This document shows, piece after piece, positions 1-64,000 of a DNA stretch of 64,000 bases; the first letter of the stretch is position 1, and every line of letters begins with the position of its first letter. Location of the stretch: NCBI RefSeq assembly GCF_963678975.1, contig NC_089275.1, forward strand, positions 25,295,977 to 25,359,976, in the 5' to 3' direction. The notes under the pieces are model-generated. The model saw only the letters and a list, made by a program, of their open reading frames with translations, made no database searches and was not told the origin of the DNA. Position numbers and translations under genes: made by a program. Source of the stretch: Dysidea avara. Lineage: Eukaryota; Porifera; Demospongiae; Dictyoceratida; Dysideidae.

Positions 1-1554
1 GACATGGTCCTCCGGCAGATACACAGACTGACAACCAAGTTTGTTGACTTTAGTAGTCAATGCTCGTGATGATATATCAGCCAGCACCTTGGTAGTTAGG
101 TCCTTATAGGGAATCAGAGGAGGGTAATTGTTGGAAGCCAGTATAGTCAGTGAGATATGTTGCCACTTGCACACCCATCGATATCCATACACAACATACA
201 AAACACCTATAACATAACATGGAAACAAAGTATAATGATATTTAGAAACTGGTAACTTACAGTACTTCATTCAGTATGGCTAAATAATTCAAGACTAAAT
301 ATACTGTATATCATTAATTTGCAAAATTTTCAAGGATGAACAAAGAATTCAACCAAATCTGCTATATATTTCATGGACAGAAATTTCCACAGTAAAAATT
401 GTACCTACAGCATGGAATTTTACATCACCATACTGTACCAACATGTTATGTATAAGAAACACAATACGCTAACATGGAAACACAAAGTAAATAAATAAAA
501 ACTGTGAACCATACAGACAAAACACAATGTGAACCATATCACATTAGTATTGTACATGTACATGTACTGGGTATAGCACCATATACTACAGTATATATAC
601 AATGAAGAGCACATGTGTACAATCATGTGTGGTAAACAATCATGTGTGGTAAACAATCATGTGTGTACTATGTAAGACTGCACCATTTGCTTCCAATGAT
701 GAGTGTTTAGTAAGAACTTCTTGACCAAGATGCACTGTTTGTGAGGTGTCAATAACAGGCTGTTCTACTGATGGCTTCTCAGCACCTGAACTGCATGCTG
801 CAGTAGAAACTGCAAGTGAAGTTTACATTACGTTCTGTATGTGGTATAAACAACCATGCATGCAAACACACATGTTGAATGGTAAAACTGAGCTCATATA
901 GACATGCATGTACGTTACCTGCCATAAACAATACATGTACTTCTAAATATTGTAGCAAGCACATTGTACTATACAAAGTAAACAATTTGATGACACACGT
1001 CAACAACACTTACTGTACTGTATAGGGGAAAATGATAAACTCTGGGCAACATTAAAGTAATGAATTCTGAATTATTAAAGTGTACAGTAGGACAAAAACG
1101 TGTTTACCTTTCCTCCAGCAAACTCCATGCCATGCAAGCATGCACTCTCAACATCTATACACAACTACACAAAAAACATACCATTTTCTGTCGAAATTAC
1201 GAGGGGAAGTGAAGAATCATCCATCATATTGCTGCCAATAATTCTCGACTGTTTGCTCATGAATTCTAAAATGTCTCCACTTTGTTCATGAGTCCCGCCT
1301 GCTTGTATTGGTGCCATAGCCACTGCAAATTGTTGAGCACCTGGTGGTGGTGATTGCTGACCAAAAGCCATGTTCATCATGTTCATTGTTGAAGCCTCAA
1401 GGATTGAAGAAGGTTGGTCTCCAATGAAGTTCATTTCATCTGCTGAGTCAGAATCGATGTCTAGCAAGTCCTGAGGCTTAGGTAGATATTCCTCTGAGCC
1501 ACTGCTTGAAATTACTGAGCGTTCGTCTTCACTATGATCACCATTACTTGACAT
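1..1554 (-). CDS. Unrecognised protein, first three exons of a gene leaving the left edge
   Basis: Three exons on the minus strand keep one frame. Exon 1 is 1182-1554, starting at an ATG and ending in a good donor (GTATGT). Exon 2 runs from 809 to about 669 or 684 (two possible donors, both phase 1). Exon 3 is 1-206 and stays open to the window edge. All junctions are phase 1, which supports a single gene. The first ~170 residues are acidic and rich in Ser, Asp and Glu (for example SEDERSVISSSGSEE), with Met- and Gln-rich stretches, so probably disordered. Exon 3 looks folded (YGYRWVCKWQHISLTILASN, then NNYPPLIPYKDL). I do not recognise the family and see no signal peptide or clear membrane segment. 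The C-terminal part lies outside the window. Confidence 0.6.
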
Positions 1555-2547
1555 GACCTGTTAGGATACACACAGCAGCAAGTTAGAAAACAAACCGATT
1601 ATCACTGTTCTAAGTTTCCACAAGGTAATCTATATAGGCACTTTTGTAATTATATATTGCTCACAAAATGGTTTTATATAACAACAAAACACTCACAGAG
1701 ATGGCGTCCAAGCATAACCTACTGAATATCACAAAGCCTAAAAGGTGAAAACTACCTTGTGGTCTTTTGTACTGTCAGGGTGAACCTGTTCTCCTCACAT
1801 CCTAAACTAGTCTAACTGGATCACTGCCAACAGAAAACGTCTTTCTGACCAACAAAAACCTGAACCAACTCGGCAAAATGCTCTAACTGCTAAGTAGAGG
1901 CATGTGATTTTTGAAAAATACGGGATGTGCTCTAAATAGAAACGGACCCATAAACCATCTTCATCACATCTCTCCCTACATAGACGGTAAAACACACAAT
2001 AATCAACGTTTACCAGTACAAGATATGATCACAGACCACCCTAACAGGCACCTCATCCTTCCAGACATGTGCTCAAAAGGAATTAAGGATTGAGAATGAG
2101 ATATGAAGTTGTGGGATGACCTTTTTATGTGCTTGCCACTATGTCAGTGATGTACACACGTATCGCGACGCTTGTAAAAGAGGTAGAAACGCGTTCAAAC
2201 GAACCATATGAGACAGCAAATACATTTAATGGATGATTGATGAACTGCATGCGCACTTAGCCATGTTCTAAGGTTAGATGCTTGTTAAAAGATTGATTAC
2301 TAATTATTGAGCGCTTCGTTTCGCGACTAGCAGGATCTGTACTAGAAGTACCTTACATACGTTCATACATGTACTAGGATCTCGTACAGAGCATGTAAAT
2401 GCGCGTAGCCACTGCACGTTTGCATTGATGCATGGTGAATGAAACCAATGAAGCACTTCTTGACCAATCAAATAATATTAACACATTAAATAATGATGTT
2501 TTGATTGAACAATAAAAGTATTAACACTACTTTAAATAAAATAATGC
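1555..2547. other. Intergenic DNA, no gene seen
   Basis: This stretch lies upstream of the minus-strand gene ending at 1554 and downstream of the glutaredoxin stop at 2548. It should hold the promoter of the first gene and the 3' UTR of the second. Open frames here are short and lack splice support. I see no repeats shared with the rest of the window. Confidence 0.4.
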
Positions 2548-3127
2548 TCAGAGTGCTCCAGCAGCTTGCAACAATGGGACTAATTGGTTTGAGTCTTGTA
2601 GTTCTTTCACCTCAGAGCCACCGCCAACAAACTTTCCACCGATGAACACACGTGGCACAGTACGACCACCAGTTTTTGCCAGCAGAGCATCTTGGATGGC
2701 AGCTTCATCACCTCGGTTTTCTATCTCCATTAGACCAAACTGGAATAATAAACACAAAACAAAGTACAGTAGTAAGGGAACTTTGCAGTATTTCAAGACC
2801 AAACATACAGGGTCTCCTAAAAAACACAACACTGTTCATTGTTCAGGGGATAAAATTTTGAATTTGTTTTTTTATGAAATAATTTTCAAGGATGTAAAGA
2901 CAGCTACGTCACAGACATTCCATGGATTGTACCCTCCAAAACACATTGAAGATTCATTTCCAGCACGTACACTAGCCAAGCACAGTAATCACTGAGCAAC
3001 TCAGTACCTCTTTAAGGCCAGCTGCTTTTAGTGCGTCCTTAGCCATGGTACAGAATGGGCAATAACTCTTTGAGAACACCATGACCTTATTATTCTTTAT
3101 CTGTTCTTCAACTAATGCCTTTGCCAT
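2548..3127 (-). CDS. Glutaredoxin (dithiol type, two exons)
   Basis: A glutathione-dependent thiol-disulfide oxidoreductase of the thioredoxin fold, expected in the cytosol because no targeting peptide is visible. Exon 1 (3008-3127) encodes 40 residues with the active site CPFC at residues 23-26. The more common form is CPYC; the Phe variant keeps both cysteines. Exon 2 (2548-2739) encodes 63 residues with the cis-proline/GSH-binding signature TVPRVFIGGKFVGG. The donor (GAG|GTACTGAG) and acceptor (TTCCAG|TTT) are both phase 0. The total is 103 aa, normal for a single-domain glutaredoxin of about 100-110 aa. The ATG at 3127 is the first in-frame start and gives a typical N-terminus (MAKALVEEQI). 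The gene is divergent from the NLR gene starting near 3851. Confidence 0.9.
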
Positions 3128-3850
3128 GACTCTTGTCTACAAACAGAAAAAAAATAGGGTGTCTACAAGTAACAGTGCATTCACATAATAACACAAATTT
3201 GTTTTAGAAAATATCTACCTGTGACCAGTTGCATTTTGTCAACCTAGTACTATGTCTCTTGAGTGTTACATGTGGGTATCTGGATTATCACCTGTACTGT
3301 ACTACAGATCTTTGTATATGTACGTTAATCACATACAGTAGTTTTCAAGATATGAAACAAGCTGTGCATCTATGTAGTCCATGCACTTGGCAGGTATTCA
3401 TGGCACTCCAGCCGGTAATACTTAGCATTAGATGTAGGAATGCACAAAGTGTTGGTGCAAATTTATACCAGCATAATGGATGCAGAGCTAACACTTGCCA
3501 TTGATACCCTTCCACAAGATATTTAGGTAACTGAAAATCTATTGCAATTTCTTTTTACTGATCAGTACTTTAAAAGTGCTAAAATATCCGGAGACACACG
3601 CACGCACAGGTCAAAAGGTCGGTGAGGCTGTCCACGTCATTTATCACATGACAGCTTTTTTCTCCCTTACATACAAAAACTGCTTACCTGAGAAAGGAGA
3701 AAGCACAAATCACAATTCTGATGGACTGCGATAATGATACGGTACAAGTGCTGGTACAAGTCGAACCGAAAGTCGAACTATGTTCGAACCTTATCAAACT
3801 CTTAGATACGCGCAGGGGAAGCTCGAGGCGCGCAGGGAAAAAATTACGTA
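3128..3850. promoter_or_regulatory. Probable shared upstream region of two divergent genes
   Basis: About 720 bases separate the glutaredoxin start (minus) from the proposed NLR start (plus). The right half (about 3590-3850) is richer in G+C and CpG than its surroundings, as a promoter might be. There is no coding sequence I trust, and assignment as a bidirectional promoter is inference from gene orientation only. Confidence 0.3.
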
Positions 3851-6800
3851 ATGGATACGGATAGATTACGACAGATTGGCGGAGTTTACAAAATACAAAT
3901 ACGAGCACGGTTGGACTCATTGCTGCAGTTAAGATCAAATGATATAGGTATTAAACGTTTTGGGTGGACAAAAATTGGACGAGTGAGTTACATAGAATGT
4001 ACATTATGATGCCTGCGTTGCAGCTAGCTCGAGAGCTAGCCGACTGAGCTAGAGAGCTAGCTAGTTATACAAGTTAGATCTCGAGTCTCGAATCTTGCCA
4101 CGCTGGTAATGTTGCTCGTAATTTTGTCAGTAGTTTGGCTGTATAGCTAGCTCATGCAGTATAGCTATAACTGTGTGTTAGACTGTAACCGGCAGACTGA
4201 CATGCATGCATTATTGCGACTTCAGTCAGTCTTGATTGCCGTGCGATATTTCAAAACTGTTTGAAGATTGCCCGTGAGATTGCTTGCGGCATGTCATGTA
4301 CTAGACTAGCTATGTTTTTTTTTGTTTGTTTTGATTTTGTTAGCTTTATAGCATGCAGTCAAAAGATATTTTCTTAATGATACAACATTACTGTCTCATG
4401 CAGCTACCAGCTAAGCTCGAGTCAGGCATGGTGCCAGGCCATAGCTAATCAATCTCAAAATTTGTGTGCCCGGCATAGGAAATTTAATATGCCAGCAACG
4501 GTACATAGCAACTTCACACAGCAGAACTGTTTTGTGTGTGGCATCATTGACTAATTAGCTACAGCAAACTATTCAACTAACATATCCATCTGTTTTCATC
4601 AAATCAATTAACTCCTACATGCCTATCTACATGTATATCATGAATAATTGTAGTAGTTGTATGGTCTCTCGCGCATAGTGTTAATTTTGTTAACAGGAAA
4701 CATGCAGGTTGAAGCAGTGAGAAATAACCTTCAACAGTTTTACATCAACAAAGGAAAATTCTTCACTGCCATCACAGGATCATTATCACCAAACTACTTT
4801 ACAAACACTGCACTGATTCATCATAGCTCCAGCGATTCTGATGATATGAGTGAAGCGGTTCTTTTTACAAGAGCTGGAGAGCTCTTTACACCAGACAATC
4901 TGTCATCTGATTGCCCTTCCAGAGTCTTGCTAGAAGGTTACTCTGGTACTGGCAAAGCCACATTTGTTAAACAGCTTTGTTTGGAATGGTCTGAAGGTAG
5001 CCTATTTAAATCTACTGAGTTGATGTTCTACTTGCCTCTATGTGATTACAGGGTACACGCTATTGATTCCGTTGAAGGTATGGTAGAATACTTTTCGTCT
5101 GATTCTGGGGCAGCAAAAGATATTTCCATGCACTTGCAACAAACAGGTGGTAAAAGTGTTATTGTGATAATAGATGGCTTTGACGAGTTTACATTTGCTG
5201 TACGAAACAATTCTTTCTTCATGCGGCTGATTAAAGGTGGCTTGCTTCCTGAAGCTAATGTGATTGTGACCTCCCAGCCATGTTTCCTTGCTTCTTTTTA
5301 TGATGATATGGATGCCAGGATAGATTTGCTTGGGGTTGATAACTCATCAAAATCAGCGTTTGTCTCTGAGAATCTTTCTTCCATCAAAAATTATTTCCTG
5401 TCACACTTGGAAAAATTTCCCATTGCAAATCATTTCACTGCAATACCACAAAATCTTGAAATGATGCTACACCTCTGTCAGAATGGTGCTGAAATTCCCA
5501 AAACTGTTACAAGTTTGTATGAAGCATTCATTGTAAGTATCATCACCGGTCACTTACAGAAGTCTGGCAAGTTGTCATTTGCTAGTAGGAAAATATTGGA
5601 TTTCCCCAAAGAAATCTTGGATGCTTTAACAGATATCCAGAAAATGGCTTATGATAACTTAAAGTATGGAAAGCTTAGTTTTCAACCAGATGAGATTCCT
5701 GAAATAGTCAGAAGTCACAATTGCTTTGGTCTTCTGAAAACTACAGGCTTTTATATGAGAGATGGCACTGAATCTAAGGTTCTAAGCTTTCTTCACACTG
5801 GAATACAAGAATATTTGGCTGCTTGTCATATTGCAGATTTAGATGAATCTCAAATAACTACATTACTGCAGAAATCCTTCATGTCAAAGTACAAGCATGG
5901 AGAAGTTCATGGCATGAGCTTGATGTTTACCAATGTGTGGCCCTTGTTTTGTGGAATCAAATGTACCTCGGATAGTTTCCATACTACAGTAACCACTGCT
6001 GTCAAGCAAATCACCCAACAAGCATCTTCAAATCAAGAAGTAACCACTATTTTCGAGGATCTGCTAAAATGTCTTTGCATGTTGCAGTGTTGCCTGGAGG
6101 TGAGCAATGACCAATTCTATAAGGATATTTGCTTTAATGGGAATTGCACATCTATTAATCTCAGCCTGCAAAGGATACTTCCAAACCAGATATTGGCTCT
6201 TGGTACATTTCTTTCTAAATCACAGACCAAGTGGGAGAAGGTAGATCTGTGGGATTGCTATATTCAAGATGATGGTATCAAGACAATTCATTCATGTCTC
6301 TGCGGTGTTGGTGTGAATCTTTCAATCAAAGAACTCAACCTTGGAAAGAACTGTCTCAAAGAGTGTTCCCATCTCATAGCTGATATTGTGAATTCTGTTG
6401 ATCCTCAAAATCTCCAGCTGAGTGATAATCTGTTAGGAGATGCAGGAGTTCAAGATATTGTTCCAGTGTCACTGAAAACTAAATCCTTTCGGTTATTAGA
6501 TTTTAGCAAAAACCTTATCACAGAAATGGGTGCTGTTGTCATATCTGACGCAGTTGGCATATTAACAGACTTAGACATACGCAACAACAATATTGGTGAC
6601 AAAGGAATAGAAGCAATTGCCAAAGGCATACAAGCAAGCTCAACTATCAAATGGCTTGACATCAGTAATAACCAAATAGGGCCTATAGGAGCTGTGGAAA
6701 TAGGAAAGTCCCTTTCACATAACAAATCACTGGACACGCTACTCATGAACGACAACTCCATTGGTTATGATGGGGCAGCCAGCATTGCTACAGCGCTAAC

Positions 6801-7044
6801 CAAGAATGACCACTTGACTGGCCTGTTTTTGGAGGGTGACGAGAGCATCAAAACAGATGCTGCTGTAAAGTTGGTGAAAAGTTTACACAAAAACCTGAAA
6901 ATGAAGAAGCTATGGCTTCCTGAAACTATACCCAGAAATGATCAAGTGTTGATACAGAAAGAAGAAGATGCCATCAACAAGAAGAGAAGAAAACTATCTA
7001 GCAACTCAGAAGCACCAATATTTTTCTTGACTGTTTGTTACTAG
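3851..7044 (+). CDS. NLR-type receptor: NACHT ATPase plus leucine-rich repeats
   Basis: A STAND-class NTPase, in animals typically a cytosolic innate-immune sensor. The main exon (4708-7044) has a Walker A motif GYSGTGKAT, a Walker B motif IVIIDGFDE, the usual NACHT/winged-helix region, and a C-terminal RNase-inhibitor-like LRR block of about five units (such as LDIRNNNIGDKGIEAIAKGI and LDISNNQIGPIGAVEIGKSL). Walker A ends in K-A-T, where K-S/T-T is usual. I propose a first exon at 3851-3982 (44 codons from an ATG, donor CGA|GTGAGT) joined in phase 0 to an acceptor at 4707, giving about 822 aa. An unspliced ORF starting at 4657 is the alternative. The roughly 70-120 residues before the NACHT show no obvious DEATH, CARD or Pyrin domain. 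The NACHT-LRR assignment is firm and the 5' end is less so. Confidence 0.85.
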
Positions 7045-7205
7045 CGACTTTTGGCTATGTACCTCAATCCAGACTCTTTCATGTTACTAGATGGGATGGC
7101 ATACCTAGCTATATTTCTTGAATTGTATATTATCTTTAAATTATGATTAGTTGTATACTCCCTTTATCTTTCTAAGCAATCATCAAATTTTTTGTATTGT
7201 ATTGT

Positions 7206-7918
7206 ATTGTATTAATGCTTTACAGTGACCAGCACTGAAGGTCGCTTTACAGTGACCAGCACTGAAGGTCACTGAAGGTCTGCAGCAACATGTGCTGCAG
7301 CCTTAGGATTACCTAACCTAATTTCAAGGACTTAGACTTAGTGACTTTTAGCTGAAAAGGTGTAACAGAAAAGGGGCCAAAGTAAGGAAAAAATCCCTCC
7401 AGCCCCAGGAATCGAACTGCAGGTCACCCAATGTCTAGTCAGGGCCACACTCAGTCTCCTCCAGGAGGGATGGATTTTCTTCCTTAATCCTAAAGTATTT
7501 ATTGTATTAATGCTTTACAGTGACCAGCACTGAAGGTCTGCAGCAACATGCACTGCAGCCTTAGGATTACCTAACCTAATTTCAAGGACTTAGACTTAGT
7601 GACTTATAGCTGAAAAGGTGTAACAGAAAAGGGGCCAAAGTAAGGAAAAAAATCCCTCCAACCCCAGGAATCGAACTGCAGGTCACCCAATGTCTAGTCG
7701 GGGCCACACTCAGTCTCCTCCAGGAGGGATGGATTTTAGGAGGGATGGATTTTCTTCCTTAATCCTAAAGTATTTATTGTATTAATGCTTTACAGTGACC
7801 AGCACTGAAGGTCTGCAGCAACATGTGCTGCAGCCTTAGGATTACCTAACCTAATTTCAAGGACTTAGACTTAGTGACTTATAGCTGAAAAGGTGTAACA
7901 GAAAAGGGGCCAAAGTAA
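7206..7918. repeat. Tandem array of a ~275-295 bp unit, about 2.5 copies
   Basis: Units start near 7206, 7501 and 7776 (ATTGTATTAATGCTTTACAG) and the last stops at an A-run near 7918. Unit 1 has an internal duplication of the CTTTACAGTGACCAGCACTG stretch, and unit 2 a short one of AGGAGGGATGGATTTT. On the minus strand each complete unit holds CAGTTCGATTCCTGGGG, which resembles a tRNA B box, suggesting a tandemly duplicated tRNA-derived SINE. A convincing A box is not visible. Confidence 0.75.
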
Positions 7919-8084
7919 AAAAAAAAATTTGTGTAGCAGTGTGTAAAACAGTATGTATCCAAATTTTTAAGTATATATGTTTTGATGAATAAGTGTATGG
8001 TGGTTATCTGGTGATGTGTAAAGAACATTTTATTGTCAGTCTTAATAGCTGCTGGTTATCAGCAAGGAAACTATGTATATTATA

Positions 8085-8335
8085 CATGCATAGGCGAATC
8101 TGAAGGAAGGCTAATTCTCTTGTATCCCTGGACTTATAATACAATGTTGACTAGCACCCCACTATATAAAGCCAGTGGACAAAAAAGAAGACAACAGTTA
8201 CGTATATATTATACAGTTTTAAAGTGTGTACTATATGTGAAGAAACTGAGGGAAATAAGTTTGAAGTTTGTGTCAAGGCTGAGATACTCTAACAGAGCAG
8301 TCACTATGCACTACTCTAATAGAACATGCAATTGA
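8085..8335. repeat. Dispersed repeat copy carrying the CTCTAATAGAG-type motif
   Basis: Shares its start (GCATAGGCGAATCTGA) and its end (AAATAAGTTTGAA followed by two motif copies, the first with C for T) with 46720-47010. This indicates a dispersed non-autonomous element. No protein is encoded. Confidence 0.55.
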
Positions 8336-8339
8336 TAAT

Positions 8340-9880
8340 ATTTTTATTGTGAATTATAAAATCACAAGAAGCACTGAGTAAACTTAACCATCAAACAGGC
8401 TCTATCTTAGAAAACTATGGTTAACACATGCTTTTCAAGGCATACACTTAAATGTTGAACAATTACAAATGGTGGTATATTCATAATAAGAGAGGAGTGG
8501 TTGGAGTTAAATCCTACTTCACCAGATGATTACATAGTAATCTTAAGTTCTACAGTAGTTTTCCCCTAACATTATCAATGTTTCAGTTGAGGTTTGGCCT
8601 GTCATGTACTCTACCCACTAGCAATTATGTTTTGTGTTTTTTAATTGGAGCAAGATCTTTTGTCTTTGAAAAGTTGTACATACAATGAAATAAATACAAG
8701 GCAATGATGGTCAAACTCAATAATGTCACCAAATATATAGCCATTTGAACAATGACATTACTTTTGTAACTTGTTTTGATACTTCATATTGCAAGTCTTG
8801 GTCATTTGGAGCAAACTAGTCATGATGTGTCCAAACTTGAAGGAGCTAGATTTGTATGACAATATACTGCTAATTGTTGTGGTAATCAGCATAATTTCAA
8901 AAATGCTGCTATAATATTATTATGTTTTCTAAGGATAAAATTGCAAATGTTTTACAGTGAAATTTTTTTTTGTTTTATAGTAAATAGTTGGTAGACTTAC
9001 CCAAACTTGCAAGAAAATTTAAAACATAATTTTCTAATAAAGGGTGCTCTAAAATTAGAACATTTGCATTAAATTAACACAATTATAATATGAAAATAAT
9101 GTGTACAAAATACCTGTTCCAAATTTAGTGGCTTTATGTTTCTTTGAACTAAAGTCATGAAAGATAGCTCTAAGTGTGTCATTTTTTGAAAGTTTATGAT
9201 GTCTCGTACTATACAACTTCATCTGGCATCTAGATTACATAATACATCACCTCTCTGTGGAGCTCATGTTCATGGAATCCTTTCCAGTAGCAATTTTTCT
9301 GCAGTAACTGTATAGGTTTATAGCTAAACGTATTTTGTGCATGCATACCAGAGCTGAGCGATAGTACAACTATCACTATCACAATTTGATAGTAACTTTT
9401 ATATCACGATAACGATAGTATCATGATAGTACTATCAGTTAATAAAGACATTCAATTTCACGTATACAACACATGTCATGAATACTCCAATTACGTACAC
9501 ACCACACATCTGCTTTTCTATAGTTCACCATAGCTATATAGCTATGCCCTACTCTCAGACATATAGCTATAGTGATCTAAAAGATTATTGTTGATCAGTG
9601 ATCAGAAATGCATGTGCTCTGGTGTGTGTGTGTGTTTGTGTGTAAGTCATCAATATACAGTTTCTTTATGTGCCTGAAGTGATATCCATATTCTATCAAA
9701 TGAAGAATAATGCAAAAGAATATGCCAATCTGAGTGAGAAATTGACAATCAAGTTTCAGTCTTAGTGATTGACCTGTGTGGAGGAAATGTTGTGGAGTAC
9801 AAAAATAAAATATGCAAGCATATGTGCATATGTGCATGTACGTAATTACAAAGATGATCAGTCTGGGGAGGGAAACCACT
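8340..9880. other. Non-coding AT-rich stretch
   Basis: No gene seen. A short region of overlapping TATCACTATC/GATAGTA units lies at about 9360-9440 and may be the end of a degenerate transposon. Confidence 0.35.
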
Positions 9881-9884
9881 CCCA

Positions 9885-10300
9885 AACTACATTCTTTGGG
9901 ACATTTTATGGTATACTGTATAGAAAAGTTTGGTGAAAGGAAACAAATTTGCTGCAATAGGATTTTGGCCAGAATAAATGTTAGCTAAACCAGATATGCA
10001 TTGAACAAACGGTTTGGCAGATTTAGTTCAGCAAAACACTGCTCACGGACACTCACCAAGCTTTTCTGCTATTTGGTAAAAAGGTTTTATTTAGGAAATG
10101 TGTAGGAGAACTTGGCAGTTGCATGATGCAACCTCTTTATCCTTAAACAGAGAGCAGGTTGAGCTGTGTATATTGTCCAGTTTCCCATGTATGCAAAAAT
10201 GAAATTAAATGTACATGGAACAGATGGAGTACAGATACAACTCATAGCTACATAGATGTGTGATATGCATGTAAGCTAGTTACAACAGAAGTAACCTGAT
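9885..10300. repeat. Direct duplicate, copy 1
   Basis: Matches 12645-13026 in the same orientation, including AAAGTTTGGTGA.AGGAAACAAATTTG, CTCACCAAGCTTTT, GTTTTATTTAGGAAATG and AAATTAAATGTACATGGAACA. The copies differ by scattered substitutions and small indels. It is an old local duplication or two insertions of one element. Confidence 0.65.
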
Positions 10301-11133
10301 TGCATGGCTTTGTTTCATTGTGTATAGTGGTGTATTGTGTATATTTCAGTCTCATCAGTCAGTGTTATGCCAACAAAGATTTGACCTTTCACCCTGTGTG
10401 CTAGTATACTACCATACTTTTAGGAGGGAGGGCAACTTAGTAAATAGTTGCACCTTATAACTGGCAAAAAGGTATACCTTAAAAGCAATCACACATCTAC
10501 ATATCACTGCACTACGGAAATAAAACTGAGTTTCTTTGTGCATTTTCTGAATAAAAAACTTAAATGAATTTGTACTATAAAATTTGCCTATAATGCTGGA
10601 ATATAATTATGCACATTGATGACATCATTTTGACTTTGTAAGGAAATATTAGGTTCCTTTCACAAAAATATTATTGGCAGTTAATTGGATGTTCTTTATG
10701 CACATTATCTATAGTATTAGACCCCACCACATCACTGATTTTTTTCCCTTCTACTATATCAGTCATTTTTTATACCATTGGTCGGGTGGCTGAATGTATA
10801 ATATTATAGCCTTTAGTAAGTTTGTTAAGTCAGTAACTAGCTAAAGCATGCAGTCTGAGAATATTACATTTTGGGTTGTATAAACTACCTACATACATTA
10901 ATAATACTGCCCACCTTTTCAATATTATATAGTTTATGTGGCTGTAACATACAAATTAAAGAGTTTTGTGTACAGCGGTATGACTACAAACACACCTGTA
11001 TAGAGTCTATATACTAATTTCAGATCACATCAAAAACATTTACACATAGCTACATGCATGGCATGTGTAACTAAAGCAAATACATAACTAAAAGTTTGCA
11101 ATGTAACAATTGAAGCCTTCATTCACCAACAGG

Positions 11134-11370
11134 TTAACGGTCATGTTGAACTTTGTCCTTTCCTTCTCCAGCAGAGCTACAGCAGAAAAAATTAGTAGTA
11201 TATACAATTAACAAGCTCCTTATAATAATACAGACTTTAGTACTCATGATCTTGAGATTTATCATCAGTTTCATCAGGCTGCAAATAATCACCAGTGTAA
11301 TTGACATAATTCAGTAATTAGATATTAACCTCAAAATGTTCATAGCCTACAAAGTCGGGTTGCTTCATTG
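11134..11370 (-). CDS. Last three exons of an unidentified gene
   Basis: Three small minus-strand exons join with matching phases: 11330-11370 (enters phase 1, ends phase 0), 11244-11278 (ends phase 2) and 11134-11176 (ends at a TAA). Acceptors are TTCATAG, TTTGCAG and CTGTAG; donors are GTTAAT and GTACTA, both weak. The peptide reads MKQPDFVGYEHFE, then a very acidic tail (PDETDDKSQDH) and DSAGEGKDKVQHDR. Such charged tails are common C-termini and do not identify the family. Upstream exons should lie at higher coordinates, but I could not place them with confidence. Confidence 0.45.
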
Positions 11371-12019
11371 CTATGAATTAAAACACAAAATGAATACTTA
11401 AATAGATGACATCCATCCAACTGCTGCATGGATACTCAGTACATTACTATACGTATATTCACTATCAATTACAAATATTGGAGCTGACAGATCCAGGATG
11501 GGGCATTTGGGGCATCTACTCCTCCTCTTCCCACTTCCTTCTACTGTTTCCTTTTTTTAGAATGTCCAGATCATGTTTTGATATGCAAGATCAGTTTATC
11601 ACTCAAGAAATACTTATATGGGTTCACAAAGCAGGGCATTACTCGCAAAATTACCTGAAAGAGGGGGTAAAACTGTTACACAGTACCCTTATTTGTGCTA
11701 AGTTCCTCTAATTATAGAGTTAGTGTGTAACAACAACTTGTAACAGTTCACAACCTTTCGAATCAACAGTGAAACACTACTGAGAGGTGATTATTTGCTG
11801 TTATATGCATACAACATAAGCCTGTAGCTATATACAAAAAAAATGCATTGCTCTTTTTAATAATGTGGATATGAACTAATTTGTGCCCCTCCCCTTGCCA
11901 GCTCATGGATGCTTCTGGCAATAGTGGCAATGAGAAAATTTGACAAGGTGTTTTGTACAAAGTCTATCATAGCAATACAAAGTGTGCATGCATATGGTAC
12001 ACTTATATATCATTGAGTG

Positions 12020-12208
12020 CAATTCGCGTCTCCATCAGTACAGATGTATCACCCCTACAACCAAAACAACTGTCTACAAACAGAGCTTCTTTCCTCGTTC
12101 CATCAAACAGTGGAATAGCCTCCAAATTATTGAAGCAGAAACTCTAGAACAATTTAATAATTACATTCTTAACTTAGATTTCCCTTTATTTTACTTTCTG
12201 AGGGTTTA
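12020..12208 (+). mobile_element. 3' remnant of a LINE reverse-transcriptase ORF
   Basis: The frame contains YKQSFFPRSIKQWNSL followed by EAETLEQFNNYIL, then a stop. The pattern SFFPRTI..WN.LP near the very C-terminus is a common ending of non-LTR (CR1/jockey-like) ORF2 proteins in animals. Only this tail is present; the polymerase is missing. Confidence 0.65.
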
Positions 12209-12644
12209 ACCCTCCTGGATATACGTAATCAGCTGTATTGCTGTCTTCCAGTACATAATCATAACCATATACATAACCCCCAAATGCACCACTGTGAAGC
12301 CAAAACTTTTCATCCAGCGTCATCCAAAACTTTCCAGCGTAAAAGTTCATCCATTAAAAAAAAACATTGTGGAAATATCATACCGTTATATGCAATGAAA
12401 ATCACTTTTTAATACGGAATAGTCTCAGTGCACCTTATTTTAATAAACTCTACTATGCATGCATGACTAACTCCAAATGCAAGTCAAACATGGAAACTGC
12501 TTTAATGCTAAGTGGCCTAAAGAGTAGTAATATCTCAGTTTTTGGCCTAAAAATTTTTTCATGGTAACTCAAAAGTCATCTGTGTGTAATAATTATAGTT
12601 TTGTGACAAATTATATAGGACATTAATTTTTATAGTATATCATA

Positions 12645-13026
12645 ATAGCTAGCAGGAAAGTTTGGTGAGAGGAAACAAATTTGTTGCAATAGAAAGTTGT
12701 TATAGTATAGCATCAGATTTGTCTGAACAAATGGTTTGGCGAACACTGTACTACTCACTCACCAAGCTTTTTTTTGTTATATGGTAAAAGTTTTATTTAG
12801 GAAATGCATAAGAGAACTTACCTGTATTTTGTTCTTCAGTGTATGATACAACCTCTTAACCTTTAACAGCGAGCAGGCTGAGGTGCATATGTATTTGCCA
12901 GTTTCCCATGCATGGAAAATAATGAAATTAAATGTACATGGAACAAATGGAAAACAGCTCATAGCTACATAGAAGTTTGATTACTTTATGTATGCATATA
13001 CCGGTATATGTTATAACAGAAGTAGC
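12645..13026. repeat. Direct duplicate, copy 2
   Basis: Second copy of the sequence at 9885-10300, same orientation, ending in both places near TAACAGAAGTA.CC. Confidence 0.65.
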
Positions 13027-13089
13027 CAACAAAAAGGACTCCTAAAAATAGATCTTCCTGCAGAACCCCACAGTGAAGTAAGACAGGTG

Positions 13090-14450
13090 TTACGCTCTAT
13101 ATTGCAATAGATCTTCTAGGGCTCTATTGGTGAAGATTAGGCTTTCTTCTACTAGTTTCAATTTGTAACTGCCACAGTAAAACTGCTTTCTTCTGGCAAA
13201 CTTTTTTACTTCAAATAAATCTAAACTAAATGTAGTGCCAATGAAAGAGATGTACTCTGTGTACACATGGAAAATTATTGTCATTATTGTTAACTTGGGA
13301 GAATTTACTATCAGAGTAGCAACACCTTCACCAGTTGCTGATGCCACACACAGTACCAGTCCACCGTGAGCTGACACTGAGTGCATAAATGCATCAGTTC
13401 CAGATGATTTAATGTACACTTCCTCCAAATTGCAATTATATGTAAGTGCACAAGATGGACTATTATGATGAGTATATTTGAGACTCTTACAGCTTGTTAT
13501 TATTTCTGCCAAAGCAGTGTATTGATAGCGGTTCATTACACAATGAATGCATGAGTGATGGGAAGAACGGTATTAACAGTTCTCCTGAATTACCTTTGAT
13601 ATTGTCCCTGCATTCAATACAAGGCCACCTTATGTTATTGTTTTCAGACTTGAACATTTCTGATATAGAACAATAACTGTCTGTACAGTTTGAAAGTCTT
13701 CATTTTGACTTTTTGAGGTATCAAAACACAAGACTCAATGGCCAGATAGGTCATTCTCATATCTGCCAATATTTCCCATAATAGAACTAGACTCTACATA
13801 TTTGCTACAGATATACCCAACAGATTTAGCCCTTGTAGATTATTACAACAACTAGCTAATATATGTAACTGTATACGACTGACTGTAGCTATATGGTATC
13901 TTTGTTGAGCTTGACTATTGTTGCTTTTTGTAGTGATTCGCTGCCATATGTACAACTTGTCAATGATTAAAGATTTTTGTTCAATCCTAGCAAACCGTAA
14001 TCACTAGATTTTAGGGTACTTGACAGGCCAAACTCCAACCGAAACATTGGCAATATTGGGGAAAGATCTGTTGTAACTTTGTAACTGCTATAAAACTTGA
14101 TACTACTATAGTGTGACCAACTGGTACAGTGGGATTTAAACTCAATGTACTCATCTGTACAGATATCCATGCTTGGTACAATGTCTAGCGTCTGTGGTAG
14201 AAACCCTTGCTTTGTCCAGTTTTCCATCCATAAGAGTGGTGATGAATAAAGCCAGGTGTGTATATCATCTCCCTTTGATTGTATTCTTATGGTCAGTTTG
14301 TTCGGGCTTGAACCAATCAAAACTAGTGACTCAATCTCACACGTCACAAAATATCTAAATGCTGCAAATTCCTCAAACAATGTGTGATGGCTCTTAGTTT
14401 TTCTGGTTGTAGTTCAGTGGTTGTTGATAAGTTAAGCCGCATAACACGTC
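13090..14450 (-). pseudogene. Decayed leucine-rich-repeat (NLR-like) sequence
   Basis: Several minus-strand frames look protein-like but shift into one another. Between about 14450 and 14370 one frame reads MRLNLSTTTELQPEKLRAIT, then HCLRNLQHLDI, a typical LRR pattern, and stops. The neighbouring frame continues with CEIESLVLIGSSPNKLTIRI to 13967. A second block (13090-13536) has LAEIITSCKSLKY, again LRR-like. Lack of one continuous frame suggests a broken NLR-type LRR region, although unrecognised introns could explain some shifts. No NACHT domain was found nearby. Confidence 0.4.
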
Positions 14451-16925
14451 TGCAATGGTAAATCAATACACATAACCCAAAAAAGGTCATGTGATCAACA
14501 AAAGTAAAGTGCTTAACGTATTTTCACATTGCTTCAACATGTTCTTCACTTCAGTTTCCTTGCTACCAAGATGTGGCAATATAAAGTGCCTCCACAGTGA
14601 AGGTGTTTCACTAATTCTTTAAATGTGACTGGATTTTGGGAAAACGATCCAAATCGCACATTAGAAGTTTCGAGATAAACGGTTTCAAAGAATTCAAGCC
14701 AGCATAACTCTCCAAGGATAGCAAGCACGCGTATGAAATTTACACTAAAGATGCATCAATCTGTTACCTTTCAGACCACTTCCAGTACTTGTAGCTGCTC
14801 ATAGAGTTTCCCACCAAATAAGATGCGGGGTGGAGGCCGGGTGGGGGGTGGCGGTGTGGGCAAGGACTAGACCTCAAAATGGAGGCAGACCACGAATGGA
14901 GTCCAGAGACGAGATTACAGGGCTATGCTGGCTCCTTGGTGGCTGATATATATAGTATGAGCTGAATCCTCAAAAACATATAATAATTTATGGATGCAAC
15001 TACACACGATCTTGAAATTTGGCTCATTTGTAGTACTGCTTGACCTGCTAAAAACATTTCAAAATCTTTTTGTTCAAATGTTTGACATAATATTTACGGC
15101 CAATCAAAATTTTCACAATACATTTCCTATGGGGAAGCCATATAAGTACATTGTCCATTACAGCCCATTCCTGAACTTGTATGGAGCCAAACTGTATGTG
15201 TCTGTTGTTGACACCTTTGCTGTTACCAATAATCATCTGGTTGGCTGAAATGTTAACTCTGTTGAGAAAAAATGCACTTTTAATTTTTAGCTGTTTTTCA
15301 GGATTCAGCTCAATGTGAACATATACTATAGTAAAATCTACAGAAAAACGTCTGGTCAACATTATCAGGCTGTCCACCAGTAAACCACTGATTCTTGCCA
15401 AGCCAGATCCTTCACAAGTCCTAAAACCGCCATTCGAGCTCTACACACCACCCAGAAAAGATGCCTGTTGAAACCAGCCTCGAGTAGTTTGAGTAGTACT
15501 GAGTGTCAAAACTACTAGTACAATAGTGTAGCTACCCACTGGAGGTGTAAGTTTGATTTTGACTGATGTGTGATTTGGATCGGTTTTGTAAAATCTGGTC
15601 ACAAATCTCTAAAGCACTAGGTAAAAAGGAGAATTATAAACTAGAAGTTCAGGAGGTAATACCGTCAATAAATTGTTCTTAACGGTGCCTTTCATGCTAG
15701 TTTCACTAAATCTGATATCAGTTGTTAATTTAGTTTTTTCAAGGGTGTAAACACCCCTCCACCCCCACAGCACTAGATTATGACTATATGGTAAAGTGCT
15801 GGACAAAATAAAACTGTAATCATAGACCAATGCAATGGAAGCACTTGACCACATGATCAGGTATTGCTGGCAGGGTCAAGTGTATCAACTCTGAATTGTT
15901 TGGTACTGGGGGAGCTTAAATTCCTGGCCAGTGTTATGGTTAAAATAGCTGCAGGATACAGTGTAAGTATAAAACAGTTGAGGATTTTGATGAAGTTTTA
16001 TCTGAATTCGAGTTCAGGCTTAACATTAATTTTATAGCTATATTTTTCACCTTGTATAGCCTACTGCATACAGCTCACAATCACATAAAAGTGCTACACA
16101 GTGCTAGATTTTTTAAGTGCATTACTATAAGCACCTATATTATACTGAACAATTTTGATTTTGGTCATGTCTTTAGCTAGCTGAGCTGGACTGGCCACTC
16201 ATTCTTCATAACCACGGGACCACTGTTTCACTGAAGAAGCTATTGATCAATTTTTCAGTCACGTATGGACCTGATACTGACTTAAAGTATATTTTGGTAT
16301 AGCTAATGAGATTTGTTGTGACCGCTTGTTGGCATGCAGTGGTAAACTCCATGCCAACTCTTTTACAAAATTACGGAATGTGGGATCGTTAGTCACTTAA
16401 AGTCCTCACGATCATGTATGCATGCAGTAGAGCTAGCTAGTCAAGTTGTTATGCTTTGACTAAAATTCGTACATCTTCATGCACTCTACTGGTAGTCTCG
16501 TAAATGTAATATGGTGGCAGTCACTCACTCATCTCGTGAGACACATACATAGTACTTTGTAATTTTGTAAGTTACTGCTGTTTCCAAACCTGTTGGAATG
16601 TGTTTAACTGATACATCTAACAGTGAAGTACATCATACATCCTCAATTTAATAATTATGGAATATTTGCTTGATACTGCATAGCTTACAATGTACACGTA
16701 CGTACAGTACCATGAGGCCCCTCTCCCAGGTACAAGAATGAGGTGATATGACATAATTATTGTATATAATGTACTACATACGTGTACACCTGTAACCTGT
16801 AATGTGTATAAATATTGTTGAAATCTACATACAATAAGTGGTAGGAGCAAAATAGTACAATGATGTTGTTTATCAACACTCACAAGATAATAGGACTTAC
16901 AGTTAAACTATGCAGTTAACACAAT
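14451..16925. other. Mostly non-coding; weak open frames
   Basis: Open frames at 14546-14728 and 15048-15401 (minus) may be further decayed parts of the LRR sequence, but no motif supports them. A G-rich patch lies at about 14820-14870. The right end should contain the 3' UTR of the channel gene. Confidence 0.3.
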
Positions 16926-19900
16926 TTAGACAGCAGTTTCCATAACTTCTCCTTGACCAAAACTAGGTAGCAAACCATAGTACCCCACTATAGCATCAAA
17001 ATGTTCCTGCACATTGGGATATAGTTCTACTAGCTGATCAAACTCTGACTTGCGCACAACAATGATATCAACATGATTTATTGCAATTGCTGTGACTTCT
17101 TTCTGGTGTTTGTTGTAGAAGCTGTTTAGTCCAAAAAAACTGCCACTAGTCAGAACACTTTGCTGAGTAGTAATGTCAGTAGATATCCTCACCTAAATAC
17201 AGGCATTCCAATAGAACTGACTGATACTAGTACACTATACTTACACTTCCATCTTGAATAATGTAAAGATCATAATTTATATCTCTTGTAACAACAATAT
17301 ACTGATTAGGTAGATAAAAAAATTTCTTTAATGTCAGTGAAAGCCTTCGTAAGAATGCTTCATCTATATCAACAAACAATGGGATCTAAAGAGATTTAGC
17401 ACATACATACGTAAATAGCTAAATACATGTGACTAGCTAATTTGCTTCTTACTTTTCGTAACAATCTTTCTGTCCCAGCCATTGCTATTTCAGCCTGCAT
17501 GCTAAATGACAAGTCATTCAATAAGGAATGGTAATGTATGTTTCTGTAAGAAGAACAAACATTGACCTCTACAAAGTCAGGAAGAAATATACAGACCGTT
17601 TTCTTGCCCAGATATAATCCAAATACTCAAGCACATGTCTTTGAAGACTTGATGTGATCTTCTTTTGTTTCATGTATTTCTGTACATATAACCAATGGTA
17701 ATTTGGATACACAGGACAAACCCAAATATCTAGTATCTTTGAATTATAGATGCAATCATAAGCATGAGTCCATATACAGTACATCCAAATGTTTAAATCT
17801 GTGAACAACCCGTGTGTGTGTGTGCATGCTCAATCTGTGCCATCTAGGGGGAGTCACTAGAGCTCTTCTGTGGGAAAAGCTGTTTTGTTTCTGGATGTGA
17901 GAAGACTTAAATCCATTGTTCTGAGGACTTAATCTGGCACAGTAAGTACTGTGTTGGTCACCTCCTCCAACAAAACAGACTACACACTGTAGTGTGTGAA
18001 CAAAATTTCCATCACAATAGTGTTCTCATTCAGCACTGTATGCATTAATAAGTCCCTGTATAATGGGAAATTCACTAACAAACAGAAAACAGTGAAAACT
18101 GAATGTTTTCTTTTGTGGGTGATATGATATCACCACTGCACAGTAACACTAACCTTTATTGCTATAATCTTTCCCTTAAACTCTACCAGGTTCTTATTCC
18201 AGTTAAATATTTCAGACGCAACATTTCCCAAGATGAAACCAAACATCAGTTTACCAATGATCATGACACAACTGGAGATTATCATTTCAAGCACATTAGT
18301 AGCTGAGATTTCACCATATCCAGTAGTGGTCAGTGTAGTCACTGACCAGTATAGGCTAACCAGGTAGTGATATTGGTCAGTGTCAACTAAACCTGTAATA
18401 ATAATAATACTGTATACCCATTGTTAAATGCAGTGTTATGATGGTGTATATATGTGCATGTGTGTGTACATGTGTGTGTACATGTGTGTGTACATGTGTG
18501 TGTACATGTGTGTGTACATGTGTGTGCGCGTGCATGTGTGCATGTGTGAGAGGCAGCATAGCCAAGTGGATAGAGCATCAGCCTGGTGATCGAATCAATG
18601 CCCAGTTATGCCAAGTTAGTGTTGTTGTTTCCTTGAGCAAGAAACTATACTGACAATCTCACATTGCTCCAGCTGTTTAAATGGGGACCTGGTGGCCTGG
18701 TGTCAATGAAGCAGCCCACCCAGCAGTAACATCAATGGGTACCTGTTGTAAACTTGGGAAGCAAATCCTCAACTGTCCATGTCTCGCATAGTAGGTGAAG
18801 GGACTTCAAGTGCCCATGCCTTCACCTGTGAGACATGGCAAAGCCTCCTGTAGGTTACTAGTCCTACCCCAGATGAATTTGCTATGCTGACTTATAGCAT
18901 CTGAGTAACTCACAGGTGTCCCAGTGTTGTTCCAGTGGGTAGGTGTGACTGTGCTCACATGCATGATATGGTGTGTGTGCGTGTGTGCATGTGCATGTGT
19001 GTATCTGGGGTGCAGATACCTGGGTTCCCATTCAGGTAGCTATGAAAAAGCTAGAGACATTTCATCATTGCTGTATTAGATGCATAATGGGTATTGGATG
19101 GGTTGTACGAGTTTATGGAAACAATTAAGTAATGAAGGAGTGGAGAGAAATCCTTTAGAAGAAGCCTGTAACTACCCGCCCTCACCACTGATCTGATTTA
19201 GATTTTTCAGCAAGAGCATCATCCACTGGATGACTCCCTTCTAAAGCCTAATGTCCGTGCATGATTGTGTATTTGTGTAACCTTTCTGTGTGTCATCTTC
19301 ACAGTACCTGCTAATCTGGCCCAAGATTCAGTACGACAGTTTGTTGCTGGACAACCTATTGCATACCACAAACATGCACTCCAGTGTGTAGACAGTGTCA
19401 GTAGTAAAACACATTGTAGTCCAATAGCAACCATGTGTAGTGACATCCTGTAACATAACAATTAGCTACAATTCATTGGGGTACAATAGATCACACAGAA
19501 AATCAGTATACTGCATAAATAATTACTCACAGTGCTCTAAATTGTTGGCTTTCTCCTCTCATAAAGGGAAGTAGCCTGACAATTCTCAACACTCTGTGTA
19601 GTCGTAGACAAAGAAACGTCACTGTCCTGGCATCATCGTCACTGATTGGTATTGCAAATATCTCAATAGGCAAGAGTAGAACAAGGTCAAATATCAATCC
19701 AGTTGGGGACCGCAAATAATGGAATGCAATTGCTTTATTGCTAGTAATTCTGTTACCATCTTTGTCTTGGTAGATTGTGAAAAACTTGAGGATTAGCTGT
19801 ATAAATAATGAACTTATCCTGTACTTTTAAATACAATGACCAACCTCTATCACAAAGTAGAGTTCTGCAAGATAGCTCACCACATACCACCCAACAGATG

Positions 19901-22900
19901 TGTCCACAAAACTAGCCTAGTCATGTAATACATAATAATAAGCAGTGAATTCAGTCTTGTTACCTGGTAGGGTAGGACCAATGAAGTAAATAGTGCTAGA
20001 AAATGTCCAATAGCAGAAACTATTTGACCAGTATAACTCTCTGAGTCAATCATCAACCAACGACTTGGGCAGAATTGCTTTAGATTTTGTGCATCTTGAT
20101 CAAACAATTCATCAGGTTGAGAAAAGTCTCCCACAGTGACATCCGGGAGAGCTACAGATTGTTCCTGAAGTTTTAATGAATGGTATCTCTTCTTTGCTAC
20201 AGTCTTAATGTGCTCTGCAATGTCTGGATAATGTCTTAAGCAGTATTTGAGATCTGCTTTGCTCAGGATAAAAAGATCACAGTTTGTTTTTGCTCTAAAA
20301 CAATATCATACAGTACAATTACTGTATAGTAGGGACCAAAAGGTTTGGGTGTGGCCCATGAAAAACATCACCCTAAAACCAGTCTCACTTTTCCTTGAGA
20401 CGATGATGAAGCAGTATTGGTTAGGTAAAACTAAGCCCAAACAAGCCTTCACATCCACCCAAAACACTTTCAACAAGTTGCTATTAAATTTTTTTCTACA
20501 TTGGAATTTTCTACTGACTAACTGACCGAGTAACTGATGCCTTCAGACAAGCGTAACTCAATAATGGCTAAGGCTTACAGGCTTGTCTTTTTCATTGTTT
20601 GACATCGCTTCAGCCAGACAAGTGCCTTTTGGCATACCGCAGTATGTATAATGCATTCTTCATGGACTTACCAGTGTCCTCCTTTGTGTCCCATTCATCT
20701 TTGCTGACAGCAAAAGGTGTCGATTTGGCAGTAGCACATGATGGCTTCCCTTTGTAAAGGAAATCATAAGTATTTTTCATAGTGGCTACTTTGATTGCAG
20801 AGGTGCTTTTCAAACAGTTCTTGATTCATACTGCTGTGTAGTAGTTGTACTTTGTAATTAGCTTATTATGTGCATGTCTTGTTTAGTTTTTGTAGTTGTA
20901 ATTGTATACTTACTGTATTCCTTTGTTGGTTTTTGTAATGTGTATGTACATGTGTTCACTCCGGTAAGGAAGAACAGCTGTGCCGATTACCTGAGGTTAA
21001 ATCAATAATTAATCAATCAAGAACATCGCTGACAATGCAGTGTAATGGATATTTCACTTTTCAATTGATAGCTGGGGTGCGTGGCACCACTTCTTTCTTT
21101 TGATGTGGAATGCATGGGTTCACCAGTCATAATAATTTTATTTTACAAAAAAAAGTTAACAAACAAGTACACAAAATTTTTTGGAATTTTCAACTATAGT
21201 AGGGACCATAGCACATTGATAAAAAGTACTGAAACAAGATGGATTAGTGCACAATATTAAATCACAATAAAACAAAAATGTTATATCCCTACTGTGCATT
21301 TCTGTTGTGGTATCTTGAGCATGCACAGTAGGGATATAACACTTCTTATTGTTTTACTGTGATTTAAGTCATTTAACATCGTGCACTACTCCAGCTTGTT
21401 TCAGTATTTTTTCAACATGCTATGGTCCCAACTTGTTGAAAATTCCATATTTTTTTGTGTACAGTACTTGTTCATTATTACAACCAATCTACCGTATAGG
21501 TGGTTTAATTGGCAAGGAATTTAATTCAACAGATAGTTGAAATTTGGTGTGTCCACCAAAATAAAATCCTGCCAATATCATTGTGAAATGCCAGCACGGC
21601 AGTGAATGAGCAGCTCATTCACCACCAATAGTCTGCCAATATTTGTAGTTCAATTTCTAATAAGTATTATAATTCCCACCAATTTAACCATTATTATAGC
21701 TTACTTAACAGTGGCAGTAATACGGCACCCAAGTAGACAGCTAATTTCACCAAAGAAATTTCCAGCACATATTTGAGTAATACGAATGCTTTCGTCTTTT
21801 CCAGCAAATATTTCAACTATTCCAGTGCTAATAAAATATATCTACAAGATGGAATATTAATATTGTAAATCATTACAGAATAGTATACAGACTTACCGCA
21901 TTTCCCAAGTCTCCCTTCTTAAGAATTAATTCACCACTTAAGAAGAACACTGGTTTACAAGAGAGAGCCAACAATTTTAAAAATGATGTGTCTGCATTTT
22001 GAAAAATTGGAACCTATGTGATATACGATGACAACAATTACATTGTGGTTGCTCATTACCTGTTCAATCAATTTCTTGTGAAGATTCAGTGCAATATCAG
22101 CTTTAAGTGATACTGGCAGGCCTTCAAATATGTTCTGTAAGTCAATACCTCTTTCTTTTTGCCATAAATGTGCATAGTGACTGGACAAAAGTTATTCAGT
22201 ATGATGTTAGAAACATGTGTTATTCCCTTACCACACAACTCTTTGAGTTATAGAAGAGTCAACTTTATTATCCTGAGTTAGGTTAAAATAAAATTCTAAA
22301 ATTTAAAAATTATTATTCCCACCTTTAAGAAAACTTTTATTGCTGATATTTTTTCTTTGAAGGCACTATACAGAGAGGCAGTATTAGTCAAACCAGCAGC
22401 AATGCTTCCTAGCATGTATCCATAAGCTATCACTGATATGATCATGATTGTTAGTGCATATGTTCTCTGTTAAATGGAATAACAATCTTACTAATGTGAA
22501 ATACAATGATGATATACCAACCTCAAAGTCTGTGTATGCTACAATATCGCCATAGCCTACAGACGTGGAACTTGCTGATGCCCAGTAAAATGTGGTCACA
22601 TATCTCCGGAATCTGGAATCGTTTGTTGCTGAGCAAAAACAGGACAACAAGTAGTAAAGTTATAGTTGACAGTAGCTAACACACATAACACACACAGACC
22701 AATAATGTTTATAAAGATACAGTACTATCAGAACTTTGAAATGCTACTAAAAAAGCAATCGTTCATCTGATCAAATGTAGTGTGCCTTGTTAATGTATAT
22801 ATACAAATTACCTACCAAAAGGTGTTAGTGCAGTCTCTTGAAACACCCAACCACTAGTGGTACATGTAGAATCACCAGTGACTTGCAGTAAAGTATCGGC

Positions 22901-25900
22901 CCACACAGAACATGCTACTGTGTACCAGCAGCAGGAAATCCAGTGTGTCCCAAGTCCCAGAAAAATGAAAAACTTGATTGATCTATACAAATGCAAATTA
23001 TGCATCTTGTGTTTGTATCAGTTTAGTATGCTCACTGACTTTAACAAGTTAGCAGGCATGTACATAGATTCTTCAACATAATCGAAGATGAGAATCTATT
23101 TGACGACGAACATGAAAATACTATACGTATGTAGTAATCCTGGATGCTCTTACCAGTTTGTAAGCTCTTATGAGTCGATTTAGCCTCACCAGTGATAACA
23201 TAGTGAGTAACTCATCTAAGTAGAAAAAACTGATTTCATACATGATATAAAAAACATTCACACCTCCATTCCAAATAGCTAGAGACAGCAGTTCAGTGGG
23301 ACAGTTACCCAAAAAGTCTAATAACAGGTTTGTTTTAAGGTAGTGTATGGCGCACATCACTGGAGCTGTCACTAGGATCCCTTCAGCATTGAAATAAGCA
23401 GTATGGACCTTCAGAACTCTAATACAACTAGGCTATAAGCACATTAATACACTATATACAAACACTTACATGTCAATGTAAAAGAAAGCATCAATGAAAT
23501 AATTGATGGTCCAGAGTGGTGGACTTTTAATATAATATGAAGCTTGTAAGCTGATGGTTATGCAGCTAGTAAAACTTAGCACACAAATCAAAATTTCCCA
23601 TACAACACTGGCCTTTGATTTAGGCATGAAAACATACCTTTAATGAAACCCAAAAATTGTAACAATGATTTTGATGGTTTGCAACTTACGGTAACAAAAT
23701 GCACGCAAAGATTTTTTTAAGGTTCTCTTGGATTTTTTCCTTAGTTGAAAAGTGATGAAGCCCTATTTCACCACTTTGACTTGAGTTGGTGGATGTAGTA
23801 CTCCTTTGGTGACGTTCAGCCAAACCTTGTCATTTAAATATAACAGCTATACATAGTGCAAAACTGGTCACATACTTTCTAATTGTGATTCACTCAGTCT
23901 ATTGGACATTATTCTCATCAGCTTAACTTGTTCTCCTCTGCTTAGAGCAATTCCCATTTCGTCAAGTGTCAACACCTTATCATCATCAGGGTTGTACTTC
24001 AGGAATGTGACATTGGGATAAGTGGATACACTCAGGGGACAAGCCAGCTTAATTCTGTCAATATTGTCTGTTAAATTAGCAACTATTTTTGTCAACACTG
24101 ATTGCCTAAAAACCAAGTGTCAAAATCTATTTCCTGTATAAGAGACATTATCTACACACCTTGTAACAATGTTTATTGGTACTGTCATTGATACTGCCAG
24201 AGCAGAGAATGTGTCATGTTTTATAAAGCTTCTTGGTGGTATAGTCCTCTTGCGACTGGTAATGTTAGCAAGTTTATCAATGATGTGTGTCTTCCTAAAT
24301 GCTCTACTGATCTTCTGAAGTTGACTATAACATAAATTTAAATTCTATTCATTCTTTGATATACACACCTTTTAATCGCAGGAAACTCTTTCAAAATACT
24401 TTCCAACTCCAGCCTATCTATTCCCAATAGTTCACAATGTGTTGCAGCTCTGGCAGTTATTATAGAACGAGATTTACACAACAGGCACAACTGTATGATT
24501 TAAATAGCTATACAGTTTAAAATTATAACAATATTTTACTTCTCCAAAATATCCACCAGGTCCAATCTTAGCAATAACATGACTGAGGTTCTCAGCTAAC
24601 ACTTCCACTATTCCTTTCCTCACACAGAACATCTCATGGTAGATATCTCCATGATACATTATAAAGTCACCCGGGGAGTACAGATATACTGTCATGCTGG
24701 AGGCCAGCTTCTTCATGAAGGAAAGATCTGTGTTAGCAAACCATGGTATGTTCTCAATGGTTCCTCGTAGATCAGTAAATAATACTTCCTCCCTTAAACT
24801 CTCTGGCAAGTCACTCAACAAGTTTGAAACGCAGTTAGCCTCTCCCCTGATAGTATATATAATGTATTTACAATACAATGTCACTAAATGTGCACCTTGA
24901 CTGTTTCCACAGTAGGTTATAATGATGATGAATTCTGCCAGGTAATTGTCTGTCTGTTGTGTGCTGTCTAACAAATTCCTTTACCACATGCAGTCTTCCT
25001 CGAAAGGCCACCCTAAAAAATTGCACATCAACAAATGTATGGATAGAATATGTGCTGCTGACTTTGATGCAAGGGCACTGGTCAGTGTTGCTGCAACAGC
25101 TCCAAGAATGTACCCATAGAGAATTATTCCAGTGATCATTGCAGATATGGCCAATATCTTATCTCTGTCATTGTATGGTGTAATGTCACCATATCCTACT
25201 GTTGTCATTGTAGTAGTAGCCCAATATAGTGAGGTAACATAGTCATGTAAAGCAGTTGTGTTGAGACTTAATCTTTGTTGGTGAGCCCAACTGTCCTTTA
25301 AACACCTACAAAATACAAAGTATATATCTGTGTACATGTTCTTTATGACTACAGACTTTCCATCATGGAAACAAGCTATCATAAACCATATACAAGCTCC
25401 AATGTGAGTTATGGTAGGAATGTAGACAAACATTCTAAGAAAATGTACTTTGCTTGAGCTGACTCGGACAGAGTGTGATAAATCATCTTCAAGTATCACC
25501 CACAACTGTGCATTGAACACACAATAGTAAATGCTGCATGTTAATATACGGCACTTTCCCTCACCCTCCACCATTTAAATACCCGGTTCAATTTGTAGAG
25601 GGCCACATAGTTCCAAGGATCATTCCACACAACAGAGAATATTTCAATTGGGAGAATAGCTATAAAATCTAATAAAAACTTCCAACTTTTGACATAATGA
25701 ACGAGCACTGCCCACGGCTGATCAACTACTATAGCTAAAAACAAGACTTTCATAAGATCTAGATACACAGATTATAATACATCTTACCATTAGCTCCTTC
25801 ATAAGCAATCTTCATGCTAACAATCATATCAGCAATAAACAGTACATCAATGACATAAGTAAAGGCAAACACAACACGTCCTGAACTACCACTGTTATAT

Positions 25901-28900
25901 CCAGTATTAGGTTTGAAGCGGGTGAATGCAGCCATATAACAGTAGATCCATACAGTGAATAGAATTGTAATGAACATTAATGCATTCCAGATGATGTAAA
26001 ACTTTGAACCAGGTACAACTATGTAGTCAATAAATTTCCTACAAACAAAATGCTTTATTATGAAACATGTATGCTAGCTATACGTACAGCTGTACCTGTA
26101 CGTCCTTTGAATTGTGCCAACCTATATTATACGATGGAAGATGTTGTAAGGTATACGTGTACAACTGTATACCTTCTGAGGGAGATCTTTGATTTGCCTT
26201 TGCTTTGATTGTCTAATACTTCCAAACCTGATTATATGTTAAACAGTTTATAGTATAGTATATTACATACAATATTACACATATACCTTTCTGCCTCTCC
26301 TTCTGACAAGATACCTTCAATGACTGCACCATCATCAATTAGTATTATTGAGTTGGGTTCTTCTTGTGCATTTGCACAACTTTCTGCAAACTGTGTCCTC
26401 AAATTAGTCCTCAACTGCAGACCAACTAGAATCCCATCAGTCCGTGATATACAAGCTTATACTGCACATTTAGCTTACTGATTGGGTAGTGCTTTTCAAG
26501 GATGTGAAAGTCACTTGCTGATAAAATTGCTAGTTCACATAATGTACCAGCTCTTATTGTAACTGTAGACATCATCTTACACATCAAATTGATCTATGGT
26601 GTATAGTAATATATTAACACAATAGTAAGTTACTGGGTAGCAGTGACAATTCTAGACTCAACATACAAGGGGGCACAGCATCAATGTTGTAGAATAGATG
26701 TATAAGTAGAGATTTCAAGGGGATGCAACCCCAGAAAATAGCTACGATTTAAATGTTGGGTTGAAATTGGTACTAAAACTTAAAATTGCTAAAGTGAATC
26801 TACAATGCAACTTTTCCCCAAAATGGGTGGGGAAGGAACTGTCTGTGTTTTAGTGAAACTTTCATTGCAAAATTTGCATTACAATTCATGAAATTTATGT
26901 ACATGAAAATTTCTCATTGCATACGAAAGTCTTATAGCAGTTTCCAACGACAATTCTTTATTATATGTACATACTTTTCCGAAGGAGTCACCAACATTTA
27001 GTGTATACTTGACTTGTCCTGACCCATCTATCACCTGTAATAGTAAAATTTCAAGGTAATAGACTGTTGGAGTAGTACAATTTAAATGCTTTAAGTTAAT
27101 AAAACTTAATTATACTACATGACTGAAGTACACCTCTATCTTACTTCAATATTCCCTCTCTGAAGAAAGTATAGACCATCTCCAATTTCTCCTTTCCTAA
27201 TGATCACTTCTCCTGGCAGATACAGTGCTGGTTTAATCATTTGTGACAGTTGCCGGAGATAGTGGGGACTGTTTCTCTGCATGAACTGTAAGGCAATCTG
27301 AAAGACAAATAATATAATCATTGTAGAAATATAGATGATGTTAACTACTATAGTGTTACTCTAAAACAAACTTACTGCATCTAACATGGTCTGGTGAGTC
27401 TCAGTGAACAAGGCTGTCCTAAGATTTTGCGGTAGCACGTTCAGTACATTTTCAATTTCCTCTCCTTTGTTTTCCTTCCACTACAATTAAAGGCTTTACT
27501 AAAAATCAATAGTAACAACTGTTACCATGTATTCATATCGGTCTACTACTCTTTTACGCAGAGTTTCTGGCAAAGTCATTTTCAGCTAAAAAAGACAAAA
27601 GAATGTAGTTATAAACCACATACAGTACCACTTACCATGTGCTCTCGAACAATCTTCAAATGATATTTGAATGTGCTAACTTTAGTTTCACGGTTTGTGA
27701 GTAGTGCAGCAAGTATACCAAGTATGATGCTCAGTTTGGTACATTCCACTATCATACAGATCAGGGCAGTTAACTTCTCCTTCCAATTTTGAGGGCGAAT
27801 CTCTCCATAACTGTGCACACACAAAAACCCACATGTACATAATTGTACATGCATTTTAATATGCTAACAATTTGAAGAGTATCATAGTCTTATACAGCTA
27901 ATCACAGCAAGGTTTATATTTATATCTCCACCAAAATAAAACAGTAAGCAATTTTTAGTATACAGTGTTTTCATCTTAAGCATGGAATCTGGTTATATGT
28001 CACTGACTTACCCCACTGTGGTAATTGTGGTAATACTCCAGTAGTAGGATGCTAAATATCTCTGATAGGATCCTGCTTCATTCATATTAATACCTGTAAT
28101 GTGTGTAACATGTAGTATGATGTGCAAATGTCTGAGCACAGACTATTGCAGGAGGAGATCCAGGGTTTGGCAAGGGAGGGTACACCAGGGTAGTAGGTAT
28201 ATGGAGCAGGGGGTCTGGGGGAGGGGGCATAGCCCCCCCCAGAAGCTACAGCTATTTCATATGATTCAGGACTACAAATTTTGATGTGGAGTGGTTTTAC
28301 GCACAAATATCTAAATTATACTGCTTTCTAAGTGATCAAGAGTTGTATAGGGATAAGTGACAGTCATGAGTAGTCAGCTATATAATATGAGCTTAAAGAG
28401 TGGCATACACAAGACCACGTGAATTTCATTTACAGAATATTCTTAGTAGGCTAAGTGTGCCCATGCATGGGATAGTGCTATAGATGCTAGTTTTTTCATA
28501 CTCAGCAACTATGGATGTCTCAATAGAGTTACAAGTGGTGACTGTTCTATTAGAGTATTTGACTGACTGCTCTATTGGATCTAGTATAAAATTTTTTTTG
28601 GAGGGGATGGGGGGCATGTGTCCCTGTGCTCCCCCTTGGATCCGCCACTGTACAATATTGCATAACTTTAGGACCACCTGGTATTAAAGCTCTGGCAACT
28701 AAAAATGGTGCATTTTACTTCTGTTGTAAAGCTTTCAGTATTTCTTTAAAGTACTCTAATAAAAGATGTACTGACACATACTGTATACAAATTACACAGT
28801 GGTCACCATACCATAGTCCAGTTCAGTGGTGTTAGCCCAACTTCCATTCTTACACCTACCACCATCACTGATGTTGTCACAGGCTATCATGTACCATATA

Positions 28901-29793
28901 CAAGACCAGAAGTGCATACTCAGCAGTGATGCTGAAATTGCCTTCAATGAAACCCAGAAGAATGAACTGGTCATTATATTGCTTTCCATATTACCTGCAA
29001 TTGAAAACAAGAAAGAGTAAAACATACTCGTTATATGAAGATAACAGCTACTATAGCAACATATTCAGTGAGCAATTTGTTCTATTCCCTCCAATTCATA
29101 TAGGGTATACAGCACAAAAATCATTGGCTTGTGATTAGGTAGGTACTATTGTGATAAATAAGGGTTGCCTGCTTAACAATAAAACTAAGATCAACTGTTA
29201 CAAGAATAAATGACTTTGGTCTTGAGCCTATCTGTAAGCCAAGGGAGTAATTGCTCACTTGGGTCTAATAGAACATGGTGGGAAAAATAGCTATAAAGAG
29301 GAAAGTAATCTCACAGTTTCAACAAAACATAAATTTATAGAGCAGCTGATATTTTGTCACTTTAGCTAAACAGGGTTCAATGCATTTACTTACTAAAGAA
29401 TTTGAAGACTCTGAAGAACCTCACACATCTGTTCAGTCGTAGATAAGCTGCTATAAGGACTTGGTCATCTGAGGCAAACGAGAATATTTCCAGTGGCAAT
29501 AAGCTGAACACGTCTATTACAATTGTCTTTGCAACTTCTCTTCCAATTTTCCGATATTCTTTTATAACTCTTCCCTTGTGTTTGTACGACGTAACAAACT
29601 GAGACAGGACGTATAGTAAGTACATGAAGTCCATTAAGTAAATCATTGCCAAGTGCCATGAAATGTCAGCGTTGATAGCTGCTTGAAACCAAACGAAAAC
29701 ATAGCTTACATGTATAGCAATACATTGTAAGAAGTTCCAGATAAACACTCCATTCGAGTTAGGGTCTAACGGTAGCTTTAAACACCTGAGCAT
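16926..29793 (-). CDS. Pseudo-tetrameric CNG-type potassium channel, four fused repeats (CNGK family)
   Basis: One minus-strand gene of more than 30 short exons encodes four consecutive units, each with S1-S6, a pore loop, C-linker and cyclic-nucleotide-binding domain (CNBD). The filters are TVGYGE, TVGYGD, SVGYGD and TTGYGE. GYG predicts K+ selectivity, unlike ordinary CNG channels. A single exon (about 19970-20297) carries both the end of CNBD 3 and the start of repeat 4, so repeats 3 and 4 are physically one polypeptide. Repeats 1 and 2 are linked by small exons with matching phases (about 26163-26225, then about 26100-26119). S4 segments carry regularly spaced Arg/Lys (LRLNRCVRFFRVFKF; LRLHRVLRIVRLL). 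The start is the ATG at 29793 and the C-terminus is METAV. CNGK channels are known from sea urchin sperm and fish. My hand alignment finds no canonical cyclic-nucleotide arginine in any CNBD. Confidence 0.85.
18460..18540. repeat. 12-bp minisatellite (GTGTGTACATGT)n
   Basis: About five to six near-perfect units within a channel intron, directly before a tRNA-derived SINE. Confidence 0.85.
18548..18970 (+). mobile_element. tRNA-derived SINE, copy 1
   Basis: The head has a good RNA polymerase III A box (TAGCCAAGTGG, 18559-18569) and a B-box-like GATCGAATC at about 18588. The body (TTTCCTTGAGCAAGAAACT, then CCTTCACCTGTGAG and GGTGTCCCAGTG) is shared over about 400 bp with the reverse copy at 30820-31190. 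It is followed by TG-rich DNA and lies in an intron of the channel gene. Confidence 0.75.
20330..21160. mobile_element. Dispersed repeat family K, copy 1 (in channel intron)
   Basis: Shares long stretches with 32450-33100 and, reversed, with 60066-60600: for example AAGTGCCTTTTGGCATACCGC, TCCTCCTTTGTG and GCATGGGTTCACCAG. It includes a degenerate GACT-type tract near 20510-20545, the place where other copies carry huge tetranucleotide arrays. Confidence 0.65.
21161..21473. mobile_element. Foldback (palindromic) element, family F copy 1
   Basis: Two arms of roughly 140 bp are inverted copies: AACAAGTACACAAAA ... GGAATTTTCAAC on the left, GTTGAAAATTCC ... TTTTGTGTACAG.ACTTGTT on the right, with GTAGGGATATAAC inside. 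It contains a variant of the family signature AAAAAGTAGTGAAACAAG and directly follows a family K copy, as it does at 33101. Confidence 0.7.
23690..26119 (-). other. Channel repeat 2 (S1-S6 and CNBD 2)
   Basis: S1-S2 are at about 25780-26039 and S3-S4 at about 25570-25745 (LYKLNRVFKWWRV). S5, pore (TTMTTVGYGDITPYN) and S6 lie in exons at about 25300-25530 and 25030-25305. The CNBD is at about 24370-24860 with GGYFGE followed by LCLLCKSRSIITARAA. A long linker (about 23690-24330) precedes repeat 3. Confidence 0.75.
26287..29793 (-). other. Channel repeat 1 (S1-S6 and CNBD 1)
   Basis: S1-S4 lie in one exon (29386-29793). S5 is at about 28792-29005, the pore helix at about 28013-28095 (ASYYWSITTITTVG) and the rest of the filter plus S6 at 27640-27813 (YGEI). 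C-linker and CNBD exons run from about 27590 to 26440. The CNBD has SFGK instead of FGE. An acidic tail exon (26287-26414) leads towards repeat 2. A transposon (28148-28650) sits in one intron. Confidence 0.75.
28148..28650. mobile_element. Non-autonomous transposon, GGATCCGCC family, copy 1
   Basis: It begins with CAGGAGGAGATCCAG and ends with CTTGGATCCGCCACTG, an imperfect terminal inverted repeat. The termini are G-rich and C-rich (GGGGGAGGGGGCATAGCC). Inside, near 28540-28580, are two copies of the TATTAGAGTA motif. It lies within an intron of the channel gene. Confidence 0.6.
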
Positions 29794-30750
29794 ATCGCTA
29801 AAGTAGTGACTAGCTAGATGAAAAACGTTACTAAGTAAAACCGTGTCATTTGTAAATGGTACGTATTGATTGGCTATTTTTCGCGCACGCGCAGTTGTGT
29901 CCGAAAATCGCTCAACGTGAACGCTTTTCTATGATTCAACAAACATTGTATAAATCAGTAGACCTATGCTGTTGATTTGATGTCTCTACTTAGCGTTTCA
30001 ATGTAATGGCAATGCTCTGCAGCTCTAGATGATAGTGGTTCGGTTTTTGCCGTGTCGTTAACGTCTTTCTTGCCGTGCTGTTTTTTTTTTTTTTTTTGCT
30101 AATCACTATAGTCCCATCAAGTGTATCCGGGTATAGCATCTTAATGATAGTTTACTCTCACACTACTACACTCCATGCATCATCTGGTCCATGACTGACC
30201 ACTGCACTTTCAGTAGCTAGCTACTGTTAGTGCTATCCAAGATCAGTTGTATGATCAGTATCTATTAAAGCCTCTTCACCCACAAGGAACAAAAGCCACT
30301 GCCAAGGAAAAAACAGCTACACTATAAAATACTCTCCCATAAGCAAAACTAGGTGTTGTTGTTCTTGTCAAAATAAACTTTAACCCATCTGCAAACGGTT
30401 GAAACACTTCCCACAAACCTACTATATTTGGTCCCCGTTGTCACTGTAATACACCTAATACTGTAGCTCTCTTTCTGCCAATGTAATAAAAGCAACCCCA
30501 ATAACAAAGGGAGTTAAGGAACTATTTTAAAATCAAACTCCTTATTACATACATTTTCTTCTATAATTCTGAATCCAAAAATAGAGGTCATGCCATTATC
30601 CAGGGTACACTGTGACATACTTAAAAGACGTGCAGAATGTTGAAGCATTCTTCTGTATTACTTTCCTCCATGGTAGCTAGTGAGTAGAATCCTGAAATTT
30701 GAACAGCTGCCTGTAAGTTGTACATGTACATACACACACACATAAAAGCA
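29794..30750. other. Upstream region of the channel gene
   Basis: No coding sequence seen. The first 150 bases include a CpG-containing patch (TTCGCGCACGCGCAG, about 29880), suitable for a promoter. A T-run lies near 30082. Confidence 0.35.
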
Positions 30751-30819
30751 TTTGATTTATTGTTTTAACTCCACACAATCGGCTATAGAGTTGTTTTTCC
30801 TTGCAGGAGCAAAGCCTTT

Positions 30820-31190
30820 GGCTACCATGCTAGCATGGTCACGCCTATCCAGTGAACCAGCACTGGGACATCTGTGTGCTACTGAGGTGATCAGAGTTTT
30901 GCAAGGCAAATTCTCCAGGGGAATGACTAGTAACTCACAGGACTCACAGGTGAAGGTGTGGATCTTCACCCATTATGTGAATCATGGACAGTTGGAATTT
31001 GTTTCCCTGAGGTAACTATTACTAACTATTGATGTTAATTATAAAAGTGGGTGGGCTACTTCCTCAGGTTACCAGGTCTCCATTAAACAGACTTAATTGA
31101 GCAATGTGGGTAAAGTTTCTTGCTCAAGGAAACAACAGTAACCGGGCATCAAACCTTACCAGGCCCAGAGCTACTTGGCTCTCTCATACA
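30820..31190 (-). mobile_element. tRNA-derived SINE, copy 2
   Basis: Reverse-strand copy of the SINE at 18548. The head (GAGAGCCAAGTAGCTCTGGG) retains a degraded A box. The body matches through TTTCCTTGAGCAAGAAACT, CCTTCACCTGTGAG and GATGTCCCAGTGCTG. Like copy 1, its head abuts a TG/CA array. Confidence 0.7.
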
Positions 31191-31215
31191 CACACCTGCA
31201 TGCGCACATGCGCAC

Positions 31216-31217
31216 AT

Positions 31218-31275
<58 letters not shown>
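31216..31275. repeat. (CA)n microsatellite
   Basis: About 30 uninterrupted CA units next to the SINE head. Confidence 0.95.
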
Positions 31276-31280
<5 letters not shown>

Positions 31281-31299
31281 CGCATGCATGCATACACAC

Positions 31300-32449
31300 A
31301 CACAATCACATCTATTGTAGTTACTATATGCAAACAGAAACATGCTGGTTAGCATGCAAAAGTAAAACTATTAGCTGCCATTTAGATGGTCACACCAATC
31401 CAGACGTCTGAGTACTAAAGGCAAATCCTACTACAAGAAGAAGTTCCCTGTAAGATGGCTATACTGTGACTCATGCACATGAGTGAGTACTAAATGACTA
31501 GCTGCATGTTTTATAAGACACATGGATAGATAAATGGCATTTGCTTTTCTGTTTACATAAGGATAGGCTGTAGCAAATGAGAGCAAAGTTTCTTGTCAAA
31601 TCATGCCCATCTGCAAAAATTTTAATTTCCTACCAGATAATAGTAATTCATATCATAGTACAATGATCATACAGAGCATTGAAATTTTTTAAAATTGTGT
31701 CCTTCATGTCAATGTGGCCAATGAAATAAAGTTAAAGTATAGTATGTTTGTTATAGCATCTCTTACAACTTTTAGAGAAGTTTTCTGAATGGATGTTCCT
31801 TCTACAAATGTTCTGTTAGCTGACGGCTATATTAGAGTATTTCAATTGACAGATGTACCCTACTTCACAGTTCACACTCCAAGTATACTGCACTCTTTTT
31901 ACCATCTCTAGGTATCAAACAACATAGTGTCCCTGCTGCAGCATAAGTAGGAGTTTCTGGAGCCTCAGGAACCTCCTCCTTATAATGTGATGTGATTATT
32001 ATACACAAACATAAGACGTGGAAATGTTGCAATAGATGCATTATAATGTGCACTCCCAAGTATTACTTGGTTTCAGCTCCTGAATTGTAATGGAGAACAG
32101 AACATAGAGTGTGTCTGCAAATGATCTGGATGGTAGATGGTATGAAATTACCAAGTATACAATGTAGTTACTATTTACTCAGTAACATATGTAGCACTGA
32201 TAAACTACATAATTTTTTCTACATAGTTGTTTGTCAGTTTCAAATCCTTTGAATACTTTGACTGCTCTATTATGTTAGAGCATCTGATTTCAGGGCACTA
32301 AGTTCTTTGGTAGAGCCCAGTCCCTACTTGTACTGTTCATGAGAGAATTTGTATGACATGTCAGCTTATAAGTTGGTCTCAGCAATGTAGCAAACAGCAA
32401 AGTAATTTTGAATACAGTTCAAGAAAATTATCATGCAATATATTAGGGA
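31300..32449. other. Non-coding stretch
   Basis: No gene or shared repeat recognised, apart from a broken CTCTATTA...TTAGAG motif near 32264. Confidence 0.35.
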
Positions 32450-33100
32450 TCATGAAGGTTAGGGCTTTTCTGGACAAAACAATCACTCTAAAACTACCCT
32501 CACAATGCCTTCATGGCACCTTGGCAGTATTGGTTATGAATAACCAAGCCTAAAGGTTCCTTCAGTACAACCTGACAGGCTGACACACTTCTAAAAGTTG
32601 CTACAAAAAATTTTAGTGGAATTTTTCTAATGACTGACTGCCTGACTGATGCCTGCAGACAAGTGCAACTCAATACTACATGCTTGATTTTTTCACTGTT
32701 TGATGCTACTTCAGTTGGACAGGTGCCTTTTGGCATACTGCAGTATATACAATGCATGCTTCATGGACTTACCTGTGTCCTCCTTTGTGCCCAAATTCAC
32801 TTTTGCTGACAGTGCAAGCTGTTGATTCATAGTAGTACCTCATGATGGCTTCCCTATGTTTGATGGAAATTGTCCGAGTTTTACGTTGTGATTGGATTGA
32901 TTGCAGAGGTCCTTCTCCTAGCATTCTTCATTGTAATACTGTGAAACAGGCTGAACATAGCTGAAAACAAACCATACTGGCCACTTCACTAGTCAGTAAT
33001 TGATATTTGGGACGTGCGTTCAGATGAAAACAATAAGCCTATCCATTCTAAAGTGGTATGCATGGGTTCACCAGCCATAACAATGATACAAAAAAAGTTA
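32450..33100. mobile_element. Dispersed repeat family K, copy 2
   Basis: Matches 20330-21160 in the same orientation (CAGTATTGGTTA, AGGTGCCTTTTGGCATACTG, GCATGGGTTCACCAG). It has the short degenerate tract GACTGACTGCCTGACTGATG at about 32630-32653 and continues into a foldback element. Confidence 0.65.
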
Positions 33101-33272
33101 ACAAACAAGTAAGGAAAATTAAGAAGTTTGATTATGGATCATAGAAATAAAAAGTAGTGAAACAAAGAAGAAACCTACACCTGAAGATATACTAGTATAT
33201 CTTCAGGTGTAGGTGACCTCCCTTGTTTCACTACTTTTTATTTCTATAATTTCTTATACATGTACTTGTTAT
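33101..33272. mobile_element. Foldback element, family F copy 2
   Basis: Nearly perfect palindrome centred on GATATACTAGTATATC (about 33195). The arms carry AAATAAAAAGTAGTGAAACA and its complement, and CTACACCTGAAGATA and its complement. Confidence 0.8.
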
Positions 33273-33411
33273 TCTTATATTCATTCATGATTAATTAACA
33301 ATGTATGTAAGAACGTATTCACATGAACACTACGCCACATACATGCCCACAAATACACTTGCACTATATTGCTACCATGTAGACTGACAGATACATGTAC
33401 ATGCGTGTACA

Positions 33412-33415
<4 letters not shown>

Positions 33416-33464
<49 letters not shown>
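33416..33464. repeat. (CA)n microsatellite
   Basis: About 24 CA units; a shorter CA run follows near 33523. Confidence 0.95.
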
Positions 33465-33466
<2 letters not shown>

Positions 33467-33815
33467 CTTATCACCTGTCAAACGACAATAGCAGAGTCCT
33501 GGATCAAACTGGACCTGGCACAAACACACACACACACACATGCCACATACACGCACACATATTGGTAAGCATAATTCTAAAAACGAGAACATAAAATCAA
33601 CAACTAATGAAGACAAAACCACCGTAATTTATTTTGTTTCTTTGCATCACTACTGGACTCTTCCACTAAAATACTCTAATAGAGCAGTCACCTTCAATCA
33701 AGACTGCAGTGGGCCAGCCATCACTACTACTTGAAGTTGATTAATGGACATGGATTGGTTTTATATTGAATTAATTGTGGAGAGACTGCTGCAGCTGCTT
33801 CTTGATGACAGTCAT

Positions 33816-34122
33816 CAGGGGTGGATCCAGAGTTTGGAAAGAGGGGGGGCACTTTGCTGAAAAACAGTTGAAGACCAAAAAAAAAAAAAGGTCACAACAA
33901 TAATAGCTAGTTATTTACCCCAAATAGCTATATCACGTCTGTTATGTAAAATAAAATCCTATTTATAGCTTCATAGGTAAGCTATACACTGCCTCATGAA
34001 CATTGTGACTGCTTTATTAGAGTAATCGACTGCTCTATTAGAGTATCTCGATCTTGTATATGCAATTTCTTGAAGGGAGGGGGGACATTTGCCCCAAATG
34101 CCCCATCCTGGATCCGCCATTG
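33816..34122. mobile_element. Non-autonomous transposon, GGATCCGCC family, copy 2, with 5-bp duplication
   Basis: Terminal inverted repeats are CAGGGGTGGATCCAG and CTGGATCCGCCATTG. It is flanked on both sides by GTCAT (33811-33815 and 34123-34127), a probable 5-bp target-site duplication. The interior has two CTCTATTAGAG-type motifs (34010-34050). No ORF. Confidence 0.75.
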
Positions 34123-34127
34123 GTCAT

Positions 34128-35277
34128 ACTACGGTGATTACATTTCACACTACTTCTTTAGCTTGTAGGCTTATATATTTAATAGTAATGTTAGGTTAAC
34201 AGTTAATTAACAAAAAGAACACATGAGATGAGGTGGTATTACAGTCACTGACAACAATGTGGTACCGTGATGTAGCTTTTACTGAACTAAATGTGAGGGC
34301 AAAACTATTTTTAAAATGGTGCTATGGTTAGTATTGGGGATCAGACAAAAACACATTGCTATCTATGGACAGTCCATCAAATTCTTGACTGCTCTATTAA
34401 TCCTGTGTGATGTTTAATTTAGATTTAACAACAGCAAATGGTATAAAACACTCAGTTGGTTATTTCCATACTCCATTTTGTTCCTAACCCAATTCCATTT
34501 CCCTAGAATTGTACTTATCGCACACCACTATACACTATATTAATGCTGCATTGTTTATGTTGCATTACTTATACTGGTACCAATGTCAATAGCAGTGGTA
34601 CTCTCTATTCCATAAATATAGTAACTTCCTGTATTCACGCATTAATAAGATCAATCAAACAAGTACCACTTTTTACACCAGCAATTTGACCTATTAGATT
34701 ATAGACTGATTGAATTATTGACTTCTAGAGAATAGGCTGGGCCATGGAGGAGAGTGCTGCCCTATTGTGAGAACCCCAGGGAGCACAGTTTATACTCTTA
34801 TACAATATGGTTCTTTTCACAAAGAGGTCACCACTAATAGTACAATGTGTATATGGACCCATACAGTCAAGAGGTAGTCACTACTACTAATAGTCTTGTA
34901 GAACCAGGATCTAAATCCAATCAAGCAACCAAGAGACTGAATCAAGAAGCCCTTGATCAAGCACTCTGAGAGCTAATTTAACTTTAATGAGTATTTACGA
35001 AGCTTTTATGCTGTTGCCAAGTGACCACACTTTGAGGACAGTAGCAAGATCATGGAACAAAATAATTATAAGTGTCCAATTGCAAGGTTTCCACATTTCA
35101 GGGTGTCCTGTTTGAAGGATTCAACACTGCACGTTTGTAATTTAATGCTCTATTAGAGGTTAAACTCACGTGATTCATTTACCAGCGTTCCGGAAGAAAG
35201 GTGTGACGGTGCAGGGTAGATTTAATGCTAGCAGTTCAGTAAAAACATTCTAGTAGAAGTCTTCATATACCAGTATT
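34128..35277. other. Non-coding stretch upstream of REV1
   Basis: No gene seen. Single motif remnants occur at 34388 (GACTGCTCTATTAA) and about 35150 (CTCTATTAGAG). The REV1 promoter should lie in the last few hundred bases. Confidence 0.35.
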
Positions 35278-37782
35278 ATGAGTGAAAATGCTGATCTAAC
35301 TCTGATTAACGCGCAGCATTCATCCACCCCTATTACGGAGGCAGCAACAGATGGCTGGGACAATCTCAAGGATTATTTCCAGATTAAGGGACGAAAACTT
35401 CTCGACCAATTCAACAACCTTGGCAGAAAATTATCAGATACTTTCACTGGAGTATCCATCTATGTCAACGGCTTTACGGAACCCAACGCGGACGAGCTGA
35501 AGACGCTTATCCACGACCACGGCGGAGCTTACTGTTATTACTACACGCCGTCCAAAGTGACGCACATCATCACAAATAATTTGCCTGATACTAAAGTGAA
35601 GAATTTAAGTGCTGGAGTAGTTGTATGCACTCCAGCATGGATAGTTGACAGTATTGCTGCTGAAAAGATTCTCCCAGTTTCAAACTACAGGTTGTACCAT
35701 AAAGAAACAGAACAAGGGTCACTGAAATTTAGTACAGTTGGTAAGGGGAAAGGCTCTGCATCAGGGCCAACATTAAAGAAGGCTAAATTAGATGTAAAAG
35801 TTAGCAACACTACTGCTGGCAGTGGTAGCTTAGTAAAGTCCACTAGTACAACCTTACCATCTGCTGCTAATCTTATATCGGAGTTTTATTCTCACTCTCG
35901 ATTACATCATTTGTCAACGTGGAGCACAGAGCTTAAAGAATTTACGTCAAGAATGAGGTCACAGATCACACCTAAGCTTGTTAAACTTCCTACAACACAG
36001 TCAGTAAGAAAAGATGGTTCTCAAATATTTGTACATATTGATTTGGATTGTTTCTTTGTGTCTGTCGGGCTAAGAGAGAGATCCCATTTAGTGGGTAAAC
36101 CAGTGGCTGTTTCTCATTTCAAAAACAATTCTGTTAGAGATTGTGAGTCTGGAAAGAAACTACCCACTGAATCAATGTCTGATTTAGCATCTTGTAACTA
36201 CCAGGCCCGTGATAAAGGGGTACGTAATGGTATGCTTGTGGGTAAGGCATTAAAACAATGTCCTGACCTGATTATAATACCGTATGAATTTGAAAAGTAT
36301 CGCAGTGTTTCACAAACATTTTATGAGACGCTGTTGTCTGTGTTACCAGAAGTTGAGGCTGTGAGTTGTGATGAAGCCTATATGGAACTAACTGATTATG
36401 TCACTTCAGTCTCAGAGGCTTGTGAGGTTGTGGAGAAACTAAGAAATGAAATATTTAACAAAACACAGTGCCACGCTTCTGCAGGTATTGCCCATAACAT
36501 GCTGTTAGCAAGATTGAGCACTCGGAAAGCAAAGCCATGTGGACAATATTATCTGCCAAGTTCCAGTGTTAAAGAGTTTTTGAGTAGCCACCTTGTATCT
36601 GATCTACCTGGAGTTGGTTATTCAATGTCATCAAAATTGAGTGGCCTAGGAGTTACTACTTGCCAGCAGTTGGCCCAACTCCCTATTTCAAAACTACACA
36701 TAGAATTTGGGAAGAAAATTGGAACCAATTTATATAATTTTGCCCGAGGGATAGATGATAGGTGTCTGACCTTTGAAGTGGAAAGAAAATCATTATCAGC
36801 AGATGTCAATTTTGGTATCCGTTTTCAAAAATTTTCTGATGCCGATGAGTTTGTATCCAACTTGTCCAAGGAAGTAGAAAAAAGAGCTAACGAAAGTAAT
36901 CTTGTTGGGAAACTGGTGACATTAAAACTCAAAGTACGTAAACCTGATGCACCTATTGAGACTGCCAAGTATCTTGGACATGGTGCTTGTTATAACTTAT
37001 CAAAATCATTACATTTACCCACAGCCACATGTAAAGCTTCTGTTCTTGAAACAACATGTAACCAAATCCTACGACAGCTAAATATTTCTGTCACTGACAT
37101 TAGAGGTATAGGGATACAATTAAATAAACTGGATAATACTTCTGTTAAGAAAATGGAATATGCTGACCTTCGTAAAACATTTGCAAATTCTAAACCAATC
37201 TCCAAAAGAGCAACGGACCCTGCAACTAGTACCCCTGAAATACCCAGTAAGGCTTCATATACACCAGTTGGTAGTAGTCTATTGGATGAGACATTTGAGA
37301 TCCCTCCAGCATCTCAACTTGATGTGAGTGTGTTTGAGGCCCTGCCTGAACATTATAAGACAAAAATATCTGCTCTCTATGCTAGAGAAAATAGTAAAGC
37401 TACATCATCCATTCTGGATCCTTCTAATGCTATAAGTCCACCATCATCTAAACCCAAACCTGTAGACACCACTCAGTTTAGTGATACTAATATGGTGGCA
37501 GTGTTTGCATACTTAAGGGACTGGTTGAATCATTCAGAAGATGGACCTATTGAGAGTGACTTGGAGTTATTCAGTGAGTATCTAGTTAACCTATTGGCTA
37601 CTCACATGGACGCTGTCTATTGTATGTTACGATATTTGTGGAGGAGAATAGCTAGCCAACAGTTGACTGGCTGGGAGTCCGGCTTTGTACAGTTGTTGTC
37701 AGCAGTGCAGGCTGAAATGGCAAAAAAATATAATGCAGAATTGAACACAGACTTTATTCAAAGTATGAGTGGTGTTGGTTGA
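35278..37782 (+). CDS. REV1: DNA repair protein REV1 (Y-family dCMP transferase), intronless
   Basis: A translesion-synthesis scaffold and deoxycytidyl transferase acting in the nucleus with Pol zeta. The 834-aa ORF shows a BRCT domain (residues ~55-140), the REV1-specific segment FYSHSRLHHLSTW (203-215) before the polymerase, catalytic IDLDCFF (D255, D257) and SCDEAYME (D365, E366), then finger, thumb and little-finger regions. One ubiquitin-binding motif (DVSVFEALPEHYKTKI, about residue 685) and a C-terminal domain (~735-834) that should bind REV7 and other Y-family polymerases complete it. Domain order is complete, and the protein is shorter than the vertebrate form (about 1250 aa). The reading frame is uninterrupted over 2.5 kb, while the channel, glutaredoxin and CARD genes here are split. 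It may be a retained retrocopy or a naturally intron-poor gene. Confidence 0.93.
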   Translation: MSENADLTLINAQHSSTPITEAATDGWDNLKDYFQIKGRKLLDQFNNLGRKLSDTFTGVSIYVNGFTEPNADELKTLIHDHGGAYCYYYTPSKVTHIITNNLPDTKVKNLSAGVVVCTPAWIVDSIAAEKILPVSNYRLYHKETEQGSLKFSTVGKGKGSASGPTLKKAKLDVKVSNTTAGSGSLVKSTSTTLPSAANLISEFYSHSRLHHLSTWSTELKEFTSRMRSQITPKLVKLPTTQSVRKDGSQIFVHIDLDCFFVSVGLRERSHLVGKPVAVSHFKNNSVRDCESGKKLPTESMSDLASCNYQARDKGVRNGMLVGKALKQCPDLIIIPYEFEKYRSVSQTFYETLLSVLPEVEAVSCDEAYMELTDYVTSVSEACEVVEKLRNEIFNKTQCHASAGIAHNMLLARLSTRKAKPCGQYYLPSSSVKEFLSSHLVSDLPGVGYSMSSKLSGLGVTTCQQLAQLPISKLHIEFGKKIGTNLYNFARGIDDRCLTFEVERKSLSADVNFGIRFQKFSDADEFVSNLSKEVEKRANESNLVGKLVTLKLKVRKPDAPIETAKYLGHGACYNLSKSLHLPTATCKASVLETTCNQILRQLNISVTDIRGIGIQLNKLDNTSVKKMEYADLRKTFANSKPISKRATDPATSTPEIPSKASYTPVGSSLLDETFEIPPASQLDVSVFEALPEHYKTKISALYARENSKATSSILDPSNAISPPSSKPKPVDTTQFSDTNMVAVFAYLRDWLNHSEDGPIESDLELFSEYLVNLLATHMDAVYCMLRYLWRRIASQQLTGWESGFVQLLSAVQAEMAKKYNAELNTDFIQSMSGVG

Positions 37783-38436
37783 TACTGTATTGAATTGGAA
37801 GCATGTATGTGGACCATGTATTTAGTTTGTCATGACAAATTCTTTGGAATTGTTGCTTTGTAAAAAAATGCCATGATGTATAGAGAACTATGAAGCCAAG
37901 ATGCAGGCACTTTTATATTGCAGACAAACACAGACCTATGTGTGTAAAAGTATTCACCTGCTTTACAATGTTCCAATTTTATGTACTGTAAATCAGGAAA
38001 ATTTCAACATTTGAAATAATCATCATTTAAAATTTCGGCACAAAATAGAATTCTGTGAGATAGCCAACATTTGTACCTGCTATCATGATTGCTATTAACT
38101 CAGTAGTTCTGCTGGATTGAATTAGAGTAAATCTGAGCACCAGCAAGGTAGCCTAGCAAGCCTGGACCACTGCCAAGCTTTCAATGAGGTTTTCAATATG
38201 AAGCTCCGAACTATACTTCCTCATGGGTGCATGGCATAGTGAAAAATTAGCAAAGTGTTATAGCTAAGTACTGAATAGTTTGTCATTTTAATATTTGTTG
38301 ATGGAGCCGACAAAAAATTTTTGATAGTGAATTTTTCCTGGTTTACAGTAGTATACACTGTAGTTGTCATTTCTGTTCGGACAGGCTGGCCTAAGGCCTA
38401 CTTTGGAGTATACAAATACAAAAAGTGATATCTAAT
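37783..38436. other. REV1 3' flank, no gene seen
   Basis: AT-rich DNA with no supported coding sequence; it should contain the REV1 3' UTR. Confidence 0.35.
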
Positions 38437-38757
38437 CTAAAACCGCCAAGCTGTAAATAAAAGGGTGTGGCCCCTAAAATCCATGGTGAAAAAAAAGTGA
38501 AATCCAAGTTGGCAGCCAAGAAATGGCTGTGATGGTAGGTAATAGCAAAGTTTTAACGACAATTCAGGTGACTTAGTGTTGCTTCCTCCAAGTTTCACTA
38601 GGACTCAACAACAAATTCATCTGAATTGTCGTTATTAATTTTTTTTCCATTTACTTATCATCACAGCCATTTCTTAGCAGCAAACTTGTATTTCACATAT
38701 ATTTTTCACCTTAAGGCTGCACCCTTTTTTGACAGCTTGGCTTTTTTGGTAATGCAC
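38437..38757. mobile_element. Foldback element, family J copy 1
   Basis: The arms are inverted copies: CCGCCAAGCTGT...GGGTGTGG on the left, GGCTGCACCC...GACAGCTTGG on the right, with CCAAGAAATGGCTGTGATG and its complement inside. Same family as 47630-47880. Confidence 0.75.
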
Positions 38758-38873
38758 TCATCTTCTTAGTAATAAACAATTAAAAGGTGCTCAGTAAATA
38801 CTGGAGAATTTTTTCACAAAAATGTAAAAATACCTGAATAATAATGCACAAGATATTTACATTCAACAATTTA

Positions 38874-38965
38874 TTAATCAATAATTATTACATCAGTACG
38901 GGGCTTTTTTGTTCCATGATCTTTACCATCTTCATTTTTTCTTTTACGGCTCACTTTTCCTGGTT
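38874..38965 (-). CDS. Candidate terminal exon with basic nuclear-type tail
   Basis: After an acceptor (CACTGTAG) the frame reads PGKVSRKRKNEDGKDH, then GTKKPRTDVIIID and a stop, followed by AATAAA-containing sequence. The KRK and KKPR clusters resemble nuclear localisation signals. Upstream exons are not identified; a possible one at about 39400-39520 (KKKTSSLIEDKGKDKAQRAY, donor GTGAGT) does not match in phase. Weak evidence. Confidence 0.3.
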
Positions 38966-39089
38966 CTACAGTGATGGACAAATATGTATGAACATGTTAT
39001 AAGCACATGGTGAATGCATCATGGACCTTTCATGGCATAGCGTAATAGTGTAGAACATTTTAAATCATGTATAGCAAATGATCAAACAG

Positions 39090-40090
39090 TATGGTAGTAC
39101 CGTTTAAGTAGGGATTGCCTTGAAAATGTAGTGCGCCACCCAAAATTCTGCCTTCAAAAATCATCCTAGAGACATTTTACATGATGAAAATCACCTTTAC
39201 GGGATAGTACTAGTCCATATAATATATAAAACAGCATTAATTAAATATAACAAAACACTTACAGGTGGCCGGATATAGAATTTTTTAAAAATCGCCAAAA
39301 CTTGAATTTTAGTCTCACTGCCTCACTCACTGACCAGTCGCAAGGCTAGAGGCCAAACAAAGCAGCGCATGGCCACATTTTATGCCACAATAACAAACTC
39401 ACCAGTGGGATGTGCCTTTTGGGGTTCCGACAGGTGTAGGCCCTCTGCGCCTTGTCTTTTCCTTTATCTTCAATCAGGCTGCTTGTCTTCTTCTTCATCC
39501 AACGGAACAATATTGAGACATTAATTTTCTGTATCAACACTTTCTTTCAGTAACATATATAGACACCACAGAATTATTTCAGAGCTGGATTTCAGAAGCG
39601 CTTCGTCCTGACACTACTATAAGACTCAAGTTTACGATTCGGATCCTGTTTGCGACCACTCCCATCGATTAAAGGTCTAGGTGGACTAATAGCGATAGAG
39701 TATGGAGACCACACCTCTTAACAATCTAGCTGTTTACTTAACAGTAAACAAAATGACCTCACCCCTTATTGGTCTAGCTAGCTGCACACCTCTTGGCTGA
39801 CTCGAGATATACTCTAATACAATAGTCACTCTAATACAACAGTTGTGTATGATATTCTACACAAGTTACATTGTAGCTAGCTATGCTACAACAAAAAACT
39901 AAACAAACTAGTATTGTAAATTTAAAAATGAAGTAGGGATCTATGCAACAAAAAGTAGTGAAACAAGAGATGAATGATGGTATTACAGCATAGCTCAGTG
40001 GGAAGGTCCCTACTTTGGCATTGTTTTTAAATTTAGATTATTTTTTTAAAATACTAGTAGTGTACTAGTATACTCAATACCTTGAATAAT
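39090..40090. repeat. ~1 kb dispersed repeat D, copy 1
   Basis: Colinear with 57885-58870: shared blocks include AAAATCACCTTTA, GGCCGGATATAGAAT, CTCACCAGTGGGATGTGCC, then the TACTCTAATAC motif and finally AAAAAGTAGTGAAACAAGAG. Both copies keep a minus-strand frame starting MKKK and ending in a GTGAGT donor, so the unit may include a captured exon. Confidence 0.65.
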
Positions 40091-40496
40091 ATATAATAAC
40101 TATGTATGATAAACAAGTGTGGCTGTGACTGCTTAATTAGAGTATCTTGATTTCCCTGATGTCTCAAGTGAGTTATACAATATATTAAGGAATGTGGTTT
40201 GCCATGTCTAGTTTTCTACAGCAAAACTATAGCTTATTGTAGCTAGATCATTAAAGGCTATGGTCATGTTGTGCTTTGATTGTTAAATGTAAGGCAGCAT
40301 GTTTCAATTGTCTAGGGCCCAGCAGCGATTTATAAGTGTAGCTACATGTATCTACTCCACCTACAGTGGCTTAAGTGCTTCAAATAGTTTTGTGGAATCT
40401 AAATATGCTCCTTTAAGGAATGTCAATGCAGAAAATTAATGCCTCAGTATGATTTCCTGGCATTAATAAGGCGAATACATTATTGAAGATTATAGG

Positions 40497-40696
<200 letters not shown>

Positions 40697-40859
40697 AAAA
40701 TTCCATTGAATAATAATAAAAAAAATTGTAGCTACCTATTGGAAGCGTTTAGGGTCATGCTGAAGGCACTTTTGGCTTGATTACATCTAACCAATACTGC
40801 CAAGGCACCAGGATGGTATTGTGAAGTTGGTTTTTGGGTGATATTTTTGGCCAGAAAAA

Positions 40860-41375
40860 TTCAAATCTCCTAATATACAGTACTTACCATGCTATGTGAT
40901 GAATGACTTTCACAATGGGCTATATGGGCATAAAACAACCGAAAATGGCATATCTAGCTTAGTAGTGAATTCTTTTGAGGTAAAAGGGAGCGTGTCCTGT
41001 ACTTATGGAAAGGAAAATGAACAATCTCTCTGCAAAATTTGCATAAGAAAATGCAAAGAAGTTTAATCAGACATTTTTTGTACATATTTTGGGCTGAAAA
41101 AGAAAAGTGAATTATTGCTCGAGGTAAATGACACAGTCAACTGGTAGATGATTAGTGATGACAGTAAAGGTGTCAAGAACAAAGTTATTGAATGTTTTTG
41201 AGGGCTCAGTTCAATGTGTGCAAATAACACCCTCCCTTTCCAATGAATTTTCTTCTGTCAGGGCTTAAAAGGCTAGATATGACTTTGGTCTAGAGTACAG
41301 GTACACACGTGTGTATCACTGAAAATGCTATGCAAATTTAATCTCAAACCATTCAAATTTTTTACTCCCAAATAA
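40860..41375. other. Non-coding stretch before the retrotransposon
   Basis: Nothing recognisable. Confidence 0.35.
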
Positions 41376-41379
41376 CATT

Positions 41380-41596
41380 TGTAAGACCCAATCGAATAAC
41401 AAATCTTCCACAACAGGTTAATCAATGTATAAATGCCAGACTCAACAATGTACAGTCATTGCAAGGTTTTATATGGTACATGATGTAATGTTATGTAGTT
41501 ATGTGATGATGTCATATAGTTACAATGATTGTGTCACACATGCATAAGTGTTACAAGTTAATTACATTAGTTAATTAGTTAGTTCTACATACTACA
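41380..41596 (-). repeat. 3' LTR of the gypsy element (217 bp)
   Basis: Nearly identical to 45818-46139 apart from a gap of about 100 bp, implying a fairly recent insertion. Confidence 0.9.
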
Positions 41597-41631
41597 TTCG
41601 CCCCTCCCAGTGTTAGCAAGTGTTTCTGTCA

Positions 41632-44565
41632 TTAGGGATGGTAGCGGTCTGATGGTCGTCTGGCTCGAGTAGGGTACCGTGGTCCTGACAAATCATTTTC
41701 AACAACATGATGTTCTATTGATGGGGGTGTCCAAACTTCTTGTTGTGGTGGTGCAGTTAAAGTTGAGGTGTTAGAAGCTTGAAGTCTTGGCCTCAGTTTA
41801 TTGATGTGTACAGTCCTTGATCTATTTCCATCACTGATGGTATAAGTTGTAGGACTCACTACTGATTTTACACTCCACTGTCCTTCCCATCTAGCGTCCA
41901 GTTTTCCTGCCGTTGGAATCGACAACCACACAGGATCACCCTGTTTAAAGTTTCTGAGTGAAGTATGTTCATCAAAATATTGTTTTTGTTTGTTGCTTGC
42001 TTGAACATTGTGTACTTCAACAAAATCATACATCTGTGAAAGTTTATCCAATAATTGATGTTTGTATGAGGTTACATCATAACCAGTTTTTGTTGTAAGA
42101 GAGGGTTTGTGTGCACATCTGCCAAACATTAGTTCGAAGGGTGAAACACCTGTGGAAGAATGTACTGCTGTGCGATATGCATAGAGTACTAATGGCAGGT
42201 ACTGTTCCCAATCACCTTGATTGACAAAAGCCCGAAGCATTTGAAGAAGAGAGCAGTTAAACCGTTCCACTAAGCCATCACCCGCAGGATGATAAGCTGT
42301 GGTACGCGTCTTTGTTACACCAAAAGCATCAAGAGTCTGTCGCAAAATTGTACTTTCGAAATTCCTGCCTTGATCGGAATGAAGAATATCTGGGATGCCA
42401 TACCTACTGAACACTTTAATTAGCTCCTTAGTAATACGTTCTGCAGTCTGGTTAGGTAAGGGAATTACTTCGGCCCACTTGGTCATGTAGTCTTGGATTA
42501 CTAGCAAGTAACGATTGGTATATCGTGAGATTGGGACTTCAAGGATATCCACTGCCACCATTTCCCAAGGCTTGCCAATGGGCACGTTAGTGAGAGGAGC
42601 ATTCGTTGGCAGTGCGGGCTTTGTACGCTGACAAACTGTGCATTCCCTGCAGTATTTATCTATGTCATTTAGCATCCCTACCCAATACCCAACTTGGCGG
42701 ATTCTAGCTGTAGTTTTTTCAATGCCTAAGTGGGCTGCGGATACAGAGTCGTGATGTTCAGACAACATAGTGGCACGGCATGATTCTGGAATCAAAGGAA
42801 CCAACACAGGAGTTAAAGAAGGTGATGGGGTGTACTTTCGACATACGATGCCATCATGTAAGCACAATTGAGACCACAACTGTCTATAACGGGAAAGTGG
42901 ATATTGGCGCCATCTGGAAGCTTGAGGTTGACTGGAATGACCATCACAAAGTGCTTTTTTGATGTGGCACATAACAGGGTCATCACGTTGCTGTTGAATT
43001 AGTTGGTCAGTGAGCAGAGAAATTTGAGTAGTGGCAGCAGTGGTGTGATCTAGATCCTGGTAGTCCTTTCGTGACAGTGCATCAGCATTGCCATTCTCTA
43101 GCCCCTTTCTGTATGCAATAGTATAGTCATATTCTTGTATCGCTAAAGCCCATCGCGCAAGTAGGCCTTCCATTTTTTGGGATGACAGCCACTGTAAAGG
43201 GGTATGATCGGTGACAACTGAAAACTTTCTACCTAATAAATAATGCCTGAATTGTTTCAAAGCATGCACCACAGCTAAACATTCTTTCTGTATAACACTA
43301 TAGTTCTTTTCAGATCCCGACAAAGATCTACTGGTGTAAGCAACTACATGGCCACTTTGTTCTAGTATGGCACCAATACCTACAGCGCTAGCATCAGTGT
43401 ACAGCTGGAAAGTTTTAGCAGTTGCGGAAAAGTCAGGATACTTAAGAATAGGGGCACACATAAGTACGTTCTTCAATCTGGCAAATGCCAGTTCACATGA
43501 CTGGTCCCATGCAAAAGGTGTACCCTTGTTTGTTAGTTGGTACAATGGTGCTGCAATGTCTGCAAATTGGTGAATATAACGTCGATAATAGGATGCCAAT
43601 CCCAGGAAACTTCTAAGTGGACTAACATCTGCTGGTGTGGCCCAGGTACGAATGGCTGACACCTTCTCTGGGTCTGGGGACATACCTGTCGATGAAAAGA
43701 CATGGCCTAAGTAAGTTACAGAGGACAACCCAATATGACACTTACTACCTCGAAATGTTAAACCTGCATTAGACATGCGTTGAAACAGAAGTGTGAGGTG
43801 TTTTGCATGTTCCTCTGTGGTTTTGGAATGAACAAGGAGATCGTCTAAATAAGTAGTGACAAATGGTAGATCACTACAAATAGTGTTCATGAGTCGTTGG
43901 AATGACGAGGGGGCTCCTGAAAGTTCGAAGAGCATTCTGCAAAACTGAAAAAGACCAAACCCTGGCCCTAGACAAAATGCTGTTTTTGGTTGATCATTAC
44001 CATGAACCGGCAGTTGCCAGTAACCACTGCGAAGGTCTAAGGTAGAAAAGACTGTAGACCCCATAAGCCTATCCTGAACTTCATCTGGCCTCGGGAGTGG
44101 GTATGCGTCTTTGATAGTTCTTTTGTTAAGCTCCCGGTAATCGACAAATAATCTTATTTCTCCATTCTTTTTCCTTACAAATACAGCCGGAGCCATCCAT
44201 GGGCTGGAGCTGGGTTCGATTATTCCCTGTTCTAGCATAGTGTTTATTTGGCGTTGTACCTCATCTCGATAATTAACAGGTATTCGGCGGGGAGGTACCT
44301 TAACAGGGTTGCCATTGGTTGGTATAAAATGCTCTGTCACCATGGTTTTACCTGGAATAGTCCTAAATAAGTCTCTGTGTACATTCATTAGTGATGATAA
44401 GTGAGGATCATTACAAGCTGGCATCTCATAGGTTGGAGATGCTGTAAAGATAGGCACTGCACAATCCTCTATGGCCTCTTCTGATGACTGGGACACAGCT
44501 GCTATGGCAGAAATTTTCATTTTAACCTTCTGTGCCATGTCAAGTACCAGGCTGACATCGGACAC
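41632..44565 (-). CDS. pol: Pol: reverse transcriptase, RNase H, integrase of the gypsy element
   Basis: The uninterrupted 977-codon frame shows RT with YLDD at residues 239-242, an RNase H domain (LYTDASAVGIGAILEQ) and an integrase with an HHCC zinc module (HLGIEKTTARIRQVGYW, then C..C in CRECTVCQ), a DDE core (VDILEV, HSDQGRNFES) and a C-terminal small-barrel region (PVWLSIP...LDARWEGQW). No chromodomain is obvious. The first ~40 residues probably belong to a longer polyprotein. Confidence 0.93.
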   Translation of the reverse strand: MSDVSLVLDMAQKVKMKISAIAAVSQSSEEAIEDCAVPIFTASPTYEMPACNDPHLSSLMNVHRDLFRTIPGKTMVTEHFIPTNGNPVKVPPRRIPVNYRDEVQRQINTMLEQGIIEPSSSPWMAPAVFVRKKNGEIRLFVDYRELNKRTIKDAYPLPRPDEVQDRLMGSTVFSTLDLRSGYWQLPVHGNDQPKTAFCLGPGFGLFQFCRMLFELSGAPSSFQRLMNTICSDLPFVTTYLDDLLVHSKTTEEHAKHLTLLFQRMSNAGLTFRGSKCHIGLSSVTYLGHVFSSTGMSPDPEKVSAIRTWATPADVSPLRSFLGLASYYRRYIHQFADIAAPLYQLTNKGTPFAWDQSCELAFARLKNVLMCAPILKYPDFSATAKTFQLYTDASAVGIGAILEQSGHVVAYTSRSLSGSEKNYSVIQKECLAVVHALKQFRHYLLGRKFSVVTDHTPLQWLSSQKMEGLLARWALAIQEYDYTIAYRKGLENGNADALSRKDYQDLDHTTAATTQISLLTDQLIQQQRDDPVMCHIKKALCDGHSSQPQASRWRQYPLSRYRQLWSQLCLHDGIVCRKYTPSPSLTPVLVPLIPESCRATMLSEHHDSVSAAHLGIEKTTARIRQVGYWVGMLNDIDKYCRECTVCQRTKPALPTNAPLTNVPIGKPWEMVAVDILEVPISRYTNRYLLVIQDYMTKWAEVIPLPNQTAERITKELIKVFSRYGIPDILHSDQGRNFESTILRQTLDAFGVTKTRTTAYHPAGDGLVERFNCSLLQMLRAFVNQGDWEQYLPLVLYAYRTAVHSSTGVSPFELMFGRCAHKPSLTTKTGYDVTSYKHQLLDKLSQMYDFVEVHNVQASNKQKQYFDEHTSLRNFKQGDPVWLSIPTAGKLDARWEGQWSVKSVVSPTTYTISDGNRSRTVHINKLRPRLQASNTSTLTAPPQQEVWTPPSIEHHVVENDLSGPRYPTRARRPSDRYHP

Positions 44566-44607
44566 TGCTTAATTGGTTGCTGACTGTGACAGGTGTAGTG
44601 GTAAAGT

Positions 44608-45036
44608 CTAATACCAAGCCGTGTTTTGCATAAAATCTATCCCTAGAATTACAGGGGCAATTAGGGACTGTACAACAATAAACGGGTGGGCAGCTTTTAC
44701 GTCTCCTAGTTGGATGGACATAGTTATCTGTCCTAGAATCGAAATGGGATCACCAGCTGCTGAAACTATTCGTAACCCCGGTGGGGCTGTGCTTAGTTTG
44801 CGACCAGATGTTAGGTTTCTTGTAACTAATGAGATTGATGACCCAGAATCAATCATTAACTTAACTACTGTGTTCTCTAACACCCCATCAACTATAGAAC
44901 CATCTGTTCTAATTGCTGCTACAACTATATTATGAATATTATTACGAACATCACAATTATTACACAAAGGGCTCACTGAATTCAGGGACGTCCCCAGCCC
45001 GTGTGGGACGCCCCTTGGCCGTTTCCCGAGCGGCAC
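44608..45036 (-). CDS. Retropepsin-type protease ORF of the gypsy element
   Basis: An aspartic protease with the active-site motif MIDSGSSISLV and the flap/ILG region (VILGIDFM) at the end. The frame stops at 44608, and the polymerase ORF starts at 44565 in the same frame. The bases between read sensibly only in another frame, which points to small indels in this copy rather than a programmed stop. Confidence 0.8.
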   Translation of the reverse strand: MPLGKRPRGVPHGLGTSLNSVSPLCNNCDVRNNIHNIVVAAIRTDGSIVDGVLENTVVKLMIDSGSSISLVTRNLTSGRKLSTAPPGLRIVSAAGDPISILGQITMSIQLGDVKAAHPFIVVQSLIAPVILGIDFMQNTAWY

Positions 45037-45788
45037 TCCTTAGCAAGGTGTCCCATTTTTCCACAGGTGTAGCATCGTCTGGATCTTAGAGGACAGTTAC
45101 GCTGTACGTGACCCGGTTGATTACAGTGAAAGCACAGGAGTCTGGCTGGCTGGCGAGAGTACCGCAAATTAATAGCTGCCACCTGTTCAGTCAGGGAGGC
45201 GACCTGCTCCGTTAGGGCTTCCATTTGGCCGAGTGGTTGTTGAACAGCTGCTGACTTTTCCTCTGGCTTCCCACTTGCTTGAGCATCGATCATCATCAAT
45301 AACTTTGCACGCTGAATGAGTTTTTCCAAATCATCAATTTCTCCCACCGCTCGTAGTTGCTTGCTCACTACGCTAGGAAGGCCTGTCAGAAACTGGTGGA
45401 TTAATAGCTGCTGGCGTGTTGGAGCGTCGGTCTTAGGCATGGCCTGCTCTACCAACTTTTTCAATTCGTGCACAAATACTGACAGTGATTCACCAGGTAG
45501 CAAGTGCCTACGATGAAAGTCATCCGTCGAGACGAACTGGACGGGAGCTAATCTCTCTACCATTTTTGCTTTCGCATCTGCATAGCTTGCTTGCTGTTCA
45601 GCTGTTAATTCTAGCCAAGTAGCTAACGCCTCTCCTTCTAGTAATGTTGGCAACTTTTTTGCCTTGAGCTTGTCGCTCCAATCGTTTGCAGTACAACAAA
45701 TTTCATAGCGTTTAAACCATTCTGTCGGGTCTCCTTCTGAAAAGAGTCTTGGTAAACTGACATGTTTTGCACCGTTTGTCGTCGTCAT
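44982..45788 (-). CDS. gag: Gag polyprotein of the gypsy element
   Basis: Structural protein forming the virus-like particle. From the ATG at 45788 (MTTTNGAKHV), just downstream of the primer site, the ORF holds a retrotransposon-gag domain (AEGFL-like core: EGEALATWLELT) and two C-terminal CCHC zinc knuckles (CFHCNQPGHVQRNC and CYTCGKMGHLAKEC). An in-frame extension to 45863 runs into the LTR and is unlikely to be translated. It overlaps the protease ORF by about 55 bases in a different frame, as expected for frameshift expression. Confidence 0.88.
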   Translation of the reverse strand: MTTTNGAKHVSLPRLFSEGDPTEWFKRYEICCTANDWSDKLKAKKLPTLLEGEALATWLELTAEQQASYADAKAKMVERLAPVQFVSTDDFHRRHLLPGESLSVFVHELKKLVEQAMPKTDAPTRQQLLIHQFLTGLPSVVSKQLRAVGEIDDLEKLIQRAKLLMMIDAQASGKPEEKSAAVQQPLGQMEALTEQVASLTEQVAAINLRYSRQPARLLCFHCNQPGHVQRNCPLRSRRCYTCGKMGHLAKECRSGNGQGASHTGWGRP

Positions 45789-45817
45789 AGCTGCTTGCAA
45801 CTGTCTTCTGCTACCAA

Positions 45818-46139
45818 TGTAAGACCCGATTGAATAACAAATCTTCCACAACAGGTTAATCAATGTATAAATGCCAGACTTAACAATGTACAGTCATTGC
45901 AAGGTTTTATATGGTACATGATGTAATGTTATGTAGTTATGTGATGATGTCATATAGTTACAATGATTGTGTCACACATGCATACAGGGGGGGGGGGGGG
46001 GGGGGGGCTGTGCCCTGGGTTAGCTATTGCCTCCCCTAGGTTTATACCTAAAGCCTTGAGAAATGGAAAGGTTTAATTGTAAGTGTTATAAGTTAATTAC
46101 ATTAGTTAATTAGTTAGTTAGTTAGTTCTACATACTACA
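45818..46139 (-). repeat. 5' LTR of the gypsy element (322 bp, enlarged)
   Basis: Matches the other LTR but carries about 100 extra bases, including a run of 21 G at about 45987-46007 and GCTGTGCCCTGGGTTAGC. The extra piece sits at CATGCATA|AGTGTTA of the shorter LTR. Confidence 0.85.
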
Positions 46140-46326
46140 CATTCACCACATAGACTTTGCCCCCTCACTTTGGAGTACTGTTCTCTATCCCTGCATAATA
46201 CACAAATTTCACTTATACTTAAATATCTTAATACACCAGTATGCATGTATCCTGACAATCTCTGAAAACCATACAAGGAGTATGCAATGTGCCTATATGT
46301 GGATGTCATACAGAACAGTTAAGTAG

Positions 46327-46388
46327 TTATTTAGAACGACCTTTCTTCCTTGGACTTTGGGAATCATCCTTGGCAGGCCTTTGTTTTC
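46327..46388 (-). CDS. Candidate terminal exon, basic tail
   Basis: After an acceptor (ACATTAAAG) the frame reads KQRPAKDDSQSPRKKGRSK and stops. Its entry phase (1) is the same as that of the candidate exon at 38874. No upstream exon placed. It could be a chance frame. Confidence 0.25.
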
Positions 46389-46719
46389 CTTTAATGTAAT
46401 TAAACACAAGTATATAAGGGTGAATGCCTTATTGTGCCTAAATATAAAATATACTTACAGTACATAATTATTCATTTACACGGTTTGTGTAATAATATCT
46501 ATAATACAAATGTCCTATTGTATGCATCACTAGTTGCACATAAATAGCTGCCAAAAATGAAGTGCATGTGCATAGCCAGACTTTTGGTGATGTCACTACA
46601 TAACATTACAGCTAGGTAATACTAGAGGGAAGGCATACCTTGGTGTGTGAAGCACACTAGCATGTGAAACATACCAAGATTGGAGTCTGGGAGCATGCTC
46701 CTCCAGAAAATTAGACCCT

Positions 46720-47010
46720 CTGAGCATAGGCGGATCTGAGAGGGGACCAGGGGGCTTTCCCCTCCGGCCCCTCTGTCGCCTCTCTTGGACTTACAGGACT
46801 ATATTGGCACCAGAAACAGGAATCAGCATTCGCACTGTATTCAGAAGTACAGAAAGCCAACAGGCAAATAGAAGATAACAGTTATAAATGCACTTTACAA
46901 TTATAAACCGTATACACTGTGAAGAAAATGAGACAAATAAGTTTGAATTTTTGTGCTAAAGATCGAGATATTCTAATAGAGCAGTCACTACTCTAATAGA
47001 ACAGTCACAA
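46720..47010. repeat. Dispersed repeat carrying two CTCTAATAGAG-type motifs
   Basis: The start GCATAGGCGGATCTGAGAGG and the end (AAATAAGTTTGAA, GAGATATTCTAATAGAGCAG, CTACTCTAATAGAACAGTCA) match 8085-8335. Confidence 0.6.
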
Positions 47011-47229
47011 TTCTAAAGCCATTAACCTACAATTTTTTTTTGTGTAAATTATTACAAAACTACCTTATGTTTACTATTTTATATGCTTTGCAAAGCATGC
47101 AAACCTAAGAGGCCTAATTTTAAAAAAATTCTCAGAAGATATTCAACTAGAGTCTTATGGAAAGTGTATGTCCTTATTCATCCAGCTACACCAGACAAAG
47201 TTATGTAAATAAATATAACTTGTGTACTA

Positions 47230-47488
47230 CAGTGGAACCTCAGTTATCCGAACCCCTTGGGACCAGGGGTGATCCATAAGTCTGAAAAGTCCATATCTCT
47301 GAAGCTGTGTATAAGTGTATAAAGATTTTTTTTTAAATTATCAGTATTATCAACTACCCTACTAGAACAGTCGCTCTAATAGAGCAACTGTTCTAATAGA
47401 ACTCTAATAGAGCAGTTATTTCCGTAGTTCGGTTAACTGAGAATCCAGATACACTGTAAGTGAGGTCCGGATAACTGAGGTTCCACTG
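47230..47488. mobile_element. pogo/Tigger-like MITE with TA target duplication
   Basis: 24-bp terminal inverted repeats beginning CAGTGGAACCTCAGTTATCC, 23 of 24 matching, flanked by TA on both sides. This terminus is typical of pogo/Tigger transposons of the Tc1/mariner superfamily. The 259-bp interior has no transposase but includes a cluster of CTCTAATAGAGCA motifs (47352-47418). Confidence 0.85.
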
Positions 47489-47629
47489 TATAGAGTTCCA
47501 TTCTTCTCCTATTAGTGGATTTTATCCTATAGCTTCTTGCCCCCTCAGCCCTCCTAGCAGTGTCTCCTAGATATGCTTATACCTCTGAGATTGAATTTAG
47601 AATGATTTCAGCAGTTTGTTACAACCACA

Positions 47630-47880
47630 CAAAAACAGCCAAGCTGTGAAAAAATGGTGAAACCTGGGTGGGAAAAGTTGTGAAATCAAAGGTGGTGGCC
47701 AAGAAATGGCTGCAATGATGTTAATGCTAATAAATTTTAACAATGTACACAGCCATTATTAAAATTTTTTTAGCATTAACATCATTGTAGCCATTTCTTG
47801 GCCACCACCTTTGATTTCACAACTTTTTCACCTAGGCTTTTTAAGGCTGCACCATTTTTTCACAGCTTGATTGTATTTGT
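47630..47880. mobile_element. Foldback element, family J copy 2
   Basis: Long palindrome: the GTGGTGGCCAAGAAATGGCT arm and its complement GCCATTTCTTGGCCACCAC, with GATGTTAATGCTAA and its complement towards the centre. The outer ends CAGCCAAGCTGTGAAAAAAT match copy 1 at 38437. Confidence 0.8.
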
Positions 47881-48177
47881 GTGGATTTCACATATTTCTG
47901 TACTTTATAAAACCCCGAAACCAGCCTATGGTTGACTTTGAGGTTTGTTTTTACTCACATTTCTTCTTTTCTATGCAGATATAATGATGATTATTGAAGA
48001 CAGACTTATAAATGTATTTCATTGCATGATTTAATTCAATATTTGATAATATTAATGTAATACTCTAATAGAGTGCACATTTTTTTGAGGACTTCTAATA
48101 GAACATACGTAGAATATTCTAGAACAATCTAGTACTTCTATTGGTAGATCCATGAAGTTACAAATGTTTGATTAGTA

Positions 48178-48325
48178 TAGGTAATCACACACATTTGAGT
48201 GCAATTAGGGAATAATTGTATGAGTAACAGTCAAAATTGCACAAGGCGAAGCCAAGTGCAATTTTGGCTGTTACGAGTACAATTATGGAATAATTGCACG
48301 AAAATGTGTGTGATTGCCTACTAAT
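48178..48325. repeat. Palindromic repeat of ~148 bp
   Basis: Arms GTAATCACACACATTTGAGTGC and GCACGAAAATGTGTGTGATTGC, with inner arms GTAACAGTCAAAATTGCAC and its complement GTGCAATTTTGGCTGTTAC. No coding content. Confidence 0.75.
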
Positions 48326-48434
48326 CACATAGTGACCACCCTTCATGGTCTGTGTAGTACATATCTATCCAGTTCTATGTGGCCATTAACTTCTACCAGG
48401 TGATTGCATCATCCTTCTTTGTATCACATCATTT

Positions 48435-48608
48435 GTTGTTGCACTTAAAAGGCTTCACGTGTCAGTAATTCTGATTGGCTACTTAAAATGTCTACATATG
48501 TTGCACTAAAAGGCTTCTATTGTCAGCTTATTTGATTGGCTATTTATTATCACTTTCTTGTTGCACTTAAAAGGCTTCTGTTATTCTGCTATTTCATTGG
48601 CTACTTTA
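48435..48608. repeat. Three ~60-bp imperfect tandem units with ATTGGCTA
   Basis: Each unit holds TTGCACT(T)AAAAGGCTTC and, about 25 bases on, TGATTGGCTA or CATTGGCTA. ATTGG is an inverted CCAAT box, so three are regularly spaced here. Confidence 0.6.
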
Positions 48609-48647
48609 CAGTGCAATTACAGAAACAAGGCCATGTGATTTGGGATG

Positions 48648-49932
48648 AAGGTTACGGAATAGTTTAAAATGCGTGGGCGGAACAAATTACAAAACCTGCT
48701 TTAAACCAAGCAGGGATAAATAATTTCAAAAACTGTGTTGTGTTAGCAATACAACTAATTGTGCTTGTTTGTTTTTACTACAGAACAACGACTGTTCTTG
48801 GGTGTGTGGTCCACAATAGAGTGATGTTTAATAAAAACGCGCCACCGAAAACCAGACTAACAGATTACTGAATCCTTATAATTTCAACACAAGTTACTAA
48901 ACAACTAAAATATCTAGGTCCTGTGGAAGCGATTTTTTAAGTTACTGGTTGTATAGATGTTTTATTGAACTTTTAGTACTTTTTCGAGTGAAACAAGCTC
49001 TTTGAAGGCTTGTATCTGAGTCACTGGGAAGAAACATGCCAAAAACGCTTCCACAGGACCTAATAAATTTAATATACAGTATCACTATACCCCAGAAATG
49101 CCAATAGAGCCTACAGCTTTTGCTGTATTTGGCGGCGGAAAAACATGGTAGTGACAGCTGGAGCTGAGCAATGTACGGGCTAGTCTCGTGCCCAGCCGGG
49201 CTCGCGCTAATGCGCAAACACCGTCTGGTGACAATGCTCAAGTTTCTTGGGCCCGGAAGTGCGATCCAGCCAAAATATTGGCTGGCCAATCAGAATCGAC
49301 GAGTTGCATAATCGCATGAATGTATTGGAAGTAGACGAAAAAGCAGACTATTTAAAGCCATTTTATCAGAAGTTACTCACCTATAAAAAAAATAGGTTGT
49401 CCAAGATGTTTGTTGTCAAGTTGTTTTTCCGATCTCACTGTATGAATTGTGACTCGACGTTTAACCAGAAATGAAACGTGTCCTCTACTAATACAATGAA
49501 TGAAGAGATCGCAACTAGTAAATTCCCTATTCTGAGTTTTACTTTATTCCTACCCATTTTCGAATGGTTTTTTCACTGTTTTAAAATGATTATGCAACTC
49601 CTTGATTCTGATTGGCCAGCCAATATTTTGGCTGGATCGCACTTCCGGGCCCAAGAAACTCGAGCATTGTCACCAGACGGTGTTTGCGCATTAGCGTGAG
49701 CCCGGCTGGGCACGAGACTATGTACGGGCTGGCTTATTTGTGTTACTACAACAAATTGTAGTGTTCCACCTGCCTCAAACTACACTGTAGCTACATAAAA
49801 ACATTAAATATGAAGGGCTTCACCTTCATTTAAAACTTTTCACGCTGCTAGCCTGGTTTTATGGGCTTCTCAAAAAGTAACGATAGGCATTCAAAATTTT
49901 GAATGATTGTCTGTGACTGTACCGTAGCCTTA
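48648..49932. mobile_element. TTAA-flanked DNA transposon A, copy 1 (with a nested element)
   Basis: About 745 bp of element A excluding the nested element. Ends GGTTACGG ... CCGTAGCC, with TTAA at the right and TGAA at the left, compared with an intact TTAA pair in copy 2 (54151-55632). The two copies are colinear, for example CAGGTCCTGTGGAAGCGATT-like blocks and TTTGGCGGCGGAAAAACATG. No transposase. Confidence 0.75.
49181..49720. mobile_element. MULE-like foldback element B nested in A, 9-bp duplication
   Basis: 540 bp with inverted arms of about 117 bp starting TAGTCTCGTGCCCAGCCGGG. Flanked by TGTACGGGC on both sides (49172-49180 and 49721-49729). The other A copy (54151-55632) has the uninterrupted empty site. 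Long inverted repeats with 9-bp target duplications fit Mutator-like elements. The arms are far more GC-rich than the surroundings. Confidence 0.85.
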
Positions 49933-50036
49933 ATTGCACTCCTACTATTGGGACTAATGTATGGCAAATTAAATCACTATGTGATTATAAGCAGAGAAAT
50001 TTCATTTATAAAGCAGAAATTAAGTGAAGTGATCAG

Positions 50037-50112
50037 CCAAGGTAGTAGTGGTTCAGTGGTTAAGGATGCAGGTGTTAGGTATGGAGGTCCCTGGTTCAAA
50101 CTGCGGTAAGGG
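50037..50112 (+). mobile_element. tRNA-like SINE head
   Basis: GTGGTTCAGTGGTTAAGGAT resembles an A box and GGTTCAAACTG a B box, spaced as in a tRNA. The acceptor stem does not pair and no 3' structure follows, so it is a SINE or pseudo-tRNA rather than a tRNA gene. Confidence 0.5.
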
Positions 50113-50179
50113 TTTTTCCAACATTTTTTGCACACCTTTTTTACCCCGCGGTGACTGCTCTATTAGAGTATCTTGATTC

Positions 50180-51880
50180 CGCGATTTTACACTTGCTTGG
50201 TTTTTGCTTTATAACTTTGTCACTGTAACTCTATCACTATTCAAACTATCAAAAGGCACTGCTACAATGATCAGCCTATCTACACACCAATTTTCAAGTT
50301 ATTTCTATACTCAGTTTACCCTGCAGCTGTGACAGAAGTTTGATCTGTTTTTACGTGAATAAATGTTCATAACTCCTTGAATATTCCTCAGATTTACAGA
50401 AAACTTGGTACGTGAATCCACCATTACATGCTCTTCATTTGTGCCAAAGATCGAGGCAATCGAGTTATACGTTTGTATTTTATAGCAATTTTTGCAAACT
50501 GTGCAAAAAGAAATCGAAGCCCCTGTATGGCATAAGAAGAAAAAAACAAAGAAATTAAAACAAAACTTTGAACACCCCTATCTCGCAAATTCCTGTTGCG
50601 AATTTAATCAAATTTACTATGTGGCGTACCCTACCTGAGGGACAGCTATAATGCAAAAATGGTGTGCTTTGGAGAAGGGGCCATGGAGCTATGCACGTGT
50701 GAAAAAGCTGTTTTCTTTCTTCCTGTCAATATAGTCGCCGGCTTTCTTGGCCGCACGACACACTACTGTGTGTCTTGATACATTGATTTGACTGTTGTAT
50801 TAGGGTGAATTCTCTATAAGGGTATCTCAATATGGTAAGCTTTCTAACCAAAGTCTAAATACATGCCACCTAGGGGCATGGACCTGGGTAGCTCAGGTTC
50901 TGGCTATGCCTCTGGTGCAAGGGACTGAAAATTGTATATCACCTTAAGTTGTGTAATTTCCACATCAATGCATAAATTTATGGATGCTGTTTAATGGGCG
51001 ATATTTGTGCAAAACCTGTCATTTCATGATAAGATTAACATAGGACTAGAATACTGTAGTTGTGCATTTTAGGTGCTTTATTGTGCCATGAACTACACAA
51101 GTGCCATTATCATTCTATGACTTACGGATGATTGTTATACTCGCTATGGCCAATCAGTGAACACTCAGCTGGATAACACAACAGCTTGAGCTAAATTTCT
51201 ACAAACCAGAAATCACTCCATATTTTGGTGCATGACTTGCCATGTCACTACTTTTCAATTGCTTTATGATAACAAGCATAATAGTAACTTTAGTACCAAT
51301 TGTAGCACTGGAGATAATGACCACATGTACAAAGTGTGAATTACATGTATGTTACCGGTCATACAATGATGTAATGACGCCAATAGGATGTGACTTATGG
51401 TGCCTTATGCTGTGTACATGACTTTTCGAATTCTTTTGAGAAAATTATTGTGTCCAAGTAAAAGCTTTTAAAAGAAGAATGTTTATGAAGCTGTAATACA
51501 TTAGGTTTTTGGTTATCCAACCATTTGTTCGACTGAATTGATTATTGTGACTGCTCAATTAGACTATTTCAATAAATGATGTTTGTTCAATTAGAGTATA
51601 CAAATAAGTTCTAACATACATGTACAGTACATGTATATGTGGGAATTGGATTATATTTCAACAATTCACTTATCCAAATGCTCAACATTAGACTGTAAGT
51701 TCCTCTGTAAAACATACATTTAAACACCCATTGTAAGTGATGGCATGATATGCAAGACAGTTTCTTTCATTTCCAGCTCACTTATAACATGACCACATCA
51801 ATCATTTCTTCCGTACTTACTTAACAATGGTTTAACACGCATATACAATACACGCACGTATGCACGCACACACCAACACC
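50180..51880. other. Non-coding stretch
   Basis: No gene recognised. One motif variant lies at about 51550-51600 (GACTGCTCAATTAGAC). Confidence 0.35.
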
Positions 51881-51885
51881 TACAT

Positions 51886-52692
51886 ACAGTAGTGGTAAAA
51901 AAAGTGTTTTTAAAAATGCAAATGTTCTGCTTAGAGAATGCAAATGCAACGCAAACGGAGCACAACCGCATCAATAGCAAAAAGGAGTATACAGTGGTAC
52001 AAACCTCCATCAAACTACAACAGTACAATGTAGGCTTAGTCATTGATAATAACAGCCTTATCTACTTAGCTGTAATCTGCCTAATAGGAAGCGAATGGTG
52101 TTTACAAACAAAATATGCCTAGCTTGTACACTATCTGATGGCTACTGTACATATAGTTTTTATATACAGGTAGCTGCTTCTAACCCATGTGTATTTATTT
52201 CTTTTTACCCAGCTAGACATCCACAGCTTACTTTGCCAGCAGCGGCGAAGGGAAGAGGAATTACAGCTAACTGCCTAACCTGCTGGCCAAAGACGAAACT
52301 CTTCATTTTCATGTAGCTAGAAATATTTATTTAATGTACTGTATACACTAACATCAGTATGAGAAAACTCCTATTAGGTAGCCGAGTAGCGGCTCTGCCA
52401 CAACACTTCACAAAACAAACACTCACCATTTAAACCCCCCACAGCCATGCTTACTGATTCAGCAGTTTGGGCTCTAACTTAATGCTTTTGCTTAATCATT
52501 TTGTAACTCAAGGCAACCCTTATGGATATATCCTGAGTATTATAGTTAATGACTAACTCAGCTGCCTCGTACACTTTTGAGCACAGTCATAGCCTGTCAG
52601 TGAACGAATCGCTTAATAAACTTTTGATAAATAGCTATGCTGTGCAAATTGTTTTATAATGTTTGTGTGTGTGTGCGCGTGCATGCGTGTGT

Positions 52693-52758
<66 letters not shown>

Positions 52759-53119
52759 GATATTTTTCAGTCCAACATTGGTCACTCAGTAGACTTTCCT
52801 GGCTGGTCACTATAGGCACTTTCAACAAATCTAAATCATAGGAATGCACAGATACAAAAACAATAGCTATATGATTGTTAACCTGATACATAGACCATCA
52901 TGCTGTTGAATTATGTGTTTAATTGATTTATTAGTTAGTGCCCAGCCTTCCTTCAATGCTCCGTAACTGGTAAGCCTAAAACCCCATGGAAGCTGGAAAG
53001 CAGACGCAACTTAAATGAAACTCAGATGTAATGCAAACAGAACACAGATGCAATGCAAACGTACCATTAGAGAACACAATGCAAATGCAATGCAACAGGA
53101 ACTTTTTTGACCACTACAG
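51886..53119. mobile_element. Probable Tc1/mariner-type non-autonomous element
   Basis: The left end TACAGTAGTGGTAAAAAAAG and the complement of the right end TACTGTAGTGGTCAAAAAAG form a ~21-bp inverted repeat beginning with TA, as in Tc1-like elements. Both subterminal regions repeat ATGCAAATGCAA-type words. It includes a long (TG)n array and no transposase. Confidence 0.6.
52677..52752. repeat. (TG)n microsatellite
   Basis: Roughly 35 TG units with minor interruptions, inside the element above. Confidence 0.95.
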
Positions 53120-53135
53120 TACATATTACACATAT

Positions 53136-53390
53136 TAGGGACCTGCAGAATAAGCCAAAATAATTTTGGGAATAATAAGTGGTAAAATAAATCAGAAATA
53201 ATTCTGGAATAATAGGATGATTTTGTAATTGATTGAAATTCATAAATTTCACTTGCAGTATAATATTAAATTATCTTGGAGACCAGAGGGGATTATAACG
53301 GTCGGTCAATGGACATTTACCAAGCATACAAGGCATTTGTCCTAGCACACAAATTTAAGTCGGACAATGATTGTCCGATCACGTGACAAC
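53136..53390. repeat. Inverted partner of 55880-56236
   Basis: Starts TAGGGACCTGCAGAATAA and includes AGAGGGGATTATAAC and GGCATTTGTCCTA. The complements of these three blocks occur in reverse order at 56236, 55945 and 55920. Confidence 0.55.
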
Positions 53391-53413
53391 TTACCTCACA
53401 CTCCGATATATAC

Positions 53414-53521
53414 AACTGTAGAAGTTATAAACCAATCTATCTACAGAAGTTATAAACCAATCTATCTACAGAAGTTATAAACCAATCTATCTACAGAAGT
53501 TATAAATCAATCTATCTACAG
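53414..53521. repeat. 25-bp minisatellite, about 4 units
   Basis: Unit ACAGAAGTTATAAACCAATC plus TATCT, nearly identical copies in direct tandem with no spacers. Confidence 0.9.
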
Positions 53522-54150
53522 CAGTAGCAATAATATATACCTAGCGAGCCATTGTATACGTAGTTAACTATAGTCTACACAATACACGGCCAAATTCTTG
53601 GGACTAAAGCGGGTATGGATGGGAATGGAAATGACCAATAGAAAATGGCTAATAAAAGCTCCGAGTCATTGTCTAACTAAATGTCACCAAAACATGCTTC
53701 TTTGCACTCTTTGAATTGTAGTGTTGCTGGATTATTCCACAAAACAATTGAATAATCTAATAGAGCAGTCGAACAATTCCATAATTAGCAAACAATGAAA
53801 TGCTACAATTTACTTAACTAATTAACTAACTACCTTGATAAAGGTAAAAGGTTTTTAAAGCATATTTATAAGACAGTGACTCAGCTGCAGGGCTTTGGAA
53901 TGCTGCATCCACAGCCTCAGGATGACTGAGGCTGAGTTACTAGATGTTGCTGTTATTGGATGGGCTGGCAAAATCACATTGCCAGGGATAACTAAGCTAG
54001 GCTGTATGCCTATATCCGGATTGCTTCCAGTAATCATTTGCTTTGTTTTCCTAGTTGGTTACATGGTTGTCATATATGCTGTATGTTGTATGTAAGCAAG
54101 TATCAGAAGTCTGTTAGTCTGTATGTTCGATTTTGTGTGCAACTATTATT

Positions 54151-55632
54151 AAGGTTACGGAATAGTTTAAAATGCGTGGGTGGAACAAATTACAAAACTT
54201 GCTTTAAACCAAGCAGGGATAAATAATTTCAACAACTGTGTTGTGCTAGCAATACAATTGTGCTTGTTTGTTTTTACTACAGAACAGCGACTGCTCTTGG
54301 GTGCGTGGTCTACAATAGAGCAATGTTTTATAAAAACGGGCCGCCAAAAACCAGACTAACAGATTACTGAATCCTTATAATTTCAACACAAGTGGCTAAA
54401 TAACTAAAATATCTAGGTCCTGTGGAAGCGATTTTTAAAGTTACTGGTTGTATAGATGTTTTATTGAACTTTTAGTAGTTTTTTCGAGTGAAACAAGCTC
54501 TTTGAGGCTTGTATCTGAGTCACTGGGAAGAAACACGCCAAAAACGCTTCCACAGGACCTAATAAATTTAATAAGGTAAATGCGGGTATTTCCGGACACT
54601 CTTTGATAAAACCGCTCTAACATTGCACTCTAAGACAAACTCTAGGAACCGTTGTAAAGCCTATCTTATGGTGCATCTGTAGTACAAATTTAGTTTCGAT
54701 ACAATCAACTGCTGAGGAGTTATAAACCGAAACTTAACAGCGTGTAAAAATGCAACATGCGGCTAATTCCAGACACTTCGAATAACAAGCAAGTAGAGCC
54801 TTCCACAGGTTACCAATCCTCTTTCACAAGTATAGAGACTAAAGTACCACTCATCTGCAGCTTATAAATCAAGTAGAAAGTTCATACCATTTGGGAGAAA
54901 GCAGCAGTGTGTATTTTTAAAAGTTTATGTAATTCGCAAATGTTTTCTTTGTATTTCAACCGAACAGCTGCTGAAAAATCAACTGCCACTCCGCCTGTGT
55001 TGCATGGATTCTTATGATTTTTGTTATGCAATTAGCCAAGGGTATGATCTTTCTATAACTCTTTGAAAATTGAAAATATGAACTAGGACTGACCGGTTAG
55101 ATTAACATTTTCAAAGTTTTTGAACAAAATTACCCATGATTGCGCTACAAATTTGTGTCAAACTTTGCGGTGGAATAACGGATTCACTTCAATTTTGGTT
55201 TGTAGATAGGCCATAGGACACTGCATTAGCATACCAAATTATAGGTCCGGGGATTCTACCATTGTTGAGAACGACCTAAGTGTCCGGAATTAGCAGCTGT
55301 CCGGAATTATCCGCACTTACCTTATACATTATCACTATGCCCCAGAAAAGCCAATAGAGCCTACAGCTTTTGCTGTATTTGGCGGCGGAAAAACATGGTA
55401 GTGACAGCTGGAGCTGAGCGATGTACAGGCTGGCTTACTTGTGTTACTACAACAAATTGTAGTGTTCCACCTGCCTCAAACTACACTGTAGCTACATAAA
55501 AACGTTAAATATGAAGGGCTTCACCTTCATTTAAAACTTTTCACGCTGCTAGACTGGTTTTATGGGCTTCTCAAAAAGTATCGATAGGCATTCAAAATTT
55601 TGAATGATTGCCCGTGATTATACCGTAACCTT
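54151..55632. mobile_element. TTAA-flanked DNA transposon A, copy 2 (with nested element C)
   Basis: GGTTACGG ... CCGTAACC between perfect TTAA duplications, as in piggyBac or Kolobok type transposition. Colinear with copy 1, interrupted by element C. Its right end lies only about 15 bases past the stop of the CARD gene. Confidence 0.8.
54574..55322. mobile_element. Non-autonomous transposon C, TA duplication, nested in A
   Basis: 749 bp with ~25-bp inverted repeats AGGTAAATGCGGGTATTTCC and AGGTAAGTGCGGATAATTCC (complement of the right end), flanked by TA. Element A copy 1 has the empty site. No ORF. Confidence 0.85.
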
Positions 55633-55647
55633 AAGAAGGGACAATAA

Positions 55648-57100
55648 TTATGGTGCATGCATGAGCTCTATAGCAGCGTCTTCAGTCCTCTGCTCATATA
55701 CTACTTCAGCTTGTACACCTATTTGAAGAAATAAAAACACCAATGCATTTAAATGTACAGTAGTTTAGATATTAATTGTATTTGCCTATCTAAGCATCTA
55801 ACCAAGATTTCCCTGGGAGGGGGTCCATGCCTTTATAACAATAACTTCCATCCTGCAGTTCTTGTAATGTCTGACCATCTTAGGTTCATGTCCGGCCAAC
55901 TAACAGTCTGTTAGGACAAATGTCCTTGCAGTCTTTAAGAGTTATAATCCCCTCTGTTGGAGACACCCCTCAAACTTAAAACCGGAATACAGATTGAGAT
56001 ACTCTAATAGAGCTACCCTGATAAAGCAGACATCCAAGTGTAAATGTGACTACTCTATTAGAGTATCTTGAACTTTACAATTGCAAGTAAATGCCTTACA
56101 GTTACAGAGGAAAACCAACGTAATTTGCTGTATTTCAGAAATCACTCCAGAAATAATTACGTAGGTTAAGCAAAGAAGAGAGTTGCTAGAAAGAATAATA
56201 GGGAGCTTTACAGCATAATTATTCTGCAGGTCCCCTACACATTCACATAATATGTATGCACAAGACATGCAGTGATACATACCGGAAAGTTTGCTCTCAA
56301 TAATCTTGAGGAGATCTTTATGACCTGCATGGTCTTTTTCATCCTTTAGTGCCTGAGTAAACTTCTTTACAACATTTCTTTTACTGGCTTTTGTCAAAAT
56401 TTCATTGACAACTGCTGAAAAACACATAGTGGGAGAATATCCGGTTCTTCTAGTGATGTCATTGTACTCAAATTGAGTCAATATCCCTTGTCTCATCAAG
56501 TGTGGTGAAAGAGAGTCAAAATCAACTAATTCTCTGGACTTCTGTTCACATAGAATGCAGATAAATTTGACAGTAGGATTAGAAGGATCTATAAAACGAC
56601 AAATATTATGAAAAAATTATTCAGTAGTTTGGATCAATATTTCACCACAGCATTGCATGTGATCCACTTGGGAGAAAACTCTTTGGTACATCACAATGAC
56701 ATACAATGGGTAAAATTCACATACTATATATATATATAAAAAAAAATTTTATTGCTTAATTATGTGGTGAAATACGTAAGACTTGAAATAAGAAAACTCA
56801 TCTAACTCACATACCATTGTATTTGCATATTGAGAGTAAAAATCTTTTGTTTTGTTTCTGCACATTAAGGACTTTGATAATCCAAACACTGAAATACACT
56901 GTCCAGTAAACTAGATTTTATGTACGCCTTTTAAACTCCCATAGTACAAGAACTGTTAAAGCTATTTAAAAACTACAAACACCCTTTTACTCACTGTTAA
57001 ATTTTGGTTTAAATGGTCCCATCCTTTGTCGCACCCAGAACTTCATGCTGTGATACAAAATAAATATCTCTTCATCTTCCCTCTTCACACAACAGGCCAT
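55648..57100 (-). CDS. Small CARD-domain protein (three exons, 160 aa)
   Basis: Likely a death-fold adaptor or decoy binding other CARD proteins in apoptosis or immune signalling. Exon 1 (56995-57100) begins MACCVKREDEEIFILYHSMK and ends in phase 1 (A|GTGAGT). Exon 2 (56283-56588) carries the CARD: SPHLMRQGILTQFEYNDI, then VNEILTKASKRNVVKKFTQA and HKDLLKIIESKL. This fits the pattern of helices 2-6, including the ...G.LT..E... helix-2/3 start. Exon 3 (55648-55718) ends the protein with LMHAP. All junctions are phase 1. Exon 2 would also accept, in phase, the zinc-ribbon exon at 62066, so a larger DEATH-zinc-CARD product by alternative splicing is possible. No enzymatic domain. Confidence 0.65.
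55880..56236. repeat. Inverted partner of 53136-53390, in the CARD gene intron
   Basis: Complement blocks to 53136-53390. It also contains two full CTCTAATAGAG-type motifs (55993-56008 and 56045-56070). Confidence 0.55.
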
Positions 57101-57884
57101 AACTTGGCTGTACTTTGCACTATGGACTTTCTCTTGACATCATGTTGCTCATCACATGATGGAAATTCAGTTGGTATATAAATATCATGTGATTAATTAA
57201 ATGGCTGATAATGAATGAAATGATTCAACACTTTGTAGCAGATGAGCTCCTCGTTGTATGTTAAAACTTTATCTACAGTTGGATAGTGTAGCGACTGGCT
57301 AGAAGCAATCAGCTAATACATCGTGATGAAGCCATGCATGCTAATGAAGTGACAATAGATTATTGATTGCACACACCTTTTTATGCCATAAGTAAACAAC
57401 ATCTGTCCATTGTTTTTGCTTTTGTATAAATGTTTTACAAGTTCACATTGTCATCAGTGGTTGTCCAAGTCATCATAAGAACACGCAACCTGTAGCTGAT
57501 CCTTCAAGGCCACGATACCTCTTACTTACAACAGCTTGCTCCTTGCCAAATAATTAATAAAATCTGTATTTCTTAAAATTCCTAATTTCCTTGTACCTGT
57601 GTTAATACAAAATGTCATTGATATACTGGTATACCCGTAAACCTGCATAATCCAGAAAACTGGATTTGATAAAAGAAATGAACTTAACATGCACAATACT
57701 TTATGGGCACGGTTTCTAACAGCCATATCTCATAAAGTGTCCATCCAGTCTCTCTTAGTTTGATCATAGAGATGAAAAGTAATGAAACTAGTGTTGCACC
57801 GATAACCAGCCAATTATTCTGCTAACAGACATTAAGCAACAGAAATAGCCGATACCGATAACTGATCCGATATCAAACAGTACG
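57101..57884. other. Upstream flank of the CARD gene
   Basis: No gene seen. TGTTGCACCGATAACCAGCC at about 57793 resembles a transposon terminus. Confidence 0.3.
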
Positions 57885-58870
57885 GTAGCATGGATCCCCC
57901 CAAAAATGACATGTGCCGCCTAAAATGCCGCCTTTAAAAATCACCCTAGAAACATCTTACATTATGAAAATCACCTTTATAGAATAATATTAGTCCATCT
58001 AACATCAAATACAGCATTAAAAACAAGAAAACACTTACAGCAGGCCGGATATAGAATCACTAAATTGCAAATTTTTGTCTGCCTGCCTGCCTGCCTGTCT
58101 GCCTGACCACAGTAGTGAGACTGGAGGCCAAACAAAGCAGCACATGGCCACCTCTTTACGTCACAATAATAAACTCACCAGTGGGATGTGCCTTTTGAGT
58201 ATGTGGCCTCTGTGCCTTGTCTTTCCTTTCATTGTCAATCAGGCTGTTGTTCATCTTTTTCTTCATGCAATGAAACCATATTGAGGCATTAATTCTTCCA
58301 TATCAACGCTTTCCTTGAACAGCATATTTACGTAGATGCCACAAACTTACAGTGTATTTAAGTGCTTACGCTCAGTAGATAACTGTAACTTCACGATATA
58401 CTAATACCACGCCTATATTAAGGTTGGTTAATAAAGATTGAGCACCAAGATCACACCTCTTGACAATGTATTTACTCAGTCACAATGATACAACCCTGTT
58501 ACTACTGTATTCATAATGCTAGCACAATGAAAATATGAAATAGTGATACACCCTCTGGTAGGTGAAAGGCCAACTCAAGATACTCTAATACAGCAGTCAT
58601 TCTAATAGAACAGTCACACATGTATAGCCGCACACTATAACAAAAACCAAACAAACCAGTAAATTAAAAATTTAGGGATCCAAGCGATAAAAAGTAGTGA
58701 AACAAGAGACAAATGATGGCATTACAACAGCATAGCTTGGTGGGAAAATCCCTACGTACTTTGGCATTGAACAAAAATCATTGTTACAACATACCAATGT
58801 AGGGATTTTCCCACCAAGCTATGTTGTGATGAGGATGAGTGCTAGTGTTAATAGTGTACTAGTATATTAA
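57885..58870. repeat. ~1 kb dispersed repeat D, copy 2
   Basis: Colinear with 39090-40090. A (CTGC)n tract at about 58078-58105 interrupts it. The right end is a foldback around GGTGGGAAAATCCCTAC / GTAGGGATTTTCCCACC. Confidence 0.65.
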
Positions 58871-59729
58871 AATTATTAATTTAAAAATGAAGTAGGGATC
58901 CAAGCAATAAAAATTAGCTAAACAAGAGATGAAATGACTCATATTTGTGATATGTGACTGAATTTGACAAAACCAGGCTTTGACGCACAAAGCTTCGTTA
59001 GGAGATATGGCGATTTTAAGTAATCATTGTGTAATAACTTCCCAGTGCCTACAGCTGTGGAAACAAAATTTGCACCAATTATTCATCTATTTACTAGCTA
59101 TCACTGAGTGGGTGTATACATTTCTGATACCCAAAATTTGCCCTGTTTTGGGCAGCTTTTTTCAAGCGGGTAATAATATCACAGGCGGTAGTAATAGGGG
59201 TGGAGTGGTGGGTGGGCTTAATATAGGGGTATAAAATGAAGTAAGAAGACGAATGGAATCCAGAGGCCAAGTTTGGGCTCTCCATGGCCCTCCATGGCCC
59301 TCAAATCACTCCAAATTGACTGAGAACACTATTGGTGAGCTCTCTGTGAAGTCCCAGCTCACTACACACCATTATCACAAAGCCATGGCCATTTAATGGC
59401 GCCAATCTCCCACTCGTGACTTTGACAGGGTCGGAAGAAAGCTGCTACAGAAACCAGATTTGCCAGGCCTGAAGGAAGTACAGTGTGGAATATGATAGTG
59501 TATTAGACCAGCAATCCATTTCTGGTAAAAACGTAAGTTTGATTTTGTGTGTGTGTGGAAGCCTGGTTATATGAAATCCGGTCACATATAGGCATTGATG
59601 CACAGTTCATTCTAGGCTTAAATGTAAAGTTAGCCAAATAGCTTACATCTAACCTCCTTCTCATCATTATACTACTCAGCACAGAAACTGATGAATTGGC
59701 TAGTGGCCAATATTGGCCCAATACCAATT

Positions 59730-60065
59730 ATTAAACCGAGTATCTTATATTTGTAGCTATATTAAATGTCCAATGGTATATTAACAGGTGCAGGCAACCT
59801 CCCTTGTTTCATTTAATGTTGCACCGAGGAAAAATTAGGAATTAAGTTTGATTGGGATAAAAAGTAAGGAAACAAGGGAGGTCACCTACACCTGCAAATA
59901 TACTATTGGACATTTAATCCCTAATTCAATCTATACCCATGGATTAAATGTCCACTAGTATGTATATCACCACCAGGTGTAGGCAACCTCCTAGTTTTTT
60001 CTATGATCCCTAATCAAACTTAAAATTCTTTATACTTGTTTGTTTATTTTTATTGTTTTGTGCCC
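59730..60065. mobile_element. Foldback elements of family F (complex)
   Basis: Several inverted pairs, including ATTAAATGTCCA.TGGTATAT, CAACCTCCCTTGTTTCA and AAACAAGGGAGGTCACC. It abuts a reversed family K copy, as at 21161 and 33101. Confidence 0.6.
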
Positions 60066-60604
60066 GCACATACTGCATCAAAAGAAACAAGAGTTAATGT
60101 TTTCATCTGAATGCGTTCCCCAGCTATAAATTACTGACTTGAAAGTGAAATGGCCATTATGCTTCAATTTTGGCTATGCTCAGCCTGTTCCACAGCGCTA
60201 CAAATGAAGAACAATAGGAGAAGTGCCTCTGCAATCAATCCAGTCACCATGAAAAATACGGACAATTCATGTGCCCCAACTATCAATTACTGACTTGGAA
60301 GTGGCTATTACGCTTCACTTGAGCTATGTTCAGCCCATTTCATAGCTCTCTGCAGTCACCATGGAAAATACCAGTTTACACATGTAGGGAAGCCATTGCA
60401 CAAGCTACCACAAATCAACACCTTTGGCTGTCAGCAAAAAGAAATGGGACACAAAGGAGGACAAAGATAAGTCTATGATGCATGCATTGTACGTACTGTG
60501 GTATGCCAAAATGTATGTCTTGGGACGAAGTGACATCGAACAGTGAAAAAATCAAGCCCGTAGCATTCACCATTATCGAGTTACACTTTTCTGAAGGCAT
60601 TACC
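60066..60604. mobile_element. Dispersed repeat family K, copy 3 (reversed)
   Basis: Reverse complement of parts of 20330-21160 and 32450-33100 (GTTTTCATCTGAATGCG, GACACAAAGGAGGA, GTATGCCAAAA). Confidence 0.65.
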
Positions 60605-60749
60605 CAGTCAGTCAGTCAGTCAGTCAGTCAGTCAGTCAGTCAGTCAGTCAGTCAGTCAGTCAGTCAGTCAGTCAGTCAGTCAGTCAGTCAGTCAGTCAGT
60701 CAGTCAGTCAGTCAGTCAGTCAGTCAGTCAGTCAGTCAGTCAGTCAGTA
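60605..60749. repeat. (GTCA)n microsatellite, about 35 units
   Basis: Perfect tetranucleotide array at the same place within family K where other copies have only a few degenerate units. Confidence 0.97.
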
Positions 60750-60828
60750 GAAAATTCCACTAAATAATTTCTTTTTAAAATTTCATAGCAATTTTTTGGA
60801 AGCATTTCAGAAGCATTTCAGCAGGCAG

Positions 60829-60946
<118 letters not shown>

Positions 60947-61089
60947 CCTGCACTCGAGCTCTTGATAGTGGTAATGGTGGAGGATTTGATGCCTTATAAG
61001 GCGCTCCTGAATGTTTTCTGCAGATGATGCACTGTCTAATAACCTTCTTAATGGATTGTTTTGCTGCAGATATCTAAAGTGTAGAAGTC

Positions 61090-61935
61090 TAATTATTTAA
61101 AGGCCCAGCTATGGGGAGATGCCACCAGAGCTGTTGCCGGCTTTCCACTAACGGACAAACATTCCACTGACATTCTTCAAGAGTGATTTGGACAGACACA
61201 CAAGATTGTAAATGCCCGCATGCAGGCACTTAAAGATTTACCCGCTCCAACAAATACCTTGGTTGATCTAAGGTCATTTTATGACTCAGTTAAAAGCCAC
61301 ATCAGAGGCTTGTCATCTCTTGGGAAAACTCAAGATACATATGGAGACCTATTAATACCTATCATTCTAGGGAAGATGCCAGTGGAAATTAGACAAAATT
61401 TAGCAAGAGAACAGATGCATTCAGAATAGAAAATTGACGAGCTTAGAGATGCCATGTTAAAAAAGATACTTGTTCTTGAACAGGGTCTGTTCACACCAGT
61501 CCCCTCTTTCCCAGATACTCCACCGCCACCAATGACAGCTACTTCTTTCTTCTTCACTAGTGCTCAGGATGGATATCATAAAGGTGGATGTTTCAAAGGT
61601 GGTTATACTAAAGGAAACAAAGGTACTCCAGTTAAGAAATCTGTGTATACAGCTAAGAAATTAATGTGTACATACTGTAAGGGTGCTAACACAGCTAATA
61701 ATTGTGAGGCTGTCAAGGATTATGATAAGTTAAAGAGAAAGGCTTTGTTTCAATTGCCTGGCACATCATAGAGTGTCTGAGTGTGAATCCAAACAAAGCT
61801 GCAAGTTATGTGGACAGAGACACCACACCAGCCTCTGTTGTACTAACTTAAGCAATAAGGATAATACAAGTACCCAAGTGGACACAAGAAAGACACTGGT
61901 ACCATTGCAAACAATTATTTTGTGTTCAATGCCAA
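61090..61935 (+). mobile_element. Decayed BEL/Pao retrotransposon gag fragment
   Basis: The frames match the DUF1759-type gag of BEL/Pao elements (HKIVNARMQALKDLP, TLVDLRSFYDSVKSHIRGL, then GKMPVEIRQNLAREQ), followed by zinc-knuckle sequences (CTYCKGANTANNC; CKLCGQRHHTSLC). At least two in-frame stops and one frameshift (near 61755) break it. No protease or RT follows. Confidence 0.85.
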
Positions 61936-62060
61936 AGTAGGGATTTCCCAACGAGCTGTGCTGTAATAGCTACCATCATCGATCTCTTGTTTCACTACTT
62001 TTAACTGCTTGGATCCCTACTTCACTTTTAAATTAATTTTTAATATACTAGTAGGATACA
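61935..62060. mobile_element. Family F/D-type MITE fragment next to a coding exon
   Basis: TAGGGATTTCCCAACGAGCT, then CTCTTGTTTCACTACTTTT and GGATCCCTACTTCA, ending TATACTAGTAGGAT right at the splice donor of the exon starting at 62066. Confidence 0.6.
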
Positions 62061-62065
62061 CTTAC

Positions 62066-63183
62066 TTGTATGTAGAGTATAAGGATTCAAAAATTTTTCT
62101 GCAACAACAAATCTTTTCTCTTTGCATTGTTGGCCACGCTTTTGTGGACAAATAACAAACAAACGTGCCTTTCCCCTGCCACCCATTCTCCTGTAAACAT
62201 ACAGTTTTACAACTAGATGATTGATATGGAATTACTGTATGTTACTTACAATGCCATCGGCTTTTCACACTTGCAAATATCAAATATTTTAGTGGGCTCC
62301 TTTCCTGACCACCTACATTATACAAAACATTCATCGTTCAACACAAACAATAACTGTATAATTAAACATGTGACCCACTGAGTGAAAACCCAAGTAGTTT
62401 GTATAATTCTGTTTTGTAATGAACTGGGTAAAATCACGTACTACAAACACACGTTTCAGTAAACAGAGAAACAAGACTCAAATTAAAATAAATCCAGATT
62501 CACCTCTTCATGGAGAGTAGGAGTATCATAATGCTTGTTTCATTTCTGTACTATGAAAGTTGTGTGTTTGTTTGTAATGTAGTCATTTTTATTGTCACTG
62601 TTTCTTAGCCTTGATCTTACTGATACATAGCATGGGTGGATCCAAGCCAAAAATTGTACCATCATGAATCTCCCAGTTCATCGTGAACACAATGAGACAA
62701 GTTTTAACTCCATACATAGCCTGTTGCACTTGTGACTTTGATGCTTTAATTTATGTATAATGTTGAGGGTGACCCCCATGATGGTTAATTTTTGGGCCTT
62801 AGCTTAAAATCAGCACATGGGAAAAACTAAACACATTATTTGTGTGCTTTTGTACATGTGCAACTATATAATTATTACATACCCTTTTTCTAAGTCTTCA
62901 ATCGCTTTGGTCAGGTCAGAATAATCACATATGGCTTTTTTTAAATTTCTCCAGTTAGCTTTTTTGCTTTCTTTTCTCTTAGCACCTCTCTCACGCCAAG
63001 TAGCCAATACAAGAAGGAATGCTCTTTTATCTTTATCTTCAAACCCATCTACATTGCCAGATATTGTATCCAGAGTAGTTTCAGGTAAACTCAAGCAATT
63101 CCCAATATTCTTCCAATCAGTGTAGCTATCACATTTTAACAACATAGAAAAGTCCTCCAAGGTGGGCAATGCAGTATCAAACC
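62066..63183 (-). CDS. DEATH-domain protein with GRF-like zinc ribbon (partial gene)
   Basis: Three minus-strand exons chain with matching phases. 62883-63183 carries a DEATH domain (DFSMLLKCDSYTDWKNIGNC, then LSLPETTLDTIS and KKAICDYSDLTKAIEDLEK), with the conserved Trp of helix 2. 62250-62312 and 62066-62190 follow, encoding CKCEKPMALRMGGRGKARLF and VICPQKRGQQC. The C-x-C, then C and C spacing, with LR and GR...F between, resembles the GRF-type zinc finger of nucleic-acid enzymes. Junctions are phase 2. The last exon has a strong donor (CAA|GTAAGT, phase 1); reading through instead gives a stop within the adjacent MITE. The entry phase (1) shows that more exons lie further right, outside the window. 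DEATH is well supported, the zinc assignment moderately. Confidence 0.65.
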
Positions 63184-63905
63184 CTGTAATGATTGAAACA
63201 ATAACTAATACACACCTACCATAATACTACAATTAAGGCAGGGTAGTATGTAATTCATATTTAATAGACAAATTCCATAATAAGGCTTTATAGCATATAG
63301 AAATAACTGTTATTCCTAGCAACCTGAAATTCCCATTGTTTTTAGGTGATAATGTCGAAAGTAACTTCTCCAAATTTTGAAAGGATAGTACGTATATATA
63401 TGTCATAAAGGATTTTTTGAAGGGGGGTTCCAGCACCAGCATTGAGTTACTAGAAGCAGGGGTCTGGGGGCGCAGCCCCCAGCCGCTGAGAGACTTTCAA
63501 TATTTTAATAAATTAAAACTCAGCAAATTGCTATATTTTATGCAAAAAGTACATTAATTATGATGCATTAAGTGCCCCTGGGATGAAGGTAGTACTAGAT
63601 AAAGTCACCTAGTGGAAACAGACAGCATAACACATAGAGACACATATAGTAATCTGTAAGTGATGGTTATATCTCACTGTGGTATAGGGGCCATGAATCC
63701 ACTGATACAAATGACAATCAAAACAATATAACTATACAAATATGCATAGCATGAATTCATTTCGCATAACACAAGTGATAAATTACTGGAGCTCTATATC
63801 TTTAAACACTGCACACCAAAGCTATAGCAGTATAAGGTCATGCTAAGTTTTGCATTTAATGTTGGAATGTTTGAAAAACTTCATATGGACATGGATATTT
63901 ACATG
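63184..63905. other. Intron or upstream DNA of the DEATH gene
   Basis: No exon recognised. GGGGTCTGGGGGCGCAGCCC at about 63459 resembles the ends of the GGATCCGCC transposon family. Confidence 0.35.
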
Positions 63906-63985
63906 CATGTTCTATTAGAGTATACCTGACTGCTCTATTAGAGTATATACCTGACTGCTCTATTAGAGTATATTGATCTTTTTAA
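63906..63985. repeat. Three tandem CTCTATTAGAGTATA motifs
   Basis: TTCTATTAGAGTATACCTGA, then twice CTGCTCTATTAGAGTATA, spaced about 25-30 bases. This is the densest cluster of the window-wide motif in a direct array. Confidence 0.85.
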
Positions 63986-64000
63986 CAAGTTTTGAAGAGG

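Follow-up and report, generated by a model that had tools for sequence, protein, structure and literature searches.

A directional sequence module shared inside dissimilar non-autonomous DNA transposons of the sponge Dysidea avara, a candidate protein-binding site

The window analysed here is a stretch of 64,000 nucleotides of the Dysidea avara genome (NC_089275.1, positions 25,295,977 to 25,359,976, forward strand), in which a 20-bp word, ATACTCTAATAGAGCAGTCA, recurs singly or in small clusters within several kinds of repeat. A 307-bp GGATCC-type MITE (33816..34122, minus strand; TIR CANNGGNGGATCCAG), delimited by family alignment and flanked by the 5-bp target duplication (TSD) GTCAT at 33811-33815 and 34123-34127, holds two units 21 bp apart (34006..34046, minus), which lie about 75 bp from its right end and point inward. 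A 259-bp pogo-like MITE (47230..47488, plus; TIR CAGTGGAACCTCAGTTATCCG) with TA on both sides carries in its middle three forward units and one degraded inverted unit at 47386 (47354..47418, plus), and a further GGATCC-type element of ~490 bp (about 28160-28650), its ends read by eye and its target duplication not clear, contains two units (28539..28583, minus). Two units are likewise found in each copy of repeat A, 27 bp apart at 8284..8330 and 20 bp apart at 46968..47007 (both plus; the repeat is shared with locus L065), and in each copy of repeat B (39096-40023 and 57879-58769, about 68% identical), where they are 17 bp apart at 39809..39845 and 58580..58616 (both plus). Repeat F1, also seen at loci L013, L015, L016, L030, L056, L068 and L069, has an exact unit at 50152..50171 (minus), and a family cut by the window end, which includes L011, L024, L041, L076 and L084, has three units 23-25 bp apart at 63904..63971 (minus).

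The remaining units include an exact single one at 33671..33690 (plus), one at 48060..48109 (plus) accompanied by a weaker one at about 48090, and a cluster of mixed strand at 55999..56066, in which units at 55999 (forward), 56013 (forward) and 56047 (reverse) converge. Scanning with a position matrix gave single units at 31821..31840 (minus), 32259..32278 (minus, weak), 35142..35161 (minus, with a divergent tail), 40126..40145 (minus, outside repeat B and beyond its end at 40023) and 53752..53771 (plus), together with two diverged pairs on the minus strand, 17 bp apart at 50789..50825 and 32 bp apart at 51548..51599. The coordinates given in an earlier, sequence-only reading of this DNA were correct, being off by a few bases at most; absent from its list were, among others, the sites at 31821, 32259, 34386, 35142, 50789/50806 and 51548/51580. 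No RNA gene or tRNA was found in the window.

The word lies far above chance at every scale. In the window the exact core CTCTAATAGAG occurs 11 times against 0.02 expected from dinucleotide shuffles, the 20-mer with up to 3 mismatches 19 times (0.01 expected by shuffle) and TCTAATAGARCAGTC with up to 2 mismatches 30 times (0.30 expected), and the matrix scan returned 33 sites versus 0.73 in order-2 Markov sequence. In 210 kb the matrix found 52 sites and its reversed control 1. Across the whole genome (550,814,596 bases) the exact 17-mer CTCTAATAGAGCAGTCA is present in 32,707 copies, 16,301 on one strand and 16,406 on the other, versus 0 copies of the reversed 17-mer in the same 550.8 Mb. The shuffles and reversed controls rule out a chance origin, and the recurrence of the word in both window and genome is confirmed. 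In searches of prokaryotic and viral collections, genome contigs gave no exact match, and the two 17-mer matches among viral contigs, both lacking the flanking ATA, appear to be chance hits.

In its full form the module spans about 29 bp, AAGATCRAG followed by the 20-mer, and consists of 1-4 units, usually head-to-tail, with spacers that are unlike between copies. The frequent pairing noted earlier is real and mostly of this arrangement, with 5,813 exact pairs genome-wide lying head-to-tail versus 1,204 convergent. Multi-unit clusters are also polar, the first unit being of the GAG form in 18 of 30 and GAA in 7, and the last unit GAG in 6 and GAA in 13. The consensus is indeed palindromic, as had been pointed out, but its halves are constrained unequally and mirror positions are not co-conserved: among 78 units, with positions weighted by the motif-derived matrix, changes numbered 14 versus 0 at one mirror pair and 2 versus 21 at another, and double changes were confined to the outermost pair (4, of which 3 were compensated). 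The two similarly constrained half-sites of a palindromic protein-binding or recombination site were thus not seen in these 78 units. A functional palindrome or hairpin is unsupported, since mirror changes are unequal and almost never compensated; the palindrome looks incidental, and we read the module as directional.

Around the module we found the kind of boundaries and target duplications that the sequence-only reading had suggested looking for. In hosts that could be delimited, the word is internal to elements that have inverted repeats at their ends and target duplications beside them, and these hosts are of several kinds, GGATCC-type (5-bp TSD), two hAT-like (8-bp TSD) and one pogo-like (TA). 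TIRs with a TSD enclose 27 of 127 clusters versus 30 of 300 random points, and 19 of the 27 have termini that recur by reading: 8 are TAGG..ATTATGC (6 with an 8-bp TSD; L043 and L053 were recognised by the TA rule alone), 3 are CAGGGCCGCCC, 5 are GGATCC (including L054 and L057, which are one duplicated locus), 2 are CATAGGCGG and 1 is pogo-like. The TAGG..ATTATGC and CAGGGCCGCCC hosts, whose TIRs we take to be of hAT type, have the 8-bp TSDs of hAT MITEs (e.g. gctattaa, gaccggag, ccttctgg, ttagtggc), and the window element at 47230-47488, presumably pogo from its TIR type, has the pogo/Tigger-like combination of a 16/16 TIR match and TA on both sides. No one 8-bp hAT rule covers all module hosts, GGATCC hosts having a 5-bp TSD and the pogo-like host TA. 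Relative to 2,000 random windows, the GGATCC signature was found in 18 of 108 clusters (108 random windows), GATTATGC in 9 (27), GGCCGCC in 4 (0) and the pogo-like signature in 5 (51), the last being hardly enriched, while 73 of the 108 clusters, or about two thirds of sites, have none of the four. The link between pogo-like elements and the module comes down to a single intact element with two partial relatives.

Clustering of motif-masked flanks placed 77 of 135 oriented clusters in 17 families of 2-17 members and 58 in none. When the ends and module of 23 elements were masked, no link at E 0.01 joined the GGATCC/GGCCGCC/CATAGGCGG, TAGG and pogo-like groups, so that the earlier observation of different families sharing the word holds for three groups without other detectable similarity at that threshold. 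As the word is common to such families, one ancestral repeat is not the source of all assignable copies; a single origin of this kind is disfavoured by the flank clustering and by three groups alike in the module only, with the 73 clusters that match no signature standing apart from this comparison. Among neighbours chosen by their left flank, the module is in register in 12 of 19 and absent in 7, and the left-flank search for repeat F1 found it absent from 2 of 4 non-self matches. Element interiors do change ends: the interiors of GGATCC elements, whose TSD is 5 bp, match those of two elements with 8-bp TSDs, one of them CATAGGCGG (E 5e-14) and the other CAGGGCCGCCC (E 3e-12). Such recurrence of interiors is what neutral hitch-hiking would produce, whereby an ancient interior kept gaining termini through exchange, capture or nested insertion and the module is its last recognisable, functionless remnant; the polarity of multi-unit clusters (GAG first, GAA last) also points to common ancestry.

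A neutral remnant, however, should not repeatedly be the best conserved part of its host. Over 135 within-family pairs, which are non-independent and whose members had both passed a matrix derived from this motif, cores are identical at 1739 of 1911 positions (0.910), flanks at 19309 of 23614 (0.818) and spacers at 297 of 382 (0.777), versus a neutral expectation for core identity, given detection, of 0.842. Within families the cores diverge at roughly half the flank rate; 14 families supply at least 20 core columns, and in 13 of these the cores exceed the flanks, one family being reversed (core 0.933, flank 0.980). Adjacent positions also differ sharply in constraint. On the side of hitch-hiking, the 5 most diverged pairs (flank 0.683) have no excess core conservation, at 29 of 39 (0.744) versus 0.753 in a neutral simulation at 0.65. 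On balance we regard hitch-hiking as unlikely.

Both hAT and CACTA transposases bind internal sites, and the module could be a subterminal repeat bound by the transposase of one hAT lineage, a reading that we hold to be improbable. It agrees with the layout of GGATCC, GGCCGCC and CATAGGCGG elements seen with both ends, where an inward-pointing module begins 68-144 bp from one end, but not with the TAGG and pogo-like kinds, where the distance is 124-253 bp and the module begins roughly a third to half of the way through the element. Moreover, a single transposase should not yield different termini and TSD sizes, which here are 5 bp, 8 bp and TA, and in L016:6553-9251, the only complete autonomous hAT encountered, no unit scores above 14 bits.

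SINEs spread CTCF sites, and in the same way MITEs might incidentally have spread a host regulatory or small-RNA target site, any benefit being to the host. A directional motif of ~20 bp with unequal position constraint could be a multi-finger binding site; against a host role, the matrix found no site from 8331 to 28538 of the window, a stretch of many ORFs (the one tested matched ion-channel families), and no Rfam model matched the window at gathering scores, which makes this account highly improbable in our view. An independent mini-element or an insertion hot-spot, both proposed from the sequence alone, is scarcely credible, for although several unit copies with unlike spacers might suggest one, the module of delimited hosts lies inside rather than beside elements with TIRs and TSDs, is in register within families, and no clean empty site was seen at the loci examined. 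The genome-wide excess and the unlike hosts are thus what stands of the sequence-only reading, and the hot-spot, the mini-element and the palindrome are what does not; among its options a protein-binding site appears the best.

A word that is abundant, internal to its delimitable hosts, shared across dissimilar groups, unequally constrained in its halves and slower to diverge than its flanks may be a directional cis module and candidate protein-binding site, kept by non-autonomous DNA transposons as an aid to their spread, and to this reading we give about an even chance. The proposed cis-acting module, with the word at its core, would read about AAGATCRAG-ATACTCTAATAGAGCAGTCA, to which extra 20-bp units may be added; many MITEs of the hAT-like, GGATCC-type and pogo-like kinds would have it in their interior, in 1-4 copies that are mostly head-to-tail. 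A putative sequence-specific protein, encoded by the host or by an autonomous element, would read it in one orientation and might raise element spread, for instance by chromatin opening or de-silencing or by recruiting replication or repair factors. Elements with the module would then out-multiply those without it, and the module would enter new families when interiors gain new termini, partly by exchange of termini. Although speculative, it is conceivable that a single factor with sequence specificity is used by elements of several superfamilies, and that MITEs of the hAT-like, GGATCC-type and pogo-like kinds have all acquired the same directional docking module, an 'amplification' or anti-silencing ticket that moves by end exchange and is kept by transposon-level selection; we put this broader idea forward as a doubtful extension.

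Accounts of MITEs usually consider nothing but their ends, since the transposase needs little beyond the TIRs. If the proposed cis module is real, an interior module across elements of different transposases would imply that something besides transposase limits spread, and would name the DNA sequence through which the limiting factor acts. With tens of thousands of copies, transposon competition for a host or shared anti-silencing factor would become directly testable.

The hosts described here resemble hAT and pogo-like MITEs, which are short, non-coding, TIR-bounded and flanked by 8-bp or TA target duplications, in being short and TIR-bounded with 8-bp or TA TSDs; to our knowledge a common internal module across superfamilies is a defining feature of neither. 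In site layout the module is like the long directional zinc-finger sites that mobile elements carry, such as the CTCF sites spread by SINEs and the sites for Su(Hw) in gypsy, where one element has several, separated by unlike spacers, the present module being known from sequence alone. Paper text matching the 11-mer or six 12- to 13-mers on both strands returned, in the part searched, only titles on unrelated subjects; AT-rich 3'-UTR motifs are listed in PMC4432959, and in literature on sponges, MITEs and shared motifs, judged by title, the only close case noticed was that of the coral CMITEs.

In the available portions of the sources, the closest precedents are these CMITEs and the VANC motif arrays of VANDAL elements. 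CMITE families (Wang et al. 2010, PMC2872659) have different TIRs and a common interior better conserved than the TIRs, of an origin given there as unknown and with a proposed role in transposition; they are piggyBac-like, about 100 bp long, with a TTAA TSD, a 75-bp interior and an estimated 1,600 or so copies. As in CMITEs, host groups here share the module and neither termini nor remaining interior. Unlike CMITEs, the delimited hosts have TSDs of 5 bp, 8 bp or TA and TIRs beginning CAG, CAA, TAGG or CATAGG, with neither a TTAA TSD nor a CCCTTT-type piggyBac TIR among them, the shared unit is 20-29 bp in 1-4 copies whose spacing varies, and the count of exact 17-mers by itself is above 32,000. 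In the VANDAL elements of Arabidopsis a short VANC-binding motif of 8-9 bp is repeated in non-coding parts, the protein that binds it has been identified, as has its demethylating effect, and the VANC6 motif is also present in AT9TSD1, which is unrelated to VANDAL (Hosaka et al. 2017, PMC5735166; Sasaki et al. 2023, PMC10398659). The likeness lies in a short motif that recurs, with variable repeats, where DNA transposons are non-coding; the difference is that ours is a 20-29-bp motif recognised from its sequence, in delimited hosts that are short and without coding capacity.

The recurrent word in the window is real: exact, mismatch and matrix counts all lie far above expectation, with 11 exact copies of CTCTAATAGAG against 0.02 expected, 19 copies of ATACTCTAATAGAGCAGTCA at up to 3 mismatches against 0.01, and 33 sites for a position matrix against 0.73 in order-2 Markov sequence. 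The sites listed in the sequence-only reading were correctly placed to within a few bases, and the list was incomplete. The genome-wide excess that it anticipated is borne out in the assembly (550,814,596 bases, 108 contigs; the window falls at C4:25295977-25359976), where the 17-mer CTCTAATAGAGCAGTCA has 16,301 and 16,406 exact copies on the two strands, versus 0 for its reversed control. A 210-kb sample (twenty-one 10-kb stretches spread over 15 contigs; one of them opens contig C1, and the others sit at round-number positions picked by the analyst) held 52 matrix sites, the reversed control 1; its density of ~248 per Mb extrapolates to some 135,000 sites genome-wide, and the window exceeds this density, with 33 sites in its 64 kb.

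Where hosts can be delimited, the module formed by this word lies inside the element. Its hosts in the window include a 307-bp MITE of the GGATCC type (33816-34122), with terminal inverted repeats (TIRs) of type CAGNGGCGGATCCAG and a 5-bp duplication, GTCAT, and a pogo-like element (47230-47488) with TIR CAGTGGAACCTCAGTTATCCG and TA at both sides. At other loci of the genome we found further GGATCC elements with 5-bp duplications (L030, L040, L054, of which L057 is a duplicate locus, and L073), elements with TIR CAGGGCCGCCC and 8-bp duplications (L032, L062, L083), elements with TIR TAGG...ATTATGC and 8-bp duplications (L003, L005, L051, L061, L067, L074), and CATAGGCGG elements with an 8-bp (L042) or a 5-bp (L090) duplication. 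An automatic search returned a TIR plus duplication at 27 of 127 clusters versus 30 of 300 random points, and 19 of these 27 finds were judged convincing because their termini recur. By terminal signature, GGATCC marked 18 of 108 clusters versus 108 of 2,000 random windows, GATTATGC 9 versus 27, GGCCGCC 4 versus 0 and pogo-like 5 versus 51, so that the pogo-like association is not statistical; 73 of the 108 clusters bore none of these four signatures, and about two thirds of the sites therefore get no host in this way.

In GGATCC, GGCCGCC and CATAGGCGG elements, 68-144 bp separate one terminus from the beginning of the module; in TAGG and pogo-like elements this distance is 124-253 bp. A single transposase is an unlikely reader of the module, because termini, duplication lengths and this distance from the element end all differ. 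A candidate autonomous source is a whole hAT (L016:6553-9251) with an 8-bp duplication, CATGTCTG, and a 607-aa ORF whose Pfam hAT matches (E 0.001) are weaker than curated cut-offs; a matrix scan of this element, the single whole autonomous hAT seen, gave no unit above 14 bits.

Other features share the window. A Gypsy-like LTR retrotransposon (41380-45984), bounded by 167-bp direct repeats that are 98% identical, carries a zinc-knuckle ORF and an RT/RNase H/integrase ORF. A segment is duplicated at 48645-49933 and 54148-55634 (90-99% identical in pieces); the first copy contains a 540-bp element (49181-49720) with 133-bp inverted arms (97% complementary), and the second is without it and carries ~750 bp of extra DNA. 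An uninterrupted REV1-like open frame of 841 residues (35257-37779) has BRCT, IMS and REV1_C domains, and an NLR-kind frame of 795 residues (4657-7041) has NACHT and leucine-rich repeats. Outside the window, at the start of contig C1 (L003:1-906), several frames are open on both strands; this is presumably a telomere-like array of short tandem repeats, in which such a pattern would be expected.

We compared the interiors of 23 elements with termini and module masked. Those of GGATCC elements are similar to the interior of a CATAGGCGG element (E 5e-14) and to that of a CAGGGCCGCCC element (E 3e-12) despite 5- versus 8-bp duplications, and since such interiors are common to elements with different duplication lengths, ends have apparently been exchanged at least once. 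TAGG interiors match each other, and no similarity at E 0.01 was detected among these 23 between the GGATCC/CATAGGCGG/CAGGGCCGCCC group, the TAGG group and the pogo-like element. The module is thus common to groups with no other sequence in common, as the sequence-only reading had claimed. Common MITE interiors under different TIRs and duplication lengths (5, 8 bp) are seen at L030, L032, L040, L042 and L083.

That reading had also offered an insertion target or a free mini-element, and both are disfavoured by a module that tends to keep register inside families at the loci compared. Left-flank-only neighbours carry the module in 12 of 19 cases, a count that leaves out 79 right-flank rows, mostly tandem arrays of one repeat family, F1. 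The F1 left-flank query gave 4 non-self matches: those in L015 and L030 (82% and 63% flank identity) retain prefix and unit, with one change in L030, and in two at 60-61% identity, in L013 and L015, the module is not next to the flank. In F1 (L013:4750-6300, L016:1146-1900, L030:6500-6700) the module stands immediately ahead of tandem arrays with a period, by eye, of ~60 bp.

A complete module of approximately AAGATCRAG followed by the 20-mer emerges when 108 unit clusters are compared, taken from the window, from the 10-kb sample and from around exact copies (copies outside the first two sources all lie in contig C1, within its initial 1.8 Mb); the AAGATC prefix is often missing from additional units. 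Of the 68 clusters in the window, in the 10-kb sample and at seven loci of exact copies, 38 have one unit and 30 at least two; the L051 cluster has four. Adjacent units at most 120 bp apart are on the same strand in 35 cases, convergent in 3 and divergent in 1. Counted genome-wide, exact TCTAATAGARCAGTC pairs separated by no more than 30 bases come to 5,813 head-to-tail versus 1,204 convergent, the latter with every place reported on both strands, and 0 in reversed controls; among the pairs listed, head-to-tail spacers are of many kinds and the convergent pairs appear to represent a few sequences that recur. Among the 30 clusters with more than one unit, GAG and GAA stand 18 and 7 times in the first unit, and 6 and 13 times in the last; pairs therefore tend towards polarity, which inherited dimers would be expected to show.

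The palindrome of the 11-bp core looks incidental, as mirror positions change unequally. A set of 78 units, drawn from the window and from the 210-kb sample with no selection for an exact match, shows position 4 (T) altered in 14 cases against 0 for A, its mirror partner, and position 5 (C) in 2 against 21 for its partner G; these exact counts are biased by the 14 bits required on a matrix which is itself position-weighted. Double changes (4, of which 3 are compensated) are confined to the outermost mirror pair. The constraint is asymmetric despite the matrix bias, and would suit a protein reading in one direction. A hairpin or symmetric recombination site is unlike this asymmetry across the 78 units.

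The module also diverges more slowly than its flanks. Motif-masked flanks place 77 of 135 oriented clusters in 17 families, and 135 of 143 pairs, those in which 50 or more flank bases could be aligned, were used. Within families, flank identity is 19309/23614 (0.818), with gapped columns omitted so that the test leans to high flank identity; unit cores without exact-match selection reach 1739/1911 (0.910), the 9-bp prefix 1045/1175 (0.889) and inter-unit spacers 297/382 (0.777), and simulated neutral cores that still pass detection give 0.842 at flank 0.82. Core identity is higher than flank identity in 13 of 14 families having at least 20 core columns, in a test weakened by pairs that are not independent and by the need for each member to be detected. 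At flank identities of 0.7-0.8 (64 pairs) cores stand at 0.866 (simulation at 0.75, 0.798), at 0.8-0.9 (42 pairs) at 0.938 and above 0.9 (24 pairs) at 0.971; at 0.5-0.7 (5 pairs) there is no excess (0.744; simulation at 0.65, 0.753), and the least diverged family (L024/L045/L080) is opposite (flank 0.980, core 0.933).

From these sequence patterns we think that the module is a predicted binding site, read in one direction, for a protein that aids non-autonomous DNA transposons. The putative protein would bind it in one orientation and help such transposons to multiply, and selection at the transposon level would then favour the module. A factor of the host, or one supplied in trans that counters silencing, fits the data better than a single transposase.

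The closest precedent is provided by the coral CMITEs (PMC2872659), six families with ~1,600 copies, different TIRs, TTAA duplications and a common 75-bp interior conserved better than the TIRs. The module hosts are not themselves CMITEs, as CMITE termini were looked for in them and are not present. The likeness lies in an interior conserved across different TIRs, here a module common to unlike termini, whereas the duplications differ, being TTAA there and 5 bp, 8 bp or TA here. The VANC-binding motif arrays of Arabidopsis VANDAL elements (PMC10398659) are likewise a precedent, and are compared as such rather than as a claim of membership.
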